A stretch of DNA of 64,000 nt from Psychromonas ossibalaenae ATCC BAA-1528 (GTDB lineage: Bacteria > Pseudomonadota > Gammaproteobacteria > Enterobacterales > Psychromonadaceae). The notes under the pieces were generated by a model. That model had not been told where the DNA came from. It was given only the letters and a program-made list of their open reading frames with translations, and ran no database searches. Positions within the stretch are counted from its first letter, which is position 1, and every line of letters starts with the position of its first letter. Of this stretch, positions 1 to 64,000 are shown piece after piece. The stretch spans positions 1 through 64,000 of the forward strand of contig NZ_KB906985.1 in NCBI RefSeq assembly GCF_000381745.1. Direction: 5' to 3'. Made by a program: the position numbers and the translations under genes.

Positions 1-38
1 TTTACTGACGATGCAAACTTATTCATCACCGTCACAGT

Positions 39-3000
39 TTAATAACGTTCAAACAGTTTGAGTAATGCATCACTGTTATCAGGCGCAAACTTCTCTTCCT
101 GTTCTTTGCCATAAACACTGTCGGCTAGTTTCTGTTTACGTGTCTGCAGAGCTAAAACACGCTCTTCAACGGTATGTTCACAAATCAGCTTATAAACAAA
201 TACCGGTTTATCCTGGCCGATACGATACGCGCGGTCCGTTGCCTGATTTTCTACAGCAGGGTTCCACCAGGGATCGTAATGAATAACGGTATCAGCAGCG
301 GTTAAGTTCAGGCCGACACCACCCGCTTTTAACGAGATAAGGAATACCGGCACATCTCCGGACTGAAACTTATCAATAACCTCTGTACGGTTACGGGTCT
401 GCCCGGTTAGCTTCACAAAGTCGATTCCCTCAGCCTGCAGGGACTCTTCAATCAGACCTAACATCTGTGCGAATTGTGAGAAGATCAGAATGCGGCGCCC
501 TTCTTCAATCATCTCCGGCAGAATTTCCATTAAGAAATCCAGTTTAGCTGAACTTTTAATATTCTGTGCATGTTCAAGTTTCACTAAGCGGGGATCACAG
601 CAGGCCTGACGCAGTTTAAGCAGTGCATCTAAAAATTCGATACGGCTTCTTGCCATACCTTTTTCTTTGAGCAGATCGCGTACCTTCGCTTCCATGGTGA
701 CACGAATACTCTCATATAATGTGCGCTGATCATTAGGCAGAATAACATTATGGATAATTTCAGTTTTAGCCGGCAGTTCTTTTGCAACATCATCTTTGGT
801 ACGGCGTAATAAAAACGGCCGGGTCTTTTGAATTAACCAGTCTTGAATCTGCTGATTACCCTCACCTTCAATACCTTTACGATAAAAACGATTAAAGGTA
901 CTGTGAGTCCCTAAAAAGCCGGGCATTAAGAAATCAAACAAAGACCATAACTCACCCAGATGATTTTCCATTGGTGTACCGGTCAGACATAAACGTTGTC
1001 TGGCATTAAGCTGCTTGATACTTTTGGTCATCTTCGCCAATGGATTCTTAATTGTCTGCGCTTCATCAAGAATTAAATCAGAGAACTGCATCTCTTCAAG
1101 CTGGGCAAAGTCCCGTCCAACCAGAGGATAAGTTGTGATCACTAAATCATAATCGGGCACATCTGCAAAGTATTGATGCCTATCGGTGCCGTGCAGCACC
1201 AGTACTTTTAATGTAGGAGTGAACTTAACGGCTTCATTCAACCAGTTGCCCACCAGTGAGGTCGGGCAGATCACCAGAGCAGGGTTTTCTAACTGGCCGC
1301 GCTGTTTTTTATACAATAAATACGCCAGAGCCTGGATAGTTTTACCCAGGCCCATATCATCGGCTAATACTCCGGAAAAACCATATTCATTTAAGAATAC
1401 CAGCCAGTTTAATCCGGTTAACTGGTAATCACGTAATGTTGCATTAAGATTTTCAGGCAGCTCTACCGCCTGGATACCGGAAAAATTAGCCAGCTTTTCT
1501 GCTAATGCTTTTACATGGTCCCCGCCTACCCAGCGGTTTATCTCTGGTAACTGTGCTAATAAAGCAGCCTGGCTTTGCGGCAGATGAATATTGTCATTAT
1601 TGACTTCACCCAACTCCTGCAGAATAGATAAAATCGGCTGAATAGATTCACGCTTAATACGTAACGGACGTCCATTGGGCTGTGCCAGCAGAATATCAAA
1701 CTGATGCTGCTGCCAGTCTTCGTTGCTGCGCAGCCATTCTAATAATAAAGGCAGCAGTGCAATACGCTTACCGTCAATTTCAATAGAGACTCCTAAATCA
1801 AACCAGTTACCCTGCTCTTCAACTTCAATATCAATACTGTCAATCTGATCGCTTTGTAATGCCAGTTCAGAAGAGATATCAAACCGCCAGCCTAAAACCT
1901 CTAAACGAGCTTTATGAGCCGTCAATAGAGACAACCACTGGAACTGCTGCGAACCGCCTAATTCTGGAGGTAAAATGCCCAGTAACTGCGCAGTTTTAGG
2001 CTGTTTAGGATCGTACATGTGTACGTCAAGCAGACACAACTGTTCAAACTCGCGCATCGCCAGAGACTCTTTTTCAACCTCACGCGCGATGTTGACTATT
2101 TCATTTTTCCACATAAACTGCGTGCGGTCCGGTTCATCAGTCACACTCGGATTCAGTACCAACTCGCCGTAACAGAAAGTTAAACGAGCAAGAAATAACG
2201 GCTGCTCTTTAATGTTTTTTTCATTAAGCTCAAATACAACCTGTAACGGCTCACTAATATTACGTGTCTGGAATTCAATAGGGTTAGGCAGAACGGCCTG
2301 AGGAAAACGCAGTGAAACTTCCTGAGTAAAGTGCACACACTGTTTTTTAGCCAGCGGCGGGGTTTTTAACAGAGATAATACCCAGTCTCGATCAAATTCA
2401 CTGCTTATCTCACCAACTAAGCCTTTATCGGTATCCAGATAATAAGGCTGAGGAGTTGGTACCAGCAGCCAGTTTTCACAGTCCTGCAGGCTGACTTGTA
2501 ATTGTTTTAAATTATCTTCCTGCTCTAACCATTGTAGCTGCAGTTCTTTACTTTCAGAATGATGCAGGGGCAGTGATAAATCGTTCCAAAAACAACGCCC
2601 GCTTGCCAGAATTTTCTGAAGTGCCAGCAAATCATGTTCATTGTGGATATATGTTTTAGCCAGCTTAGGCACTCGCCCTTCTTTAGCTAATAACAGCTGC
2701 AGAATACTAACATCTTCAGCTTTAACCCATTTATAACTTTCCATCCAGGATTCATTATCAACCACTGAAATAAGATCTTTTTCAGCAAAAACACTGACAT
2801 TTTCGCTTTTTAAAAAGCGTACAGAGCCGTATTCAACCTGCAGGTACTGCAGTGAATGGTTGTATAGGCTTTTATTAAAAGACAGGCGGAAATAACCCTG
2901 ATAAGCACTAGCGCTAGTAACCGGCTGTTTTTTGGCTAACTGTGCCTGGAGCAGTTCAAACCAGGTCTGATAGCTGTTTTCAATATTATAATTGGGAGTA

Positions 3001-3284
3001 TCTGCCTGATAAGCAAGCAGTAGAGCCACTGCGTGTTTACAGTTCCAGCCCACAGGACAGCTGCAGGTACTGTGGATAATAAACCCGCCTTTATTGGATT
3101 TTTTAATTGAAGCCGTGGTTTGATAAGGCGTTTCTGATGTCCCTTTAACACTGCCGCTAAGTTTATTTTCCTGCTCATCATATTCACACGATAAAACGCG
3201 GCTTTCTTTAAAATAACGCGTTCCCCGGTCAATAATATTACGACCGAAACTAGTGAAAATATCTTGCTGAGTAATTTTGGGCAT
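39..3284 (-). CDS. SWIM zinc-finger SNF2-family helicase
   Basis: Large SNF2/Rad54-type ATPase, probably a DNA translocase or transcription-recycling factor. An N-terminal SWIM zinc finger (CSC...NCKH, residues about 74-84) is followed by a long linker and then the helicase core. The core has Walker A DDMGLGKT near residue 645, the DEAQ box near 740, motif III LTGTPMEN, and motifs V/VI (GGVGLNLT, ATDRAYRIGQ) near the C-terminus. The ATG at 3284 is preferred (1081 aa). An in-frame TTG four codons upstream has no ribosome site. This SWIM-plus-SNF2 layout is common in bacteria, where a precise role is not established. It stands alone, with metH upstream on the same strand but separated by a terminator. 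Confidence 0.93.
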   Translation of the reverse strand: MPKITQQDIFTSFGRNIIDRGTRYFKESRVLSCEYDEQENKLSGSVKGTSETPYQTTASIKKSNKGGFIIHSTCSCPVGWNCKHAVALLLAYQADTPNYNIENSYQTWFELLQAQLAKKQPVTSASAYQGYFRLSFNKSLYNHSLQYLQVEYGSVRFLKSENVSVFAEKDLISVVDNESWMESYKWVKAEDVSILQLLLAKEGRVPKLAKTYIHNEHDLLALQKILASGRCFWNDLSLPLHHSESKELQLQWLEQEDNLKQLQVSLQDCENWLLVPTPQPYYLDTDKGLVGEISSEFDRDWVLSLLKTPPLAKKQCVHFTQEVSLRFPQAVLPNPIEFQTRNISEPLQVVFELNEKNIKEQPLFLARLTFCYGELVLNPSVTDEPDRTQFMWKNEIVNIAREVEKESLAMREFEQLCLLDVHMYDPKQPKTAQLLGILPPELGGSQQFQWLSLLTAHKARLEVLGWRFDISSELALQSDQIDSIDIEVEEQGNWFDLGVSIEIDGKRIALLPLLLEWLRSNEDWQQHQFDILLAQPNGRPLRIKRESIQPILSILQELGEVNNDNIHLPQSQAALLAQLPEINRWVGGDHVKALAEKLANFSGIQAVELPENLNATLRDYQLTGLNWLVFLNEYGFSGVLADDMGLGKTIQALAYLLYKKQRGQLENPALVICPTSLVGNWLNEAVKFTPTLKVLVLHGTDRHQYFADVPDYDLVITTYPLVGRDFAQLEEMQFSDLILDEAQTIKNPLAKMTKSIKQLNARQRLCLTGTPMENHLGELWSLFDFLMPGFLGTHSTFNRFYRKGIEGEGNQQIQDWLIQKTRPFLLRRTKDDVAKELPAKTEIIHNVILPNDQRTLYESIRVTMEAKVRDLLKEKGMARSRIEFLDALLKLRQACCDPRLVKLEHAQNIKSSAKLDFLMEILPEMIEEGRRILIFSQFAQMLGLIEESLQAEGIDFVKLTGQTRNRTEVIDKFQSGDVPVFLISLKAGGVGLNLTAADTVIHYDPWWNPAVENQATDRAYRIGQDKPVFVYKLICEHTVEERVLALQTRKQKLADSVYGKEQEEKFAPDNSDALLKLFERY

Positions 3285-3397
3285 CTGTCCAACCAACTAT
3301 AAAAACGGATCGCCAATGATAGAGGCAGCGGTGCAATAAATAAAGATTTATTCCGCTATAGCAAGATAAATCAGTGAATATTTTATAGCATGAGCCA

Positions 3398-3424
3398 AAA
3401 GGGAGCCGAAGGCTCCCTTTGAGT
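3398..3424 (-). terminator. Terminator after metH
   Basis: A GGGAGCC / GGCTCCC stem closes on a TTC loop (minus strand), flanked by AAA before and TTTT after. It lies about 36 bp past the metH stop and before the helicase start, so it fits a metH rho-independent terminator. Confidence 0.8.
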
Positions 3425-3459
3425 TTACAACAAAGCGCAGATTAATCTACGTTTACTAT

Positions 3460-6400
3460 TTACAGATTCGGACCTAACCAGCGCTGTGCCGTTTCTAGAT
3501 CCCAGCCTTTGCGATGTGCATAGTCTTCGACCTGGTCCGGTTGAATTTTAGCAACGGCAAAATAACGGCTTTCAGGATGTGAGAAGATCCAGCCTGAAAC
3601 GGCAGCTCCCGGATACATTGCGTAACTGGAAGTTAACTGCATACCGATTTCCTGCTCCACATTCATCAGGTTCCAGATAATTTCTTTTTCACTATGCTCT
3701 GGACAGGCCGGATAGCCAGGAGCTGGACGAATACCCTGATATTTCTCACGAATCAGATCATCGTTTGCCAGCGTTTCATGCGGCGCAAATCCCCAGTATT
3801 CTTTACGGGTCTGCTGATGCAGATATTCCGCAAAAGCTTCTGCTAAACGGTCACATACTGCCTGCACAAGAATAGCATTATAGTCATCGTTATCAGCTTT
3901 ATAGCGTTCAGCAACTTCGCGTTCGCCAATCCCGCCTGTCACCGCAAAAGCAGCTAGATAATCCGCAACACCTGAAGACTTAGGCGCCACATAATCCGAT
4001 AGACAGTGATTTACAAAGGGAGCTTTTTTCTCAGTCTGCTGACGTAAGTTTTCACTTACCTGCAGTATTTCAGTGCGGGATTCGTCCGCATATATTTCAA
4101 TACTGTCGTTTACACTGTTTGCCGGAAAAATTCCCACAATGCCGCTGGCAGATATCTCACCGCCAGATTCCACTGTATCAAGCATCTTAAGTGCATCAGC
4201 GAATAAACGCGAAGCCTCCACACCAACCACTTCATCTTCTAATATACGCGGGTATTTACCAGCAAGGCCCCAGGTCATAAAGAAAGGCGTCCAGTCAATA
4301 TATTCTCGTAATGTCTTAATCGACATATTTTTTATCACTTGTACACCAAGCTGTTTCGGTACCGGCGGCTGATAATTTGCCCAGTCAATTTTAGCGCAGT
4401 TATCACGGGCTCTCTGCAGAGAAACGGGTGCACTGCGGGGGCGCTTATTGGCATGCTGTTCACGCACACGCTGATAGTCCAGATCCAGTTTTTCAACAAA
4501 CTCAGGTTTATGTTCAGGGTTTAATAATTTCTGACAAACACCTACAGCACGTGACGCATTGGATACGTAAACAACCGGCTGATCGTAATTCTGCTCAATT
4601 TTAACTGCAGTATGTGCTTTAGAAGTTGTTGCCCCGCCGATCAGCAGCGGTAACTTCAATCCCTGCCGCTGCATCTCTTTAGCCACATAAACCATTTCAT
4701 CAAGAGAAGGAGTAATTAAACCGGATAAACCAATTATATCGGCATTTTCCGCAATAGCCGTTTTAATTATTTTCTCAGTAGGAACCATTACGCCTAAGTC
4801 GATAATTTCATAGTTATTACACTGCAGAATAACACCCACAATATTCTTACCGATATCATGTACGTCCCCCTTCACGGTTGCCATCACGATTTTACCGTTA
4901 GCTGCACCGACCTCTTTAGTTTCCTCTATAAAAGGATTTAAATAAGCAACAGCCTGCTTCATCACTCGCGCAGATTTAACCACCTGCGGCAGAAACATTT
5001 TACCTTCACCAAACAAATCACCAACAATATTCATGCCGTCCATTAACGGCCCTTCAATCACTTCGATGGGTTTATCAGCATCCAGACGAGCTTGCTCTGT
5101 ATCTTCCTCAATAAACTCGGTAATACCTTTTACTAAGGCATGAGCAATACGCTCATTAACCGGCAGTGTGCGCCACTCCAAGGCTTTGCCGTCATCGACT
5201 TTTTCAGTGCCGGAATCTCGGTAGTTTTCTGCAATATCCAGTAACGCATCGGTAGCATCCGGACTGCTGTTTAAAACAACAGCTTCTACAGCATCTTTGA
5301 GCTCTTTGGGGATATCATCATAAATGGCCAGCTGAGCCGCATTAACAATGCCCATATCCATACCATTTTGGAAACAGTAATAGAGAAATACCGCGTGAAT
5401 CGCTTCACGAACCGGGTTGTTACCACGGAAAGAAAATGAAACATTAGAGACACCACCTGAGATCATCGCATGCGGCAGGTTATCTTTAATATCTTTAACG
5501 GCATCAATAAAATCAACGGCATAGTTATTATGCTCTTCAATACCCGTTGCTACGGCAAAAATATTCGGATCAAAAATTATATCTTCAGGTGGGAAACCAA
5601 CCTGGTTGACTAAAATATCGTAAGAGCGCTGACAAATTTCGAACTTACGTTTTCGGGTATCGGCCTGACCGACTTCATCAAAGGCCATTACAATCACCGC
5701 AAAACCATAACGGCGAATTAACTTAGCCTGACGGATAAAATTATCAACACCTTCTTTCATGCTGATTGAGTTAACAATACCTTTACCCTGTACACACTTA
5801 AGGCCTTCTTCTAAAATTTCCCATTTAGAAGAATCGACCATGATCGGCACACGGGAAATATCCGGTTCAGAGGCACATAAATTGAGAAAACGTTTCATCG
5901 CATATAATGAATCAAGCATCGCTTCATCCATATTGATATCGATAATATCGGCACCCGCTTCAACCTGATGCAGTGCAACTTCTAACGCTTCATCATACAG
6001 CTCGTCTTTAATTAAACGTTTAAAACGTGCCGAACCAGTAACATTGGTACGTTCGCCGACATTCTGGAACAGTGAATCTTTACTAATAGTCAGTGCTTCT
6101 AAACCGCTTAAGCGGCAGGCTACTTCAATTTCCGGCAGGGCCCGAGGTTTAACCCCGGCTACCACATCCGCCATCGCTTTAATATGTGCGGGGGTCGTAC
6201 CACAACAGCCGCCGACTAAATTTAAAAAGCCGCTTTCAGCCCATTCTTTAATATGCTCAGCCATTTCATCAGCTTCTAAGTCGTATTCACCAAAAGCATT
6301 AGGTAAACCAGCATTGGGATGCGCTGAAACAAAGGTTTCTGAAATACGCGACATCTCCTGCACATACTGACGCAGTTCATCGGGCCCAAGTGCACAGTTC

Positions 6401-7140
6401 AAGCCAAAGGAAACAGGCTCAATATGACGCAATGAGTTATAAAAAGCTTCCGTTGTCTGCCCGGACAGTGTACGTCCTGATGCATCGGTAATGGTACCCG
6501 AGACCATTACCGGTAATTTATAACCAAGCTGTTCAAAAACGCCGCTGACCGCAAATGCAGCAGCTTTGGCATTCAGGGTATCGAATACAGTTTCAATTAA
6601 TATTAAATCACAACCGCCTTCAATTAAGGCCAAAGTTGATTCAGAGTAAGCTTCCACTAATTCATCAAAACTGACATTACGAAAAGCCGGATCATTGACA
6701 TCGGGAGAGATTGAACAGGTTCTATTCGTCGGGCCTAAAACACCAGCGACAAAACGCGGGCGGTCCGGTGTTTCTGCTGTTTTCTGATCCGCGACCTGAC
6801 GGGCAATACGCGCGGCCTCTCGATTGATTTCAGCTGAGAGATGTTCCATCTCGTAATCAGCCATCGCGATAGTGGTCGCATTAAAAGTATTTGTTTCAAG
6901 AATATCAGCGCCGGCATCGAGGTACTCTCGGTGAATATCAGCAATAATATCCGGCTGAGTTAAAACCAGCAGATCATTATTACCTTTGACATCACATGAC
7001 CAGTTCGAGAAGCGTTCACCACGATAGTCCTGCTCTTCAAATTTATATGCCTGGATCATGGTGCCCATGCCGCCGTCAATAAGCAGAATGTGTTTTTCCA
7101 GTTGAGCTTTAATAAGTGCACTGCGATCGTCGACTAACAT
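3460..7140 (-). CDS. metH: Cobalamin-dependent methionine synthase
   Basis: Transfers a methyl group from methyltetrahydrofolate to homocysteine through a cobalamin cofactor, the last step of methionine synthesis. At 1226 aa it matches the full-length four-module family. The homocysteine module carries the zinc cysteines (NCALG, then GGCCGTTP near residue 310). It is followed by the pterin-binding barrel ([11 protein letters not shown]), the B12 domain with the [12 protein letters not shown] motif and its axial His near 760, and the C-terminal reactivation domain that binds SAM. An AGGGA ribosome site precedes the ATG. I saw no MetJ box directly upstream. metA lies about 1 kb further along on the same strand but is separated by terminator-like hairpins, so the two are probably independent units. 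Confidence 0.98.
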
Positions 7141-7303
7141 AGAGTTCCCTGTTACTTTACTGATTAAGTTGTACAGATATTAACATAAAAGCAATATGCA
7201 TTTACGCCTGAAGATGGACAGCTGTATGAAATATTTAGTTATAAATAATGAATAAATTGATAGTTGGGGCAAGCTTGAAAGAAGCGGCAGATAAATCAGG
7301 CAT

Positions 7304-7334
7304 AAAAAAAGCGAGCTAGGAACAGCTCGCTTTT
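7304..7334 (-). terminator. Terminator-like hairpin upstream of metH
   Basis: GCGAGCT / AGCTCGC stem with a six-base loop. Seven A's precede it on the plus strand, giving seven U's on the minus strand. TTTT also follows on the plus side, so it could act both ways. It isolates metH from transcription entering from the metA side. Confidence 0.75.
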
Positions 7335-7564
7335 GCTTAAAAGAACATTTGCAATGTCATCACGATAAACATAATTAATAGTTTTATGCTTTCTGGCTTT
7401 TACCATCCTTCAGCTCTTGTACTCCATTAACCTTAACAAACATAAACGACTACAACTAACTTTGTTTATAAATGAAACAGGCTCCAAAAACACAAACCAA
7501 AAATACTCGAAACTAACACAATAAAACTACAATACATTTATCTTATGATCGACTATCACGTTAC

Positions 7565-7618
7565 AAAAAAAGCAGTAATAGATGAGCCGACTTATTCGGC
7601 GGTGAGCTGCTTAAAAAA
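7565..7618 (-). terminator. Composite hairpin with A/T flanks, possible terminator
   Basis: The outer stem AAGCAG / CTGCTT (7570-7575 with 7607-7612) encloses an inner stem GCCGA / TCGGC (7586-7600). Runs of A flank both sides, so a transcript on the minus strand would end in a U run. No gene ends here, which suggests an unannotated transcript read from the metA side. Confidence 0.45.
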
Positions 7619-7652
7619 ACACGCTCCTAAAATTTATTACTACCTTTAAGAT

Positions 7653-7670
7653 ACTGATATGAAGTAATAA
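7653..7670. repeat. 18-bp direct repeat, copy 1
   Basis: ACTGATATGAAGTAATAA, identical to positions 7828-7845, 175 bp away. Similarity continues weakly downstream (both are followed by a TCCxCCA-like stretch). Confidence 0.7.
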
Positions 7671-7827
7671 TATATATTCCCTCCATGTTAGTGATACATC
7701 TGAAACCAGCGTTTTATTTCAACTAACAATAAACCTGAAATAAAAAGATCCTTTCCCTAAACCCCTTCGGGCGATTGAGTTACAATTACTAACTGCAGCT
7801 CCTAACTGGGTCCAGATCTTACTAAAA

Positions 7828-7845
7828 ACTGATATGAAGTAATAA
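7828..7845. repeat. 18-bp direct repeat, copy 2
   Basis: Exact second copy of ACTGATATGAAGTAATAA, in the same orientation as the copy at 7653. Confidence 0.7.
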
Positions 7846-8137
7846 ACTATCCTCCACTTGGTTTTTAAGATTATCAACGAATTATTTACAATAACAAAAC
7901 ACACAATTTAAAAAAACAAAGCCGCAAATTACAATTTATAAGGCTTCTTAAACTACTAACCGATTTGTCAAAAATCAAACTACTAACATATTGTAAAAAT
8001 TCGCTGCGCTAGGTATACCTTGTTTGTCCTCCAGCTCATTAATTACTATTAAGTGTAGGTCTGATTCAACACATTACCAGCCCGCAAAATTGTTTATAAT
8101 TCGTTTTTAAAGGTGCGTCACACTTTTATTTTTTTGA

Positions 8138-9055
8138 TTATTTCAGCTCTGCTAAATCGTACGGCGTTACTTGATAAACACAGTAGTTTAACCAGTTGCT
8201 GTATAACAAATTTCCGTGACTTCGCCAGATTGCACGAGGTATTTCATTCTCATCATCACCAGGATAATAATTGACAGGCAAAACCGGATCTAAGCCTTCA
8301 TCCTGATCACGTAAATACTCATTATTTAATGTATTAGCGTCATACTCCGGGTGCCCTGAAATATAGACCTGACGACAATCAGGGCTGGCTGCTAAATAAA
8401 CACCGGCATCAGGCGCATCAGCAAAAATTGTTAAGTCACTTTTTTCTGCCAGCTCTTCAGAATTAAACTCGGCAAAACGTGATAAAGGCGCCCAGAATTC
8501 ATCATCAAAACCGCGCACTAAAGGATGATGGTGATCATAAGTACGATGCAGATAAATACCTGATAATTTCGAATCACGAGTTGTTTTATCAAAGTCATAT
8601 AAGTATTTAAGGGCTGCCTGTGCAGCCCAGCATAAAAACAGTGTGGAGGTCACGTTATGGCGGGACCACTCTACAATTTCAGTAAACTTATCCCAGTAGT
8701 AGACATCTTCAAACGGAATTTTTCCAAGCGGTGCGCCGGTAATAATAAAACCATCCCACTTCTGATCTTTAACACGCTCAAAATCACCGTAAAATTTATC
8801 TAAATGTTCTTGAGGGGTATTACGTGAGGCTCTGGCATCCACGCGTAATAACTCTACATCTACCTGCAGCGGAGTATTAGAAAGCAGACGCATCAACTGA
8901 GTTTCAGTTTCAATTTTTTTCGGCATTAAATTCAAAATTAATACCCGCAGAGGACGAATATGCTGATGGCTGGCACGAGACTCAGACATAGTGAAAATAT
9001 TCTCTGATTTTAATATTCCGGCAGCAGGTAAATCATCAGGTATACGAATAGGCAT
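8138..9055 (-). CDS. metA: Homoserine O-succinyltransferase
   Basis: First committed enzyme of methionine synthesis. It acylates homoserine to O-succinylhomoserine in the cytoplasm. From the ATG at 9055 the protein has 305 residues and aligns with E. coli MetA without gaps in numbering: nucleophile Cys142 ([10 protein letters not shown]), His235 and Glu237 (SGHPEYDA). Residue 111 is Gly (TGAPLGK). A Glu at that position is associated with acetyl-CoA use in the family, so succinyl-CoA is the likely donor. An in-frame ATG five codons upstream was rejected because the GGAG ribosome site falls between the two starts and is correctly spaced for 9055. A tandem MetJ operator lies just upstream. Confidence 0.97.
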
Positions 9056-9080
9056 TACAATACTCCACATAAATTCATTT

Positions 9081-9096
9081 AGACATCTAGAAGTCT
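9081..9096. promoter_or_regulatory. Tandem MetJ operator of metA
   Basis: Two adjacent met boxes, AGACATCT and AGAAGTCT, each match the consensus AGACGTCT at 7 of 8 positions. MetJ binds such tandem 8-mers as paired dimers with SAM as corepressor. The position, 26-41 bp upstream of the metA ATG, fits repression of metA by methionine excess. Confidence 0.88.
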
Positions 9097-9185
9097 AACA
9101 CTAATTGATACAAAACTTCTAAATTTATTCATAGTGGTGATAATATCGACACAATAGTTGATGATGAATTTAACAAGGAGTGAAA

Positions 9186-9668
9186 ATGTTTAATATTGTC
9201 CAGGCAGATTTAACCATAGCAGAGCATGCACAGGCTTACCTGCAGCTGATGTCTCATTACGCTTTAGATCCCATGGGAGGTGGTGAAGCTCTCTCTGATT
9301 TTGCAAAAGAAAACCTTATCGAAGCACTGTTAAAACGCAATGATGTATTTATAGTATTAATCTTTAAGGATAAAAATCCTGCGGCTTTATTAACCGCAAT
9401 TGAAGGATTTTCAACTTTTGCATGCCGGCCTTTGTTAAATATTCATGATCTGGTTGTACATAATAATTATCGAGGCCAGGGATTGAGCGGGCAGTTATTT
9501 GCGGAGATTGAAAAAATAGCCCGATCAATAAAATGCTGCAAAATCACCTTGGAAGTATTAGAGGGTAATCAGATTGCTAAAAAAGCTTATAACAAACAGG
9601 GGTTTTCAGATTATCAGCTGGATCCAGAGTGCGGCAGCGCGCTCTTCTGGAGTAAACCTTTAAATTAA
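9186..9668 (+). CDS. GNAT-family N-acetyltransferase
   Basis: Acetyltransferase of 160 aa with the GNAT fold. The acetyl-CoA loop is visible as YRGQGLSGQLFAEIE (residues about 95-110), followed by the typical NQIAKKAYNKQGF segment. The substrate cannot be told from sequence. The ATG at 9186 is five bases after an AAGGAG site. The GTG at 9180 would overlap that site and was rejected. The gene diverges from metA and shares a roughly 130-bp spacer containing the MetJ box, though nothing shows it belongs to the methionine regulon. Confidence 0.88.
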   Translation: MFNIVQADLTIAEHAQAYLQLMSHYALDPMGGGEALSDFAKENLIEALLKRNDVFIVLIFKDKNPAALLTAIEGFSTFACRPLLNIHDLVVHNNYRGQGLSGQLFAEIEKIARSIKCCKITLEVLEGNQIAKKAYNKQGFSDYQLDPECGSALFWSKPLN

Positions 9669-9708
9669 TAACGGCCATTTTTATTAAGGCCGACATTAAA
9701 GCATTAAT

Positions 9709-9806
9709 TACTGTCCACAATGTGTGATTGCCGTATCCTGAGTAAGCGCACCAGGTACAAAGAAAAAGGCAGGCTTTCTCATTTGAAGCACTCTAACTGG
9801 ACAGTA
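9709..9806. repeat. 98-bp segment with 9-bp terminal inverted repeats
   Basis: Ends are TACTGTCCA (9709-9717) and TGGACAGTA (9798-9806), perfect inverses. The right end overlaps the last codons of the receiver-like gene. The interior stays open in one minus-strand frame (a 24-codon stretch beginning MRKPAFFF and ending THCGQ), which may be chance or a remnant. Confidence 0.35.
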
Positions 9807-10158
9807 GTTTTGCACTTTTAAAAAGCAGCTCATCCATCGTGAAAGGGATAGAGAGGTAACTATTAACAGCAACTCCCCTTGATGCAACCTCTTCTTCTCC
9901 TAAGGGCTCATCGATTAATATCAGCACGGGAGTAAAACGGTTTTGAGAATGATTTCGTAATTGTTCAGCCAGATTTAAACCATCAACCAGCGGCAGATTC
10001 AAGGTGGTTATTAATAAATCGACCTCTTTTTCAGCTATATAATCTAAAGCTGATTTGCCGTCAGAGGTTAATACTACGTGATAGTTTTTCTGCAATAATG
10101 CAAATTCGATGGAAGCGCTTAAAGATGCTGATGCTGCTGCTAATAATATAATTTTCAT
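9793..10158 (-). CDS. Degenerate response-regulator receiver domain, stand-alone
   Basis: A 121-aa protein with the alternating hydrophobic pattern of a CheY-like receiver (LILID, SYLSIPF, LPLVDG) and no output domain. All phosphorylation residues are gone. There is no acidic pair after strand 1 (LLAAAS). The phosphoacceptor Asp is Thr52 (TLNLP in place of DxxMP). The conserved Lys is Ile104 (SIPF in place of TKPF). It therefore probably works by binding a partner, not by phosphotransfer. It is co-directional with and 90 bp downstream of the Sco gene, so the two may be co-transcribed. Its 3' end coincides with an inverted-repeat segment. Function unknown. Confidence 0.72.
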   Translation of the reverse strand: MKIILLAAASASLSASIEFALLQKNYHVVLTSDGKSALDYIAEKEVDLLITTLNLPLVDGLNLAEQLRNHSQNRFTPVLILIDEPLGEEEVASRGVAVNSYLSIPFTMDELLFKSAKLLSS

Positions 10159-10248
10159 ATTCCCTCTCAGCTGTTTCAGCTTGCTGTCACATTAATTTAC
10201 AAGCAGTAAAGCAATATACCTGGCAGTAAAAAAAACGCAGGCTATTTT

Positions 10249-10884
10249 TTACTGCCATTGTTGATAAATATGATGAATATCTTGAACCATTAAATCCATA
10301 TTAACATGTGCGATACCATCTTTATTAAGTCGCGCTTTAAATGAAGCATGGTGCTCCCCCCGCGGGTTAATCAGAACAATTGAAGCGCTATGGTCAACTA
10401 AATAATACTGATCAGTATCCCCCTCATCCACAATACTATAAACAAGCCCTAAATTCTGAGCAAAAGGAAACAGTTTCTGGTGAGTGCTGGTCGTGCCTTT
10501 AAAATTAGGATTAAAGTAACTGACATATTCAGCTAGCTGCTCTGCTTTATCGCGGTTAGGATCAACCGACACAAATACAACTTGAATATTTTTATAGGGT
10601 GCTTTGATAAGTTCAGGGTATATACGGTCTAGGTCCGCTAAGGTTGTGGGACAGATATCAGGACAAAAAGTATAACCTATAAAAAATAAAGTCCATTTAT
10701 TCAATAGATCTTTATTAGTGAAGGTACGATCTGCGGACATAATAAATGAAAAATCAGGGACAGTTTTACCTGCATCTTGGAGCACCAAAGAGGGATTTTT
10801 GGAAATAAGGTTATCGGCCTGCCCCCGTCCGAAAAAAGACACAATGCATATGAATACAGCAATACCCAATAACCTTTTTTTCAT
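10249..10884 (-). CDS. SCO1/SenC/PrrC family copper chaperone
   Basis: Thioredoxin-fold protein that delivers copper to, or reduces cysteines of, the CuA site of cytochrome oxidase. It acts on the periplasmic face. The N-terminus (KKRLLGIAVFICIVSFF) is a signal or anchor. The copper ligands are the CPDIC pair (Cys74, Cys78) and His165 (DHSAS). The length of 211 aa is normal for the family. No oxidase genes lie nearby. The only close partner is the receiver-like gene downstream. Confidence 0.92.
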   Translation of the reverse strand: MKKRLLGIAVFICIVSFFGRGQADNLISKNPSLVLQDAGKTVPDFSFIMSADRTFTNKDLLNKWTLFFIGYTFCPDICPTTLADLDRIYPELIKAPYKNIQVVFVSVDPNRDKAEQLAEYVSYFNPNFKGTTSTHQKLFPFAQNLGLVYSIVDEGDTDQYYLVDHSASIVLINPRGEHHASFKARLNKDGIAHVNMDLMVQDIHHIYQQWQ

Positions 10885-10971
10885 TTTTGCAGCCGCTCTG
10901 TAGTTCGAATAATCCCGGCGATTATTCTTTTCAATATCAACTAAACACCTAATTTTCCAGACAAACTTTGT

Positions 10972-11601
10972 TTACATCCAGTCCGCCGTACGGATCACAC
11001 CAACAGCAATACCTTCAATATCAAATGACTGGTATTCTAAGTCTACTTTAATGGGATCAAATGAGCTGTTTTCCGCTTTTAATATTACCTGACTACCTTC
11101 ACGGTAAAAACGTTTCACAGTGACATCATCTTCAACACGCGCGACAACTACCTGACCATTACTGATATCCTGAGTTTTATGCACAGCTAATAAATCACCA
11201 TCCATAATACCGATATCCTTCATACTTTCCCCTTGAACACGCAGCAGGAAATCAGCGCCAGGATGAAATAATGACGGATCAACATCATAATGCGCCTCAA
11301 CATGTTCCTGCGCTAAAATAGGCTCTCCAGCAGCAACCATACCAACCAGCGGCAGCCCTTCATCATTGGCAGCCGCATTATTTTTATGCTCCGCTAAAAC
11401 CCGGATTCCCCGTGATGTACCGGACAATATTTCAATTGCGCCTTTACGGGCTAACGCTTTTAAATGTTCTTCAGCAGCATTCGCACTGCGAAAGCCAAGA
11501 ATTTTAGCCAATTCTACACGTGTAGGGGGCATGCCGGTTTTTTGAATCTGATCTTTAATCACATCCAGAACTTCATTCTGACGCTTGGTTAACTCTTTCA
11601 T
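10972..11601 (-). CDS. lexA: LexA SOS repressor
   Basis: Represses DNA-damage genes and cleaves itself when activated RecA filaments form. From the ATG at 11601 it has 209 aa. An N-terminal winged helix is followed by the Ala91-Gly92 cleavage site (VAAGEP) and the Ser126/Lys163 catalytic pair (GESM, TVKRF). The upstream in-frame ATG eight codons earlier was rejected because a GGAG site sits seven bases before 11601. Two SOS boxes upstream indicate autorepression, as in E. coli. Confidence 0.98.
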
Positions 11602-11666
11602 TAGTTTTCTCCATGCTAAACCCAAACTACTTAAAATACATTAAGTTAACTTAGATAACAAATAAA

Positions 11667-11697
11667 CTGTAAACATAAACAGTGTATATCTATACAC
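11667..11697. promoter_or_regulatory. Two overlapping SOS (LexA) boxes
   Basis: Box 1 is CTGTAAACATAAACAG (11667-11682), a CTGT-N8-ACAG match. Box 2 is GTGTATATCTATACAC (11682-11697), a near-perfect palindrome with GTGT in place of CTGT. They share one base and sit about 66 bp from the lexA start. E. coli lexA also has two tandem boxes. Confidence 0.9.
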
Positions 11698-11751
11698 GCC
11701 ATTATACCAGTTGAGATAAGTAATTTTTTAAATCGAATGAGAGTTATATTT

Positions 11752-12207
11752 TTATTGATATGTAAGGTCGTTGAACTTTAGCCAGCCTGATTTTTTCGAT
11801 TCGTCAGCAAGCAGGTGAGTTCCTATAATCAGTCCACCTTTATAGTTCCACCGATACACTCCGTAAAACTCCAGTGACTCCCCAATCTTTAAGTCCGGAA
11901 CAGCTTGACCTGCCTCGATATTGTGCTTAATAATCAGCTTTCTACCGGAGCTCAAACGAAGCAGTATCTGCTGAGCAGCAAAAGGTTTGTCCTGATTTTT
12001 TAATATTTTAATAATTCTACCGACACTATGAACCTGCTGACCGCCGCGCTGCTGCTTATAAAGAAACTCAATGTGGTCCACTCCTTGTATAAGTTTGTCC
12101 ATCTGCACGTCGTCATCATTGTAAAGTGCGTTTAACTCATCACTTTCATTTGAGAAACAGGCCGATAAAAGCGCCACCAAGGATAAAATCAGGACTGTTC
12201 TCGACAT
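11752..12207 (-). CDS. Small lipoprotein, DUF3465-like
   Basis: A 151-aa protein with a lipoprotein signal ending in the lipobox LLSAC (Cys17). The mature part resembles DUF3465 proteins, small OB-like domains with a YRWNYKGGLI segment and a following His (GTH). That family assignment is from memory and only moderately sure. No function is known. It begins 31 bp after gspN in the same direction, so it may be the last gene of the secretion operon, but its phylogenetic link to Gsp is untested. Confidence 0.72.
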   Translation of the reverse strand: MSRTVLILSLVALLSACFSNESDELNALYNDDDVQMDKLIQGVDHIEFLYKQQRGGQQVHSVGRIIKILKNQDKPFAAQQILLRLSSGRKLIIKHNIEAGQAVPDLKIGESLEFYGVYRWNYKGGLIIGTHLLADESKKSGWLKFNDLTYQ

Positions 12208-12238
12208 TGACTTTTCCCTCAGAGAATAAAAAACACAA

Positions 12239-12988
12239 TTACAGCTTGCCGTTAAATTTTAAGATAGTCGCACCAGAAGAATCTTTTCCGCCAATCCATG
12301 AAAGTCCCTGCTTAAATGTCGGGTTAAGCTTATTAGTTGCTTTAATTAAGCCGTTCAGCTGGTATGCCTGATGCTCTTTAAGCAGTGCATTTGCCGTTGT
12401 ATGAAGCTGCTCTGACTGTTGTTTTAAATCAGCGCTTATCTGCCCCTTATCACACCCCAAATCAATATCTACCGATGCTAAATCAATTTTACCCATATCA
12501 CTGTTAATCTCTGCATCCTGCCAGCTGATACGCCCGTCAAGTTCCTGGCAATATGGTTCCCCCTGCGAGCCCTGTTTTACCTGCAGCGTAATATCACCAG
12601 TGGCTTTTATCGGTACAGGCAGCTTGATGTATGAAAGGATCTCTGAAGCACTCGAGTCTATCAGTAAGTTTTCTACCGCTAAGCCGGAAAAGCCAGCTAA
12701 AACAGAACCTTTACCTGACATCTCTGTATTACCATTATTAAACTTTATATCTAGCTTCAACTGCAGGCTAAACAAAGCAGACCAGTCAATTTTCCAGGAG
12801 AACTTTTTCAGCTGGTATTTGTTATAGCTGACCTGGGATGCTTTTCCGTCCCACAAAGACCCCGACGGGTTACTAACTTTTACTCCCGCCTGTGCAGGAA
12901 TAAATCCCGTCACCATTGACGCAGGTAGCGTTATCAGTAAAGAAATAATGTATAACAGAAAAAAAGCTGAAATAATTTTAATTTTCAT
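12239..12988 (-). CDS. gspN: Type II secretion protein GspN
   Basis: Last canonical gene of the secretion cluster, a 249-aa protein with one N-terminal membrane segment (FFLLYIISLLITL) and a periplasmic domain. GspN is not essential in several systems, and a role linking inner and outer membrane parts is proposed. Features such as FTLPASMVTG-like start and conserved GSLWDGKA near residue 42 are typical. It follows gspM by 24 bp. Confidence 0.92.
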   Translation of the reverse strand: MKIKIISAFFLLYIISLLITLPASMVTGFIPAQAGVKVSNPSGSLWDGKASQVSYNKYQLKKFSWKIDWSALFSLQLKLDIKFNNGNTEMSGKGSVLAGFSGLAVENLLIDSSASEILSYIKLPVPIKATGDITLQVKQGSQGEPYCQELDGRISWQDAEINSDMGKIDLASVDIDLGCDKGQISADLKQQSEQLHTTANALLKEHQAYQLNGLIKATNKLNPTFKQGLSWIGGKDSSGATILKFNGKL

Positions 12989-13012
12989 GAAGATTGAATC
13001 TCTTTGCAGGAT

Positions 13013-13495
13013 CTAGTGCCCAAGTAATAAGCGATTAATTTTTATGTAACCTGCTTTATCTGTCCTTGATAAATCAGAGTTAATAACTGAAACTGAATAC
13101 TGATTGCTTAACACTGTTAACCAGTTTACAAAGCGGTTAAATTCAACATCATTCACCGAAACTTCGATTCTTCCTTTTCTATCCACAATACGCGAGAAAC
13201 TAATTCCCTGCTTCTTGGCACTGCGAGTAACAATTTGTGTTAAGTTTAAACGGTTGCCGTTTTTTTTATTCTCTGCAGCCCCCGCTTTGCGTAATACAGC
13301 GGCTTTATCTTCGACCCAGGATAATGTCTGCTCTGCCCTGATCAGCTGCTTTTTATTATTATCAAGCTGTGCCGTCAGCGGTTTCCACGCTCCCCAGTAA
13401 ATAACCGCCAGCAATAAAAAAACACCTGTTAATGAAAAAAGCTTCTGCTCTCTTTCAGAAATACTCTGCCACCAGGCTTTAAACTGCTCAACCAT
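13013..13495 (-). CDS. gspM: Type II secretion protein GspM
   Basis: Bitopic inner-membrane protein of 160 aa that stabilises GspL. The cytoplasmic N-terminus (WWQSISEREQKLF) is diagnostic, followed by one membrane helix (about residues 20-38) and a periplasmic ferredoxin-like domain. Its ATG overlaps the gspL stop by one base (TAATG), implying coupled translation. Confidence 0.93.
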   Translation of the reverse strand: MVEQFKAWWQSISEREQKLFSLTGVFLLLAVIYWGAWKPLTAQLDNNKKQLIRAEQTLSWVEDKAAVLRKAGAAENKKNGNRLNLTQIVTRSAKKQGISFSRIVDRKGRIEVSVNDVEFNRFVNWLTVLSNQYSVSVINSDLSRTDKAGYIKINRLLLGH

Positions 13496-14706
13496 TATTT
13501 CTTCCTTATTGTCAGCATACCGCTAACTCGATTCTTATTATTTGTCAGAGCCCCCTGCTGCACTGTGTACTCCTGCGGCAGTGAAGCTGAAAATTTCTCA
13601 AAAGCAGGGAAATTTTTACCACTGGCTAAAATCTGTATCTCCTGCTTTCTACTGTCAAATTTTATGCTCTGCGGCTGGAGCTCTGAATTATTATCAAATG
13701 CAGGTGCCAGCTCATTCAGCATAGGCAGAAAACCAGAGTCAGCCTCGCCGCTGTCTAAATTTTTTAACATCGTATTCAGTTTTTTCTTAATACGCGCATA
13801 TCTTAATTTACTTTCTGCCGGAAATGCTTTGCTGTAAACCAGTTCAGTCCGCTGTTTAGCCAGCTCCGTTTTTTTCAATACCTGTTCATTTTTAACATAA
13901 ATATTAAGCATAAAAACCAACATTAAAACAGCGACCACAACGCCAGGGACTCGCCATTTATCAAAGTTCTTATTACTTTCTGACTGTACTTTAAATTCAC
14001 CGTTGAGCAGATTAAATTTATTACCTTTAACCCCGTCGCTTAATAATGCCATCGGCAGGACCGGCTCCGCATTTAGCCACTCTCCAGAATGCTTTTCAAC
14101 GGCTGTACTATGGCTTTCAATAACTTGAGACGGCAGATCGGTAAGTTTGCTCTGCAGGATAGACTCAAGCATAAGCTCATCACAACTCCAGGCAATCAGA
14201 GAGCTTTCTCGAATTAACCACTGTTTATCAAGCTGTACTGCCTGCCAGCTGCCGTTATCTGAAAACGGTAGTGCTAACCCTTCCGGGATAAACTGCTCGG
14301 CTTTTATCTGCGCATTTTCCAACCAGCTTAACCAGTTAATCATTTTAGATTGTTCGCAGACGGCAATATGGATCAGATCCTTCTCTTTTGCTAAAACCGT
14401 AAAATGTAGTTTTTCTACATCAGAGGCTAATTCCTCTTCAACCAGGTAGGGTAACCCCTGCTGCATCTGCCGGGTAAATACACCGTTAATCGCAACGGGT
14501 TTAATGCACACATCAACCCCCGGCAGCAGACACACAACAGAACGCTGCAGCGCTTTATCTGTTAGTAAATCTAACTGCTCTGCATTATCAACTTCACCTG
14601 ATGCAATAATTTCATTCTCATCATCAGACCAGATAAGCCAATGGTTCTTCTGCGAAGCTTCACTCGCTAAGCGAATTATTAATCGTTCAGTCACCACACT
14701 CTCCAT
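13495..14706 (-). CDS. gspL: Type II secretion protein GspL
   Basis: Inner-membrane platform protein of 403 aa that recruits the ATPase GspE. The cytoplasmic actin-like part occupies about residues 1-245. It is followed by one membrane helix (VVVAVLMLVFMLNIYV, near 255-270) and a periplasmic domain. The stop overlaps gspM. A 39-bp gap separates it from gspK, one of the few non-overlapping junctions in the operon. Confidence 0.95.
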   Translation of the reverse strand: MESVVTERLIIRLASEASQKNHWLIWSDDENEIIASGEVDNAEQLDLLTDKALQRSVVCLLPGVDVCIKPVAINGVFTRQMQQGLPYLVEEELASDVEKLHFTVLAKEKDLIHIAVCEQSKMINWLSWLENAQIKAEQFIPEGLALPFSDNGSWQAVQLDKQWLIRESSLIAWSCDELMLESILQSKLTDLPSQVIESHSTAVEKHSGEWLNAEPVLPMALLSDGVKGNKFNLLNGEFKVQSESNKNFDKWRVPGVVVAVLMLVFMLNIYVKNEQVLKKTELAKQRTELVYSKAFPAESKLRYARIKKKLNTMLKNLDSGEADSGFLPMLNELAPAFDNNSELQPQSIKFDSRKQEIQILASGKNFPAFEKFSASLPQEYTVQQGALTNNKNRVSGMLTIRKK

Positions 14707-14745
14707 TTACCACCAAGCGGCTCACCCTTTTTTGTAACATTAAAC

Positions 14746-15732
14746 TCATCTAACTCCACCAGACTGGTAACGAATTACCTCTGCTTTTTTTGAAACAATA
14801 GTAAATAACAGCTTTATTGCCAGCCAACGCTCTTCAAACTGGACTACCCCGTCCAGTTGAAAAAACTCGCTGCTGACATTCAACTGCCCTTTTAACTCCG
14901 CAGATATCACTAAGCCGCTAAATAAACTTTCTGCTAAGAATTCATCCACATTACTCCAGCCGCTTGTCGGCCGGTCTACAAGCAGTGAATGAAAATCACT
15001 GATAGAAATATCATGATATTTTTTAAACAGGGCATGTAAAATCTCTGCCTGTTCAGTACTTACGGTATTAACATTTATTTTTTGATCCTTTGCAGGGATC
15101 GCACATAAATACGGCTCGATACGGGCATAGACATTTTGGCTAACCCCCTGAACGGCACGCAGCTCACTAATATCAACCATCAGATTATTGGCGGCTAGAT
15201 GCGGTACTGATCGAGCCTGATAAAAGCGATCTTCCGCACCAGTTCCCGAACCTGAACTGTCGTTTTGATCAATCCAGTCTCGTGTTGACTCAGCAATAAC
15301 CTCTGCGCCGTAATCATCAATCTCCAGTGCTACCAGCAGATCCTGAAACTGCGTTATTGGAGTCGCGCGATCTCCGTTTTCACTGTCAGCCACTGCAAGA
15401 GCATTGACATTAAAACAGCTTCTTAAATCTTTAAATTCCCCCGCCATAAGGCCGTTATCAAGGGGAAAAACCATATCAGGGGTTGCCCAGGTCTGATCTA
15501 GACTGACCACTTCACTATCAGCAAAGTCTTCATTCAGGGTTTTAATGCCTAAATCTATACTGGACTGTCCGTACCAGTAAACTTTTTGTGAGAAAGTTAA
15601 ACCTTCTGTACGTTTTAAACCTAAGGTTAAACGCCCGGTCATTGTTGCAGCAATGGTAACCATAATCGCCAAAATCATTAATACAGTTATTAAAGCGATA
15701 CCACGTTGTTTTTTATTCACTGCCAAAGCCAT
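14746..15732 (-). CDS. gspK: Type II secretion minor pseudopilin GspK
   Basis: Largest minor pseudopilin (328 aa), thought to cap the pseudopilus tip with GspI and GspJ. The prepilin leader ends KKQRG before IALITVLMILAIMVTIAATM. As usual for GspK, the helix starts with Ile-Ala and lacks the Glu5 of other pseudopilins. The large periplasmic domain contains acidic stretches compatible with calcium binding. Its ATG overlaps the gspJ stop (TAATG). Confidence 0.95.
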   Translation of the reverse strand: MALAVNKKQRGIALITVLMILAIMVTIAATMTGRLTLGLKRTEGLTFSQKVYWYGQSSIDLGIKTLNEDFADSEVVSLDQTWATPDMVFPLDNGLMAGEFKDLRSCFNVNALAVADSENGDRATPITQFQDLLVALEIDDYGAEVIAESTRDWIDQNDSSGSGTGAEDRFYQARSVPHLAANNLMVDISELRAVQGVSQNVYARIEPYLCAIPAKDQKINVNTVSTEQAEILHALFKKYHDISISDFHSLLVDRPTSGWSNVDEFLAESLFSGLVISAELKGQLNVSSEFFQLDGVVQFEERWLAIKLLFTIVSKKAEVIRYQSGGVR

Positions 15733-16367
15733 TATTGAAGCACCTCACCAGCAGAAATTAAAAATACCCGCCTCAATTCTGAAAAATGCTCGCTGGTTAT
15801 ATTTATTTCAATACCTTCAGGTAAGCTTTTAGGACTATCCCAGGTATCCTGCCAGCCATTATTCCAAAAACGAAAAGTTAACTCTGTCACGTCTTCTAAT
15901 AGCACCTGCATTTCCGGCTCCTGTCCAACCACAATATCAGGATAAAGAAAATACAAGCGCTGTAACTGCCCTTCTTTAATCAGATAACGTACCCGCACAA
16001 TCTCTGAACGAGGCAGCAGTCCTAACGGATTGGTCCAGCCGAGGCGGTTAAACTCAATGCCTTGATCATCCGACTCAAATAGTTCCTTATCAACCCTTAA
16101 AGCACGAAAATTTTCCGTTTCCAGACCGTCTTCTCGCGATGTACGCGCTACAATTTGGGTAAAATCCTGCTCAATAATCAGCATTGCACGCTGCAGTTCC
16201 GTTAGGCGTTCACTGTGCTTTTTACTTATTTCCCCGCTCTGCAATACTCCCTGAAGTATTTGATAAGCAACTAAACTCAATAGCGAAAAAATAGAAATCG
16301 CAACTAATATCTCGAGTAAGGTAAATCCTTTGCTGTGCACCTTAGGTGCGAAATTACGGCTTAGCAA
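15732..16367 (-). CDS. gspJ: Type II secretion minor pseudopilin GspJ
   Basis: Minor pseudopilin with the type IV prepilin motif SKG before FTLLEILVAISIFSLL. No ATG lies close to the leader. I chose TTG at 16367 (211 aa) because AGGA stands six bases before it. A GTG at 16340 would leave a five-residue leader and is the alternative. Either start overlaps or abuts the end of gspI. The open frame extends further upstream inside gspI, but those codons are out-of-frame gspI sequence. Confidence 0.9.
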   Translation of the reverse strand: MLSRNFAPKVHSKGFTLLEILVAISIFSLLSLVAYQILQGVLQSGEISKKHSERLTELQRAMLIIEQDFTQIVARTSREDGLETENFRALRVDKELFESDDQGIEFNRLGWTNPLGLLPRSEIVRVRYLIKEGQLQRLYFLYPDIVVGQEPEMQVLLEDVTELTFRFWNNGWQDTWDSPKSLPEGIEINITSEHFSELRRVFLISAGEVLQ

Positions 16368-16740
16368 TGTAAGTCCTAATGTAGGACAATGCCCTACCTT
16401 CTTTTTTATCACTAACTTCAATATCCAGCGCTTTAAAAGTGCTGTCACCCGTTGCAACTCCCTGGTAGCGCCAGTACCAGGTCTTGCCGGCAAACTCTAG
16501 ATCGTCATTTCGCCAGCTTCCGTCCGGCCACTGTTTTTCCAGCTTCAGCTCAGCTAATTTATTACTGGCAATCCATAACGCAAAGGTCTTATCCTGCAGA
16601 TAGGCCTGATTATTCAGGGCGGCTGAGGCGGCATTCATAACCGCTAAACCAGAAACCCCTAAAATAACCAGCGCTAGCATTACTTCAAGCAGGGTCATAC
16701 CTTTTTGTTTTATTGAATTATCGCCTTGTGTTGTTTTCAT
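16354..16740 (-). CDS. gspI: Type II secretion minor pseudopilin GspI
   Basis: Minor pseudopilin of 128 aa. Leader KQKG precedes MTLLEVMLALVILGVSGLAV, with Met at position +1 and Glu at +5, normal for GspI. Together with GspJ and GspK it forms the tip complex of the pseudopilus. The start overlaps the gspH stop (ATGA). Confidence 0.95.
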   Translation of the reverse strand: MKTTQGDNSIKQKGMTLLEVMLALVILGVSGLAVMNAASAALNNQAYLQDKTFALWIASNKLAELKLEKQWPDGSWRNDDLEFAGKTWYWRYQGVATGDSTFKALDIEVSDKKEGRALSYIRTYIAKP

Positions 16741-17330
16741 TCTTCAATCAACTCTGGGAATGTAATAACGCCGCTCATATCAACAGAAAGCTTAACAACA
16801 TCTTCTTCCCTATCACTGCCGTCAATAGAAAACACCAGAGAAAATGGTGTTACTTCACCACTCGCCATAATATAAACCTGCGGATCTAGACTGAGCAGAT
16901 TATCATCACCATCAATTTCTACGCGATCTTCAGCATTGATAAAATCGTCCTGCTTATCACTGTCAATCTCATCCCACACTGAGCCTAACAGCTGATGCTC
17001 AATGCGCATCGATTCAGGCAGTTCAACTTTAGCAGTGAACAGCTCATCAGGAACCGGCAGCCATTTTCTGGTATCGTGATCATACCAGGCGAACTGGTAA
17101 TTATTTTTATCAAAAACCAGGCCTAACTCTTTACCGGAAATCAGGGCTTCATCTTCAGCAAACTGTAAAACAGTACTAAAACGCTGTGCCTGCCAGTCCA
17201 AACTTCTATCTGATGATAAGTTGTCCGGCAGGGTCATAACCACGGCGACTGACACCATGCCGATCAGTAAAAATACCAGCATAATTTCAAGCAGTGTAAA
17301 ACCGGCCTGGCGCCGATGGTTAATTAACAT
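16737..17330 (-). CDS. gspH: Type II secretion minor pseudopilin GspH
   Basis: Minor pseudopilin of 197 aa. Leader RRQAG precedes FTLLEIMLVFLLIGMVSVAV, with Glu5. The ATG at 17330 is preferred. An in-frame TTG five codons upstream is also open, and neither has a clear ribosome site. It follows gspG by about 30 bp and overlaps gspI by four bases. Confidence 0.94.
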   Translation of the reverse strand: MLINHRRQAGFTLLEIMLVFLLIGMVSVAVVMTLPDNLSSDRSLDWQAQRFSTVLQFAEDEALISGKELGLVFDKNNYQFAWYDHDTRKWLPVPDELFTAKVELPESMRIEHQLLGSVWDEIDSDKQDDFINAEDRVEIDGDDNLLSLDPQVYIMASGEVTPFSLVFSIDGSDREEDVVKLSVDMSGVITFPELIEE

Positions 17331-17361
17331 TCGTTTAGTAATCAATCTAATTTACAGCAGT

Positions 17362-17820
17362 TTAATATTCGTCATCTTTACCATCAAGATTCCAGTTACC
17401 TATATCATCATCACTGCCTTCTTCGCCGTCCGGACCAACAGACAGCACATCAATCTTACTATGTTCGCCAGGACTGTTTAATACATATTCATTACCCCAC
17501 GGATCTTCTGGAAGACGTTTAATGTAACCATCTTCACGATAATTACGCGGCTCCGGCGACCCGCTCGGCTCACTGACCAGTGCTTCTAAGCCCTGATCCG
17601 TACTCGGGTAAGAGCCGTTATCTAATTTATACATATCTAACGCATTTTCTAATGCAATAATATCTGATACTACTTTCTGGCGATCGGCTTTGTCTTTATT
17701 ACCCATTAAGTTAGGTACAACCATAGAGGCAAGTACACCTAAAATAACGATAACCACCATGATTTCGAGCAAGGTAAAACCTTTCTGCTTGCTGCTGTGC
17801 TTGATACTGCTGTTTTTCAT
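17362..17820 (-). CDS. gspG: Type II secretion major pseudopilin GspG
   Basis: Major subunit of the pseudopilus (152 aa). Leader KQKG precedes FTLLEIMVVIVILGVLASMV with Glu5. The C-terminal loop is rich in Asp (DVLSVGPDGEEGSDDD), the calcium-binding site known in GspG. A 120-bp gap on the gspF side holds a small hairpin and probably the signals that let this subunit be made in excess. Confidence 0.97.
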   Translation of the reverse strand: MKNSSIKHSSKQKGFTLLEIMVVIVILGVLASMVVPNLMGNKDKADRQKVVSDIIALENALDMYKLDNGSYPSTDQGLEALVSEPSGSPEPRNYREDGYIKRLPEDPWGNEYVLNSPGEHSKIDVLSVGPDGEEGSDDDIGNWNLDGKDDEY

Positions 17821-17852
17821 GAAATACCCTTTTAATTTTTGTTGTCAAAATA

Positions 17853-17865
17853 ACAGCTAAGCTGT
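17853..17865. promoter_or_regulatory. Short hairpin ahead of gspG
   Basis: ACAGCT / AGCTGT stem around a single base in the gspF-gspG gap. On the minus strand it is followed by TATTTTG. It might act as a weak attenuator or an RNA-processing site that raises gspG relative to upstream genes. This is inference only. Confidence 0.3.
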
Positions 17866-17940
17866 CACGTTTTCAAATAAGAAAAATTTCTGCTTGTTAT
17901 TATCGGCCTGCTGACGATATATCCATTATCACTGCGATAA

Positions 17941-19155
17941 TTAACCTGCAACCATATTGTTAAGCTGAAGAATCGGCTCTAGGATTGCTACCACAATAAA
18001 TAACACGGCTCCTGCCATGGAAATAACCAAAGCAGGCTCAAAAATACCTAGTGCAATAGTGACCTGTGACGAAAATTGTTTGTCCTGATTATCCGCACAG
18101 CGCTCCAGCATATTTCCAAGCTCTCCGCTGCGTTCACCACTGGCGATCATATGCAGCATCATAGGCGGAAACTGTTTGGTACTTTCTAAAGATCGCCCTA
18201 AACTGGCTCCCTCACGAACACGATCCGTCGCTTCACCAACCTGCTGACGCATGTATAGATTACTCAATACCTGCCCGGCAATAGACATCGCCTCCAATAA
18301 TGGTACCGCACTGCTGTTTAAAATACTCAATGTACGTGCAAATCTTGCAGTATTAAGATCATTAGCAACACGACCGACCACAGCTACCTTAAGCAGATAC
18401 TGGTCAAAGCGCAACTGGTTACTTTCTTTTTTAAGGTACTGTTTTACAAAAAAGAAGAAGGCAATAATAAACATCAGAAGATAGATACCATAATCACGAA
18501 GCGCGTCACTGGAAGCGATTAGAAACTGAGTAGTACCGGGCAGATCCGCCCCCATATGTTCGAACTGTCCGACAACTTGGGGAACAACTGAAGTCAGCAG
18601 AATAGTAACCACTGAAATAGCCACTAAGGTAAGCACTATCGGATAGATCATCGCCTGCATCATTTTGCTTTTCATTTCCTGACGCTGCTCAGCGTAATCC
18701 GCCAGTCTGTCTAATACTTTATCCAGATGTCCGGACTTCTCACCAGCGGCCACCATGGCACAGAACAGATTATCAAAAATAAGCGGAAAAGCGCGCATAC
18801 TGTCGGCAAGACTATGCCCTTCAAGAACACCGCTTCGCACCGCAACAAGCATGGCTTTTATTTTAGGTTTATCACACTGCTCAACAACAGCCTGTAAACA
18901 CTCTTCAATCGGGATGGCCGATGCAACCAAAGTTGACAGCTGACGTGTAACTAATGCCAGATCCGCTGTATTAATTTTACTGCTTAATAAACCTGCACCG
19001 CTTTTGGATGCTTTAGCAGCAACAGCTTCAACCTCTATCGGTGTTAAACCGGAAGCGCGCAGCTGCTGACGCAGCTGACGGGCAGAATCAGCTTCTAACG
19101 TACCTTTCTTCTGCTTACCCTGAGCATCAATTGCTTTATAAAAAAACGTCGCCAC
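17941..19155 (-). CDS. gspF: Type II secretion inner-membrane protein GspF
   Basis: Polytopic inner-membrane platform protein (404 aa). It has two T2SSF repeats, each with a cytoplasmic helical bundle (SALPIEECLQAV-like region near residue 80, SSAVPLLEAM near 285), and three membrane segments. The start is GTG at 19155 (GTG GCG ACG, giving MATFFYK), one base after the gspE stop. The family usually begins MATFxYxA, supporting this start. Confidence 0.97.
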   Translation of the reverse strand: MATFFYKAIDAQGKQKKGTLEADSARQLRQQLRASGLTPIEVEAVAAKASKSGAGLLSSKINTADLALVTRQLSTLVASAIPIEECLQAVVEQCDKPKIKAMLVAVRSGVLEGHSLADSMRAFPLIFDNLFCAMVAAGEKSGHLDKVLDRLADYAEQRQEMKSKMMQAMIYPIVLTLVAISVVTILLTSVVPQVVGQFEHMGADLPGTTQFLIASSDALRDYGIYLLMFIIAFFFFVKQYLKKESNQLRFDQYLLKVAVVGRVANDLNTARFARTLSILNSSAVPLLEAMSIAGQVLSNLYMRQQVGEATDRVREGASLGRSLESTKQFPPMMLHMIASGERSGELGNMLERCADNQDKQFSSQVTIALGIFEPALVISMAGAVLFIVVAILEPILQLNNMVAG

Positions 19156-19156
19156 A

Positions 19157-20689
19157 CTAATCCTCTCTGCTTACGCGTAAGATCTCTTCTAAAGTCGTTT
19201 TTCCAGCAAGCACTTTCGCTAGCCCGTCATCTCGAATACTTGGGGTACGCTCACGAATCAGCTTTTCAACAGCCTGTTCACCCGCACCGGTATGGATCAG
19301 CTCACGAACCTGATCATCAACCATAAACAGTTCATGAATACCAGTTCGTCCTTTGTAGCCACTGTTATTGCAGTTAGAACATCCAACGGCACGATAGATA
19401 ACAGCGTTTTCAGCTGCAGCTAAACCTAAAATTTGCTTCTCTTTTTCGGTCGGCGTATGTGCCTCTTTACATTTTGGACATAATCGACGTACCAGGCGCT
19501 GTGCTAAAACACCTAACAAGCTGGAAGACAGAAGGAAAGGCTCTACGCCCATATCACGTAAACGCGTCACCGCGCCAACCGCGGTATTGGTATGCAGAGT
19601 AGATAATACCAGGTGACCGGTTAAACTGGCCTGCACGGCAATCTGGGCTGTTTCTAAATCTCGGATCTCACCAATCATAACTACATCAGGATCCTGACGC
19701 AGAATAGCACGCAGCCCGCGGGCAAAAGTCATATCAACTTTACTGTTTACCTGCGTTTGACCAATCCCGTCAATCGCATACTCGATAGGATCTTCAACTG
19801 TCAGAATATTACGATCTTTAGAGTTTATCTCTAATAAGCCGGCATAAAGCGTGGTACTTTTACCTGAACCTGTCGGCCCGGTAACCAGAATAATACCGTG
19901 GGGTTTATGCACCAGATCACTCATAATATGGTGATTCTGATCAGTCATACCCAGCGTATTCAGATCCAGCTTAATGGCGTTTTTATCCAAAAGACGTAAA
20001 ACAACACGTTCGCCATGACTAGACGGCATAGTTGAAACACGTACATCAACAGCACGCCCACCGATACGTAGTGAAATACGGCCGTCCTGCGGCACACGCT
20101 TTTCAGCGATATCCAGCTTCGCCATAACCTTGATGCGCGACACTAATAATGCAGCCAGCTTACGCTGCGGTTTCAGTATCTCACGTAATACACCATCAAT
20201 ACGGAAACGAATAATCAATGAATTTTCAAAGGTTTCGATATGAATATCAGAAGCTTCTTCTTTAATTGCCTCGCCTAACATAGCATTGATCAGTTTAATA
20301 ATCGGTGCATCATCTTCAGCTTCTAATAAATCTTCATTACCCGGCAGCTCTTCTGCAAGCGTAAAGAAATCATCGCTGCCGATATCTTCCATCAACTGCT
20401 GTGCTTCTGAAGATGACGACTGATAAGCAATCGCAACCAGGTTGTCAAAACGTTCTTTGTCAACCTGGTTTAAAGTAAACGAATGACCGATAACCCGGCG
20501 CGCTTCAAGCAGCAGCTCTGCAGCAGGAAGGCTCTTATAACAAAGCTCGGTCAGCTCTCCCTCGTGAAAAACAACCATTTCATGTTTTTTTGAAAACGAA
20601 AAAGGCAGTTGTCCGCGCGGTGTAACTTCAATGAGTTCCGGTTCAGTTAGTGATTCAGGCGGCAGCCCAGGCTGTTCAAGTACCGTCAT
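19157..20689 (-). CDS. gspE: Type II secretion ATPase GspE
   Basis: Cytoplasmic hexameric ATPase that powers pseudopilus assembly (510 aa). An N-terminal GspL-binding domain is followed by Walker [11 protein letters not shown] near residue 273, the Asp box (EDPIEY), Walker B ([10 protein letters not shown]), and a zinc-binding pair CPKC / CSNC near residues 404 and 437. The start overlaps the gspD stop (TAATG). Confidence 0.98.
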
Positions 20690-22680
20690 TACAGCTGTTC
20701 CTCTGTGCTGCTTTTAGGTTCTTTAATCTCAGGATCATCCCCTAAGTTGAAATCAGCAGGCACAATTTCATGGCTTTCACCCCATTCAGGTAATATCGGT
20801 GGAATCGCATCCGGCATCAGATCCACACCAGAATCACGCTGTCCCTGCTGAATTGCACGTATCAGACTGTATTTACGCGAGCTTAGAGCACTCATTTTTT
20901 CATCATCACGAATAATTGTCGCACGCAGGAAAACCATCAGATTACGTTTTTCTGTTGTATTCGCAGTTGATCTGAACAGGTGCCCTAAATACGGAATATC
21001 ACCTAACAGCGGGACTTTAGATACTGATTCAGTGACCTTGTCGTCAATTAAACCGCCAATTATGATTGTCTCGCCTGATTTGGCTAATACTGTTGTTTTA
21101 ACTGAACGCGTTGAAAATACAACATCAGCTGCATCTGTATCAGGCTTAACGCTGGAGACTTCCTGCTCAATCACCAGCTGCACGGCATCACCTTCATTGA
21201 TCTGCGGCGTGACTTTTAATTTAACCCCCACTTCTTTACGTTCGATCGTCTGGTAAGGGTTGTCATTATTTGAGCCTGTTGCTGAACCCGTTATAACCGG
21301 AACATCATCACCAACGACAAAATTTGCTTCCTGATTGTCCAGGGTAGTGACACTTGGTGTTGATAATATATTTGATGAGTTTGAGGCCGCAACAGCTTGT
21401 AAAACAACTCCCCAGTCACTGCCGATATAACCAAATGCAGCGCCTGTTATGCTTGCGATCGCACTAGCCGCATTTTCATCACTTTCACCAGCCGCAATAA
21501 GCTGGCCGGTAGTCGCACCATTATTTTTGAATTGTGTTCCGCCGTAGTTACCGCCAAACTGGGTATTGAGGTTAATACCGTCGCCTTCAGAAACTTCAAC
21601 AATAATTGCCTCAACTAATACCTGTGCCCGGCGAATATCTAACTGGCGAATAATATTATCCAGCGAAGACATTAATGCAGGCTGCGCAGAGACAACAATA
21701 GAATTAGTACCTTCGTGCGCTTCAATACTCAAATCTGACGAAGATGATTTACTTTTTTTGCCGTCAGAAGACTGAGCAATACTTTTACTTACCCCCTGCA
21801 GCACACCGACTAGATCCTCAGCTTTCGCATACTTGAGATAAAACACACGGGTATTACCATTATTTTGTAATTCTTTATCTAATGATTTAACTAAATCAAC
21901 GATACGCGCACGCGTTTTCGGCTCACCACTGATAATAATTGAGTTCGTTCTTTCGTCAGCAACCAGACGCGGTTTTAAAATGCTTGGAGTCGTATTTTTT
22001 GAGCCGCTGGCCGGTTTTTGAATGGTATCAATAATCTTAACCATTTCCAGAGCACTGGCAAACTCCAGCTTAACAATATCAACTTCCTGATCACCGGCTT
22101 TATCAACACGATGAATAATCTGCACCAGACGATTTACAACCGCGGCACGTCCAGTGATCATAATGACATTAGACGGATCATAATGAACTACATTACCGCC
22201 GCCGGCATTATCATTTAACTGGCGCAATAAAGGTGCTAACTCCCGAACAGATACATTAGTAACAGGCACAACCCGAGTAACCATCTCGTCACCAGAATAT
22301 ATTTCACCGTCATCAACAACCGGAATTGCAGAAACTTTGGCATCTTTAGCTTTGATTACTTTGATAATGCCGTTATCCATCTCGACAACTGCAAAGCCGT
22401 AGACCTCTAATACATTTAAAAAGAACTGGTAATACTGTTTTTCAGTTAACAGATCATAGCTGCGGACGTTAATACTCCCCCGCACAGAAGGATCTAAGAT
22501 AATGGTTTTATTTAAATTTTTACCAACGATATTAACAAATTCATTAATATCAGCATTTTTAAAGCTCGCAGAATACTCAGTAGCAAGAACCTGCCCAACA
22601 CTTGCGGTCTGAATTACTAAAGCAAGTAGAGATAAGCTTAATAATTTACCAAGTCTGTTATTCATCCCGAAAAATCTCAT
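20689..22680 (-). CDS. gspD: Type II secretion secretin GspD
   Basis: Outer-membrane channel of the system (663 aa). A signal peptide ends near ATEYS. Then come N0 ([15 protein letters not shown]) and three N-domains. The secretin core includes VPVITGS and the conserved [16 protein letters not shown]-terminal S-domain of about 60 residues suggests a pilotin partner encoded elsewhere, as no gspS is seen here. GGAG lies 11 bases before the ATG, slightly far. A second ATG five codons in is possible. Confidence 0.97.
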
Positions 22681-22765
22681 TTATTCTAAAACTCCAAATT
22701 ATTACTTTATTACAGGTTAATTATTTTAAAAAACTATCTAAAACAATAGCAGCTAATTCTTTCTG

Positions 22766-23692
22766 CTACGGGATACTGAAATACAATTCATGCAGCTGCC
22801 CGTTACGATCGACCGTTAAACTTATTTCTGTCATCGTTGGAAACTCTTTCATTAACGAAATACTCTGCTGCATATCAGTTAAATCTATACCGTTTAACTC
22901 AATCGCCAGATCACCATTTTTCAAGCCGGCCTCGTCAAATAACGAACGGTCTTTGCCGGGTCTAACTCGGTAGCCCTTTATCTGGTTATCTTTTCTGACA
23001 GGTGAAATACCAATAAAATCAGTGAGTTTACTAGGGTCTTTTAATAAAGCCTGACGATCTAAGTTGACTTGCTGTATTTTTTTAGGACGCTTTGAAGGTT
23101 TTTTTGTCTTTACAGAAGCAAGACTTTTGGATTCATGAGCTTTAACCTTGCGTGCCGACTCCTCAACACCATCAAGCATCAATGTCTGATACACGCTTCT
23201 AACATCTAAAATAATACGATCTTCATAAACGTCATAAACTTTTGCATTAGTTCCTTTTATTTCGGAACCAATAAAGTAACTGTCCTGCTTCCCCTGATAA
23301 ACGATGATTGCGCTGGATTGAGAGGGGTCTGTAGCTGCAACAACCCCAACCAGTTTTAAAGCTAATTTTGTTTTCGGGGCTTCCATTGGAGATGTTGGAT
23401 CCTGCCGAGCGGCTAACTTAGCTTTCGCTTCAGCTTGACTTTTATCCTTTTCAGCTTGTTCTGCTCGTGTAAGCTTTTTCGTTTCACCAAAAAGATGCTG
23501 GTCTTGTAATTCCTTCGTCTCTATCTTGCGGGACATATCAACGTTGCTGACCGGAGGCGCCTGCCACTGATACTCAGGCTCATCTTCCGGCACAAGGGAC
23601 CAAGTAAGTACTGCAGCCTGATATGTTAACAATGTGCCCGCCACAGTTAAGACGATTGCTGACGATTTTTGTAAAAATATAGATAAAAACAC
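22766..23692 (-). CDS. gspC: Type II secretion protein GspC
   Basis: Inner-membrane protein that couples the platform to the secretin and takes part in substrate choice. It has one membrane helix (SAIVLTVAGTLLTYQAAVLTW), a periplasmic homology region near residues 95-180 (LALKLVGVVAA), and a C-terminal PDZ domain (GYRVRPGKD, then AGLKNGDLAIELNG). No ATG is available. GTG at 23692 (308 aa) has AAGG eight bases upstream. TTG at 23716 is the longer alternative but has no ribosome site. Confidence 0.93.
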   Translation of the reverse strand: MFLSIFLQKSSAIVLTVAGTLLTYQAAVLTWSLVPEDEPEYQWQAPPVSNVDMSRKIETKELQDQHLFGETKKLTRAEQAEKDKSQAEAKAKLAARQDPTSPMEAPKTKLALKLVGVVAATDPSQSSAIIVYQGKQDSYFIGSEIKGTNAKVYDVYEDRIILDVRSVYQTLMLDGVEESARKVKAHESKSLASVKTKKPSKRPKKIQQVNLDRQALLKDPSKLTDFIGISPVRKDNQIKGYRVRPGKDRSLFDEAGLKNGDLAIELNGIDLTDMQQSISLMKEFPTMTEISLTVDRNGQLHELYFSIP

Positions 23693-24108
23693 AAATAGTA
23701 CCTTGTTGAATTTCAAATTATCAGCATGTCGAATGCACTACTTTAGTAGTATGCTGTAAATTAACATTAAGGCTTTAGCTAAGCCAGTTCACTTCGATTT
23801 GTTTTTGTAAAATAATAATAAAAATACAAACAGTATTCTACTGAGCGCTTAATATTTACTGCTTAATTTTCAATCATCAGCCTGCCTAATATTTACAGCA
23901 TGCAGATAAAATAGGCGAGGATGCTACCCCACCTGGCTTCAGGCGACAACAAACTAACCGCAATAATGAGATCCAGTAAAGTTAATAAGCTTAATTTTTC
24001 TTAAATAAAGTATTCGTGGTGTTAATTTTAGCTTACTATCATAAAAAAGGAGTTAGGGGCAATATGAATTTGCTATACTGACTCTTCCAGTAACAAAAGG
24101 CTGAAAAA
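23693..24108. other. Divergent spacer gspC / hslR
   Basis: Non-coding stretch holding the promoters of the gsp operon (leftward) and hslR (rightward). The only clear structure is the hairpin at 23722-23756. An AAAGG ribosome site for hslR lies at its right end. I did not see an obvious activator site. Confidence 0.6.
23722..23756 (-). promoter_or_regulatory. Leader hairpin before gspC
   Basis: Two nested perfect stems: CAGCAT (23722-23727) with ATGCTG (23751-23756), and ACTACT (23737-23742) with AGTAGT (23745-23750). No U run follows, so a terminator is unlikely. It lies about 30 bp upstream of the preferred gspC GTG and could bind a protein or affect translation of the first gene of the operon. 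Confidence 0.4.
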
Positions 24109-24513
24109 ATGGCTGAAAAAAAAATTCGTCTGGATAAATGGTTATGGGCGGCACGTTTTTATAAAACACGCAGTATTGCGCGCGACATGATTCAGGGCGG
24201 CAAAGTGCATTATAACGGACAGCGCGGCAAGGCGAGTAAAACAGTCGAACTTGGCGCATTATTATCGATTCGCCAAGGCGATATAATTAAACAGGTAACC
24301 ATTGAGCTGTTATCAGATCAGCGGCGCGGTGCACCTATAGCTGAAACTCTGTATCAAGAAACACCTGAAAGTATCAGCAAGCGCGAGCAGTACCAGACTT
24401 TGCGTAAATTGAGCTTACAGAATGCCCCGCATCCAGATCGTAAGCCGAATAAAAAACAGCGGCGCGAACTGATTCAGGCAAAAACAGAGCGAAACACAGC
24501 TAAATTCGATTGA
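24109..24513 (+). CDS. hslR: Ribosome-associated heat shock protein Hsp15
   Basis: A 134-aa S4-domain RNA-binding protein. Hsp15 rescues 50S subunits carrying a nascent chain. The signature IRLDKWLWAARFYKTRS is present at residues 5-21, and the basic C-terminus (KPNKKQRREL) fits. It is followed by hslO in the same direction, a pairing conserved in related bacteria. Confidence 0.96.
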   Translation: MAEKKIRLDKWLWAARFYKTRSIARDMIQGGKVHYNGQRGKASKTVELGALLSIRQGDIIKQVTIELLSDQRRGAPIAETLYQETPESISKREQYQTLRKLSLQNAPHPDRKPNKKQRRELIQAKTERNTAKFD

Positions 24514-24658
24514 AATAAGCTCGAAATATAGACTGCTCCACGCATAAAAAGCTCTGCGTCAATACTGATCGTAAGCTGTAATCCAAACAAAAAAACAACG
24601 TCTCCAAGAGACAGCGTAATAACGCAGATTAAACAAATTAACTAAGAGTAAAAACACC

Positions 24659-25519
24659 ATGACTGACCAGCTACAACGCTTTATTTTTGACGATTATCAA
24701 ATTCGCGGAGAAATAGTACAAGCACATAACAGCTTCCATGAAATCATCAAAAATCACGATTACACGACTGAGGTCAATAATGTTATTGGTGAATTATTAA
24801 TCGCAACAAGTTTATTGACCGCAACATTAAAATTTGAAGGCAAAATTGCAGTACAGCTTCAGGGTGACGGCCCCTTGAATCTGGCTGTCATTAATGCCAA
24901 TCAGGATTTAGAACTTCGCGGTACCGCGCGTGTTGAAGGTGAAACGACAGGGCTTTCATTCAAACAGTTAGTTGGTAAAGGCCACCTGATGATTACCATC
25001 ACCCCGGATGACGGCGAACGCTACCAGGGAATTGTTGCATTAGAAAAAGATTCTCTCAGTGAATGCTTAGAAGATTATTTTGAACAATCAGAACAGTTAG
25101 CCACGCGTATTATTTTACATGCCGACAGCAAAGGAAAAACCTTAGCCGCCGGTTTGTTTTTACAGACATTACCCGCTGTTGATGAAAACCATGAAGATGA
25201 CTTTGCTCATGTTTGCGCTTTAGCATCAACAGTCAAAGAAAATGAATTATATTCATTAGAACGCGATGAGCTGCTCTACCGCCTCTACCATCAAGAAAAG
25301 GTACGTTTGTTTGAAGCTCAGCCGATCAGCTTCAAATGCAGCTGTTCAAAGGAACGCTGTTTAACGTCTCTTGCTTCAATCGCTCAGCAGGAAATTTTAG
25401 ATCTATTACAGGAACGAGGTGCCATCGACATGCATTGTGAATATTGTGCAAGCGATTATCGCTTTGAAATTGATGACCTGAAGATATTGTTAAATATTCA
25501 ACACAACACTCAGCATTAA
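24659..25519 (+). CDS. hslO: Redox-regulated chaperone Hsp33
   Basis: Holdase chaperone switched on by oxidation (286 aa). The C-terminal zinc-redox switch is intact: CSCSKERC-like upstream pair (FKCSCSKERC, near residues 228-236) and the CEYC pair near 261-264. The N-terminal folding domain begins QLQRFIFDDYQIRGE. It lies 145 bp after hslR and is closed by a strong terminator. Confidence 0.97.
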   Translation: MTDQLQRFIFDDYQIRGEIVQAHNSFHEIIKNHDYTTEVNNVIGELLIATSLLTATLKFEGKIAVQLQGDGPLNLAVINANQDLELRGTARVEGETTGLSFKQLVGKGHLMITITPDDGERYQGIVALEKDSLSECLEDYFEQSEQLATRIILHADSKGKTLAAGLFLQTLPAVDENHEDDFAHVCALASTVKENELYSLERDELLYRLYHQEKVRLFEAQPISFKCSCSKERCLTSLASIAQQEILDLLQERGAIDMHCEYCASDYRFEIDDLKILLNIQHNTQH

Positions 25520-25559
25520 CAAAACAGCAGCAAACACACAGTAAATTTACAATAATCGT

Positions 25560-25598
25560 AGAGTCTTCACATTCCTGATGTAAAGACTCTTTTTTTTT
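25560..25598 (+). terminator. Terminator after hslO
   Basis: Stem AGAGTCTT / AAGACTCT extended by an inner ACAT / ATGT stem, followed by eight T's. Confidence 0.9.
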
Positions 25599-25721
25599 AA
25601 CTTTTATTTCATAGTTTGAACTAGATCTCCCACATATTTTCTTAATTCCCCTACCCTGAAGACTGAACTTTCATTTAATACTTAATCAATGAAATTTCAA
25701 CCACTTAAGAGGAACTGATAT

Positions 25722-27353
25722 ATGACACTAGCGAAAACACTATCCACAGATAAGTTAAGCACATATGGCATCACAGGCGTTTCTGAAGTTGTGTACAACC
25801 CAAGTTACGAGACTCTTTTTGAAGAAGAGATGTCACCTGACTTAACCGGTTTTGAAAAAGGAATTATTACAGAAAACGGCACAGTTGCCGTTGACACAGG
25901 CATATTTACCGGCCGCTCCCCCAAAGACAAATATATCGTTAAAGACGATACCACACGCGACACTATCTGGTGGTCTGATCAAGGTAAAAACGATAATAAA
26001 GCTATCGAACCGTCAACCTGGAGTCATTTAAAAGAACTAGTTACAACAGAATTGTCCAATAAACGTCTATTTGTTATTGATGCGTTTTGCGGCACCAATA
26101 AAAATTCGCGCTTAAAAGTACGTTTTATCATGGAAGTAGCATGGCAGGCACACTTTGTAACTAACATGTTTATTCGTCCATCTGACGATGAACTAATTGA
26201 TTTTGAACCAGATTTTGTAGTAATGAACGGCTCAAAAACCACCAATCCTGAATGGCAGGCACAAGGTTTAAACTCTGAAAACTTTGTTGCCTTTAATCTG
26301 ACAGAAAAAATACAGGTAATCGGTGGAACATGGTACGGCGGCGAAATGAAGAAAGGTTTGTTCTCAGTAATGAACTACCTGCTGCCTCTAAACGGCATGG
26401 CATCCATGCATTGTTCAGCAAACATGGGTAAAGGCGGCGATACCGCTATTTTCTTTGGTCTGTCAGGTACTGGTAAAACCACTTTATCAACGGACTCAAA
26501 GCGCGCTCTGATCGGTGATGATGAACATGGCTGGGATGACGACGGTGTATTTAACTTTGAAGGCGGCTGTTACGCTAAAACCATTCGTTTAAGTGCTGAG
26601 GCTGAGCCGGACATTTATGGTGCGATTAAGCGTGATGCCCTGCTGGAAAATGTGGTGGTCAATGCTGATGGTATTGTTGATTATGATGATGCCAGCAAAA
26701 CAGAAAATGCACGTGTTTCCTATCCAATCCACCATATTGAAAATATTGTACAACCTATCTCTAAAGGCGGTCATGCACAGAAAGTTATTTTCTTAACAGC
26801 AGATGCATTTGGTGTTTTACCACCTGTTTCTAAACTGACTAAAGCGCAGACGCAGTACCATTTCTTATCGGGTTTCACGGCTAAACTTGCCGGTACAGAG
26901 CGTGGTATTACGGAGCCTACACCAACTTTCTCTGCATGTTTCGGGGCGGCGTTCTTAAGTCTGCATCCGACACAATATGCAGAGCAGTTAGTAAAACGCA
27001 TGGAAGCCTGCGGAGCAGAGGCTTACCTGGTAAATACCGGCTGGAACGGCTCAGGTAAACGTATCTCAATTCAGGATACACGCGGCATCATTGATGCGAT
27101 CTTAGACGGATCAATTGAAAATGCACAAACTAAGCAGATCCCGTACTTTAATCTGGAGGTACCGTTAGCGTTACCGGGTGTTGACAGCGACATTCTAGAT
27201 CCACGCGATACCTATACATCAGCAGCTGAATGGGAAACTAAAGCTGAAGAGTTAGCGAACCTGTTCATCAATAACTTTGAGCGCTACACTGATAAAGAAG
27301 AAGGTCAGGCATTAGTTGAAGCTGGACCACAATTAGCAGTAGAAACCGCTTAA
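25722..27353 (+). CDS. pckA: Phosphoenolpyruvate carboxykinase (ATP)
   Basis: Gluconeogenic enzyme converting oxaloacetate and ATP to phosphoenolpyruvate, CO2 and ADP. At 543 aa it is the ATP-dependent type. Visible motifs are [11 protein letters not shown] near residue 64, the P-loop [11 protein letters not shown] near 247, and the metal-binding GDDEHGWDD near 268. Its position beside hslR-hslO and the gsp operon is a conserved arrangement. An AAGAGG-type ribosome site precedes the ATG. Confidence 0.98.
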
Positions 27354-27385
27354 CTTAACTGGTTATTTAATTAAGCAGTCAAAAT

Positions 27386-27419
27386 AAAGCCGTAGGAATT
27401 AATACTTCTACGGCTTTTT
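27386..27419. terminator. Bidirectional terminator between pckA and the EamA gene
   Basis: AAAGCCGTAG / CTACGGCTTT stem with T runs on both strands. It separates the convergent pckA and permease genes. Confidence 0.9.
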
Positions 27420-27422
27420 CTT

Positions 27423-28334
27423 TTAGCTGTCTTTACTCTGATCGGAAAGAGAAGCATAAAGCGTTACCAGCACAATCAGTAAAGCACCTAGATACTGGTA
27501 CCAAAGCAGGGCCTCTCCTAAAAAAATCATCGCAAATAAGATACCGAATAAAGGCTCAGAGCCCATTAATACCGATACATTGCTTGCTGAAGTTTTAGAA
27601 AGTGCATAATTTTGCGCAAAAAAAGCAAAGATAGTACAAAACAAAACCAGATAAAGCGTTAACCACCAGAACTGCGCTTCATTAGGTAATTCAGGAATAC
27701 CCCCGTTATTAGACAGCAGAAGTACAAATAAAGCACCAAAGCCGATAATCCCCGACTGCAGCATGGTTAAACTGAGTATCGGCAACCCTCTGCCCTGCAT
27801 CAGTTTTTTAGTGTAAACTACCATAAATGCACGCAGAACAGCAGCCAGCAGAATCAGCATATCTCCTTTATTAAAACTTAAGGAAAATCCCGATTTTACT
27901 GTCAATAGAAGAACACCGCTAAAAGCCAAAGTGCACAAAACAAACAGCTTTTTGTCCGGCTTGGTTCTAAAAGCAAACCATTCAACAAACGGTGTCATAA
28001 TCACACACAGGCTGACTAAAACCACTGCGTTAGAAGCACTGGTATTTAAAACACCGAATGCTTCAGTAGTGAATATTAACAACAGCAGAATACCACTAGG
28101 TACAGCAATCCAGGCATTCTTAGTTTTACCTTTTTTGTAGTCACTAATAAAAACGGGTAATAACAAAAAAAATGTAAGCAGAAAGCGAACTGCCAGAAAG
28201 GCCGTAACAGAAATAAAAGCTAACGCCTGCTTGCTGACACCGTAACTTGTACCCCAAAATACAGCGACTAAAATCAGCATCAATTCTGCTTTAGGTAAAC
28301 GAACAAACTGTTGCGGCAGATAAAGTGACTTCAT
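27423..28334 (-). CDS. EamA/DMT-family permease
   Basis: Inner-membrane protein of 303 aa with ten predicted hydrophobic segments arranged as two EamA repeats. The first begins LMLILVAVFWGTSYGVSK, typical of the family, and the second ends near PLFGILFAMIFLGEAL. Members export amino acids or other metabolites, but the substrate cannot be inferred. It is divergent from a LysR regulator gene, which probably controls it. Confidence 0.9.
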   Translation of the reverse strand: MKSLYLPQQFVRLPKAELMLILVAVFWGTSYGVSKQALAFISVTAFLAVRFLLTFFLLLPVFISDYKKGKTKNAWIAVPSGILLLLIFTTEAFGVLNTSASNAVVLVSLCVIMTPFVEWFAFRTKPDKKLFVLCTLAFSGVLLLTVKSGFSLSFNKGDMLILLAAVLRAFMVVYTKKLMQGRGLPILSLTMLQSGIIGFGALFVLLLSNNGGIPELPNEAQFWWLTLYLVLFCTIFAFFAQNYALSKTSASNVSVLMGSEPLFGILFAMIFLGEALLWYQYLGALLIVLVTLYASLSDQSKDS

Positions 28335-28378
28335 TTTTTTCCTTAGCAGTAAATAGAAAACAAGCTGTTACCTGTTTT

Positions 28379-28396
28379 TATATGCTAATTCATATA
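28379..28396. promoter_or_regulatory. Palindrome between the permease and LysR genes, possible operator
   Basis: TATATG-N6-CATATA, perfectly inverted, in the 106-bp divergent spacer. It resembles the dyad sites bound by LysR regulators and is placed to control both genes. Confidence 0.5.
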
Positions 28397-28440
28397 CCAT
28401 AGGTTGATAATAGACAGATTTGTAATAGGACTTATTCCCA

Positions 28441-29355
28441 GTGGACATCAATAGAGTTATCCCGTTAATGCCTGATATGGCAGTATTTGTTACCGTAGTT
28501 GATACCGGAAACTTCACTAAAGCGGCCGCATTACTGGGTGTTACCCCGTCTGCTGTCAGCCGTCAGATAGGTCGTTTAGAAGAAGCGTTAGCGGTTAAAT
28601 TATTAATCCGCACCACACGCAAGCTAGCATTAACCGACCCGGGAAAAGTGACTTATGATTATTGTAAACAGATGTACGAATCGGCCCAGGAAGCCGTTCA
28701 GGTGTCTAGCTCAGCGGCTTCCAGCCCGGCTGGAACATTGCGTGTATCAGCTCCAAAAGCTCTAGCCAATCAATTACTTAAACCTTTTATTAGACCATTC
28801 TTAGCTTTATACCCGGATATACAACTGCAGTTAAAAGCAACCGACAGATTCATCGATCCGGTGCACGACAACATCGATATCATATTCCATATTACCGAAC
28901 AGCCGATTGAAGGGTTAATAAACAAAGTCGTTGGCCGGGTTAATCAGCTGCTTTGCGCCAGCCCTGAATATCTGGAACAGTACGGCACTCCTTTACTGCC
29001 CTTGGACTTAACAGCTCATAATTGCATTTATCTGGGAGAAACTGTCAGTGACAGGCGCTGGAAGTTTATTCGAGAAGGCCACAGTGCAACGGTAAATGTA
29101 AGCGGCAGCTACGCAGTAAACCACAGTGATATGCGCCTTGATGCATTGACTAACGGACTAGGGATCGGTTTTTTACCGGATTTTGTAGCACAACAGGCTA
29201 TTTCTGATGGTTCACTGATAGAAGTACTCGATCAGTGGCAGATCACCGGCAATTATCAAGGAGATATCTGCATGCAGTACGCCCAGTCAAAATTTTTACC
29301 TAAAGCCAACCGGGTTTTTATTGATTACGTCAGTCAGCAGCTGACCAGCCGCTGA
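28441..29355 (+). CDS. LysR-family transcriptional regulator
   Basis: A 304-aa regulator with an N-terminal winged helix (FTKAAALLGVTPSAVSRQIGRLE, shown in part near residues 25-47) and a periplasmic-binding-like effector domain. The start is GTG at 28441, with AGGA ten bases upstream. An ATG nine codons later is the alternative, but related proteins carry an N-terminal PLMPDMAVF stretch. It is divergent from the EamA permease. Confidence 0.9.
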   Translation: MDINRVIPLMPDMAVFVTVVDTGNFTKAAALLGVTPSAVSRQIGRLEEALAVKLLIRTTRKLALTDPGKVTYDYCKQMYESAQEAVQVSSSAASSPAGTLRVSAPKALANQLLKPFIRPFLALYPDIQLQLKATDRFIDPVHDNIDIIFHITEQPIEGLINKVVGRVNQLLCASPEYLEQYGTPLLPLDLTAHNCIYLGETVSDRRWKFIREGHSATVNVSGSYAVNHSDMRLDALTNGLGIGFLPDFVAQQAISDGSLIEVLDQWQITGNYQGDICMQYAQSKFLPKANRVFIDYVSQQLTSR

Positions 29356-29364
29356 CAATATTTG

Positions 29365-30453
29365 TTAAACCTGCAGATGACTAAGCAGGTGCTTAACTAA
29401 CTGCTGCGCACCATCTTCACAGAGCTGCGACCGCGGATAATCTGAAACATTTAACTTTTCAATTACTTCGGCTAAATGCTGTCCCTGCAGCAGCTCAATA
29501 TGCACTTCGCTAAAAGGCACTCGTGATACTAAAAACGCATTAAGAAAAGGTGTTTCCGGCCAGTCGGAACGTTCTAAACTTATCACTCTTACCCTCTTGT
29601 ACAGGGCTACTGCTGCTATTTCACAATAGGTGCCGTAACCAGGTTTGGTTAAAATCAGATCGCAGCTGCCGATCAGCTGCAGAAACGACATATTCACATC
29701 ACTCACCTGGGTCATATCTGCACGAAGCTGGTTTTCCGGTTGATCCACCAGCCAGTGCCAGCCGGGAATAACAGGCCAGTTTTTAAGGTCTAAAGACATA
29801 GGTAGACCGCCTAAAGCCACTAAAGCCACTTTCTCTGTTCCTAACGGCAGCGACTGCAGGAGATCCTGGCGCTGATCCTGCGGAATACTGTTAATACTGG
29901 CGATATTGATTTCATCAGTATTTGCCAGCGGCACAGAGGGAAGCGGTTTATAGTTATAATCTACGTTTTTATACACACAGAGCATCTTTTCATAAACGGC
30001 CTGTGTATCAGGCAGCTCTGCATTCAGACAGTAACGCTCATAAATCTGTGCCCAGTTAAAAGGGGCCACAGATGCGCAGGGAATATTCAACTGTATAGCG
30101 GCATCCAGAGTGACCGGAGAAATATTACTGATCACACAGTCTGGTTTAATACATTTTAAAATTTCTACCTCTTCACTAACTGCCTGCTGCCAGTTATCAA
30201 AGAGGTGCTGATATTTGAGCCTGCTGTTGTGCACATCTATCTTTATAGGAGAATCCATCAGCATACCAAAATCATTACCCGCTTCTATATGAGTAAATGG
30301 ACCGGAAAGACGAGAATCCAGATAACTTCTCGGCAGTAAGCTGAGTACTGTAATTTGTACTTCAGGAAAATCCTGCATCAAGCATTCAATAACTGAGGTG
30401 GAGATAGCACCATGGCCGAATCCATGTGCGCTAATAGAAAAACAAAGATGCAT
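29365..30453 (-). CDS. GT-B-fold glycosyltransferase-like protein
   Basis: A 362-aa protein beginning CFSISAHGFGHG, a glycine-rich nucleotide-sugar loop of the GT-B type. The C-terminal half carries LILTKPGYGTYCEIA near residue 272, resembling the donor site of MurG/UGT-like enzymes. The same HGFGH start is found in the N-terminal domains of some sugar kinases and in uncharacterised bacterial proteins, so the reaction is unknown. It has no sugar-pathway neighbours. It is convergent with the LysR gene (9-bp gap), and a MITE-like element sits just upstream of its start. Confidence 0.72.
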   Translation of the reverse strand: MHLCFSISAHGFGHGAISTSVIECLMQDFPEVQITVLSLLPRSYLDSRLSGPFTHIEAGNDFGMLMDSPIKIDVHNSRLKYQHLFDNWQQAVSEEVEILKCIKPDCVISNISPVTLDAAIQLNIPCASVAPFNWAQIYERYCLNAELPDTQAVYEKMLCVYKNVDYNYKPLPSVPLANTDEINIASINSIPQDQRQDLLQSLPLGTEKVALVALGGLPMSLDLKNWPVIPGWHWLVDQPENQLRADMTQVSDVNMSFLQLIGSCDLILTKPGYGTYCEIAAVALYKRVRVISLERSDWPETPFLNAFLVSRVPFSEVHIELLQGQHLAEVIEKLNVSDYPRSQLCEDGAQQLVKHLLSHLQV

Positions 30454-30481
30454 ATTTTCAGTCTCTTAAAGAAAATAAAGA

Positions 30482-30748
30482 TTATACCCAAGCTACTTGA
30501 AGATGCAGGAATCAGCCAGTTGAGAGGTGACCATACTTAAGGCATGAAGTTGAAGGTTTAGTCATTCTAAATCAATGCTTCATAACGCAGAAGATGGTTG
30601 CCTCTCTCCAGGCCCTACGGGAGGCTCACTCGGATGCCGGCTCTGCGTTACAACACTTGAAAAGGGAATGCCATTCTCTTCATGTTGTGCCTTAACCTGG
30701 CATCCGAGCGAGCCTCTGAATCTTCATCTTCAAATAGTTTGGGTATAA
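30482..30748. mobile_element. MITE-like element, 267 bp
   Basis: Ends are 24-bp inverted repeats matching at 22 of 24 positions (TTATACCCAA.. on the left, ..TTGGGTATAA on the right). The interior is a series of stems: 30621-30638 pairs with 30699-30716 at 17 of 18 positions, and several shorter arms pair as well. There is no transposase. A TA duplication is possible but cannot be separated from the repeat ends. It is a non-autonomous element or a large structured repeat, lying between the GT-like gene and the dehydrogenase promoter. Confidence 0.82.
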
Positions 30749-30932
30749 GTTATAACAAATATAAGCAGTGCGGGACAGCGGATAACCAATTATTAACACA
30801 GCTTTACAAACTGCATAGCCAAGACTTCCGGTAGGAGCAGGTTTAAAACATCTCTGCTGGATGATCTTCTTTGATTGCTCTGTTATAACACTCATTATAA
30901 AATCAATAATAAATATTAATTGGAGTTGTATT

Positions 30933-31922
30933 ATGAAAGTTGCAATGTTTAGCGCGCGCACTTATGACATTAACCATTTCAATCCGCTTATCGATAGTCA
31001 GAATGTTCAGATAAAATATTTCGATACTCAGCTGGATATTCATACCTGTCAACTGGCACAAGGTTATGATGCCGTTTGCGCTTTCGTAAACGATGATCTG
31101 TCCGCACCGGTATTGATAGAGCTGGCTAAACTCGGCATTAAAGTGATTGTTATGCGCTGTGCAGGTTTCAACAATGTAGATGTTGAAGCCGGCAAAAATC
31201 TGGGTTTAACGGTAATGCGGGTACCGGCTTATTCACCGGAAGCTGTTGCCGAGCATGCTGTTGCTTTAATGATGACCCTTAACCGTCGTATTCATAAAGC
31301 TTACCAGCGTACTCGCGATGCAAATTTCTCACTGCAGGGGTTAGTCGGGTTTAATATGTTTGGTAAGACAGTCGGTATTATCGGTACAGGTAAAATAGGT
31401 CTTGCGGCAATGCGCATTCTCAAGGGCTTTGGCTGTAAGCTGCTGGCATTCGACCCTTACCCTTCAGATCAAGCCATTGAACTGGGGGCGGAATATGTTT
31501 CAGCTGAACAGTTATTTGAACAAAGCGATATTATCAGCCTGCACTGTCCGTTGACCAAAGAAAATCACCACCTTCTTAATAATGACTCATTTGAAAAAAT
31601 GAAAGACGGTGTGATGGTAGTTAATACCAGCCGCGGTGCACTACTCAATGCCACGGATGCGATTGTAGCCTTAAAAGCGGGAAAAATCGGCGCGTTAGGC
31701 TTAGATGTTTACGAAGAAGAAGATTCATTATTCTTTGGCGACCATTCTGATGAGATCATCGGCGATGATGTATTCCGCCGTCTGTCAGCCTGTCACAACG
31801 TAATATTTACCGGTCACCAGGCCTTCTTAACTAAAGAAGCATTAACCAGTATTGCACAAACCACACTGGATAACTTACAAAGTTTTGCCAGCGGCTGCAG
31901 TAACGGCAATGAAGTAAATTAA
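30933..31922 (+). CDS. ldhA: D-lactate dehydrogenase (D-2-hydroxyacid dehydrogenase)
   Basis: NAD-dependent enzyme reducing pyruvate to D-lactate in fermentation (329 aa). The Rossmann loop is VGIIGTGKIG (151-156 for the Gly motif). The catalytic residues are Arg234 (NTSRG), Glu263 and His295 (FTGHQAF). The ATG at 30933 has GGAG seven bases before it. The longer open frame starting 72 bases upstream is unlikely. The length and the C-terminal DSLFFGDHSD segment match the LdhA branch. A hairpin terminator follows. Confidence 0.92.
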   Translation: MKVAMFSARTYDINHFNPLIDSQNVQIKYFDTQLDIHTCQLAQGYDAVCAFVNDDLSAPVLIELAKLGIKVIVMRCAGFNNVDVEAGKNLGLTVMRVPAYSPEAVAEHAVALMMTLNRRIHKAYQRTRDANFSLQGLVGFNMFGKTVGIIGTGKIGLAAMRILKGFGCKLLAFDPYPSDQAIELGAEYVSAEQLFEQSDIISLHCPLTKENHHLLNNDSFEKMKDGVMVVNTSRGALLNATDAIVALKAGKIGALGLDVYEEEDSLFFGDHSDEIIGDDVFRRLSACHNVIFTGHQAFLTKEALTSIAQTTLDNLQSFASGCSNGNEVN

Positions 31923-31939
31923 AAACAAAGAAACAATAC

Positions 31940-31966
31940 AACGCCGCTTTATTGCGGCGTTATTAT
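31940..31966 (+). terminator. Terminator after ldhA
   Basis: AACGCCGC / GCGGCGTT stem with a TTTATT loop, followed by an AT-rich tail. It separates ldhA from the convergent oxidoreductase gene. Confidence 0.75.
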
Positions 31967-31982
31967 AATTATTGGAAGTTCT

Positions 31983-32915
31983 CTAACTGACACTTTTTTG
32001 TATTTTTTGACAGACAGCTTCCGCTAGCTGGTGACTGGCTAGATTACGCTCCGCGACTGACTGCTTTAATTTTCCGGCCTTCACTACGCTTATCCAGTCT
32101 TCAATCATGCCGGTGAAACCTTTTGCGCTGAGCATAGGTCTCCAGTCCTGCAGACGAATTATTGTCTCCTGATTATCCTGCAGACATCTACCGCTGACAA
32201 ACGAATCAAATTCATAAGCTCGGTTTGCAAAGCTTACACAAACCCGCTCATTAGTTATGCCGTATAAGCGGTTCATCGATGCTTCAAGGATTGTATTTCC
32301 CAGCTGCCAGTGCACATCTACTCTTGCCAGCTGTTCACCTTGAAACTGACTGCCCAGCTGCAGACCATCAAGATTACTTTTTGCACCTATATTGACACTG
32401 TCTAATGGGTGAATAAAATCATCAAACACAAAAGTACGAATATCTCCGGGTAAATTATGGCGGTTTTTCTCCCAGCGTAATGATAATAAAAGCGACTCAG
32501 AAGAGCTGCTGTGCACGTTCGGAAAATACTGATTATACAAAGGAATAAAACGGCGGTTAAAACCCATATACAAAGGCAGACGATGCTTTTCTGCTAGTTC
32601 GTAAAGTTTCTCACAATCGAACGCATTATCAGCCAGCGGTTTATCAACAAAAACCGGCAGCCCCTGGCGTAGAAAATATGCACATATTTCAGGATGCGAA
32701 ACCGTACTGCTGTGGATCATCACCGCATCAATATTCACTTTATTTAACTGCCGGTAATCCTGGTAGACCTCCTTAATACGATACTGCAGCGCCAGCTGCT
32801 GAAGCCTGTTTTTATTTCGAGTACAAAAAACTAACTCAATACCTTTCAATTGAGTAAGAATAGGTAAGTAGGCTTTTTGGGCAATATCACCAATGCCGAT
32901 GATCGCAATTCTCAT
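31983..32915 (-). CDS. Gfo/Idh/MocA-family oxidoreductase
   Basis: A 310-aa NAD(P)-dependent dehydrogenase. The N-terminal Rossmann loop is IIGIGDIAQKAYLP, and the family motif VDKPLADNAFDCEKL follows near residue 92. The C-terminal half is the substrate domain. The substrate, usually a sugar or cyclitol, is not evident. It is divergent from a TetR regulator, which may control it. Confidence 0.88.
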   Translation of the reverse strand: MRIAIIGIGDIAQKAYLPILTQLKGIELVFCTRNKNRLQQLALQYRIKEVYQDYRQLNKVNIDAVMIHSSTVSHPEICAYFLRQGLPVFVDKPLADNAFDCEKLYELAEKHRLPLYMGFNRRFIPLYNQYFPNVHSSSSESLLLSLRWEKNRHNLPGDIRTFVFDDFIHPLDSVNIGAKSNLDGLQLGSQFQGEQLARVDVHWQLGNTILEASMNRLYGITNERVCVSFANRAYEFDSFVSGRCLQDNQETIIRLQDWRPMLSAKGFTGMIEDWISVVKAGKLKQSVAERNLASHQLAEAVCQKIQKSVS

Positions 32916-33073
32916 TTTTCAGACCTTTTATATTAAATACATAAAGCTTATTACAGAGCGCAGCTTATACAAAATATTAATGCTAATTAGATATAACAAT
33001 CGGTCTACATTGCTTGAGCAGACAAAATAGTCTACTTTGATCGATACCTAACACTTAGTTTCAGGAAATGGAT

Positions 33074-33649
33074 ATGAACAGTAAAAAACGCAGCATTATT
33101 GAATCAGCATTTAAGCTGTTTTATAACAAAGGCATACATGCAGTTGGCATTAATGAAATAATTAAAACCGCGAATGTCGCGAAGAAAACGCTGTATAACC
33201 ATTTTGAGAGTAAAGATGAACTAATCTTAGCGACTCTCGAATACCGAGATCAGCTCTATATGAGCTGGTTAACTGAGTCGCTGGATAAAGCAGAACTGGG
33301 CAAAGATGCTCTGTTAGTACTTTTTGAGGCATTAGATGACTGGCTTAATGGGCGGGCAAAAGCTTTGGGTCCGTTTAAAGGCTGCTACTTTATTAATACT
33401 TGCGCTGAATATGGTGATGTTAATAAGCAGATCTACCTCGCATGTAAAGAACATAAAGACAATATTAAAGCGCTGATACAAGTTCATGTGGATTCGTTTG
33501 AAGCAAATGCGCAAAAAAATGCTCTATTGGTAGAAACCATCTGCCTGCTCAAAGAAGGGGTAATCACCACTGCGCTAGTACAGAAAGAGTCAACAAGTGC
33601 ACAGAATGCCGGCGCATGCCTGGAAAACCTATTAAGATTCAAACGCTGA
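33074..33649 (+). CDS. TetR-family transcriptional regulator
   Basis: A 191-aa repressor-type protein. The helix-turn-helix is near residues 20-45 (HAVGINEIIKTANVAKKT) followed by LYNHFESKDEL. The C-terminal ligand domain carries GCYFINTCAEY. The ATG at 33074 has CAGGA seven bases upstream, better than the ATG at 33068. The 158-bp spacer to the divergent oxidoreductase gene holds two GTCTAC copies 27 bp apart (33003 and 33030), a possible operator. Confidence 0.9.
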   Translation: MNSKKRSIIESAFKLFYNKGIHAVGINEIIKTANVAKKTLYNHFESKDELILATLEYRDQLYMSWLTESLDKAELGKDALLVLFEALDDWLNGRAKALGPFKGCYFINTCAEYGDVNKQIYLACKEHKDNIKALIQVHVDSFEANAQKNALLVETICLLKEGVITTALVQKESTSAQNAGACLENLLRFKR

Positions 33650-33957
33650 TATAGAGTCGTTAGGCACTGTTGTTCGCTTAGCTAACGATTAAAGCTGAGC
33701 GTTATCTCCTTAGTACTGTTATTCACACCACCAAGCCAAGATAAAATCAACAACAACTTAACTTAAAGTCATTACCAAAGAAAAAACAAGCAAATTTAAA
33801 AACAGAAATACTCCTTATATTCTACATTACAGCTATCAGAACAACAGATTAAATAAAAAAACATTACTAAAAACGTAATAATAACTACAATTTTATCTGA
33901 TATAAAAAAGGTGATTAAAAACTATAGTAGCCTCGATTAACTAAAAGGATATTTATT
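33650..33957. other. Spacer before the Tat-exported enzyme
   Basis: 308 bp of AT-rich DNA. A weak stem TCGTTAG / CTAACGA (33657-33688) near the left end might help end the TetR transcript, though it lacks a T run. The right part presumably holds the next promoter. Nothing else is recognised. Confidence 0.5.
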
Positions 33958-35373
33958 ATGAGCGAGAATAAGAAAAACTCTTCTCCGGTAATCAACCGCC
34001 GTGATTTTCTCAAAACCAGTACCGGTCTAGCATTAGCCGGTGTTGGAGGTGTTATGTTTTCCGGCGCAGTGCAGGCACAAGACAGTGATCCTGGCTGGCA
34101 TGATTTCTATAGTAAAAGTCCCAACCGCAAGTTTTGGAAAAAGGTACGTAAGGAATTTATTCTCGATAAAAGAAATGTTTATATGAATATCGGTACAACC
34201 GGCTCTATGCCTAAAGACGTACTCTACGAATATAATAGAAACAACAAAATTATTGCCTCTAATCCATGGGATATGCAGGAAAAATTCGGTCACTGGCCTT
34301 ATGTTGCTGAAATGATAGATGCAGTCGCTCCCGGCTTCGGTGCAGACAGCCATGAAATTATATTAAGCCGCAATACCACTGACGGCATGTGCAGCATTAT
34401 CAACGGCCTGCATTTTCAAGAAGGAGACGTTATCCTCACTACCCATCATGAGCACGTAGCGGCGAACTCCCCGCTTAATGTAGTAACGAAGCGTTATGGT
34501 GTTGAAGTTATTTATCTGGAAATTCCTGTTTATACCGGCAGTGAATTGATCAGCGAACAAGACTTTGTGGATGTTTTCGCAGATGCCGTGGAAGAATACG
34601 GGGATCGTGTCCGCTTAATCACTTTTTCACATATCACCTATAAAACCGGGACAACCTTACCCGCCAAACGTATCTGCCATGAAGTAGCCATTCCCAATCA
34701 GATCCCGACATTAATTGATGGTGCCCATACAATCGGCATGTTTGATCTGGATTTTCATGACATCGACTGTGACTTTTATGCAGGTTCAGGTCATAAATGG
34801 CAATGCGGGGCTGGTGCTACCGGTATATTATATGTCCGTGATAACGCAAAACGTTTAGATGAATACTGGCCGGATCGTGAAAATCCATTATGGTACATTA
34901 ATTCATCATTATCACATGCTGCCTACCTTGGTACTCAGCTGCAGCTGCAGTATATCGGCAATGATAATTACCCTGCCAAACAGGCTTTAACCGACGCCTG
35001 TTTGATGTGGGATATGCTGGGCCGCGATCTGATTGAAAAACGTGTATTGGAGTTAAGCCGGTTGTGTAAAGAGCGCTTACTGGATACTTTTCCGTCTGCA
35101 TCTTTTTACTCGCCGAATACCCCAGAGTTATCAAGCGGTCTGACCACATTCAATCCTCTATTTGATCAGCAGGATATTGAGCAGTTAACCATTTTCCGGG
35201 ATCGTCTGCGTGAAGAATACGGTTATATTATCCGAACCACAGATTTCAAAGTGAAGGTAACGGATCAAAGCGATAGCCATGCACTGCGTATTTCAACACA
35301 CCTGTTCCATAATGAGCAGGATGTAATCGGTCTCGTTGAAGCAATGCAGGAGCTTTATCTGGATATGATTTAA
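33958..35373 (+). CDS. Tat-exported class V aminotransferase-fold PLP enzyme
   Basis: A 471-aa pyridoxal-phosphate protein of the isopenicillin N epimerase / cysteine desulfurase-like branch. A twin-arginine signal is present: NRRDFLKT (Arg14-Arg15), a hydrophobic stretch, then AVQAQ near residue 40. It is therefore expected to be folded with its cofactor and exported to the periplasm. The PLP lysine is probably Lys280 (GSGHKWQCG), and the cofactor Asp is in the LIDGAHTIG segment. The usual bacterial aminotransferases are cytoplasmic, so this location is uncommon. The substrate is unknown, and a strong terminator follows. Confidence 0.88.
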   Translation: MSENKKNSSPVINRRDFLKTSTGLALAGVGGVMFSGAVQAQDSDPGWHDFYSKSPNRKFWKKVRKEFILDKRNVYMNIGTTGSMPKDVLYEYNRNNKIIASNPWDMQEKFGHWPYVAEMIDAVAPGFGADSHEIILSRNTTDGMCSIINGLHFQEGDVILTTHHEHVAANSPLNVVTKRYGVEVIYLEIPVYTGSELISEQDFVDVFADAVEEYGDRVRLITFSHITYKTGTTLPAKRICHEVAIPNQIPTLIDGAHTIGMFDLDFHDIDCDFYAGSGHKWQCGAGATGILYVRDNAKRLDEYWPDRENPLWYINSSLSHAAYLGTQLQLQYIGNDNYPAKQALTDACLMWDMLGRDLIEKRVLELSRLCKERLLDTFPSASFYSPNTPELSSGLTTFNPLFDQQDIEQLTIFRDRLREEYGYIIRTTDFKVKVTDQSDSHALRISTHLFHNEQDVIGLVEAMQELYLDMI

Positions 35374-35378
35374 TATCC

Positions 35379-35412
35379 AGCCGGATTCAAAAATATTTGA
35401 ATCCGGCTTTCT
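35379..35412 (+). terminator. Terminator after the Tat-exported enzyme
   Basis: 13-bp perfect stem AGCCGGATTCAAA / TTTGAATCCGGCT with a five-base loop, then TTCT. Confidence 0.85.
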
Positions 35413-35478
35413 CAATGTAAATGATATAAATATACAATCTTAAAAATCATTTTTTAATCATTATTGACTATGCTAAGA

Positions 35479-35514
35479 AGTACTTGTTTTTTGTCTTTCC
35501 AAAAAACAAGTACT
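35479..35514. promoter_or_regulatory. 14-bp perfect inverted repeat upstream of the solute-binding protein gene
   Basis: AGTACTTGTTTTTT and its exact complement around an eight-base centre. It sits 122 bp before the binding-protein start. It could be an operator or a leader hairpin. The internal T6 could also make it a second terminator for the preceding gene. Confidence 0.45.
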
Positions 35515-35636
35515 ACAAAGATCACTCTAAAAATCAAAAAAACCAGTAACGCATTGTTTTTTATTGTTTGTTTTGTCTACTGCAGTGCATGCTATGCAGT
35601 AACAGAATATTAACAGCAGAATCAAGGAGCAATAAA

Positions 35637-36569
35637 ATGACACGGAAAATGAAAATCCTCCTCTACTTACAAATCATTTTAGCGGTTTCACTGGCTGTAT
35701 CAGCATTGCAGGTAAATGCTAGAGATCTTGCGGAGATCAAAGAATCCGGAGTACTGCGTCATATCGGCGTGCCCTATGCAAACTTTGTGACTCTGTATTC
35801 TGAAGGCGGGAAAAAAGTAGAAGGCGGCCTAGATGTCGAACTAATGAAAGGTTTTGCCGCTCATCTTGGCTTGGAATACCAGTTTATCGCAGCCAAATGG
35901 AGCAATGTATTCAGTTTACTGAACGGCCGGAAAATCCAATATATTAACCAGCAGGTAGTCTGGGGTGATAAGCAGCCGATTCTAGGGGATATAATTGCCA
36001 ATGGGGTAACCACTTTAGACTGGCGCCGGGAAGTGGTCGATTTTGCTGACCCTTACTTTCCTTCAGCCGTATGGTTAGTTGCCCGTGCCGATTCAGATCT
36101 GCAGCCGATTACTCCCAACGGCCGGATCAATGAAGATATCCAACAGGTCAAAGCGATGATCAAAGGACGCGATGTATTAGCAATGAAACAGTCTTGTCTG
36201 GATCCTGACTTATATAACCTCGAATTAACCGGTGCAAATATCATCCTGCCGGTCAAAGCACGTAATTTAAATGAAATGGTTCCAGCTATTCTTAATAATG
36301 ATGCAGAAAGTACCCTGCTCGATGTTGCCGATACACTGATAGCACTGCAGAAGTGGCCGGGAGAAATAAAAGTGGTTGGCCCAATTTCAACAGAACAGCA
36401 TATGGCTGTCGCATTTCGAAAAAACGCCCCACAGCTGCGCCAAGCTTTTAATATTTACCTAAAGCAGATTCGCGCGGACGGCAGCTACAACAAAATGGTC
36501 AAGAAATATTACCCTGCAGTATTTCATTTTTATGGTGAGTTCTTTTCCACACCGATAGAAGAAATTTAA
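35637..36569 (+). CDS. Periplasmic solute-binding protein, amino-acid ABC type (SBP_bac_3)
   Basis: A 310-aa secreted protein. The signal peptide spans about residues 1-28 (YLQIILAVSLAVSALQVNA). The mature part starts with DLAEIKESGVLRHIG and has the two-lobed family 3 pattern ending in FNIYLKQIRADGSYNKMVKKYY. The ATG at 35637 has AAGGAG seven bases upstream; the longer frame was rejected. There are no ABC permease or ATPase genes. Instead a membrane GGDEF-EAL gene begins 4 bp after the stop, suggesting this protein acts as a ligand-sensing partner. Confidence 0.9.
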   Translation: MTRKMKILLYLQIILAVSLAVSALQVNARDLAEIKESGVLRHIGVPYANFVTLYSEGGKKVEGGLDVELMKGFAAHLGLEYQFIAAKWSNVFSLLNGRKIQYINQQVVWGDKQPILGDIIANGVTTLDWRREVVDFADPYFPSAVWLVARADSDLQPITPNGRINEDIQQVKAMIKGRDVLAMKQSCLDPDLYNLELTGANIILPVKARNLNEMVPAILNNDAESTLLDVADTLIALQKWPGEIKVVGPISTEQHMAVAFRKNAPQLRQAFNIYLKQIRADGSYNKMVKKYYPAVFHFYGEFFSTPIEEI

Positions 36570-36573
36570 AGCA

Positions 36574-38895
36574 ATGCAGCTAAAAAAATGGTTCAGCAGC
36601 AAAACAGTAATCATGACAGCCGGTATTATACTGGCGGGTTATCTGCTTTTAATTCTTGCGGTAACCAATGTCGGTCAGAGTAAACTTAAAGAGTCCCAGC
36701 ATAGCGAATTACAACTTAAAGTAACCCAGTATGTTAATACCCTGAGTTATTTTTTTAATGTCACTCGAGAGAATATTTATGTTCTCGCAAATGATCAGAC
36801 GGTAAGCACATTTTTCGCAAACCGCAGCTCCGGCATGTCCATGGAATACGGTTTAGGCTCTAGCTTGTTTAATTTAAAGACGTTAATTTATCAGCTTACT
36901 CAAGACAGTAAAATAGACGGGACTCCAGTCTACAAGCGTATGATGCTGGTTAGTTTCGGTAAAACAGTTCTTGTTGATACAGACCCTCACTCCCCTATAA
37001 ATATTAACCAGATCCCTTTAAAAAAAATGCAGGAAAAAGCATCTGATATCATAGTAACCGAAGACCCTAGGGGTCTGAATATCAAAATACTAAGAACCAT
37101 TTATCAGCAGAATAAAGCAGTTGCTTTGCTGATTGCAGACATCAACACGGATTTAATCGCGCAGCAGTTGACCACACAGGAACACGCAGACAGCGGCAGC
37201 CGCCTGCAGCTGAATACCCCCAGCGGCAATATTTATGTCTGGAATTCACTTAAATCAACATTACTATCGGTACCACCGACTAATTTTCAAAGCTCTAGTA
37301 ATAAACTTTATATAGAAGAGGCGGTTAAAGGCACTCCTTTTAAACTAATGAGCTGGTTTGAACCGGTTAACGAACAGGATATTTTTACATCCGGCTGGTT
37401 TATTGCTGCTATTTCAGTCCTGGCTTTCCCAGTGGTAATCGGACTATATTTCCTGATGCGCATAGAGCACAGCAATACGATTCTGCAGACCCAGATAGAG
37501 ATATCATCTAAGCAGCAGAACAAGCTATCGCAGCATAATCTGCAGCTGGAAACAGAAATCAAAAAACGAAAAAACTCAGAAGAAAGGCTGGCATATCAGG
37601 CGACCCATGACGCTCTTACCGGGCTGGCAAACCGTAGTCACAGTCATGAGCGTCTTACTCAGGCTATTCATTATTCGCAGAGAGACAACACCCAGATACT
37701 GGTTATGTTCATTGATCTGGATAACTTCAAACAGATCAACGATACCCTGGGGCATATCGCCGGAGATCAGATCCTCAAAGATACCAGCACCCGCCTAACT
37801 AACTCAGTACGCAGCACTGATACCGTTGCCCGCTTGGGCGGAGATGAGTTTCTACTAATTATCCCGGAACTGATCGATGATGAAAGTGCCGAAATGCTTG
37901 CCGGAAAAATTCTAGCACTATTTGAAAAACCCTTCGAAGTTGAAAACCAGGAGTTTTTCACTACAACCAGCATTGGTATGGCTATCTATCCTCAGGACGG
38001 CGACGATCCTGACAGCCTTCTAAAAAGCGCTGACATGGCCTTATACCGGGTTAAAGATGCCGGACGTAATGGTTTCAGCTTCTATGATCCGACTATGAAT
38101 GACGCACTGCTCCGCTGCCTGTCCTTAAACAGCCGTTTACGCCAGGCAATCAGTAATAGTGAAATTGAGATGTATTATCAGCCTATTATTGATTTAAAAA
38201 GCCGTAAGATTATTGCGGCAGAAGCTTTGATGCGCTGGAATGACAGTGAACTAGGTTTTGTCTCTCCGGAAGAATTTATTTCACTGGCAGAGAAAAACGG
38301 CTTGATCCACCAGCTCGGCGAATTTGCACTTGAACAGGCCTGCATCCAAGCATCCGAATGGCAGTCAATATCTCCGATTCAGATTGCCGTTAATTTCTCA
38401 AGTGTACAGTTCCGCTACTCTACTGAGTTATTAGATAAGATCGAAAATATATTGGAAAAGAGTACGTTACCTGCGCACAAGTTAGATATAGAAGTCACTG
38501 AAAGCCTGTTAGTTAATCAGGACAATGAGCTGGCTTACGTTCTGGATCGCCTTAATGAATTAGGTATTCAGCTTTCAATTGATGACTTTGGAACAGGCTA
38601 TTCTGCATTAAGCTACCTGCAGCAGTTTCCCTTTTCGAAACTAAAAATAGACAGAGCTTTTGTTAATGATTTAGAAACTAACCCGGCTGATATGTCTTTA
38701 GTCTCTGCCATATTAGCGATGGCAAAAGCATTGAACTTAAAGGTTGTCGCGGAAGGTATTGAAGATAACTATCAGGCAGACCTGTTAGGGGAGATGCAGT
38801 GTGACTACGGGCAGGGGTACCTATTCAGTCGCGCTCTTCCAGCCGATGAATTTACCCGGCTGCTGCATAAAGACAGAGTTAAAAACAGCGCCTGA
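36574..38895 (+). CDS. Membrane-bound diguanylate cyclase / phosphodiesterase (GGDEF-EAL)
   Basis: A 773-aa c-di-GMP enzyme. The first membrane helix is near residues 12-30, followed by a periplasmic sensor domain (about 31-270) and a second helix (about 272-295). A short coiled segment leads to GGDEF (422-426, complete, with an inhibitory RxxD site at 413-416). The EAL domain follows, with EAL at 550-552 and the metal-site motif DDFGTGYSALSYL and the AEGIE loop retained. Both activities therefore look possible. It is co-transcribed with the solute-binding protein 4 bp upstream, which may feed the periplasmic sensor. Confidence 0.95.
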   Translation: MQLKKWFSSKTVIMTAGIILAGYLLLILAVTNVGQSKLKESQHSELQLKVTQYVNTLSYFFNVTRENIYVLANDQTVSTFFANRSSGMSMEYGLGSSLFNLKTLIYQLTQDSKIDGTPVYKRMMLVSFGKTVLVDTDPHSPININQIPLKKMQEKASDIIVTEDPRGLNIKILRTIYQQNKAVALLIADINTDLIAQQLTTQEHADSGSRLQLNTPSGNIYVWNSLKSTLLSVPPTNFQSSSNKLYIEEAVKGTPFKLMSWFEPVNEQDIFTSGWFIAAISVLAFPVVIGLYFLMRIEHSNTILQTQIEISSKQQNKLSQHNLQLETEIKKRKNSEERLAYQATHDALTGLANRSHSHERLTQAIHYSQRDNTQILVMFIDLDNFKQINDTLGHIAGDQILKDTSTRLTNSVRSTDTVARLGGDEFLLIIPELIDDESAEMLAGKILALFEKPFEVENQEFFTTTSIGMAIYPQDGDDPDSLLKSADMALYRVKDAGRNGFSFYDPTMNDALLRCLSLNSRLRQAISNSEIEMYYQPIIDLKSRKIIAAEALMRWNDSELGFVSPEEFISLAEKNGLIHQLGEFALEQACIQASEWQSISPIQIAVNFSSVQFRYSTELLDKIENILEKSTLPAHKLDIEVTESLLVNQDNELAYVLDRLNELGIQLSIDDFGTGYSALSYLQQFPFSKLKIDRAFVNDLETNPADMSLVSAILAMAKALNLKVVAEGIEDNYQADLLGEMQCDYGQGYLFSRALPADEFTRLLHKDRVKNSA

Positions 38896-38948
38896 AACTG
38901 TTCATTTACTTAGCGGCTTTATCAGTCTCAGAAGACCGGCCCCGGCTG

Positions 38949-39122
38949 TTAATCAAGCACCTTTTTATTAAGCAGTTTCAGCCTTTCCTGCATATCTAAA
39001 GTGCGATGAATCAGTTTATCCTGCAGTTCAAGACCGTGAAACCGCAGCTCCAGCATCAGATCATCTAACAGCTCAGAAATTTCGGCTGCTGTTACAGTGT
39101 TTTTTTCTGTTGAATCATTCAT
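38949..39122 (-). CDS. Small acidic-basic helical protein, 57 aa
   Basis: A short gene with a strong AGGAG site six bases before the ATG. The protein starts MNDSTEKNTV and continues with a Leu-rich stretch (ELLDDLMLELRFHGLELQDK) that looks amphipathic and helical, likely mediating protein contacts. It has no signal or membrane segment. It is the last gene of a minus-strand cluster with an ICMT-like methyltransferase and an unknown 224-aa protein, and converges with the GGDEF-EAL gene. Function unknown; real on the strength of the ribosome site and codon pattern. Confidence 0.65.
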   Translation of the reverse strand: MNDSTEKNTVTAAEISELLDDLMLELRFHGLELQDKLIHRTLDMQERLKLLNKKVLD

Positions 39123-39133
39123 TTCCAGCTCCT

Positions 39134-39283
39134 TTATTCAATGATATTAGCGGTTTTTTTGATAATCCGCTTGTATTCACCATAACTTAACGCGGAAAGA
39201 GCTGCTGTGACAAAGGCCTGATCTGCAGCTGCTTCTACTGCGTTAATCTAATGTTCTGCACTAAGCTTTCCACCCCTCACCAT
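39134..39283 (-). pseudogene. Small ORF interrupted by an in-frame TAG
   Basis: Reading from ATG at 39283 gives 11 codons, a TAG, then 37 protein-like codons (INAVEAAADQAFVTAALSAL, then SYGEYKRIIKK) ending at TAA 39134, immediately before the ribosome site of the 57-aa gene. Replacing TAG with CAG would give an intact 49-aa protein. It is either a decayed gene, a sequencing error, or a peptide that starts after the TAG at a non-standard codon. Confidence 0.4.
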
Positions 39284-39342
39284 AAATATTAGCACCACTA
39301 TCATTCTCTATAGAAATAAAAGTGATCTAATAAGCCTTCCCC

Positions 39343-39801
39343 TTAAAGCCAGCGTCTGACCTTAGCTTTATAATTTGTAAACGACGAACCGAATAACTGA
39401 AGCAGCGCCCTTTCTTCTGGAATGATATATAGCTTATTCACAAAATATACATATACAGGCAAAAGCAGTAAATTCAACGGATTGCCTATAAACACCACAA
39501 CCGCAGCTAAACACAATAGCGCTCCGACATACATAGGATTACGCGAATAAGTATAAATACCGGAGCATACTAAATGTGATGCATTTTCAGGAGATCTGGG
39601 ATCAACCGTTGTACCGGCTTTTCTAAAAGTAGATCCCGCGCTGAAAACAATCAGCATACCAAAGCTGCACAGCAAGACTGTAACAGCAGTTTGACCGGGA
39701 AATAGATAAGAAACAGCCGGGACTGCCGCGGCAACAGCAAACATTAATGCGGTTAATAACAACACAAAAAAGACAGGTAGTTTAAACAATGCACGGATCA
39801 T
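39343..39801 (-). CDS. Isoprenylcysteine carboxyl methyltransferase-family protein
   Basis: A 152-aa integral membrane methyltransferase-like protein with about four hydrophobic segments. The family signature is present: GIYTYSRNPMYVGALL in the middle and PEERALLQLFG..YKAKVRRWL at the end, the SAM-binding part. Bacterial members modify lipids or small molecules, not prenylated proteins, and the substrate is unknown. The ATG at 39801 has GGGAG seven bases before it. An earlier ATG overlapping the upstream gene has weaker support. It is in a cluster with the 224-aa gene. Confidence 0.85.
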   Translation of the reverse strand: MIRALFKLPVFFVLLLTALMFAVAAAVPAVSYLFPGQTAVTVLLCSFGMLIVFSAGSTFRKAGTTVDPRSPENASHLVCSGIYTYSRNPMYVGALLCLAAVVVFIGNPLNLLLLPVYVYFVNKLYIIPEERALLQLFGSSFTNYKAKVRRWL

Positions 39802-39820
39802 CGCACTTCTCCCTAGTAAT

Positions 39821-40495
39821 TTATTTATCAAATTCCACTTTCTTGTTTTTCCACAAATAACAGATTTGATTTAAAAAAGAATTAATTCGATAGGGGTGAT
39901 ACTTAACCGGGATTTTATTCTCCAGCGCAGGAATCGGTTTATGATCTTTGCGTAAATGGGTCAGAATCAGGTTCAGCAGGCCCGTTAAATATACTTTAAA
40001 TTCCGCGCTTTGATAAAGCTCCTGCCAGTGAATAAGGTTATCGGTACGATGCAGCTCAATCAGAGGCCCCATTTTATAAGTATGCTTCTCAATCTCATCA
40101 TCACCCATGCAGTATTCCTTCACTAACTGTAAAAATAGATCTAAACACTCACCTCTAGGCACAATATTAAAAAACTCCTGCTGAGTTTCTTCATCTTTTA
40201 TGCTCTCCTGGGTATTAATCGTTCGGTATAAAATCTCAAACATATGCACAATCGTACGGTCTAAAATACGCTGTTTTGGAAAATGCTGATCCTGTATATC
40301 TTGTTCAACAATGGAATAAATTTCATCTAAATCAATATTATCAGCCAGTTGACGAGATAATTTACGTGCAACGCTGACAGGGATACGGTTTTCCAGTAAG
40401 GTATCAGTCACCGACTCAACAATCATCGACTGCAGTTTCTTATGCACTTTACCCGAGCAGCCGGCCGGTAGTTTAGGTACTGTACTGTCAAACAT
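39821..40495 (-). CDS. Uncharacterised 224-aa protein
   Basis: A soluble protein that I do not recognise. It has no signal or membrane segment. The sequence is mostly helical with repeated hydrophobic heptads (TIVHMFEILYRTI, FKVYLTGLLNLILTHL). A basic C-terminus follows (KNKKVEFDK). It is the first gene of the minus-strand cluster, with the ICMT-like gene starting 19 bp later. The close spacing suggests co-transcription. Confidence 0.75.
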   Translation of the reverse strand: MFDSTVPKLPAGCSGKVHKKLQSMIVESVTDTLLENRIPVSVARKLSRQLADNIDLDEIYSIVEQDIQDQHFPKQRILDRTIVHMFEILYRTINTQESIKDEETQQEFFNIVPRGECLDLFLQLVKEYCMGDDEIEKHTYKMGPLIELHRTDNLIHWQELYQSAEFKVYLTGLLNLILTHLRKDHKPIPALENKIPVKYHPYRINSFLNQICYLWKNKKVEFDK

Positions 40496-40754
40496 ATTAT
40501 CCCTTTAAGCTTTTGTTTTTCTTTATTCTATCTTAGTTGCCGAGATTAATAATCTTTATTGTTCCGGTTTAAATCAACTTATGTTCGCCTTATCAATTAA
40601 GCACATAAATAAAGATTAAAAATGAAACAAAAATCACACTAAAATTATTCATTAATATTTTCAGAAAAAAGCGTAATAAAAGGCGTTTAGGACATTGTTA
40701 TTTTATGCCGTTAGTCTAGACTTTGCGCAAAAATTCACTAGGAGAGGTTATTTT

Positions 40755-41318
40755 ATGTCTGAGAAGGTATTTATCAGCGCACAGCAGCTGCTTGAAGACT
40801 CATTCCGTCTGGCGGCTCAAGTATATGACAGCGGTTTTCGCCCGCAGTTTATCGTCGGTATCTGGCGAGGCGGTGCACCGATTGGTATTGCTGTCCAGGA
40901 ATACTTTGATTACAAGAAAGTAGAAACAGACCACATTGCAGTACGTACCTCTTCTTATTACGGGATTGGCCAGCAGAGTAAAACCATTAAAGTACATGGT
41001 CTGCACTACATTATTGAAAATGCTAACGCCGATGACGGCTTATTAATTGTCGATGATGTATTTGACTCAGGCCGCAGTGTTGTTGCATTAACGGAAAAAT
41101 TAAATGAATTAATGCGTTTAAATATGCCGCGTGATGTTCGTATTGCGACACCTTATTACAAGCCTAAAAACAAAGCTGTATCAATCGTGCCTGATTATTT
41201 TATTCACGAATCTGAAGAGTGGTTAGTATTCCCGCATGAGGTTTCCGGCCTGTCGATTGAAGAAATCTCCGAAGGTAAAGGCGATTTCAAAAATATTAAG
41301 CACCTTTTCACCGAATAG
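40755..41318 (+). CDS. Phosphoribosyltransferase
   Basis: A 187-aa type I phosphoribosyltransferase. The PRPP-binding loop is GLLIVDDVFDSGRSVVA near residue 95-111, and the IWRGGAPIG loop is near residue 32. The overall pattern resembles xanthine/hypoxanthine phosphoribosyltransferases, but the purine specificity is not readable. The ATG at 40755 has GGAGAGG seven bases before it. The open frame extends 20 codons upstream, which is unlikely. It is followed by a bidirectional terminator. Confidence 0.88.
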   Translation: MSEKVFISAQQLLEDSFRLAAQVYDSGFRPQFIVGIWRGGAPIGIAVQEYFDYKKVETDHIAVRTSSYYGIGQQSKTIKVHGLHYIIENANADDGLLIVDDVFDSGRSVVALTEKLNELMRLNMPRDVRIATPYYKPKNKAVSIVPDYFIHESEEWLVFPHEVSGLSIEEISEGKGDFKNIKHLFTE

Positions 41319-41345
41319 AGCTTTATATTCAGCTGAATAGTCCCC

Positions 41346-41374
41346 AAAAAGGAGACCATATGGTCTCTTTTTTA
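41346..41374. terminator. Bidirectional terminator between the phosphoribosyltransferase and acpH
   Basis: GAGACCA-TA-TGGTCTC stem (41352-41367) with T runs on both strands, between convergent genes. Confidence 0.9.
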
Positions 41375-41968
41375 CTGCGTTTTAATAAACTGCGCAGACT
41401 TCTGCAGAACATCCGGATAAAGCTCAAAAAACTGCTCAGTTAATAATTCATAATGCACCTGAAGAACCTCTCCTGTATCCGCCAGCGGTGCCATTCTCGG
41501 ACTGCGGGAGGCCATACGCTGCAGAGCGAAACTGATATTATCTATTTCAGCATACTGCTCAAGCCAGCGCCCCTGCCAGACCAGCTGCGAGACCTTTTCA
41601 AAGCGATCCGGCAGAGGGTTAATCTCTAATTTTCTTTCCACTTCAATCTGCAGTCGAGCTTGTCTGCAGAAATCTGTTAGCGGACAGCCGTGAAACTGCG
41701 CCCAATGTTTCGCCAGGCAATGATCCCAGAACATATCCAGGCTTATCGGAGCAAAACGACGTAACTCAGCAGGAAAGTGAGGTTTCAGCGTTTTTACAAT
41801 GACATGCTGATCTGTATAACTGTCTACAAAGCGGTGCACACGAATGCCCTGCACAATCTCAGCATTAAACAAACCGTCAGGATTTCCTTTAACGAAATCA
41901 CCTAAAAAGTTGCCCGTAAAACTGCTGCCGGTAAACGCCGCAATATGTAAATGAGCAAGAAAATTCAT
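41372..41968 (-). CDS. acpH: Acyl carrier protein phosphodiesterase
   Basis: Removes the phosphopantetheine arm from holo-ACP. At 198 aa it matches AcpH. The N-terminus NFLAHLHIA and the metal-site segment GNFLGDFVKG near residue 20 are conserved, followed by VHRFVDSYTD with its His/Asp pair and MFWDHCLAKHW. The cytoplasmic location is expected. It stands alone. Confidence 0.92.
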   Translation of the reverse strand: MNFLAHLHIAAFTGSSFTGNFLGDFVKGNPDGLFNAEIVQGIRVHRFVDSYTDQHVIVKTLKPHFPAELRRFAPISLDMFWDHCLAKHWAQFHGCPLTDFCRQARLQIEVERKLEINPLPDRFEKVSQLVWQGRWLEQYAEIDNISFALQRMASRSPRMAPLADTGEVLQVHYELLTEQFFELYPDVLQKSAQFIKTQ

Positions 41969-42215
41969 AGCTTCACCTGACTATCTTTCGTAAAAATTAA
42001 CGATGACATTGTATCAAAAACATTAAAAGTTCCGCTCGCTGTAAAAGTAAATTGAGATTAAACACATAGTTAACAAGTTTTTGTGCTTAACACGATAAAT
42101 ATCTTTCTAACAGACAAAACGCTTAGTAATATCAACAAATAACCAATAAAAAATACAATTCTAATTTGTAACCTTATAATCAACATCTGTTAAATAACCA
42201 ATAAATGGAATTAAT

Positions 42216-43706
42216 ATGCACCGTTCAATTATAGCAGCTGTACTGACAGCCCTGCTTGTTGGCTGCAACAGCAGTGACAGCAATACAGATACTTTTTCAA
42301 AAACAGGTATAGAGCCAAACACGCCGGTAAACCGAAGCTGCCCGGCAAATATGCAGTGCGGATTATTACCCGTCCCAAAAAGCTACGCCAATGATAACGG
42401 TGAAAAGGTTGATATCTTTTACGCTGTACACAAGGCTATAGATGCAGACAAACGTATCGGCATCTTGCTGCTAAACTTTGGTGGTCCCGGCGGTGAAGCA
42501 GTTTGGGGGGCATCTAATATGGTAGATTACTATTTACCACAGGAAATTTTAGAGCGTTTTGATATTGTAGGCTTAGACCCAAGAGGAACAGGGGGAAGCG
42601 CCTTTGCTCCAGAACTAACTGATTGTGCTGTTGCGCAAAATAACGGCAGTGGTAATTGTGATTCAACTTATGCTCAAATCGCGCCTTATCTAGGCAGTAA
42701 TACCATAGTTAAAGATATCGATCAGCTGCGCATTTTTCTCGGCGAAGACAAACTTAACTTTTTAGGTTATTCCTACGGAACACGACTGGGCTCATTGTAC
42801 GCAAACACATTCCCGCAGAAGGTGCGCGCTTTAGTCCTAGACTCTCCTATGCCGCCAGCGACAGGAAATTATACGGATCTGCGCTTAGGCAATACTGTCG
42901 GGCATGATCTGGTCGCCAATTATCGATTAGAGTTCAATGCGGCAAGAAAATACCAATATGAAAATATTATTTCGTCAGTGATATACAACGACTACTACTT
43001 CGCATCAGACGGAGAAAGCCTTTACCCAGGCGATGCACAGACACTGTTAAGTGCAACCATTAGTCGAGAGCACACGGGTGACTGGAAGGAGATTAAAGAT
43101 GGTTTATTCACCCTGCTTGATGAAGATACAGCATCACAATTAAGAACAGATCTTTATTACGTGTCAAGCTCATCAGAAACAACAAATGCTCAACTGCGCT
43201 CAAGTGCATTATTTAAAGCTGTTGTCTGTACTGATGAATCTAACGCCCTTTCAGCTTCAGATGTAGCAGCCAGACAATACTCTTTTGAAAACGCATCGGC
43301 ACTATATGGGCTAATTAACTTTTATATCACGGACATGTGCGCAGACTGGCCTATACAACGGGACCCTATTGCAATGATTGAAAACATGGAACAAAGATTA
43401 GCCGGTCAGCAGATTCTAGTTATCGGCGGTAAATACGACCCCGCAACTCCTTACCATTGGGCTGAAGAAATGGTCAGCAGTTTCGGTAACTTAGGATCAT
43501 TAATTACAGTTGATAAACTGGTTAACCATGGATTCAGTTTTAATGATATGAATTGTATCGATCAGAAAACAACGCAGTACCTGTTAGATCCGGCAACGAA
43601 GGTTGAGAGTCTCACCTGCGCGAACACACAGCAGGTCAAAACATCATTCAGTGCAAAGTCTAAACCTGCACATCCAACTCAAAAGGCACTTACAGGCACC
43701 TATTAA
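42216..43706 (+). CDS. Alpha/beta-hydrolase lipoprotein, peptidase S33 / TAP type
   Basis: A 496-aa exported hydrolase with a lipobox LLVGC (Cys17) and a Ser/Asn-rich linker. The alpha/beta fold has the nucleophile elbow GYSYGTRLG near residue 190 and a preceding GGPGGEAV oxyanion segment. The C-terminal TAP-like domain gives Asp (GGKYDPATP) and His (NHGFSF) near residue 435-460, completing a plausible triad. Proteins of this kind are tripeptidyl or prolyl aminopeptidases, so extracytoplasmic peptide turnover is likely. A hairpin terminator follows. Confidence 0.88.
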   Translation: MHRSIIAAVLTALLVGCNSSDSNTDTFSKTGIEPNTPVNRSCPANMQCGLLPVPKSYANDNGEKVDIFYAVHKAIDADKRIGILLLNFGGPGGEAVWGASNMVDYYLPQEILERFDIVGLDPRGTGGSAFAPELTDCAVAQNNGSGNCDSTYAQIAPYLGSNTIVKDIDQLRIFLGEDKLNFLGYSYGTRLGSLYANTFPQKVRALVLDSPMPPATGNYTDLRLGNTVGHDLVANYRLEFNAARKYQYENIISSVIYNDYYFASDGESLYPGDAQTLLSATISREHTGDWKEIKDGLFTLLDEDTASQLRTDLYYVSSSSETTNAQLRSSALFKAVVCTDESNALSASDVAARQYSFENASALYGLINFYITDMCADWPIQRDPIAMIENMEQRLAGQQILVIGGKYDPATPYHWAEEMVSSFGNLGSLITVDKLVNHGFSFNDMNCIDQKTTQYLLDPATKVESLTCANTQQVKTSFSAKSKPAHPTQKALTGTY

Positions 43707-43722
43707 TCAAACGGAAACAACA

Positions 43723-43764
43723 AGGGCCCTAGCTTTTAAAACAAAAGCCGGAGCCCTATTTATT
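43723..43764 (+). terminator. Terminator after the S33 lipoprotein gene
   Basis: Outer AGGGC / GCCCT and inner GCTTTT / AAAAGC stems, followed by ATTTATT. Confidence 0.65.
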
Positions 43765-43789
43765 CCGATAGATAAAAATATACTGGTTA

Positions 43790-44536
43790 TTAAATATCAA
43801 TTTTAGACAGTTCAAAATGCTGCTCAGCTACGGCATAAACATCAATATGTTTTTTTTGAAACTCACAGATAGTTAGATGAGGGGTAGGTCTTTTTTCGTT
43901 AGGCAGATGGCCGCAGCCGCTGTCAATAAACAGCAGCTGCTTTTCTAATCGCGCTTTACTTATCGGGGTATGACCGGAAACAATAAAATCAATACCTGCT
44001 GTTGAATGAGTATGACCGTTTCGTAGATAATCCCTGCTCCACAGTAATTTAAACAGATTATCTTTATTTACATCATCTGCATGCATCGGCCACTTATCTA
44101 ACGGATACTGGGCATGTACAACCCCCACTTTTCCACCAGCAGTATCTACGCTTAAAGTAAGGCAGAAATTTTTTGCAATAATATTTTTAGCCAGCAGTTT
44201 TTCCTGCACAGCAAGGTTTTCCCACCAGCCACCGCCGTTCTCATACCAGGAAAACTTTTTATACATATTGTTATCGTCAATTTCCCTTAAAAACTGTTCG
44301 TGATTACCAATAACAGGGATAAACCAGTTTTTATTTGCAAGCAGAAGGCAGTAAAAAGAATCCTCACCACGGTCAATAACATCTCCAACAGAAAATAAGC
44401 GATCCACGCTAAAATCAAAATTGATCTGCTCCAGAGCCAGCATCAGCAGACTATGTTTTCCATGAATATCACCGACAAAAAAGTCCCGTCCATTACGGTT
44501 AGCTTCATAATAATTATGAGCAGCTAAAGAATTCAA
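43790..44536 (-). CDS. Serine/threonine protein phosphatase (PrpA/PrpB-like)
   Basis: A 248-aa metallophosphatase of the lambda/PPP type. The three metal-site motifs are complete: GDIHG near residue 22, GDVIDRGED near 50, and GNHE near 77. Later His residues in the YPLDKW and SGHTPIS segments complete the site. The substrate is unknown. It is 50 bp upstream of nothing obvious and 50 bp downstream of speG in the same direction. Confidence 0.92.
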   Translation of the reverse strand: MNSLAAHNYYEANRNGRDFFVGDIHGKHSLLMLALEQINFDFSVDRLFSVGDVIDRGEDSFYCLLLANKNWFIPVIGNHEQFLREIDDNNMYKKFSWYENGGGWWENLAVQEKLLAKNIIAKNFCLTLSVDTAGGKVGVVHAQYPLDKWPMHADDVNKDNLFKLLWSRDYLRNGHTHSTAGIDFIVSGHTPISKARLEKQLLFIDSGCGHLPNEKRPTPHLTICEFQKKHIDVYAVAEQHFELSKIDI

Positions 44537-44586
44537 AATAAGTACCTCATGTAAGAAAAACTAGATAAAACAGGCTGACGGTCAGA

Positions 44587-45105
44587 TTATTCGGCGGATA
44601 AATACTGTTCCTGGAGCTGATACATACGTATTGCATCACAGTATTTTCCATTGATGAAAAACTCTTCAACTAAGCGCCCTTCTTCTATGAAACCAGATTT
44701 TAAGTAAAGGTGAATAGCCTTACTGTTATCTTCGGAAACCAGCAGGTAAACTTTATGCAGATTGAGAATGGTAAAAGCATAATCCAGCGCTTTATGAATA
44801 AGCGCCTGCGCATAATTTTGACCTTGAAAATCAGGGGCAATAATTATCTGAAATTCAGCATTACTATGAATGTAATCAATTTCGATTAATTCAACCAGAC
44901 CGATAGATTCGTCGTTCTTATTAGTGCCGATAAATCGTCGTTCAGTATTATCGTGAATATGCCTGATATACAGATCTTCAAGTTCACCAAATGATTCATA
45001 GGGCTCTTCAAACCAGTAAGACATTATATTGCGGTTATTATCCAGCAGATGTACGAAACGTAAATCTTCTTTTTCTAATGCCCTTAACTTAACCTTATGG
45101 TTCAT
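44587..45105 (-). CDS. speG: Spermidine N1-acetyltransferase
   Basis: Acetylates spermidine and spermine to limit polyamine toxicity. The 172-aa protein closely follows E. coli Spe[52 protein letters not shown] and EEFFINGKY. The ATG at 45105 (MNHKVKLR) matches the family start. The open frame continues 21 codons upstream with a hydrophobic stretch that SpeG lacks. Confidence 0.95.
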
Positions 45106-45274
45106 ACGGTTTCTTATACGAAATAAAATAATAACTGTAAGTTTAAAATTGCTGATTAGCTTTAACAAGTTAGCTCGGTCAAATTATTCAACAAAACTTA
45201 GATTTTTTTTTGATTTTAGAGTGAAATTTATAAAGTTAAACAATACAGACTCAATAAAAAGGCAGGTTTTTACA

Positions 45275-45312
45275 CAAGAAGCCCCCCTTAATAGGGAGGG
45301 GAACCTCTTCGG
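45275..45312 (-). terminator. Possible terminator after cra
   Basis: A GC-rich stem, CCCCCC against GGxxGGGG with a bulge, lies right after the cra stop. Only short T stretches follow on the minus strand, so this is moderate. Confidence 0.4.
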
Positions 45313-45317
45313 TTTGA

Positions 45318-46301
45318 TTATCTTTTGATCAGTTTTCTAGGCACGACTTCTATACCCGGCTGATGCTGTCCGTCTGCCGCCGCTAATGCCAGCTGCAGCG
45401 CTTTTTCTGCAATCACTTCATACTGCTGCGGCAGCGACTGAATTTTAATCGGCAAAAAATCTAACAGGCGGTTATCACCAAAAGTCGCTAATGCGGTCTT
45501 TTTTAATAATGCCGGGTGCGCCAGCAGACAATCTAAAACGCCTTCAAATAAAGTATAAGAAGTAATTAAAATCGCATCAGGAAAACAGTCCTGATCCAGC
45601 CACTGCTGGGCTAAATCCTGGCCCTGCTGAATACTAAAGTGATCACCATACGCGTATTTAACATCAAGCGGTCTGCTATGTTCCGCAACCGCGGCTTTAA
45701 AGCCCTGCTCACGCTCTTTCGACACCCCTAAAGCTGGTACCGCACCAATCAAACCTATGCTGCCTACTTCTTTTTCCAGTAGAGAACGGCTTAAATCTAA
45801 GGCACCTTCCAAATCTTCACTGATTACATTCGCAAAAGTTTCATCATCCAGACTTCGATCTATTGCCACTACCGGCACACCTTTCGCCTGAATATTGCGA
45901 TAAAAAGTCGTATCCGCAGGTAACGCACTGGCGACTAAAAGCACATCGATACGTCGGCTTACCAGACTGGCGGCAACACTTTTTTCTGTTTCAGGCTGAT
46001 CATCCGAACAGGAAATAATTAATTGAAAACCGGCTTTTCTTGCATCCCGCTCCAATAATTTAGCTAACTTTGCATAACTGGAGTTTTCTAAATCCGGAAT
46101 AATCAGACCAAATGTCCGGCTGTTACCGGCTCTTAAGGAGCTGGCGGCATAATTTGGTTTGTAGTTGTACTCTTCCACTACCGCCATCACCTTCAGACAG
46201 GTTTTTTCACTGATTCTATATTTCTCTGCTTTACCATTGATCACATAACTTGCAGTCGTACGAGAGACACCCGCTAATTTGGCAATTTCTTCTAATTTCA
46301 T
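45318..46301 (-). CDS. cra: Catabolite repressor/activator Cra (FruR)
   Basis: LacI-family regulator of 327 aa. It binds fructose 1-phosphate and controls carbon flow. The N-terminal helix-turn-helix (KLEEIAKLAGVSRTTASYVI, residues 2-21) closely matches Cra. The periplasmic-binding-like effector domain follows. It is divergent from fruBKA, with two Cra operators in between, so it should repress the fructose operon and perhaps itself. The GGGG sequence eight bases upstream serves as ribosome site. Confidence 0.95.
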   Translation of the reverse strand: MKLEEIAKLAGVSRTTASYVINGKAEKYRISEKTCLKVMAVVEEYNYKPNYAASSLRAGNSRTFGLIIPDLENSSYAKLAKLLERDARKAGFQLIISCSDDQPETEKSVAASLVSRRIDVLLVASALPADTTFYRNIQAKGVPVVAIDRSLDDETFANVISEDLEGALDLSRSLLEKEVGSIGLIGAVPALGVSKEREQGFKAAVAEHSRPLDVKYAYGDHFSIQQGQDLAQQWLDQDCFPDAILITSYTLFEGVLDCLLAHPALLKKTALATFGDNRLLDFLPIKIQSLPQQYEVIAEKALQLALAAADGQHQPGIEVVPRKLIKR

Positions 46302-46396
46302 GACTACCCCGCATTAAGCCTGCGAATAATTGCGATAAGCATCACAATTTTTGCGGCAGACAAATAATAAGTGCTTAAAAAGTGATTGCAATTGTA

Positions 46397-46434
46397 GCTG
46401 AAACGGTTCAGCATAACAACTGAATCGTTTCAGC
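46397..46434. promoter_or_regulatory. Two Cra operators between cra and fruB
   Basis: Site 1 is GCTGAAACGGTTCAGC (46397-46412), and site 2 is CTGAATCGTTTCAGC (46420-46434). Both fit the TGAAACGTTTCA-like Cra consensus. Their centres are about 23 bp apart, roughly two helical turns. E. coli fruB also carries two sites. Confidence 0.92.
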
Positions 46435-46602
46435 AAGAAGGCTTAATCAAGAATCAGGCACTCCACTGCAGAATAATTCGAGACAAAGAATCCCTTAAAC
46501 CGGGTAATAAGACTCAAATTTAGCTCTCTGAGTATTTTAAAAGCGCTTGTTTAATCGTTTGGGTTAAACAGACAACAAGACAACAGAAGTAAGGTGGTCA
46601 GC

Positions 46603-47724
46603 ATGTTATCAATTAACAGCAGTGATATTGTTCTTTCACAAGCAGCAGAAAATAAACAACAGGCAATACAGTCGATTGCTAACAGCCTAGTCGAAAAGAC
46701 CTATGTGGAAGCAGCTTATCTGGACGGCATGCTGGCGCGCGAAGCGCAAAACTCTACTTTTTTAGGTAACGGTATTGCTATTCCCCACGGCACCACAGAA
46801 ACACGTGACAAAGTAAAACAAACCGGTGTTATTGTGCACCACTTCCCGCAGGGCGTGGACTGGGGTAACGATAATACCGTTTATCTGGCTATCGGTATCG
46901 CCGCTCAGTCGGATCAACATTTAGCCATTTTAAAGCAGCTGACTAAAGTTCTTTCTGCCGAAGGCATCGAACAACAGCTGAAAGAAGCATCAACAGCACA
47001 AGGCATCGTCTCTTTACTCAATGGTGAAATGCAGAGTGAAACTTTGTTTAATGCGGACTTAATACAACTTAACTTTCCTGCCTCAGATCTGCTCCAGCTG
47101 ACTGCAGTAGCAGCCGGTTTAATTAAAAACCAGGGCGCAGTACAAAGCAGCTTTATTGCCGATGTCATTGCCAAACAAGCATCTTATCTAGGACAGGGGC
47201 TGTGGTTAAACAGCAGCAGTACAGGTATCAGCAAAACAGCCGTTTCATTTGTCAGCGCTTCCGAGTCTTTTCAGCTTCAAGGTAAACCGGTACAGGGCCT
47301 GCTGTGTATTGCCAGTAACAGCCAGCTGCACTTGAAAAACCTGAATATATTAATCGATCTTATCCATAAACAGCAGATTGAACAGTTATTTGATGCCTCC
47401 GAAGAACAGGTAATAACTTTGCTGACTCAGGAAAAGCTTGAAGGTTCTCAGCAGATATTCACCATTAAAAACCCGCACGGTCTGCATGCCCGCCCCGGCG
47501 CGATGCTGGTTCATGTCGCGAAGAAATTTAAAGCCAAAATTCAAATGACCAACCTTAACGGCACGGGCAAATCAGCCAACGCCAAGAGTCTGATGAAAGT
47601 AATGACTCAGGGGGTACAGTTCGGTCATCAACTGCAGTTTGTTGCACAGGGTGAAGATGCCGAAGAAGCGCTGCACGCTATCGGTCAGGCAATCAATGAA
47701 GGTTTAGGCGAGGCAATAGCATGA
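46603..47724 (+). CDS. fruB: PTS fructose EIIA-HPr fusion (FPr)
   Basis: Phosphotransfer protein for fructose uptake (373 aa). An N-terminal EIIA domain has phospho-His62 (IAIPHGT). A central linker/M domain spans about residues 150-280. A C-terminal HPr domain has phospho-His295 (HGLHARPG) and GKSANAKSLM. The ATG at 46603 has AAGG eight bases before it; the GTG at 46594 lies in the ribosome site and was rejected. It overlaps fruK by four bases. Confidence 0.96.
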   Translation: MLSINSSDIVLSQAAENKQQAIQSIANSLVEKTYVEAAYLDGMLAREAQNSTFLGNGIAIPHGTTETRDKVKQTGVIVHHFPQGVDWGNDNTVYLAIGIAAQSDQHLAILKQLTKVLSAEGIEQQLKEASTAQGIVSLLNGEMQSETLFNADLIQLNFPASDLLQLTAVAAGLIKNQGAVQSSFIADVIAKQASYLGQGLWLNSSSTGISKTAVSFVSASESFQLQGKPVQGLLCIASNSQLHLKNLNILIDLIHKQQIEQLFDASEEQVITLLTQEKLEGSQQIFTIKNPHGLHARPGAMLVHVAKKFKAKIQMTNLNGTGKSANAKSLMKVMTQGVQFGHQLQFVAQGEDAEEALHAIGQAINEGLGEAIA

Positions 47725-48680
47725 GTCATCCATTAAAAGTCGTCACTGTCACCTTAAATCCGGCCCTGGATCTGACCGGCTCCTTAAATGAGCTGGTAAA
47801 AGGAACGGTTAATTTACTTGATTCGGGCAGCCTGCATCCGGCAGGTAAAGGCATCAATGTTGCTAAAGTGCTTTCTGAACTCGGCGCTCAAGTAACCGCA
47901 ACTGGTTTACTTGGTGCAGATAACCAGGAACCTTTTGTACAGCTGTTTGAATCATTAAATATTAATGATCAATTTGTACGCGCCGCAGGTGCAACACGGA
48001 TTAATGTAAAAATAGTAGAAAATTCAGGGCAGGTCAGCGACCTGAACTTTCCGGGAATTACCGTTACCGAGCAGCAGCTGCAGCAGTTTGAAAATACGTT
48101 ATTAGAACTGGCGCAGTCCCATGAGATTTTTGTTATTGCCGGCAGTCTGCCTCAAGGCCTTACTCCGGAACGCTGTGCAAAGTGGATAAAGCAACTTCAG
48201 GCAGCCGGTAAAAAAGTATTTTTTGACAGCAGCAACGGAGCGTTAGTCGCAGGTGTTCAAGCAGGTCCATATCTGATTAAACCTAATGATGAAGAGCTTA
48301 GCGTATTAACGGCTGAAACACTGAGCAGCAGTAACGATATCCAAAAAGCGGCCGAAAAACTGCAGCACCAGGGCTGTGAAAATGTAGTAATTTCACTGGG
48401 TGAAAAAGGCGTATTGTGGATTGATCAAAACGGCTGGATAAAATCCCAGCCGCCGAAAATGACCGTAGTCAGCACCGTTGGTGCCGGGGATACCTTAGTC
48501 GCAGGCCTTTGCTGGGGAGAACTAAAGCAATGGCAAAAGCCTCAAACATTAAGTTTTGCAACCGCATTAGCGGCTCTCGCCGTTAGCCAGATTGGTGTCG
48601 GTGCTGCAGATATAAATCAAGTATTAACAGTACAAGAAAATGTACAGATAGAACAATCAATGGAGAGGATAGAAAAATGA
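47721..48680 (+). CDS. fruK: 1-phosphofructokinase
   Basis: Phosphorylates fructose 1-phosphate to the 1,6-bisphosphate (319 aa). PfkB-family signatures are PAGKGINVAKVLSELGA near residue 40 and VGAGDTLVAGL near residue 254, whose Asp is the catalytic base. It overlaps fruB (ATGA) and fruA by four bases, giving tight coupling of the three genes. Confidence 0.96.
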   Translation: MSHPLKVVTVTLNPALDLTGSLNELVKGTVNLLDSGSLHPAGKGINVAKVLSELGAQVTATGLLGADNQEPFVQLFESLNINDQFVRAAGATRINVKIVENSGQVSDLNFPGITVTEQQLQQFENTLLELAQSHEIFVIAGSLPQGLTPERCAKWIKQLQAAGKKVFFDSSNGALVAGVQAGPYLIKPNDEELSVLTAETLSSSNDIQKAAEKLQHQGCENVVISLGEKGVLWIDQNGWIKSQPPKMTVVSTVGAGDTLVAGLCWGELKQWQKPQTLSFATALAALAVSQIGVGAADINQVLTVQENVQIEQSMERIEK

Positions 48681-50413
48681 AATTAGCTATCGTAACAGCC
48701 TGCCCAAGTGGTGTCGCTAACAGCATTATCGCAGCCGGTTTATTGGAAAAAGCAGCCTCAGAATTAAACTGGGAAGCGCAGATTGAATGTCAGTCAAGTG
48801 TTATACCGGCACAGCCTCTGACAAAGCAGCAGATAGAAAACGCTGACTGCATTATTATCGCCAGTAATACCGAGATTGATAACAGCCGCTTTAAAGGGAA
48901 AAAAGTATATCAGTCAGATATCTCGGAGTGCCTGCTGGATGCTAAAAAGTATCTGCACAATGCCGCTGATAATGCTTCTATCTTAACTCAGGTAACACAG
49001 CTGAGCAGCACGGCATCTACAACCACGGGAAGCAAAAAAATCGTCGCTATCACAGCCTGCCCGACAGGGGTAGCACATACCTTTATGGCGGCAGCCGCTC
49101 TGGAAGATAAAGGAAAAGAGCTGGGTTATCAGGTAAAAGTTGAAACCCGCGGTTCAGTAGGTGCAAAAAATCAGCTGACAGCAGAAGACATAAAAGATGC
49201 AGATGTAGTTATTATCGCCGCTGATATCGAAGTTGATTTAGCCCGCTTTGACGGTAAAAAACTGTATAAAACCAGCACAGGTTCAGCACTTAAAAAAACA
49301 GAGCAGGAGATCAATAAAGCATTTTCTGAAGCACCGATTTATCAGCACACTGCTAATGCGGCAGGCAGCAGTAACGATAACCAGGAACAAGGTTCAGCAG
49401 TCTATAAACACCTGATGACCGGTGTTTCACACATGCTGCCGTTAGTCGTTGCAGGCGGTTTGTTAATTGCGCTGTCTTTTGTTTTTGGTATCGAAGCCTT
49501 TAAAGAAGAAGGCACACTGGCGGCCGCATTAATGAATATCGGCGGCGGATCCGCTTTTGCACTTATGGTACCGGTATTAGCCGGGTTTATTGCATTCTCG
49601 ATTGCAGACAGACCGGGACTTGCGCCGGGTTTAATCGGCGGCATGTTAGCAAGTTCAACGGGTGCCGGTTTTCTTGGCGGTATCGCAGCCGGTTTTATAG
49701 CAGGTTATGCGGCTAAATTTATCGCCGATAAGGTGCAGCTTCCGGACTCAATGGAAGCCCTTAAACCTATTTTGATTATCCCTTTAGCTGCAAGTTTAGT
49801 TACCGGTTTAGTGATGATTTATGTTGTCGGTGGTCCGGTATCTGCGGTCATGGCAGGTCTGACTGATTTCCTCAGCAGCATGGGTTCAGCAAATGCGGTA
49901 TTACTGGGTATTTTACTCGGTTCTATGATGTGTTTTGATTTAGGCGGTCCGGTTAATAAAACCGCATACACATTTGGTGTCGGTCTATTAGCTTCCAGCT
50001 CTTACCTGCCGATGGCGGCCATTATGGCGGCCGGCATGGTACCTGCTTTAGGTATGGGTCTAGCAACATTTTTAGCTAAATCTAAATTTATCAGCAGTGA
50101 AGCAGAAGCGGGTAAAGCATCATTTGTATTAGGCCTGTGCTTTATCTCAGAAGGTGCTATTCCTTTTGCAGCTAAAGATCCGATGCGCGTAATCCCCTGC
50201 TGTATCGCCGGCGGTGCATTAACAGGTGGTCTGTCTATGTTCTTTGGTGCGCAGCTGATGGCTCCGCATGGCGGCTTGTTCGTTTTATTAATTCCAGGCG
50301 CTATTACCCCTGCTCTTATGTATCTGCTGGCCATTGCAGCGGGAACGGCAGTCACCGGTTTCAGTTATGCATTCCTTAAAAAAAGTGAAGCAAAACAGCT
50401 GGCGGCGGCTTAA
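48677..50413 (+). CDS. fruA: PTS fructose transporter subunit IIB'BC
   Basis: Membrane permease for fructose (578 aa). There are two EIIB-type domains. The first has TACPSGVANS with Cys10 but Asn in place of the usual His. The second has TACPTGVAHT with phospho-Cys128. The IIC domain begins near residue 235 with about eight membrane segments. IIB' domains are usually degenerate and mediate docking, while this copy keeps its cysteine. It is closed by a strong terminator. Confidence 0.96.
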   Translation: MKLAIVTACPSGVANSIIAAGLLEKAASELNWEAQIECQSSVIPAQPLTKQQIENADCIIIASNTEIDNSRFKGKKVYQSDISECLLDAKKYLHNAADNASILTQVTQLSSTASTTTGSKKIVAITACPTGVAHTFMAAAALEDKGKELGYQVKVETRGSVGAKNQLTAEDIKDADVVIIAADIEVDLARFDGKKLYKTSTGSALKKTEQEINKAFSEAPIYQHTANAAGSSNDNQEQGSAVYKHLMTGVSHMLPLVVAGGLLIALSFVFGIEAFKEEGTLAAALMNIGGGSAFALMVPVLAGFIAFSIADRPGLAPGLIGGMLASSTGAGFLGGIAAGFIAGYAAKFIADKVQLPDSMEALKPILIIPLAASLVTGLVMIYVVGGPVSAVMAGLTDFLSSMGSANAVLLGILLGSMMCFDLGGPVNKTAYTFGVGLLASSSYLPMAAIMAAGMVPALGMGLATFLAKSKFISSEAEAGKASFVLGLCFISEGAIPFAAKDPMRVIPCCIAGGALTGGLSMFFGAQLMAPHGGLFVLLIPGAITPALMYLLAIAAGTAVTGFSYAFLKKSEAKQLAAA

Positions 50414-50438
50414 TTAAAATTTAATACCACTAATAATG

Positions 50439-50466
50439 AAAGGAGGCTGAACAGCCTCCTTTTTTA
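50439..50466 (+). terminator. Terminator of the fruBKA operon
   Basis: AGGAGGCTG / CAGCCTCCT perfect 9-bp stem with an AA loop, followed by six T's. Confidence 0.95.
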
Positions 50467-50494
50467 TTGGAATAATCATTTTCCTGCACATAAC

Positions 50495-50525
50495 AAAAAG
50501 CCGGGTTAAACAACACCCGGCTTTT
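50495..50525 (-). terminator. Terminator of the first pullulanase gene
   Basis: AAAAGCCGGGT / ACCCGGCTTTT stem with an eight-base loop and a T run on the minus strand, 37 bp past the stop codon. Confidence 0.9.
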
Positions 50526-50561
50526 AATCTGCATAATTAAATTAACAACAAGACATAATGA

Positions 50562-53500
50562 TTACTGAGTACACTCTTGAACTAATAATGTACCTGCTGC
50601 TGCATCTTCATTTACAGTAAGCAGGAAGCTCCAGTTACCGTCAGGAAGTGCTGCAGTGTTATTACCTGCACCACCTGCACCAACTACAACAGGATATTCA
50701 ACATCAGGAGTAACTGCAGTACCGTCTGCAAGAACAAAGTTATTATCCCAGTTATCACCGGCAAGTTTAAACTCTACATCACCAGAAAATGCAAAATTAG
50801 CCTGGTATGTATTGTTGCCTTTATAAGTCAGTTGATATTCAGGAGCTATTCCCCATTCTGATTGACTACCTTTAACGTAAATATCAAAAGCAAGTGGTCC
50901 AGTTTCACTGCTGTCTGAAAGTACGCTGCAGCTAGCAACTTCTTCAGCTGTTACCGAAAGTGTTGGTGCATCTGTATTACTTGCATCAAAGATAAAGGTT
51001 ACAACTGACTTAGCAGTCAATGTTAGTGAAATATTATCACCACCAGCGACTAACGGCAGAGCTTCACCCAGTGCTAAAGTCCCCTCTGTACCATAGTTAA
51101 TATCACTCCACTCTGCATCAGCTACTTTGAAACTATAATCACCTGCATCCAGTGTTTTGATGATCTGGTATCTACCGTTTGCAGTAAAGTCCATTTCATC
51201 AGTTGGATCCCAAGTAGTCACACCACGCAGGAATACTTCGGTATTACCAAACGGCGGCATTTGAGTCAGATCTTTATTACTTTGGTTTACAGGCCAGCCG
51301 GCACCACGAGTACTTGCCTGCGGTAATACAAATACAGCAGTAGTGAATGGAGAGACAGTAACAACATTACCATCAGCGACTGTTGCAGTGAAAGTCTTGT
51401 TGTATTCAGCAGAGCCAGCTAAAGCCGGATGCAGCGCCCAAGTCCCTGCACCAAGTGTCACTGTTTTAGCTTCTGGTGAACCGTTGAAAACGGTAACAAT
51501 TGCATCATTATTACTATCCAGGTCTGCACCTGCACTTACACCATCATCAATTGACATTACAATCAAGTGCAGCTGCTGATCATCACCAACACTGCGGAAG
51601 TCAATTCGATTCATTATTTCCTTAGCATCACCAAGACTGAACAGTTTGCTGCTGCTGCGAACTTTCAGGAAGTCCAGTGCAAGTGCTTTTGCTGTTGCAA
51701 TATCAGCAACTTGAGGCGAAGCAGTTTCATCAGTTATGATTTCACCAATCAACGGCCAGTTATCAACATCACGATTTCTTAGCGGTAAACCAACATTCCA
51801 CTGAGTAGTTTCTCCCGTAAAGTCAACGCGGTTATACCAGTCACCTGAGTCGTAGCTGTCACGAGACATCGACTTAGAACGAAGTAGTTCAACTCCCATA
51901 TGAATAAATGGAACACTTTGGCTAAGCAGCGGCATGCTCAGACCTAAAACATGCATTCTAAAACGATCTTCTGTTGATGTTCCATTTGCAATTTTATACT
52001 GGTTAAAATCCCAGAATGTCTGGTTATCATGCTTAGATATATAGCTGACAGTTTCATATGGATGGTTAACATAACCAGAAGGAGACTGACCATAAAGTAC
52101 ATCTTGGCCACGGCGCGTATCACCTTCATTATTAACCAGTACAAAATCACGCAAGCCGCCCGCAAGCTCTACACGGATCTGATCACTGCGCAACTGCAGT
52201 TCTGCTAATGTCGTGTCAGATTGTGGGAAATCTTCGTTTTGGCTGGTATGTAAGCCGCTTGCCCATCCCTGTGCTGAACGATGGTTTTCTGTATTGTAAC
52301 GACCGCCACGAACGGCATCACGCAGACGATCAGAGAATGAGCCAATGCCTGTTCCTGCAAGGTTTTCTTGACTAGCCTGAACAAAGCGGGCGTCATTTGC
52401 TACTTCACCGAAGTTCCAGCCTTCACCGTAAAAATAGTTATCTTCATCAACAGCAAGCACTGCTTTTAAAGAATCCTGCATTGCGGCCAACGGCTGATGC
52501 CCCATCAGATCGAAACGGAAAGAGTCAATTTTATACTTATCAGCCCAAACAACCAGAGTATCAGTCATTAGCTTAGCCATCATAGTATGTTCAGTTGCCG
52601 TATTATCACAACAAGTAGACTGTTCAACACTGCCGCTTTCTGCGTTACGACGGTGGTAATAGCCTGGAACTAAACGATCTAGTATAGAGCGTTCACTTAA
52701 ACCCGAAGCATTGGTGTGGTTGTAAACTACATCCATAGTGACACGCAAACCAAGATTATGCAGTGCCTCTACCATTTGACGGAACTCTTTAATACGACCC
52801 AAGCCGTCAGGGTTTGATGCATAGCTCCCCTCTGGTGCCCCATAATGAAGCGGATCATAACCCCAGTTGAAGCTGTCATGCATCGCCATATCGGTCACAA
52901 TCTGCTCAGCACAATCTGTTTCAGAATCACAAGCGGCTAAAACATCTTTAATAAGCGCGGCAGAATCAGCAGTTGCACAGATACGCGCAGCAGAATTCAA
53001 TTCACAAAGCTTGCTTACAGGGTCAAGAATATCAACACGCATTGCAGGATCTTCATTAACCGTTGCGATATCGAATGCAGGCATCAGATGGAAGTGTGTT
53101 AATCCAGCTTCAGTCAGCTCTTTTATATGCTTCATCGGCACAGAATCAGTCTCAGTGAATGCAAGGTATTTACCTCTATTTTCATCCGATGTAGACTCAT
53201 CAAGCGCACTAAAGTCACGAATATGTGATTCATAAATAACGATATTTTCTGATGTCGGAATATTTTCAATATGCGCTGCCCAACCATCAGGCGTTACTTC
53301 TGCAGCATCAAAATCAACAACTTGTGAGTACTTACTATTAGTCGACAAGCTCCATGAATAAGGATCTGTTACTTGATAGTTTTCTAGCTGGTCACTCACA
53401 TGGTGATAAACTGATACTTCATAGCGGTAGAAGGTTCCCGCCGGGGCATCATTATCAACACTCCAAATACCAGTAGCAGCATCTTCAACCATTTGTACAG

Positions 53501-54602
53501 GAGAGTTTTCAAGTTCAGTCTTATCAGCATTGAACAGGTGTAGTTTTACATCAGTCGCGGTAGGAGCCCATAGTTTAAACGCGCTGCCTGTTGCACCTAA
53601 AACTGCTTCATCAGCGTCATTATCACCCGCTGTATATAAAGCGTCTAATACACCTGGTGTCTGCACTAAAGTCGCGCTGACAACATCACCATCGGCATTT
53701 TTAGCAACGGCAACCAGCTGCTGCTTCAATAATGTTTTTACATCCGCGTCATCAGGCAGTGCCCACGGAGTCAAACTAGAAATATGCGGGAACTTAGCTG
53801 CTGCGCTCTCTGTCAAAGCACCAGAGGTCAAAGCAATTTCTGTTGCACCCGTGATAACGCCCTCTTCTGACAGTTCAAAATTTGCCTCAGCAGAGTGATA
53901 AAGGCTGACAGTTTGAGCAACGTCACCAGCACTCCAAAGCAGAGTACTTTCATCAACCCAATGCGCTGCAAAGCCGCTCACTTCAATTGCACTCATAATA
54001 TCCAGTGCAGCCACACGTGAATCATATATGGTTGAAGAGTTGCGGATCATCGTTACAGTACGATCGGTAAATTCAGCAAAATTCAATCGAATATCAGCAC
54101 CAGATATATTCTGAATGGAATCATCAACAGTTTGACGTACGATAAAGTTAACACAACCTTCATCAGATGCTAGATCGAGCACCCAATATGGACCGTTTGC
54201 ATCTTCTCCATCAGGAATGCGACTTACGTTACCCCAGTCTCTTCCTAGCTCAGATGCCGCCAATGCGCTGCAGTTTTCATTATTCCAAAGATGCAGAGAG
54301 TACGCCTGATACTGGCTGTCATCTGCAATTGAACGAGCGCTAGCCTGCTGAGTGGGATCAAGAAGATAAACAACCGCCTGCTTAGCACCAGCAGTGAACG
54401 GTTCTTCACCATCTGGAGTAGGCTCTGGAGTCGGCTCTGGAGTCGGTTCCGGAGTAGGTACTGGAGTTGGAGTTGGTGTCGGCACCACTACATCGTTTGA
54501 TGACGAACCATCACACCCAGACAGAGTAAGGGAAGCAACGATTGCCATTGCACAGATTCGAGGCATTGTTGCTAACGCCAGTTTATTGAGTTTATTTTGC
54601 AT
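50562..54602 (-). CDS. pulA: Surface pullulanase lipoprotein (type I, GH13)
   Basis: Cuts alpha-1,6 links of pullulan and branched alpha-glucans (1346 aa). A lipoprotein signal ends LTLSGC, and Asp follows the lipidated Cys, as in Klebsiella PulA, where it keeps the protein out of the Lol pathway until type II export. A Pro-Thr repeat linker spans about residues 38-64. Next come N-terminal beta-domains with a HLWNNENC segment and a CBM48-like E-set near residue 325. The GH13 barrel has VVYNHTN, nucleophile Asp698 (FRFDLMGHQ), acid Glu727 (YGEGWNFGE) and Asp859 (KHDNQT). The DUF3372-type beta-domain and two C-terminal modules end in ECTQ. A substrate for the nearby Gsp system is inferred. Confidence 0.96.
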   Translation of the reverse strand: MQNKLNKLALATMPRICAMAIVASLTLSGCDGSSSNDVVVPTPTPTPVPTPEPTPEPTPEPTPDGEEPFTAGAKQAVVYLLDPTQQASARSIADDSQYQAYSLHLWNNENCSALAASELGRDWGNVSRIPDGEDANGPYWVLDLASDEGCVNFIVRQTVDDSIQNISGADIRLNFAEFTDRTVTMIRNSSTIYDSRVAALDIMSAIEVSGFAAHWVDESTLLWSAGDVAQTVSLYHSAEANFELSEEGVITGATEIALTSGALTESAAAKFPHISSLTPWALPDDADVKTLLKQQLVAVAKNADGDVVSATLVQTPGVLDALYTAGDNDADEAVLGATGSAFKLWAPTATDVKLHLFNADKTELENSPVQMVEDAATGIWSVDNDAPAGTFYRYEVSVYHHVSDQLENYQVTDPYSWSLSTNSKYSQVVDFDAAEVTPDGWAAHIENIPTSENIVIYESHIRDFSALDESTSDENRGKYLAFTETDSVPMKHIKELTEAGLTHFHLMPAFDIATVNEDPAMRVDILDPVSKLCELNSAARICATADSAALIKDVLAACDSETDCAEQIVTDMAMHDSFNWGYDPLHYGAPEGSYASNPDGLGRIKEFRQMVEALHNLGLRVTMDVVYNHTNASGLSERSILDRLVPGYYHRRNAESGSVEQSTCCDNTATEHTMMAKLMTDTLVVWADKYKIDSFRFDLMGHQPLAAMQDSLKAVLAVDEDNYFYGEGWNFGEVANDARFVQASQENLAGTGIGSFSDRLRDAVRGGRYNTENHRSAQGWASGLHTSQNEDFPQSDTTLAELQLRSDQIRVELAGGLRDFVLVNNEGDTRRGQDVLYGQSPSGYVNHPYETVSYISKHDNQTFWDFNQYKIANGTSTEDRFRMHVLGLSMPLLSQSVPFIHMGVELLRSKSMSRDSYDSGDWYNRVDFTGETTQWNVGLPLRNRDVDNWPLIGEIITDETASPQVADIATAKALALDFLKVRSSSKLFSLGDAKEIMNRIDFRSVGDDQQLHLIVMSIDDGVSAGADLDSNNDAIVTVFNGSPEAKTVTLGAGTWALHPALAGSAEYNKTFTATVADGNVVTVSPFTTAVFVLPQASTRGAGWPVNQSNKDLTQMPPFGNTEVFLRGVTTWDPTDEMDFTANGRYQIIKTLDAGDYSFKVADAEWSDINYGTEGTLALGEALPLVAGGDNISLTLTAKSVVTFIFDASNTDAPTLSVTAEEVASCSVLSDSSETGPLAFDIYVKGSQSEWGIAPEYQLTYKGNNTYQANFAFSGDVEFKLAGDNWDNNFVLADGTAVTPDVEYPVVVGAGGAGNNTAALPDGNWSFLLTVNEDAAAGTLLVQECTQ
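54405..54486. repeat. Hexanucleotide-type repeat encoding the PT-rich linker
   Basis: Imperfect repeats of CTGGAGTCGG-like units, read on the minus strand as a (TP..EP)n linker. Units are multiples of six bases, so copy changes would alter linker length without shifting frame. Confidence 0.8.
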
Positions 54603-54841
54603 TTAAGTAACTTCCTGTATTTTGATATTTTAAAAATCAGTCTTACCTTATTCACAACCAGCTAATGTTGCGCCGAAAAATCATATTGGATTGTCATAAA
54701 TTAATAGTTGATCCAACCGAAAATTTTCAGAATAGAAACCTGCAAAAATACATTTTTTGTGAGCTGTATCGCCACAAAAATGCTTCTTTGCGGCTAAAGC
54801 AAAAAAATACACTTTGTTACAAAAATCATTCAAAAATCCAA

Positions 54842-54855
54842 TGTAAACGTAAACA
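54842..54855. promoter_or_regulatory. LacI-type palindrome near the first pullulanase promoter
   Basis: TGTAAACGTAAACA. Its reverse complement TGTTTACGTTTACA shares the ACGTTTACA half with the two sites on the other side of the spacer. Confidence 0.6.
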
Positions 54856-55229
54856 CACAGAAAAATAAACCTTTAAATCAACGCTATACAGAACATCTCG
54901 AATTGACAAATATTTTTTAAAACATTTTTTCTATATAAAAAAAAGCTCTTCACAGAACAAAGCCCGCGTTTTAAGGCTTCAATTTTAATGGAAGCGTTAC
55001 CACTCTGTTTTTGTTATTTTAAAGAGTGACAAAAGTCTGGCGACTGCATCCATAAACGTCTTGTAATTGTAAAGAACAGAGGATGATTACTCTCTATTCT
55101 AGAGCCATAAATCATGGCTAAAACAGATAGAGACTTTGACAAAACATTTACTAAACAACTTCATTTTTTCTTATATTTATCCTCAAAATTCTTTTTAAAT
55201 AAATAAATAAACAAAATAAAGTTTAACAT

Positions 55230-55246
55230 CAAACCAAATTGGTTTG
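55230..55246. promoter_or_regulatory. Perfect dyad in the pullulanase spacer
   Basis: CAAACCAA-A-TTGGTTTG, 8-bp arms around one base. Possible operator for another regulator. No family is assigned. Confidence 0.4.
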
Positions 55247-55423
55247 CACTTTTGAAGTCGTACTGCAATTACCAGTACAAATTTTGTTCAGATTAAATTA
55301 AAGAGAAGATTAAATTGATCTAGATAATAAACAGACAGGTTAATATATTTTGCGGCACGTATGGTTTGTATCTGGATAAAAGAGCCTAGTGTATGATTAA
55401 AAAAACACTCCGCAGCTTGGACT

Positions 55424-55487
55424 GCTCATAAAAAGCCTGTCAACTATTAACTGACTAGCATTTAGGGTAAACAGGCTCCTTTTTTAT
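55424..55487. terminator. Terminator-like hairpin resembling the 3' end of the third pullulanase gene
   Basis: AGCCTGT / ACAGGCT stem with a long loop and CCTTTTTT after it. No gene ends here. The first ~40 bp align with 62581-62622, the terminator region of the third pullulanase gene (GCTxATAAAAA..GCCTGTCA..TTAACTGAC shared). Confidence 0.6.
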
Positions 55488-55670
55488 TACCACCCTGCTT
55501 TCACTTCTAAAGCCAGCACTTATAAACAGATCTATTAGAGCCTCTTTAATACTTAGCAGACTGATAAATCCAAAGCGCAGTTTCATAAAAACAGCCGATT
55601 CAAATAATTTGTAGATAGAAAATTTATTAAAAATACCAATTAAAAAGGAACGGCACCAACAGCCTAGAAT

Positions 55671-55684
55671 TGTATACGTTTACA
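55671..55684. promoter_or_regulatory. LacI-type palindrome upstream of the second pullulanase gene, distal
   Basis: TGTATACGTTTACA, one base from the palindrome TGTAAACGTTTACA typical of LacI-family operators. Confidence 0.65.
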
Positions 55685-55723
55685 TTGAGATCTCTGTAAC
55701 CATTTAATTTAAAAGCTTTTAAC

Positions 55724-55737
55724 TGTATACGTTTACC
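55724..55737. promoter_or_regulatory. LacI-type palindrome upstream of the second pullulanase gene, proximal
   Basis: TGTATACGTTTACC, 53 bp (about five helical turns) from the distal copy and identical to it over 13 bases. The spacing would allow looping or cooperative binding. Confidence 0.65.
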
Positions 55738-55810
55738 CCAAAAAAGTTCTAGAACGATCACAGTTACATTTTTCTGTTTCTATATAGTTTTGCCATATTT
55801 GCTAAACCTT

Positions 55811-55833
55811 CCAAGGTTTCCAAGGTTTCCAAG
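55811..55833. repeat. 9-bp tandem repeat CCAAGGTTT
   Basis: Two and a half consecutive copies of CCAAGGTTT, about 125 bp upstream of the second pullulanase start. Confidence 0.7.
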
Positions 55834-55958
55834 TTAATGCAGGAGCTTTTATCATTTCTCATCAATAGATATTGACGAACTGATAACTAATTTACTTAAA
55901 CAAATCTTCAAACGGATTAGTGAACACTTACACCTCGCCTCGAATATAGGGAATTATA

Positions 55959-58900
55959 ATGAACATCAAATACATGAAGTTACCATTGGCAGCCGCTGTT
56001 AGTTTAGCCCTGAGTGCCTGTAATGGTAGTGACAGCAGTGACCCAGTACCAACACCAGACCCAACACCAACACCAGTCCCAGCACCAGTCCCAACACCAG
56101 AAACAACTCCGTTAAACGGTAAAGTAATTGATGGTTATATTAGCGGTGCAACTGTCTTTTTAGATAAAAACCGTAACTCAGTATTAGATGACGGAGAACC
56201 ATCCGCTCTTTCAGATGGAGAAGGTGCTTATAGCCTGCCGCTGACTGAAGCTGACATTCTCGCATTACCAACAAGCCCTATTGCTGTGCTTGTTGGTGCG
56301 GGTGCTAAAGATATCGACACTGGCGAAGAGTTTACTGAAGATAATAATCTGCTATTAACCACGCCTCCTATTTTAGACTTTGAGCCAGGACAAGCTGCGA
56401 ATTTTTCCCAGGCTATCACCCCATTCACCACACAATTGTATAATGAAGTAAAAGATACTCTAGAATTAGTCGTTACAGGTGAATTAAGTGCAGGTGCATT
56501 AACATTGGCTGTAGACACAGCTAAATCAACGGTATTGAAGGATACCGCTGAGAAATTAGGAATTGAGACAGATAAACTCGAAGATCTGTTATTTACTGAT
56601 TTCCTTGCTCCAGCAGGAGAGGCTAAATTAGAACTGGCCGAACTTGAAAAGATTGCTGACTTAGCGGTGAGTGAAACCGATAATCTACAGGAAAGCCAAC
56701 AATTAGAAGATGAACTTGCAGGAGACCTAAAAGATAATCAGAAAGTAACTGCAAGCATTAATGAGTACTCTTTTATTGAATGGCATACAGGGAAAACTCT
56801 TCTTATTAAAGAGATCTCTACAAAAACAACAACAACTGCCGACAATGGCGATAAACTGATTGAACGGAAGGCAACAAAATACCGTCTCAATGCTGACGGC
56901 ACGCTAATGCAGGTTGCAGGTGAACCATTAATTTATGAAATTGTCTCTGATACAACAAACGAAAAATCAGATGGTACTTTTGAAACAGTAGTTAAATATG
57001 AGATAGATAAAAATGGTGATAATAAGCGCCTATTTAAAGGCCAGTCTTACCGACGAGGCACCTGGACTGCAACAAGTAGAGAATTTACTGAATATTTTGA
57101 TGAATCTGCGCCAAGTGTAGAACTACCGGAAGTAACATGGGATGGCGATCGCAGCTATCAAGGCAGTGATATTAAGACTGCTGTATTAGCAGAAGATTAT
57201 ACTGATATTGACTTTATCCAGCACAAAACTGAAAGTAAGGTAAACAAAGACGGTAAAACAATATCGACTTTAGTTTTCAGTCAGTTCACTCCTAAAGATG
57301 GAGCATACAATCTAGAACAAGCCAATTATGCTGAAACACGCATCGATACCCACAGCGCAACCGGTGTTTTACACGAAGTTAAAAAAGACTGGGATGCCGA
57401 TGGGTCTATCAATGAGTACATTGCTGATGAAGTACTGACTGATGGTACGACGATCCAAACAACGACTAAACCTATCTGGCAAAATGCTCAGAAAAGCGAC
57501 AATTGGCAAGAGTATGCTGATTACAACTTCACAGGAAAACCTTTAAGTAATTTCTGGTTAGAGCAGACCATCACCAACAAAAAAGTTGACGGCTTAGATG
57601 TTGTTATATCTCAAGGGGAGCGCTATCTACTCGATTCTTCCACAAACACAGCGAAACAAGACGGTGAGGGTAATAAAATCCAGTTTAGTACCTGGCTTAG
57701 TACTACAACTCAACGCACAACAGAATTAAGTGTTGAACAGGTAAAATGGACACATACTCATCAAGATGATTCCCTATTTAATTCCGCCGAAGAAAACTTT
57801 ACTGTGGATGCTGATGATCTAGGGCAAAAAGTGGCCTATTCCGTGAAGTATGCCAATGATATCTGGCTGACTTGGGATTTCCCTGAGTGGGGAGGACAAA
57901 ATGTCAGCAACTTGTTAAAAGTGGTTGATGCTCAGTTAGCAGAAAATGAAAATGATTATAGTGCAGTAGATATTCGCGCACTGATGGTAGACGGTTCAAC
58001 AGAAACACCAGATCAAGATTGGCTCCTGCCAACATCAAGTTTCATTGAGGATGCTCAAGGTAACGTGCGCACCTGGTATATCGTAACCAATACTTTTGAT
58101 GGTGAACTTAAGCTGCATGAGACAACACTGCCAAATCTTAATGCAGATTGGGAATTAATATTTATCCCGGGCGGGGCAATAACACATGTACCTGACGGCT
58201 TTAATTTTGAGAATTGGAACAACACAACTCAAAATGTAAACATGCCGCCAATTACAGAGGTGGACACTGAAAAAGGAAGCTTTAGTTTTGCACCAGGTTT
58301 CGGTTGGAATCCTGAATACCCTTTCCACATGTATCTTGATAAAAGTGAAGCCGAGGCTAAGCTTGCACAGTTAAGTACACCAGAAGACGGAACTGTTAAG
58401 GCGCAAGATAACCAGGCGGTTATCTATGCAATGACCGATGCGGAAAACCGTGCGGACTGGACTCTGCACGTATGGAATAATGATCAATGTGACGCATTAG
58501 ACGGAGAGAATATTGACGGTTTTGCAGTTTGGGGCGAAGGCGTCAAAATGACTGGTGAGGATGAAAATGGTGTTTACTGGGTCTTACCGCTGCTAAGCCA
58601 GGAAGCTGATGACTGTGTAAACTTTATTGTTCGTGATGGTGAAGGTCAGTCTACAGATTTAAAACTTAAGTTTGCTGACATTGCCGATCGCCAGGCTTTT
58701 GTGTCCAGTGATTTCTCTACAATTCTAGACAGCGCTTCGGATACTCCGCCAGTTGCATTAGAAGGCTTAAAAGGTGCGTTAATTGATGCAGCAACTATTG
58801 CCTGGAATGTCGGTAACGCGGCTTCTTATGAAGCTCATTACCTGGTAGATGGTGGGTTTGAGATTAACGGCACAACGGGTGAAGTTGTTTCTACTTCTAC

Positions 58901-61900
58901 TCAAGAGTTCGCTCTTACCAGCAAAGATATGCCTGAAGGCGTAGCTAAGCGTTATGAAAATTATAAAGCGTTTGCTTTTGAACTGCCAGACGGTGTCACG
59001 CTAGATACTTTACTTCAAGGTCAGCTGGTTGTTACAGCTAAAAATGCTGAAGGTAGAATCATTGATGCAACAGGCATGCAGTTAGCTCCTGGGTTAGATG
59101 CCGTTTACGCAACGGGTGAGACTGGTGCGCAAAATGAAACAATGGGTGCTGTAGTTAACGGCTCTGATGCAACATTTAACTTATGGGCGCCAACAGCTAA
59201 AAACGTTTCACTTTACCTTTATGATGCTGACTTAGCGCAGGTAGGTGATGCCGTTACTATGACGCGTAAAGAGAATGGTACTTGGGAAGCGATTGATGTT
59301 GCAGATGCGCTTGGTAAATATTACCGCTATGAAGTAAAGGTATACCATGCCGCACTGGATAGTGTTGAAACACTACAGGTTACTGACCCATACTCACTTA
59401 GCTTATCAACTAATAGTAAATACTCTCAAGTAGTTGACTTATCAATAGAAGCTAAGCCGGCAGGTTGGGATGAGCAGGTTATTCCAACAGTTAATAACCC
59501 GGAAGAGCAGGTTATCTATGAAACGCATCTGCGTGATCTGAGTTCTGCACCTGGTGACGGCGGCAGCGATGCACTTGATGGGAAATACACGGCAATTACA
59601 GAAACTGAACGTGAAAGTATTAAGCAGCTGGCTTCTCTGGCTGAAAATGGCTTGAACACCATTCACCTTCTGAACTTATTTGATATTGCTACAGTAAATG
59701 AAGATCCTGAAAAACGTGTAGAGTTAAGCGATACAGTTGCAAAACTTTGCGGCCTGAACACAGGTGCTGCCGTTTGTGATGATGGAGTTAACGATTCAAC
59801 GATACGTGAAGTGCTTGAAAGTTATGACTCAGAATCAAGCGACGCACAAGCGTTAATGAATGATTTACGCATGTTTGACAGCTTTAACTGGGGTTATGAC
59901 CCGTTCCATTACACAACACCTGAAGGCAGCTATGCAACTGATGCCGAAGGTACTGCGCGTATTGAAGAATACCGTACTCTAATTATGGAACTTCATAACA
60001 TGGGTTACCGCGTAGTAATGGATGTGGTTTATAACCATACTAACTCTGCAGGTACAGATGACAAATCCGTACTAGATAAAATTGTCCCTGGATATTACCA
60101 GCGTTTAAATGCATCAGGCTCTGTAGAAAATTCAACTTGTTGTTCAAATACGGCAACAGAAAATGTCATGATGGGTAAATTAATGACAGATTCACTGGTG
60201 ACCTGGGCACAAGAGTACAAGATTGATGGATTCCGTTTTGACTTAATGGGACATCAACCGAAGCAGTTAATGCTTGATTCACTTGCGGCAGTTAAAGTAG
60301 TCGATGCGGATACTTACTTCTACGGTGAAGGCTGGAACTTTGGTGAAGTACAAAATGATGCACTGTTTGTACAGGCAACTCAGGCTAATATGGCTGGTAC
60401 TGAAATAGGTACTTACTCCGATCGTCTGCGTGATGCAGTGCGCGGCGGCGGTCCGTTTGACGGTGGTGATGCATTACGTGCAAACCAAGGTTTTGCTACT
60501 GCAGGTATCTGGAATGAGATGCAGGAAGATGAAGATGCATCCGTTGCTAAGCTAAGAAAAGACGGCGATATCATTCGTTTAGGTATGGCGGGTAACTTAG
60601 CCAAGTTTATATTACTGGATCAAGCTGGTAATACTAAACGTGGTCAAGATATCGATTACAACGGTCAGAATGCAGGTTACACAGTAGATCCGCAGGAGAA
60701 TGTCTCTTACGTGTCTAAGCATGATAACCAGACATTATGGGATAACAACATGTACAAAGCGGCGACAGATGCAACTTCTGCACAACGCGCTCAAATGCAG
60801 ATCCTTGCATTAAGTACTAACATGTTGGGTCAGGGTATTCCTTTCATCCATATGGGTTCTGAACTATTACGTTCTAAATCTATGCAGCGCGACAGCTACG
60901 ATTCTGGTGACTGGTATAATATCGTTAACTACGATAAAACGAGTAATAACTGGAATGTTGGTCTACCTCGTGAAGATAAAGATGGTTCTAACTGGCCGTT
61001 AATCACTAAAATCATTGCTGATACAAACGCAGCCCCAACAGCGGAAGACATCGCCTGGACAGATGCTCGTTTTAAAGAGCTATTAAAAATTCGTACGAGT
61101 TCTCCACTGTTCAGTCTTACAACTGAAGCTGAAGTTAAGGCACGTGTTGACTTCCAAAACACCGGTACTGATTCAATTGCTGGTGTGATTGTAATGAGCA
61201 TTGATGATGGTACTGGTGTTACTGATTTAGATCCTGCAGTTGATGCGATTGTTGCTGTGATTAATGCAACTAATGAAGATCAGGTTATCCCTGTGACAGA
61301 TGCAGCTGGTTTTGCATTACATAGCGCGTTAGTTGATGGAACAGCAACTTTTGCCGATGGTAAATTTACCGTTCCGGCATTAACAACGGCAGTATTTGTT
61401 AAAGCTCAAGGTGATGCACAAGGTACTGGTCTAGCAGTTGATGATAGTACTAAAGACTTAAGCTCTATCCCTCCATTTGGTGATGATATTCCTCATATTC
61501 GTGGTGACATGAATAATTGGGGTGATGCTGATGCAATGAAATTCACTGCTGCTGGTGTTTACAGTATGACCATGACTCTAGAAGCTGGTACTTACGGCTT
61601 TAAAGTAGCAGATCCAACTTGGGGCGCGATTAATTACGGCGCTTCCGGTGCATTGGTATTGGGCGAAGTTCTAGCATTGGACGGCGGAGATAATATCTCG
61701 CTTACATTAGCTGCTGATTCAGTTGTAACTTTTAAGTTTGATGCAGGCGATAAAGACGCTGCAACACTTACTGTGACAGCTGAAGAAGTTAAAAGCTGTT
61801 CAGTACTAGAAGACAGTACGGAAACTGCACCATTAGAAACTGACCTTTATATTAAAGGTGAGCTAAATGGCTGGAGCGCTGTTCCTGAAAATCAGTTAAC

Positions 61901-62156
61901 TTACAAAGGTGATAATATTTACCAAGTTGTATTAACTGATACTGTAGTTAAGTCTGCTTTTAAAATTGCGAATGCAGACTGGAGTGTTGAATATGCGGTT
62001 CATGCAGCTTTAAGCTCTGATATAGAATATACAACTGGTACAGGCGATGGTAATGATTCAGTAGATTTAGCACAGGGTGATTGGAGCTTTATGTTAACCC
62101 TTGACGCTGAAGATAACAGCAAAGCGACTCTGTTAATCCAGGAGTGCAGCCAGTAG
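55959..62156 (+). CDS. Giant pullulanase-type lipoprotein with long N-terminal extension
   Basis: A 2065-aa paralogue of the neighbouring pullulanase. The lipobox is LALSAC (Cys21, followed by Asn), then a Pro-Thr linker. Residues about 52-170 look like a carboxypeptidase-regulatory/SdrB-like repeat (GKVIDGYISGATVFLDKN, then RNSVLDDGEP with Asp spacing of a calcium loop). Residues about 260-800 are Thr/Lys-rich beta-type sequence that I do not recognise. Homology to the neighbour begins near 815. Catalytic residues are Asp1428 (FRFDLMGHQ), Glu1457 (YGEGWNFGE) and Asp1589 (KHDNQT), with spacing identical to the neighbour. C-terminal modules end in ECSQ. No in-frame stop interrupts it. Surface alpha-glucan degradation is inferred. 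Confidence 0.93.
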   Translation: MNIKYMKLPLAAAVSLALSACNGSDSSDPVPTPDPTPTPVPAPVPTPETTPLNGKVIDGYISGATVFLDKNRNSVLDDGEPSALSDGEGAYSLPLTEADILALPTSPIAVLVGAGAKDIDTGEEFTEDNNLLLTTPPILDFEPGQAANFSQAITPFTTQLYNEVKDTLELVVTGELSAGALTLAVDTAKSTVLKDTAEKLGIETDKLEDLLFTDFLAPAGEAKLELAELEKIADLAVSETDNLQESQQLEDELAGDLKDNQKVTASINEYSFIEWHTGKTLLIKEISTKTTTTADNGDKLIERKATKYRLNADGTLMQVAGEPLIYEIVSDTTNEKSDGTFETVVKYEIDKNGDNKRLFKGQSYRRGTWTATSREFTEYFDESAPSVELPEVTWDGDRSYQGSDIKTAVLAEDYTDIDFIQHKTESKVNKDGKTISTLVFSQFTPKDGAYNLEQANYAETRIDTHSATGVLHEVKKDWDADGSINEYIADEVLTDGTTIQTTTKPIWQNAQKSDNWQEYADYNFTGKPLSNFWLEQTITNKKVDGLDVVISQGERYLLDSSTNTAKQDGEGNKIQFSTWLSTTTQRTTELSVEQVKWTHTHQDDSLFNSAEENFTVDADDLGQKVAYSVKYANDIWLTWDFPEWGGQNVSNLLKVVDAQLAENENDYSAVDIRALMVDGSTETPDQDWLLPTSSFIEDAQGNVRTWYIVTNTFDGELKLHETTLPNLNADWELIFIPGGAITHVPDGFNFENWNNTTQNVNMPPITEVDTEKGSFSFAPGFGWNPEYPFHMYLDKSEAEAKLAQLSTPEDGTVKAQDNQAVIYAMTDAENRADWTLHVWNNDQCDALDGENIDGFAVWGEGVKMTGEDENGVYWVLPLLSQEADDCVNFIVRDGEGQSTDLKLKFADIADRQAFVSSDFSTILDSASDTPPVALEGLKGALIDAATIAWNVGNAASYEAHYLVDGGFEINGTTGEVVSTSTQEFALTSKDMPEGVAKRYENYKAFAFELPDGVTLDTLLQGQLVVTAKNAEGRIIDATGMQLAPGLDAVYATGETGAQNETMGAVVNGSDATFNLWAPTAKNVSLYLYDADLAQVGDAVTMTRKENGTWEAIDVADALGKYYRYEVKVYHAALDSVETLQVTDPYSLSLSTNSKYSQVVDLSIEAKPAGWDEQVIPTVNNPEEQVIYETHLRDLSSAPGDGGSDALDGKYTAITETERESIKQLASLAENGLNTIHLLNLFDIATVNEDPEKRVELSDTVAKLCGLNTGAAVCDDGVNDSTIREVLESYDSESSDAQALMNDLRMFDSFNWGYDPFHYTTPEGSYATDAEGTARIEEYRTLIMELHNMGYRVVMDVVYNHTNSAGTDDKSVLDKIVPGYYQRLNASGSVENSTCCSNTATENVMMGKLMTDSLVTWAQEYKIDGFRFDLMGHQPKQLMLDSLAAVKVVDADTYFYGEGWNFGEVQNDALFVQATQANMAGTEIGTYSDRLRDAVRGGGPFDGGDALRANQGFATAGIWNEMQEDEDASVAKLRKDGDIIRLGMAGNLAKFILLDQAGNTKRGQDIDYNGQNAGYTVDPQENVSYVSKHDNQTLWDNNMYKAATDATSAQRAQMQILALSTNMLGQGIPFIHMGSELLRSKSMQRDSYDSGDWYNIVNYDKTSNNWNVGLPREDKDGSNWPLITKIIADTNAAPTAEDIAWTDARFKELLKIRTSSPLFSLTTEAEVKARVDFQNTGTDSIAGVIVMSIDDGTGVTDLDPAVDAIVAVINATNEDQVIPVTDAAGFALHSALVDGTATFADGKFTVPALTTAVFVKAQGDAQGTGLAVDDSTKDLSSIPPFGDDIPHIRGDMNNWGDADAMKFTAAGVYSMTMTLEAGTYGFKVADPTWGAINYGASGALVLGEVLALDGGDNISLTLAADSVVTFKFDAGDKDAATLTVTAEEVKSCSVLEDSTETAPLETDLYIKGELNGWSAVPENQLTYKGDNIYQVVLTDTVVKSAFKIANADWSVEYAVHAALSSDIEYTTGTGDGNDSVDLAQGDWSFMLTLDAEDNSKATLLIQECSQ

Positions 62157-62170
62157 TTGTTTACCTATAA

Positions 62171-62238
62171 GCAGAGGAACAGTTAGCCCTCTGCTTTAAT
62201 TGCATTATAAATAAAAACCGGGATTTCCCGGTTTTTTT
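62171..62238 (+). terminator. Double hairpin terminator of the second pullulanase gene
   Basis: AGCAGAGG / CCTCTGCT (62171-62196) is followed by AAACCGGGA / TCCCGGTTT (62216-62235) and a T7 run. Confidence 0.9.
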
Positions 62239-62667
62239 ATGCCTGTAAAATAGAGCTGTTTCCCATACATTATTGATCAATTATCGAATAGGAAAGATCA
62301 ACACGCCCTACCCAGAATTAAATTAATAGTGCATTTTTAACAGCAGTCAAATTCATGATAACGGGCAATGAATATTAAAAATACAAACAGCGCCGAATGA
62401 AGAAAAGTGCGACCTTATATCCTGCACTAGATTTTAAGCACCGTCTCCGTGAAGTTGGTAACCATCGTATTATTAATGTTTGCTATTTTGACTCTAGGAT
62501 ATAAGAACAAGACGTTGGACTGGACATGGTGTGTGGTTGAAGGCACAGTCTGAATTTGTTTCTTGAAGCGATTCTGAAATGCTATAAAAAATGCCTGTCA
62601 GCTCTTAACTGACAGGAATTTTAGCTAATAACTACAGCCTCTATACTAAATAGAGATAACAGCTGTT
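62239..62667. other. Spacer between the convergent second and third pullulanase genes
   Basis: About 430 bp without a convincing gene. It contains a 10-bp inverted repeat CTTATATCCT / AGGATATAAG (62414-62423 and 62496-62505) around an open stretch of 36 codons starting ATG near 62397. This could be debris of a mobile element or chance. The terminator of the third gene lies at its right end. Confidence 0.5.
62584..62617 (-). terminator. Terminator of the third pullulanase gene
   Basis: CCTGTCAG / CTGACAGG 8-bp perfect stem with a seven-base loop. On the minus strand a T-rich tail follows, 52 bp past the stop. Confidence 0.8.
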
Positions 62668-64000
62668 CTACAACTCTTTTGCAGAAACAGGCAGACCAGC
62701 ACCTTGTGATTTACCCTGTGTTTTTACAAATACTGCAGTTGTTAATGCCGGTACGGTGAACTTCCCATCTGCAAAATCAGCATTTTTTACAACTTGATCA
62801 ACAGAATTCTGCTGTATCGGATGCAGAGTAAAACCGCTTGCTCCCGTTACAGGCATAGTCTGATCTTCTTCTGTTGCATTAATCACGATCACAACTGCAT
62901 CGTAATTACTGTCCAGACTAGTCACTCCCGTACCGTCATCAATAGACATAACAACCACACCAGAAACCTGCTCTGTTCCTGTATTATGGAAACTCACACG
63001 CGCTATAATATCTGCAGCTGTTTCCAGATTAAATAACGGGCTGGTTGTTCGGATTTTCAATAGTTCTTGGAACTGGGAAGACGCCAGCTGAATCTGCTCT
63101 GCACTAGGTCTGGCTTCACTGTCCTTAATAACCTCTTTAATCACATCGTAGTTATCACCGTCTTTATCTTCACGCGGCAGACCAACATTCCAGTTATTAT
63201 GCAGATCCGTATTTTCCAGATCAAAATCTACCCGATTGTACCAGTCACCTGAATCATAACTGTCACGCTGCATCGACTTAGAACGCAGCAGCTCAGAGCC
63301 CATATGCAGGAACGGAACCCCTTGACCTAACAACACCGTACTTAGAGCTATATTATGCATACGCACACGATCAGCCGAAGTTGTACCCGCCTGGGTTTTG
63401 TACTGATTATTATCCCATAGAGTCTGGTTATCATGTTTAGAAGCATAGTTCAGAGTCTCCTGCGGCTGTTCAGCATAACCTGCATGCTGACCGTTATAAT
63501 CAATATCCTGACCGCGTTTAAGAGCACCTTTATAATCTACAAGCATGTAATCTTTCAGATTAGCGGCCATACCCAAACGTACTAAATCCGTCAGACGGTT
63601 CAGATCTTCAGTTTTATCACTGTCCGCAAAATCAGATCCCGCATTAGCAAAACCTTTGTTCTCACGTAAACCTTCACCACTGTCGAATGGACTGCCGCCG
63701 CGAACGGCATCACGCAGACGGTCACTGAAAGTACCTATTCCGGTACCCGCCATATTCCATTGAATTGCATTTTCACCACGCTTGCCGCTCTCTACTTCAC
63801 CGAAATTCCAGCCTTCACCATAAAAGTAAGTGCTTGGATTAACCTTTTGTACTGCCTCCAGTGCTTTTTCCATATTTGTTTTCATATGGTGCCCCATCAG
63901 ATCAAAACGGAAAGAATCAATCTTGTAGTCTTCAGCCCAGGTAACCAATGAATCAATCATCAATTTTTCCATCATAGTATGTTCAGAAGCCGTATTGTCA
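62668..64000 (-). CDS. Third pullulanase-type gene, 3' part (runs off window)
   Basis: C-terminal part of another paralogue, open to the right edge. The retained part has the Asp nucleophile (FRFDLMGHH), the acid Glu (YGEGWNFGE) and Asp (KHDNQT), then the post-barrel beta-domain. It ends at GAGLPVSAKEL, exactly where the other two continue into two more C-terminal modules, so this enzyme is naturally shorter at its C-terminus. A terminator follows, arguing against recent truncation. The coding frame continues beyond the window (DNTASEHTMM at the edge), so its N-terminus and localisation are unknown. Confidence 0.92.
   Translation of the reverse strand, partial: DNTASEHTMMEKLMIDSLVTWAEDYKIDSFRFDLMGHHMKTNMEKALEAVQKVNPSTYFYGEGWNFGEVESGKRGENAIQWNMAGTGIGTFSDRLRDAVRGGSPFDSGEGLRENKGFANAGSDFADSDKTEDLNRLTDLVRLGMAANLKDYMLVDYKGALKRGQDIDYNGQHAGYAEQPQETLNYASKHDNQTLWDNNQYKTQAGTTSADRVRMHNIALSTVLLGQGVPFLHMGSELLRSKSMQRDSYDSGDWYNRVDFDLENTDLHNNWNVGLPREDKDGDNYDVIKEVIKDSEARPSAEQIQLASSQFQELLKIRTTSPLFNLETAADIIARVSFHNTGTEQVSGVVVMSIDDGTGVTSLDSNYDAVVIVINATEEDQTMPVTGASGFTLHPIQQNSVDQVVKNADFADGKFTVPALTTAVFVKTQGKSQGAGLPVSAKEL

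Follow-up and report, generated by a model that had tools for sequence, protein, structure and literature searches.

Three pullulanases and a type II secretion operon in Psychromonas ossibalaenae: likely partners, probably chance neighbours

In Klebsiella, pulA and the secretion genes are under the control of MalT. The first 64,000 nucleotides of contig NZ_KB906985.1 from Psychromonas ossibalaenae ATCC BAA-1528 (the window) contain type II secretion system (T2SS) genes and, about 27 kb further on, three pullulanase genes, here called Pul1, Pul2 and Pul3. This raises the question of whether the enzymes are clients of that secretion machine, and whether their nearness to it is any part of the answer. 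It is proposed here that Pul1-3 are, quite likely, debranching lipoproteins exported by Gsp and anchored at the cell surface, which the gsp operon would serve from afar, the nearness being incidental.

The secretion operon and the enzymes

A profile search of the window placed the gspC-N operon at 12239-23716 on the minus strand, adjoining hslR-hslO-pckA. Curated NCBIfam cut-offs were exceeded by ten of the 12 gsp products (GspC, D, E, F, G, H, I, J, K, and L), and the T2SS core, gspC to gspM, lies in a single operon with ten of 11 core products above cut-off. GspM is weak, its only match being a narrow NCBIfam exception model, and its gene is in the correct position; GspN had no NCBIfam match and was recognized by Pfam (C19:12266-12889). 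Positions 11752-12207, where the stretch described in the earlier note began, encode a DUF3465 protein and no gsp gene.

12239..12988, minus strand: gspN (PF01203, 183.5 bits), the T2SS part reported as a lipoprotein carrier to the surface
13013..13495, minus strand: gspM, weakly recognized (54.2 bits to the exception model, cut-off 352; position)
13495..14706, minus strand: gspL (TIGR01709 above cut-off)
14746..15732, minus strand: gspK (NF037980 above cut-off)
15732..16367, minus strand: gspJ (TIGR01711 above cut-off)
16354..16740, minus strand: gspI (TIGR01707 above cut-off)
16737..17345, minus strand: gspH (TIGR01708 above cut-off)
17362..17820, minus strand: gspG (TIGR01710 above cut-off)
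17941..19155, minus strand: gspF (TIGR02120 above cut-off)
19157..20689, minus strand: gspE (TIGR02533 above cut-off)
20689..22680, minus strand: gspD, secretin (TIGR02517, 528.4 bits, above cut-off)
22766..23716, minus strand: gspC (TIGR01713 above cut-off; PF11356)
50562..54602, minus strand: Pul1, 1346 aa; lipobox LSGC|DGSSSND, Pro/Thr linker, PUD, N2, CBM48, GH13, X25, starch-binding tail
55959..62156, plus strand: Pul2, 2065 aa; lipobox LSAC|NGSDSSD, extension (residues 41-810), then PulA-type enzyme and tail
62668..64000, minus strand: C-terminal part of Pul3, 1094 aa (contig 62668-65952); lipobox LLGC|NDSSSND

Profile scores and coordinates thus bear out the earlier description of a full gspC-N operon followed, some 27 kb on, by three pullulanase genes. 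The scores against TIGR02103 were 1122, 1134 and 1232 bits for Pul1, Pul2 and Pul3, respectively (cut-off 697.6), and all three carry the N2, CBM48, Ins and C-terminal Pfam domains. The blocks FRFDLMGH, YGEGWNFGE and SKHDNQT, which we take to have a catalytic role, are identical across the three proteins. By family score and motif blocks, Pul1, Pul2 and Pul3 are classed as PulA-type debranching enzymes. The earlier note had counted two lipoproteins among them, which holds for Pul1 and Pul2; the count falls short, as Pul3, whose start and lipobox were read from the adjoining stretch L001 beyond the window end, has a lipobox as well, so all three look like lipoproteins. A fourth family member, on contig 46, is fused to GH13 and CBM20 and truncated by the contig end. 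The Pul2 extension is akin to stand-alone lipoproteins and gave partial matches in six plasmid records; its AlphaFold2 model, made without an alignment, had a mean pLDDT of 35.8 and was of no use. Neither RNA families at gathering score nor tRNAs were found within the window.

Distance and regulation

In Klebsiella-type loci pulA adjoins the secretion genes, as seen in genome G703 (1.9 kb), whereas here the three enzymes lie 27 kb off. The operon and the pullulanases could still be a co-selected neighbourhood as in Klebsiella, held for joint regulation or transfer. From gspC to Pul1 the gap is 26.8 kb, and the sister genome (G023) has a similar one of about 28 kb. Across the order, the pair falls within 50 kb in at least nine of the 135 genomes that carry the pullulanase, and besides the truly adjacent genes of G703 there is a gsp-amylase-pullulanase cluster in G535. 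Against this, the named genes between gsp and the pullulanases are unrelated to secretion or alpha-glucans, except for a lipoprotein hydrolase; because of this gap and these unrelated genes, the locus was not classed as a pul locus.

Within the genus, the two sets are close only in the present genome and its sister; in the other eight pullulanase-positive genomes they occur on separate contigs or 1.3-2.3 Mb apart, as in G022 (2.3 Mb from pullulanase to gspD along one contig, 1.3 Mb if circular). In other genomes, gsp is unlinked to, or missing from, the pullulanase vicinity. In 28 near-complete genomes, some with rounded sizes, three of 33 copies lay within 50 kb where 0.76 would be expected, these three coming from a single genus, and the distances could not be told from a uniform spread (KS p 0.26); a further 12 near-complete genomes, in which separate contigs or replicons hold the two genes, were left out of the test and would weaken nearness further. 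The gspC gene adjoins hslR-hslO in G000, in G023 and in five genomes read of two other families.

A LacI-type operator-like site precedes all three pullulanases, and none was found in the 400 bases before gspC. Those of Pul1 and Pul2 are:

54842..54855, minus strand: LacI-type operator-like site before Pul1, one mismatch
55671..55684, plus strand: LacI-type operator-like site before Pul2, no mismatches
55724..55737, plus strand: second operator-like site before Pul2, one mismatch

The sites may reflect common regulation of the enzymes. A LacI-type regulator of starch-enzyme genes is proposed here, as MalR is for the Shewanella maltodextrin regulon (PMC2996990); in the present locus the regulator is a putative one, and no such site was found ahead of the pullulanase genes read from five further members of the genus. 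A genus-wide common operator was accordingly rejected: even with two mismatches allowed, the site turned up in none of these five promoters and in none of 19 others read.

With distances compatible with a uniform spread, the company of hslR-hslO elsewhere and no operator-like site found in the 400 bases before gspC, the neighbourhood is not supported as evidence for function, for which the earlier note had taken it. Proximity of gsp and the pullulanases is probably due to chance, the operon being most likely a general, old and ordinary locus, and a co-selected neighbourhood is unlikely.

Sorting stretch, GspN and the export route

Surface-lipoprotein pullulanases exported by a T2SS are an already known kind of system. 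In A. baumannii, GspN is reported to bring lipoproteins of the T2SS to the cell surface, and a G/S- or N/D-rich sorting stretch is described there as needed yet insufficient; K. pneumoniae PulA requires both the T2SS and PulN (PMC12802150). Klebsiella PulA is collinear with Pul1 residues 25-1106 and is served by a T2SS with GspN, and a Klebsiella-type PulA has a Ser/Asn/Asp stretch behind the lipobox (C|DNSSSSS in L012). Acinetobacter InvL and other GspN-dependent lipoproteins resemble Pul1-3 in having gspN in the operon and a rich stretch behind the cysteine (PMC12802150); they differ in that the former is an adhesin and the latter are enzymes with an N/D/S hybrid stretch, whose dependence on GspN would hold by analogy. 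Behind the lipobox cysteine, each of Pul1-3 has G, S, N or D at seven of the seven positions P2'-P8', and gspN is present in the genome, two of the marks expected of GspN-dependent lipoproteins.

Pul1-3 would cross the inner membrane by Sec and be lipidated on the lipobox cysteine. The G/S/N/D-rich stretch would then hold them back from the Lol route, and GspN would hand them to the Gsp machine. They would pass GspD to the cell surface and remain anchored there, where they may cleave the alpha-1,6 branch points in starch or glycogen, working alongside other amylases that are lipoproteins.

Motifs were compared in 45 loci (Gamma- and Betaproteobacteria) of 80 named; seven control lipoproteins came from sequence stretches at hand rather than a genome-wide list. 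With long forms defined by at least 110 residues ahead of the N2 domain and short forms by fewer than 60, G/S/N/D occupied on average 5.3 of the seven positions in lipidated long forms and 2.35 in short forms (20 short-form genes). L028 lay outside the search, L119 and L122 end at contig ends, the lipobox of L057 is doubtful, and L117, scored at the wrong cysteine (1/7), reads MTAC|NGSSGGS. The short PulA-like lipoproteins (about 900-1000 aa; Alteromonadales-type genomes, Xenorhabdus) share the catalytic family and the lipobox, yet they lack the sorting stretch and occur also where GspD is not above cut-off (L036, L151, L152). That Pul1-3 are ordinary, periplasm-facing outer-membrane lipoproteins, as this persistence and a P2' residue other than D in Pul2 and Pul3 might suggest, is very improbable for long forms that have starch-binding modules and Pro/Thr linkers in addition to the sorting stretch.

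The wider test covered 394 genomes of the order, spanning 118 genera. Of the 135 genomes that carry the pullulanase family, 133 have GspD, compared with 140 of the 259 that do not carry it. All 133 also have gspN, whereas among the 140 GspD-positive genomes lacking the family 114 do; the counts are uncorrected for phylogeny and genome size. By genus, the gspN contrast gave p 3e-4, or 0.0036 without three genera with a weak GspD match. Within the genus, GspD occurs in 23 of 24 genomes and the pullulanase in ten; a class-wide sample held the family in eight of 370 genomes, too few for use. Relatives without gsp that keep the same enzyme, which would have told against the client reading in the earlier note, were not seen: the two exceptions have neither GspD nor gspN and are not the same enzyme, since theirs is the short form without sorting stretch. 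The proposal of surface-displayed Gsp clients is thus supported by lipobox, sorting stretch, gspN and near-obligate co-occurrence, and draws nothing from the neighbourhood.

Export of the pullulanases to the surface by a non-Gsp route has a precedent in the Caulobacter lipoprotein ElpS, whose gene lies beside a T2SS and which is reported to reach the surface without that T2SS (PMC2996285); other surface-lipoprotein routes are likewise known. This precedent and the insufficiency of the sorting stretch (PMC12802150) count against the Gsp-client view, as does the P2' residue (D in Pul1, N in Pul2 and Pul3), given that the known Lol rules may not be those of this host. Such a route is nevertheless quite unlikely, in view of the T2SS and PulN dependence of the collinear Klebsiella PulA and the near-absence of the family without GspD in the order. 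Among the papers listed on Psychromonas and pullulanase, and on Succinivibrionaceae and type II secretion, none bore on the locus.

In Gamma- and Betaproteobacteria, gspN was present in 62 of 62 genomes read with a lipidated long-form pullulanase (named and unnamed sets may overlap), and five of nine long non-lipidated pullulanases belonged to GspD-positive genomes with gspN not above cut-off. Because of these counts gspN loss and lipobox loss may be coupled, and GspN is tentatively proposed to act in evolution as a gate on whether T2SS enzymes become lipid-anchored. L129, classed by script as non-lipidated, reads LWGC|GSDSSEP and was entered as lipidated; L013 was left out because its GspD scored below cut-off, as were four short forms that are not lipidated (L024, L062, L068 and L145), from genomes that carry gspN. 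Three long lipidated forms outside these two classes (L017, L023, L031) occur in genomes without a PF01203 match, which speaks against the client view.

The genome comparison suggests that anchored pullulanases go with one T2SS part, GspN, and across many genera it lends independent support to the 2025 GspN report. The presence of gspN, not gene proximity, would predict lipid-anchored enzyme display by type II secretion, a testable expectation.

Ancestry of the enzymes

In contrast to the pulA locus of Klebsiella, the enzymes here are of separate ancestry, and it is ahead of the enzyme genes alone that LacI-type sites were found. Pul1-3 fall in three branches of the pullulanase family tree, which rules out tandem duplication as their origin. 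The locus may be viewed as a starch-degrading surface assembled from separately descended enzymes with common leaders and promoters. The sister species shows apparent mosaics of leader, body and tail.

Pullulanases and their predicted secretion

Judging from their sequences, the three PulA-type pullulanases of the window (family TIGR02103) are probably clients of the type II secretion system (T2SS), as an earlier note had proposed: each carries a lipobox followed by a sorting stretch (P2'-P8' behind the lipobox cysteine), gspN is present, and the family co-occurs with GspD and GspN. Their kind, predicted PulA-type surface lipoproteins, is already known. The note had counted two lipoproteins among the three enzymes, but a lipobox is found in all three once the Pul3 start is read from the adjoining stretch. 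It had also begun its region at 11752, which belongs to a DUF3465 gene; the gspC-N operon itself was confirmed, 26.8 kb from the pullulanases. The window comprises bases 1-64000 of an 88.7-kb contig in a 5.2-Mb genome whose gene content hints at Psychromonas; its features are as follows:

from 11752 (start given in the earlier note): DUF3465 gene
12239-23716, minus strand: gspC-N operon (NCBIfam cut-offs, PF01203)
minus strand: Pul1, PulA-type, lipobox LSGC followed by DGSSSND
plus strand: Pul2, PulA-type, lipobox LSAC followed by NGSDSSD
minus strand: Pul3, PulA-type, lipobox LLGC followed by NDSSSND, extending beyond the window

Ten of the 12 operon products (GspC to GspL) scored above the NCBIfam curated cut-offs, GspN was identified as PF01203 (183.5 bits), and GspM was recognized only weakly. 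Contig 46 carries a fourth family member (L088), a fusion with a GH13 domain and CBM20 that the contig end truncates, so its N-terminus is out of view.

According to the available part of one study (PMC12802150), PulA of K. pneumoniae requires PulN, GspN of A. baumannii is required for surface delivery of lipoproteins and not of soluble clients, and T2SS lipoprotein clients are rich in G/S or N/D at P2'-P8', a property that is necessary, not sufficient. Pul1, Pul2 and Pul3 each have G, S, N or D at all seven positions, and three more lipoprotein amylases encoded in the genome reach 5, 6 and 7. In a convenience sample of seven other lipoproteins, encoded in the DNA examined, the count is 0 to 4. 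A TAP-like hydrolase encoded between gsp and the pullulanases (42216-43706) may be a further T2SS lipoprotein, since NSSDSNT (6/7) follows its lipobox. Directly after the Pul1 lipobox, residues 31-67 (54401-54512) weakly match the NCBIfam SslE lipoprotein model (E 4e-4), possibly by chance because the linker is low in complexity.

Co-occurrence and neighbourhood

Pullulanase family, GspD and GspN were each searched in 394 genomes of the order, with identical genome handles where listed; counts are of genomes and genera as sampled, not weighted by phylogeny or genome size. The family was found in 135 genomes at E 1e-60 (134 over cut-off), GspD in 273 (268 over cut-off), and GspN in 247 at about E 1e-17 or better (281 at E 0.001; 248 over cut-off). 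GspD occurred in 133 of the 135 pullulanase-positive genomes versus 140 of the 259 others (Fisher 1.5e-24, unadjusted for kinship). Among 60 nearer relatives, the 22 with pullulanase all fall within the 49 with GspD. Among GspD-positive genomes, gspN was present in 133/133 with pullulanase versus 114/140 without (p 1e-8; p 9e-8 without three weak GspD matches). At genus level, from tallies and the handles of gspN-lacking genomes, the figures were 38/38 versus 21/30 (p 3e-4), the latter becoming 21/27 (p 0.0036) with three weak-GspD genera removed. In family f25, twelve GspD-positive genomes of genus g25 have neither gspN nor pullulanase, and every sampled pullulanase-positive genome of genus g305 has gspN.

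The earlier note had asked whether relatives lacking gsp keep the same lipoproteins. Two of the 135 genomes, G596 and G694, lack GspD (confirmed by a second search) and GspN; both carry a short form, its cysteine followed by AQQR..., without the sorting stretch. In G022, a genome with a lipidated long-form pullulanase, GspD is in two pieces with a stop (C1:3255918-3257835); either the gene is broken or the sequence is in error.

The neighbourhood of gsp and pullulanases, from which the note had argued, is not supported as evidence. In the genus, GspD occurs in 23/24 genomes (the one missing it is 51% complete) and pullulanase in 10/24, and the two lie within 29 kb of each other in this genome and in its sister G023, whose region is syntenic gene by gene save for the pullulanases themselves. 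The pair lies 2.3 Mb apart along one contig in G022 (1.3 Mb if circular) and on different contigs in the other seven. In 28 near-complete genomes with the pair on one contig, distances show no departure from uniformity (KS p 0.26), and 3/33 copies lie within 50 kb where 0.76 would be expected; the three belong to a single genus. At least 9 of the 135 pullulanase-positive genomes have the pair within 50 kb; among them are G703, with true adjacency, and G535, with a cluster of gsp, amylase and pullulanase genes. The genes adjoining gspC are hslR-hslO in this genome, in G023 and in all five genomes read from families f10 and f3. By analogy, Caulobacter ElpS, whose gene adjoins the T2SS yet which reaches the surface without it (available part of PMC2996285), is a warning against reading nearness as client status. 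The G535 starch cluster linked to gsp belongs to a different family, f3 (L115-L117, contig positions 56773-91168): after gspC-N, with unchanged strand, come three large GH13 proteins that contain PKD domains, then a PKD protein and a pullulanase (cysteine followed by NGSSGGS).

Lipidation of long forms and gspN

N-termini were examined at 45 of 80 named loci, those from Gamma- and Betaproteobacteria, at 53 loci of further genomes and in Pul1, Pul2 and Pul3. A form counts as long when 110 or more residues precede N2; the identification of the additional domain as PUD/CBM41 comes from Pfam matches in this genome's own genes only. Lipidated long forms (n=64) average 5.3/7 G/S/N/D with G, N or D at P2' in 55, versus 2.35/7 and 2 in lipidated short forms (n=20; Mann-Whitney 2e-8). 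In 49 genomes with named loci, GspD exceeded the cut-off in 45 and GspN in 37.

All 62 gamma/beta genomes with lipidated long forms have gspN. GspD-positive genomes also contain nine long forms that are not lipidated: five come from genomes where no gspN exceeds the cut-off (L029, L030, L047, L049 and L058, the genome of L047 having a sub-cut-off match) and four from genomes with gspN (L053, L136, L138, L150). The association (Fisher 1e-5) rests on few independent cases, because L029 and L058 have almost identical N-termini and L049 groups in the tree with L138, whose genome has gspN. The cleanest contrast is within one supported clade, between Stutzerimonas (non-lipidated, without gspN) and Marinobacter (lipidated, GspN at 33 and 38 bits, over cut-off). 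A wider rule is weakened by three long lipidated forms beyond these classes (L017, L023, L031) in genomes without a PF01203 match, although a distant GspN may escape that model. The link between gspN and lipidation is the part worth following; judged from the listings of a limited literature collection, only PMC12802150 touches on it.

Regulation and origin of the three genes

A LacI-type palindrome, TGTAWACGTWTACA, occurs with at most one mismatch 235-288 bases upstream of all three pullulanases, in two copies before Pul2. Shewanella MalR (available part of PMC2996990) is no more than a parallel to the putative regulator. Operator-like sites also precede two lipoprotein amylases and putative glgC and galE, named from reading of the sequence. 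With up to two mismatches, none was found in the 400 bases before gspC, hslR, pckA, fruB or glpF, and the 400 bases upstream of lexA hold two, with two mismatches each. Genome-wide, the 13-base pattern with one mismatch gave 17 strand matches versus 7 for the reversed control. The predicted LacI-type control would be lineage-specific, since the site is missing at each of five pullulanases read from other genomes of the genus.

In a quick-method tree of 76 rows, Pul2 clusters with pullulanases from congeneric species, Pul3 with the two G023 copies (L104, C15:51067-55158 and 56079-58955) and Pul1 with family f20 genomes; the contig-46 gene falls in a fourth clade. These separate branches rule out tandem duplication of Pul1-3. 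Leaders, bodies and tails seem to have been exchanged within the locus, because Pul1 and Pul3 have a leader and promoter in common (83% over the first 60 protein columns versus 49% overall) and the G023 gene at the place of Pul1 is a mosaic: over the first 60 columns its leader matches Pul1 at 88%, its body matches Pul3 at 84%, and its tail, roughly the final 140 columns, matches Pul2 at 82-91%. This mosaic could possibly be an assembly chimera. The second G023 copy lacks the domain before N2. The Pul2 extension (residues 41-810, about 770 residues; 56079-58388) has no Pfam match, and relatives, many partial, occur in 47/178 genomes; the fuller ones examined are stand-alone lipoproteins in other genomes, five starting with cysteine followed by GG and one by NS.
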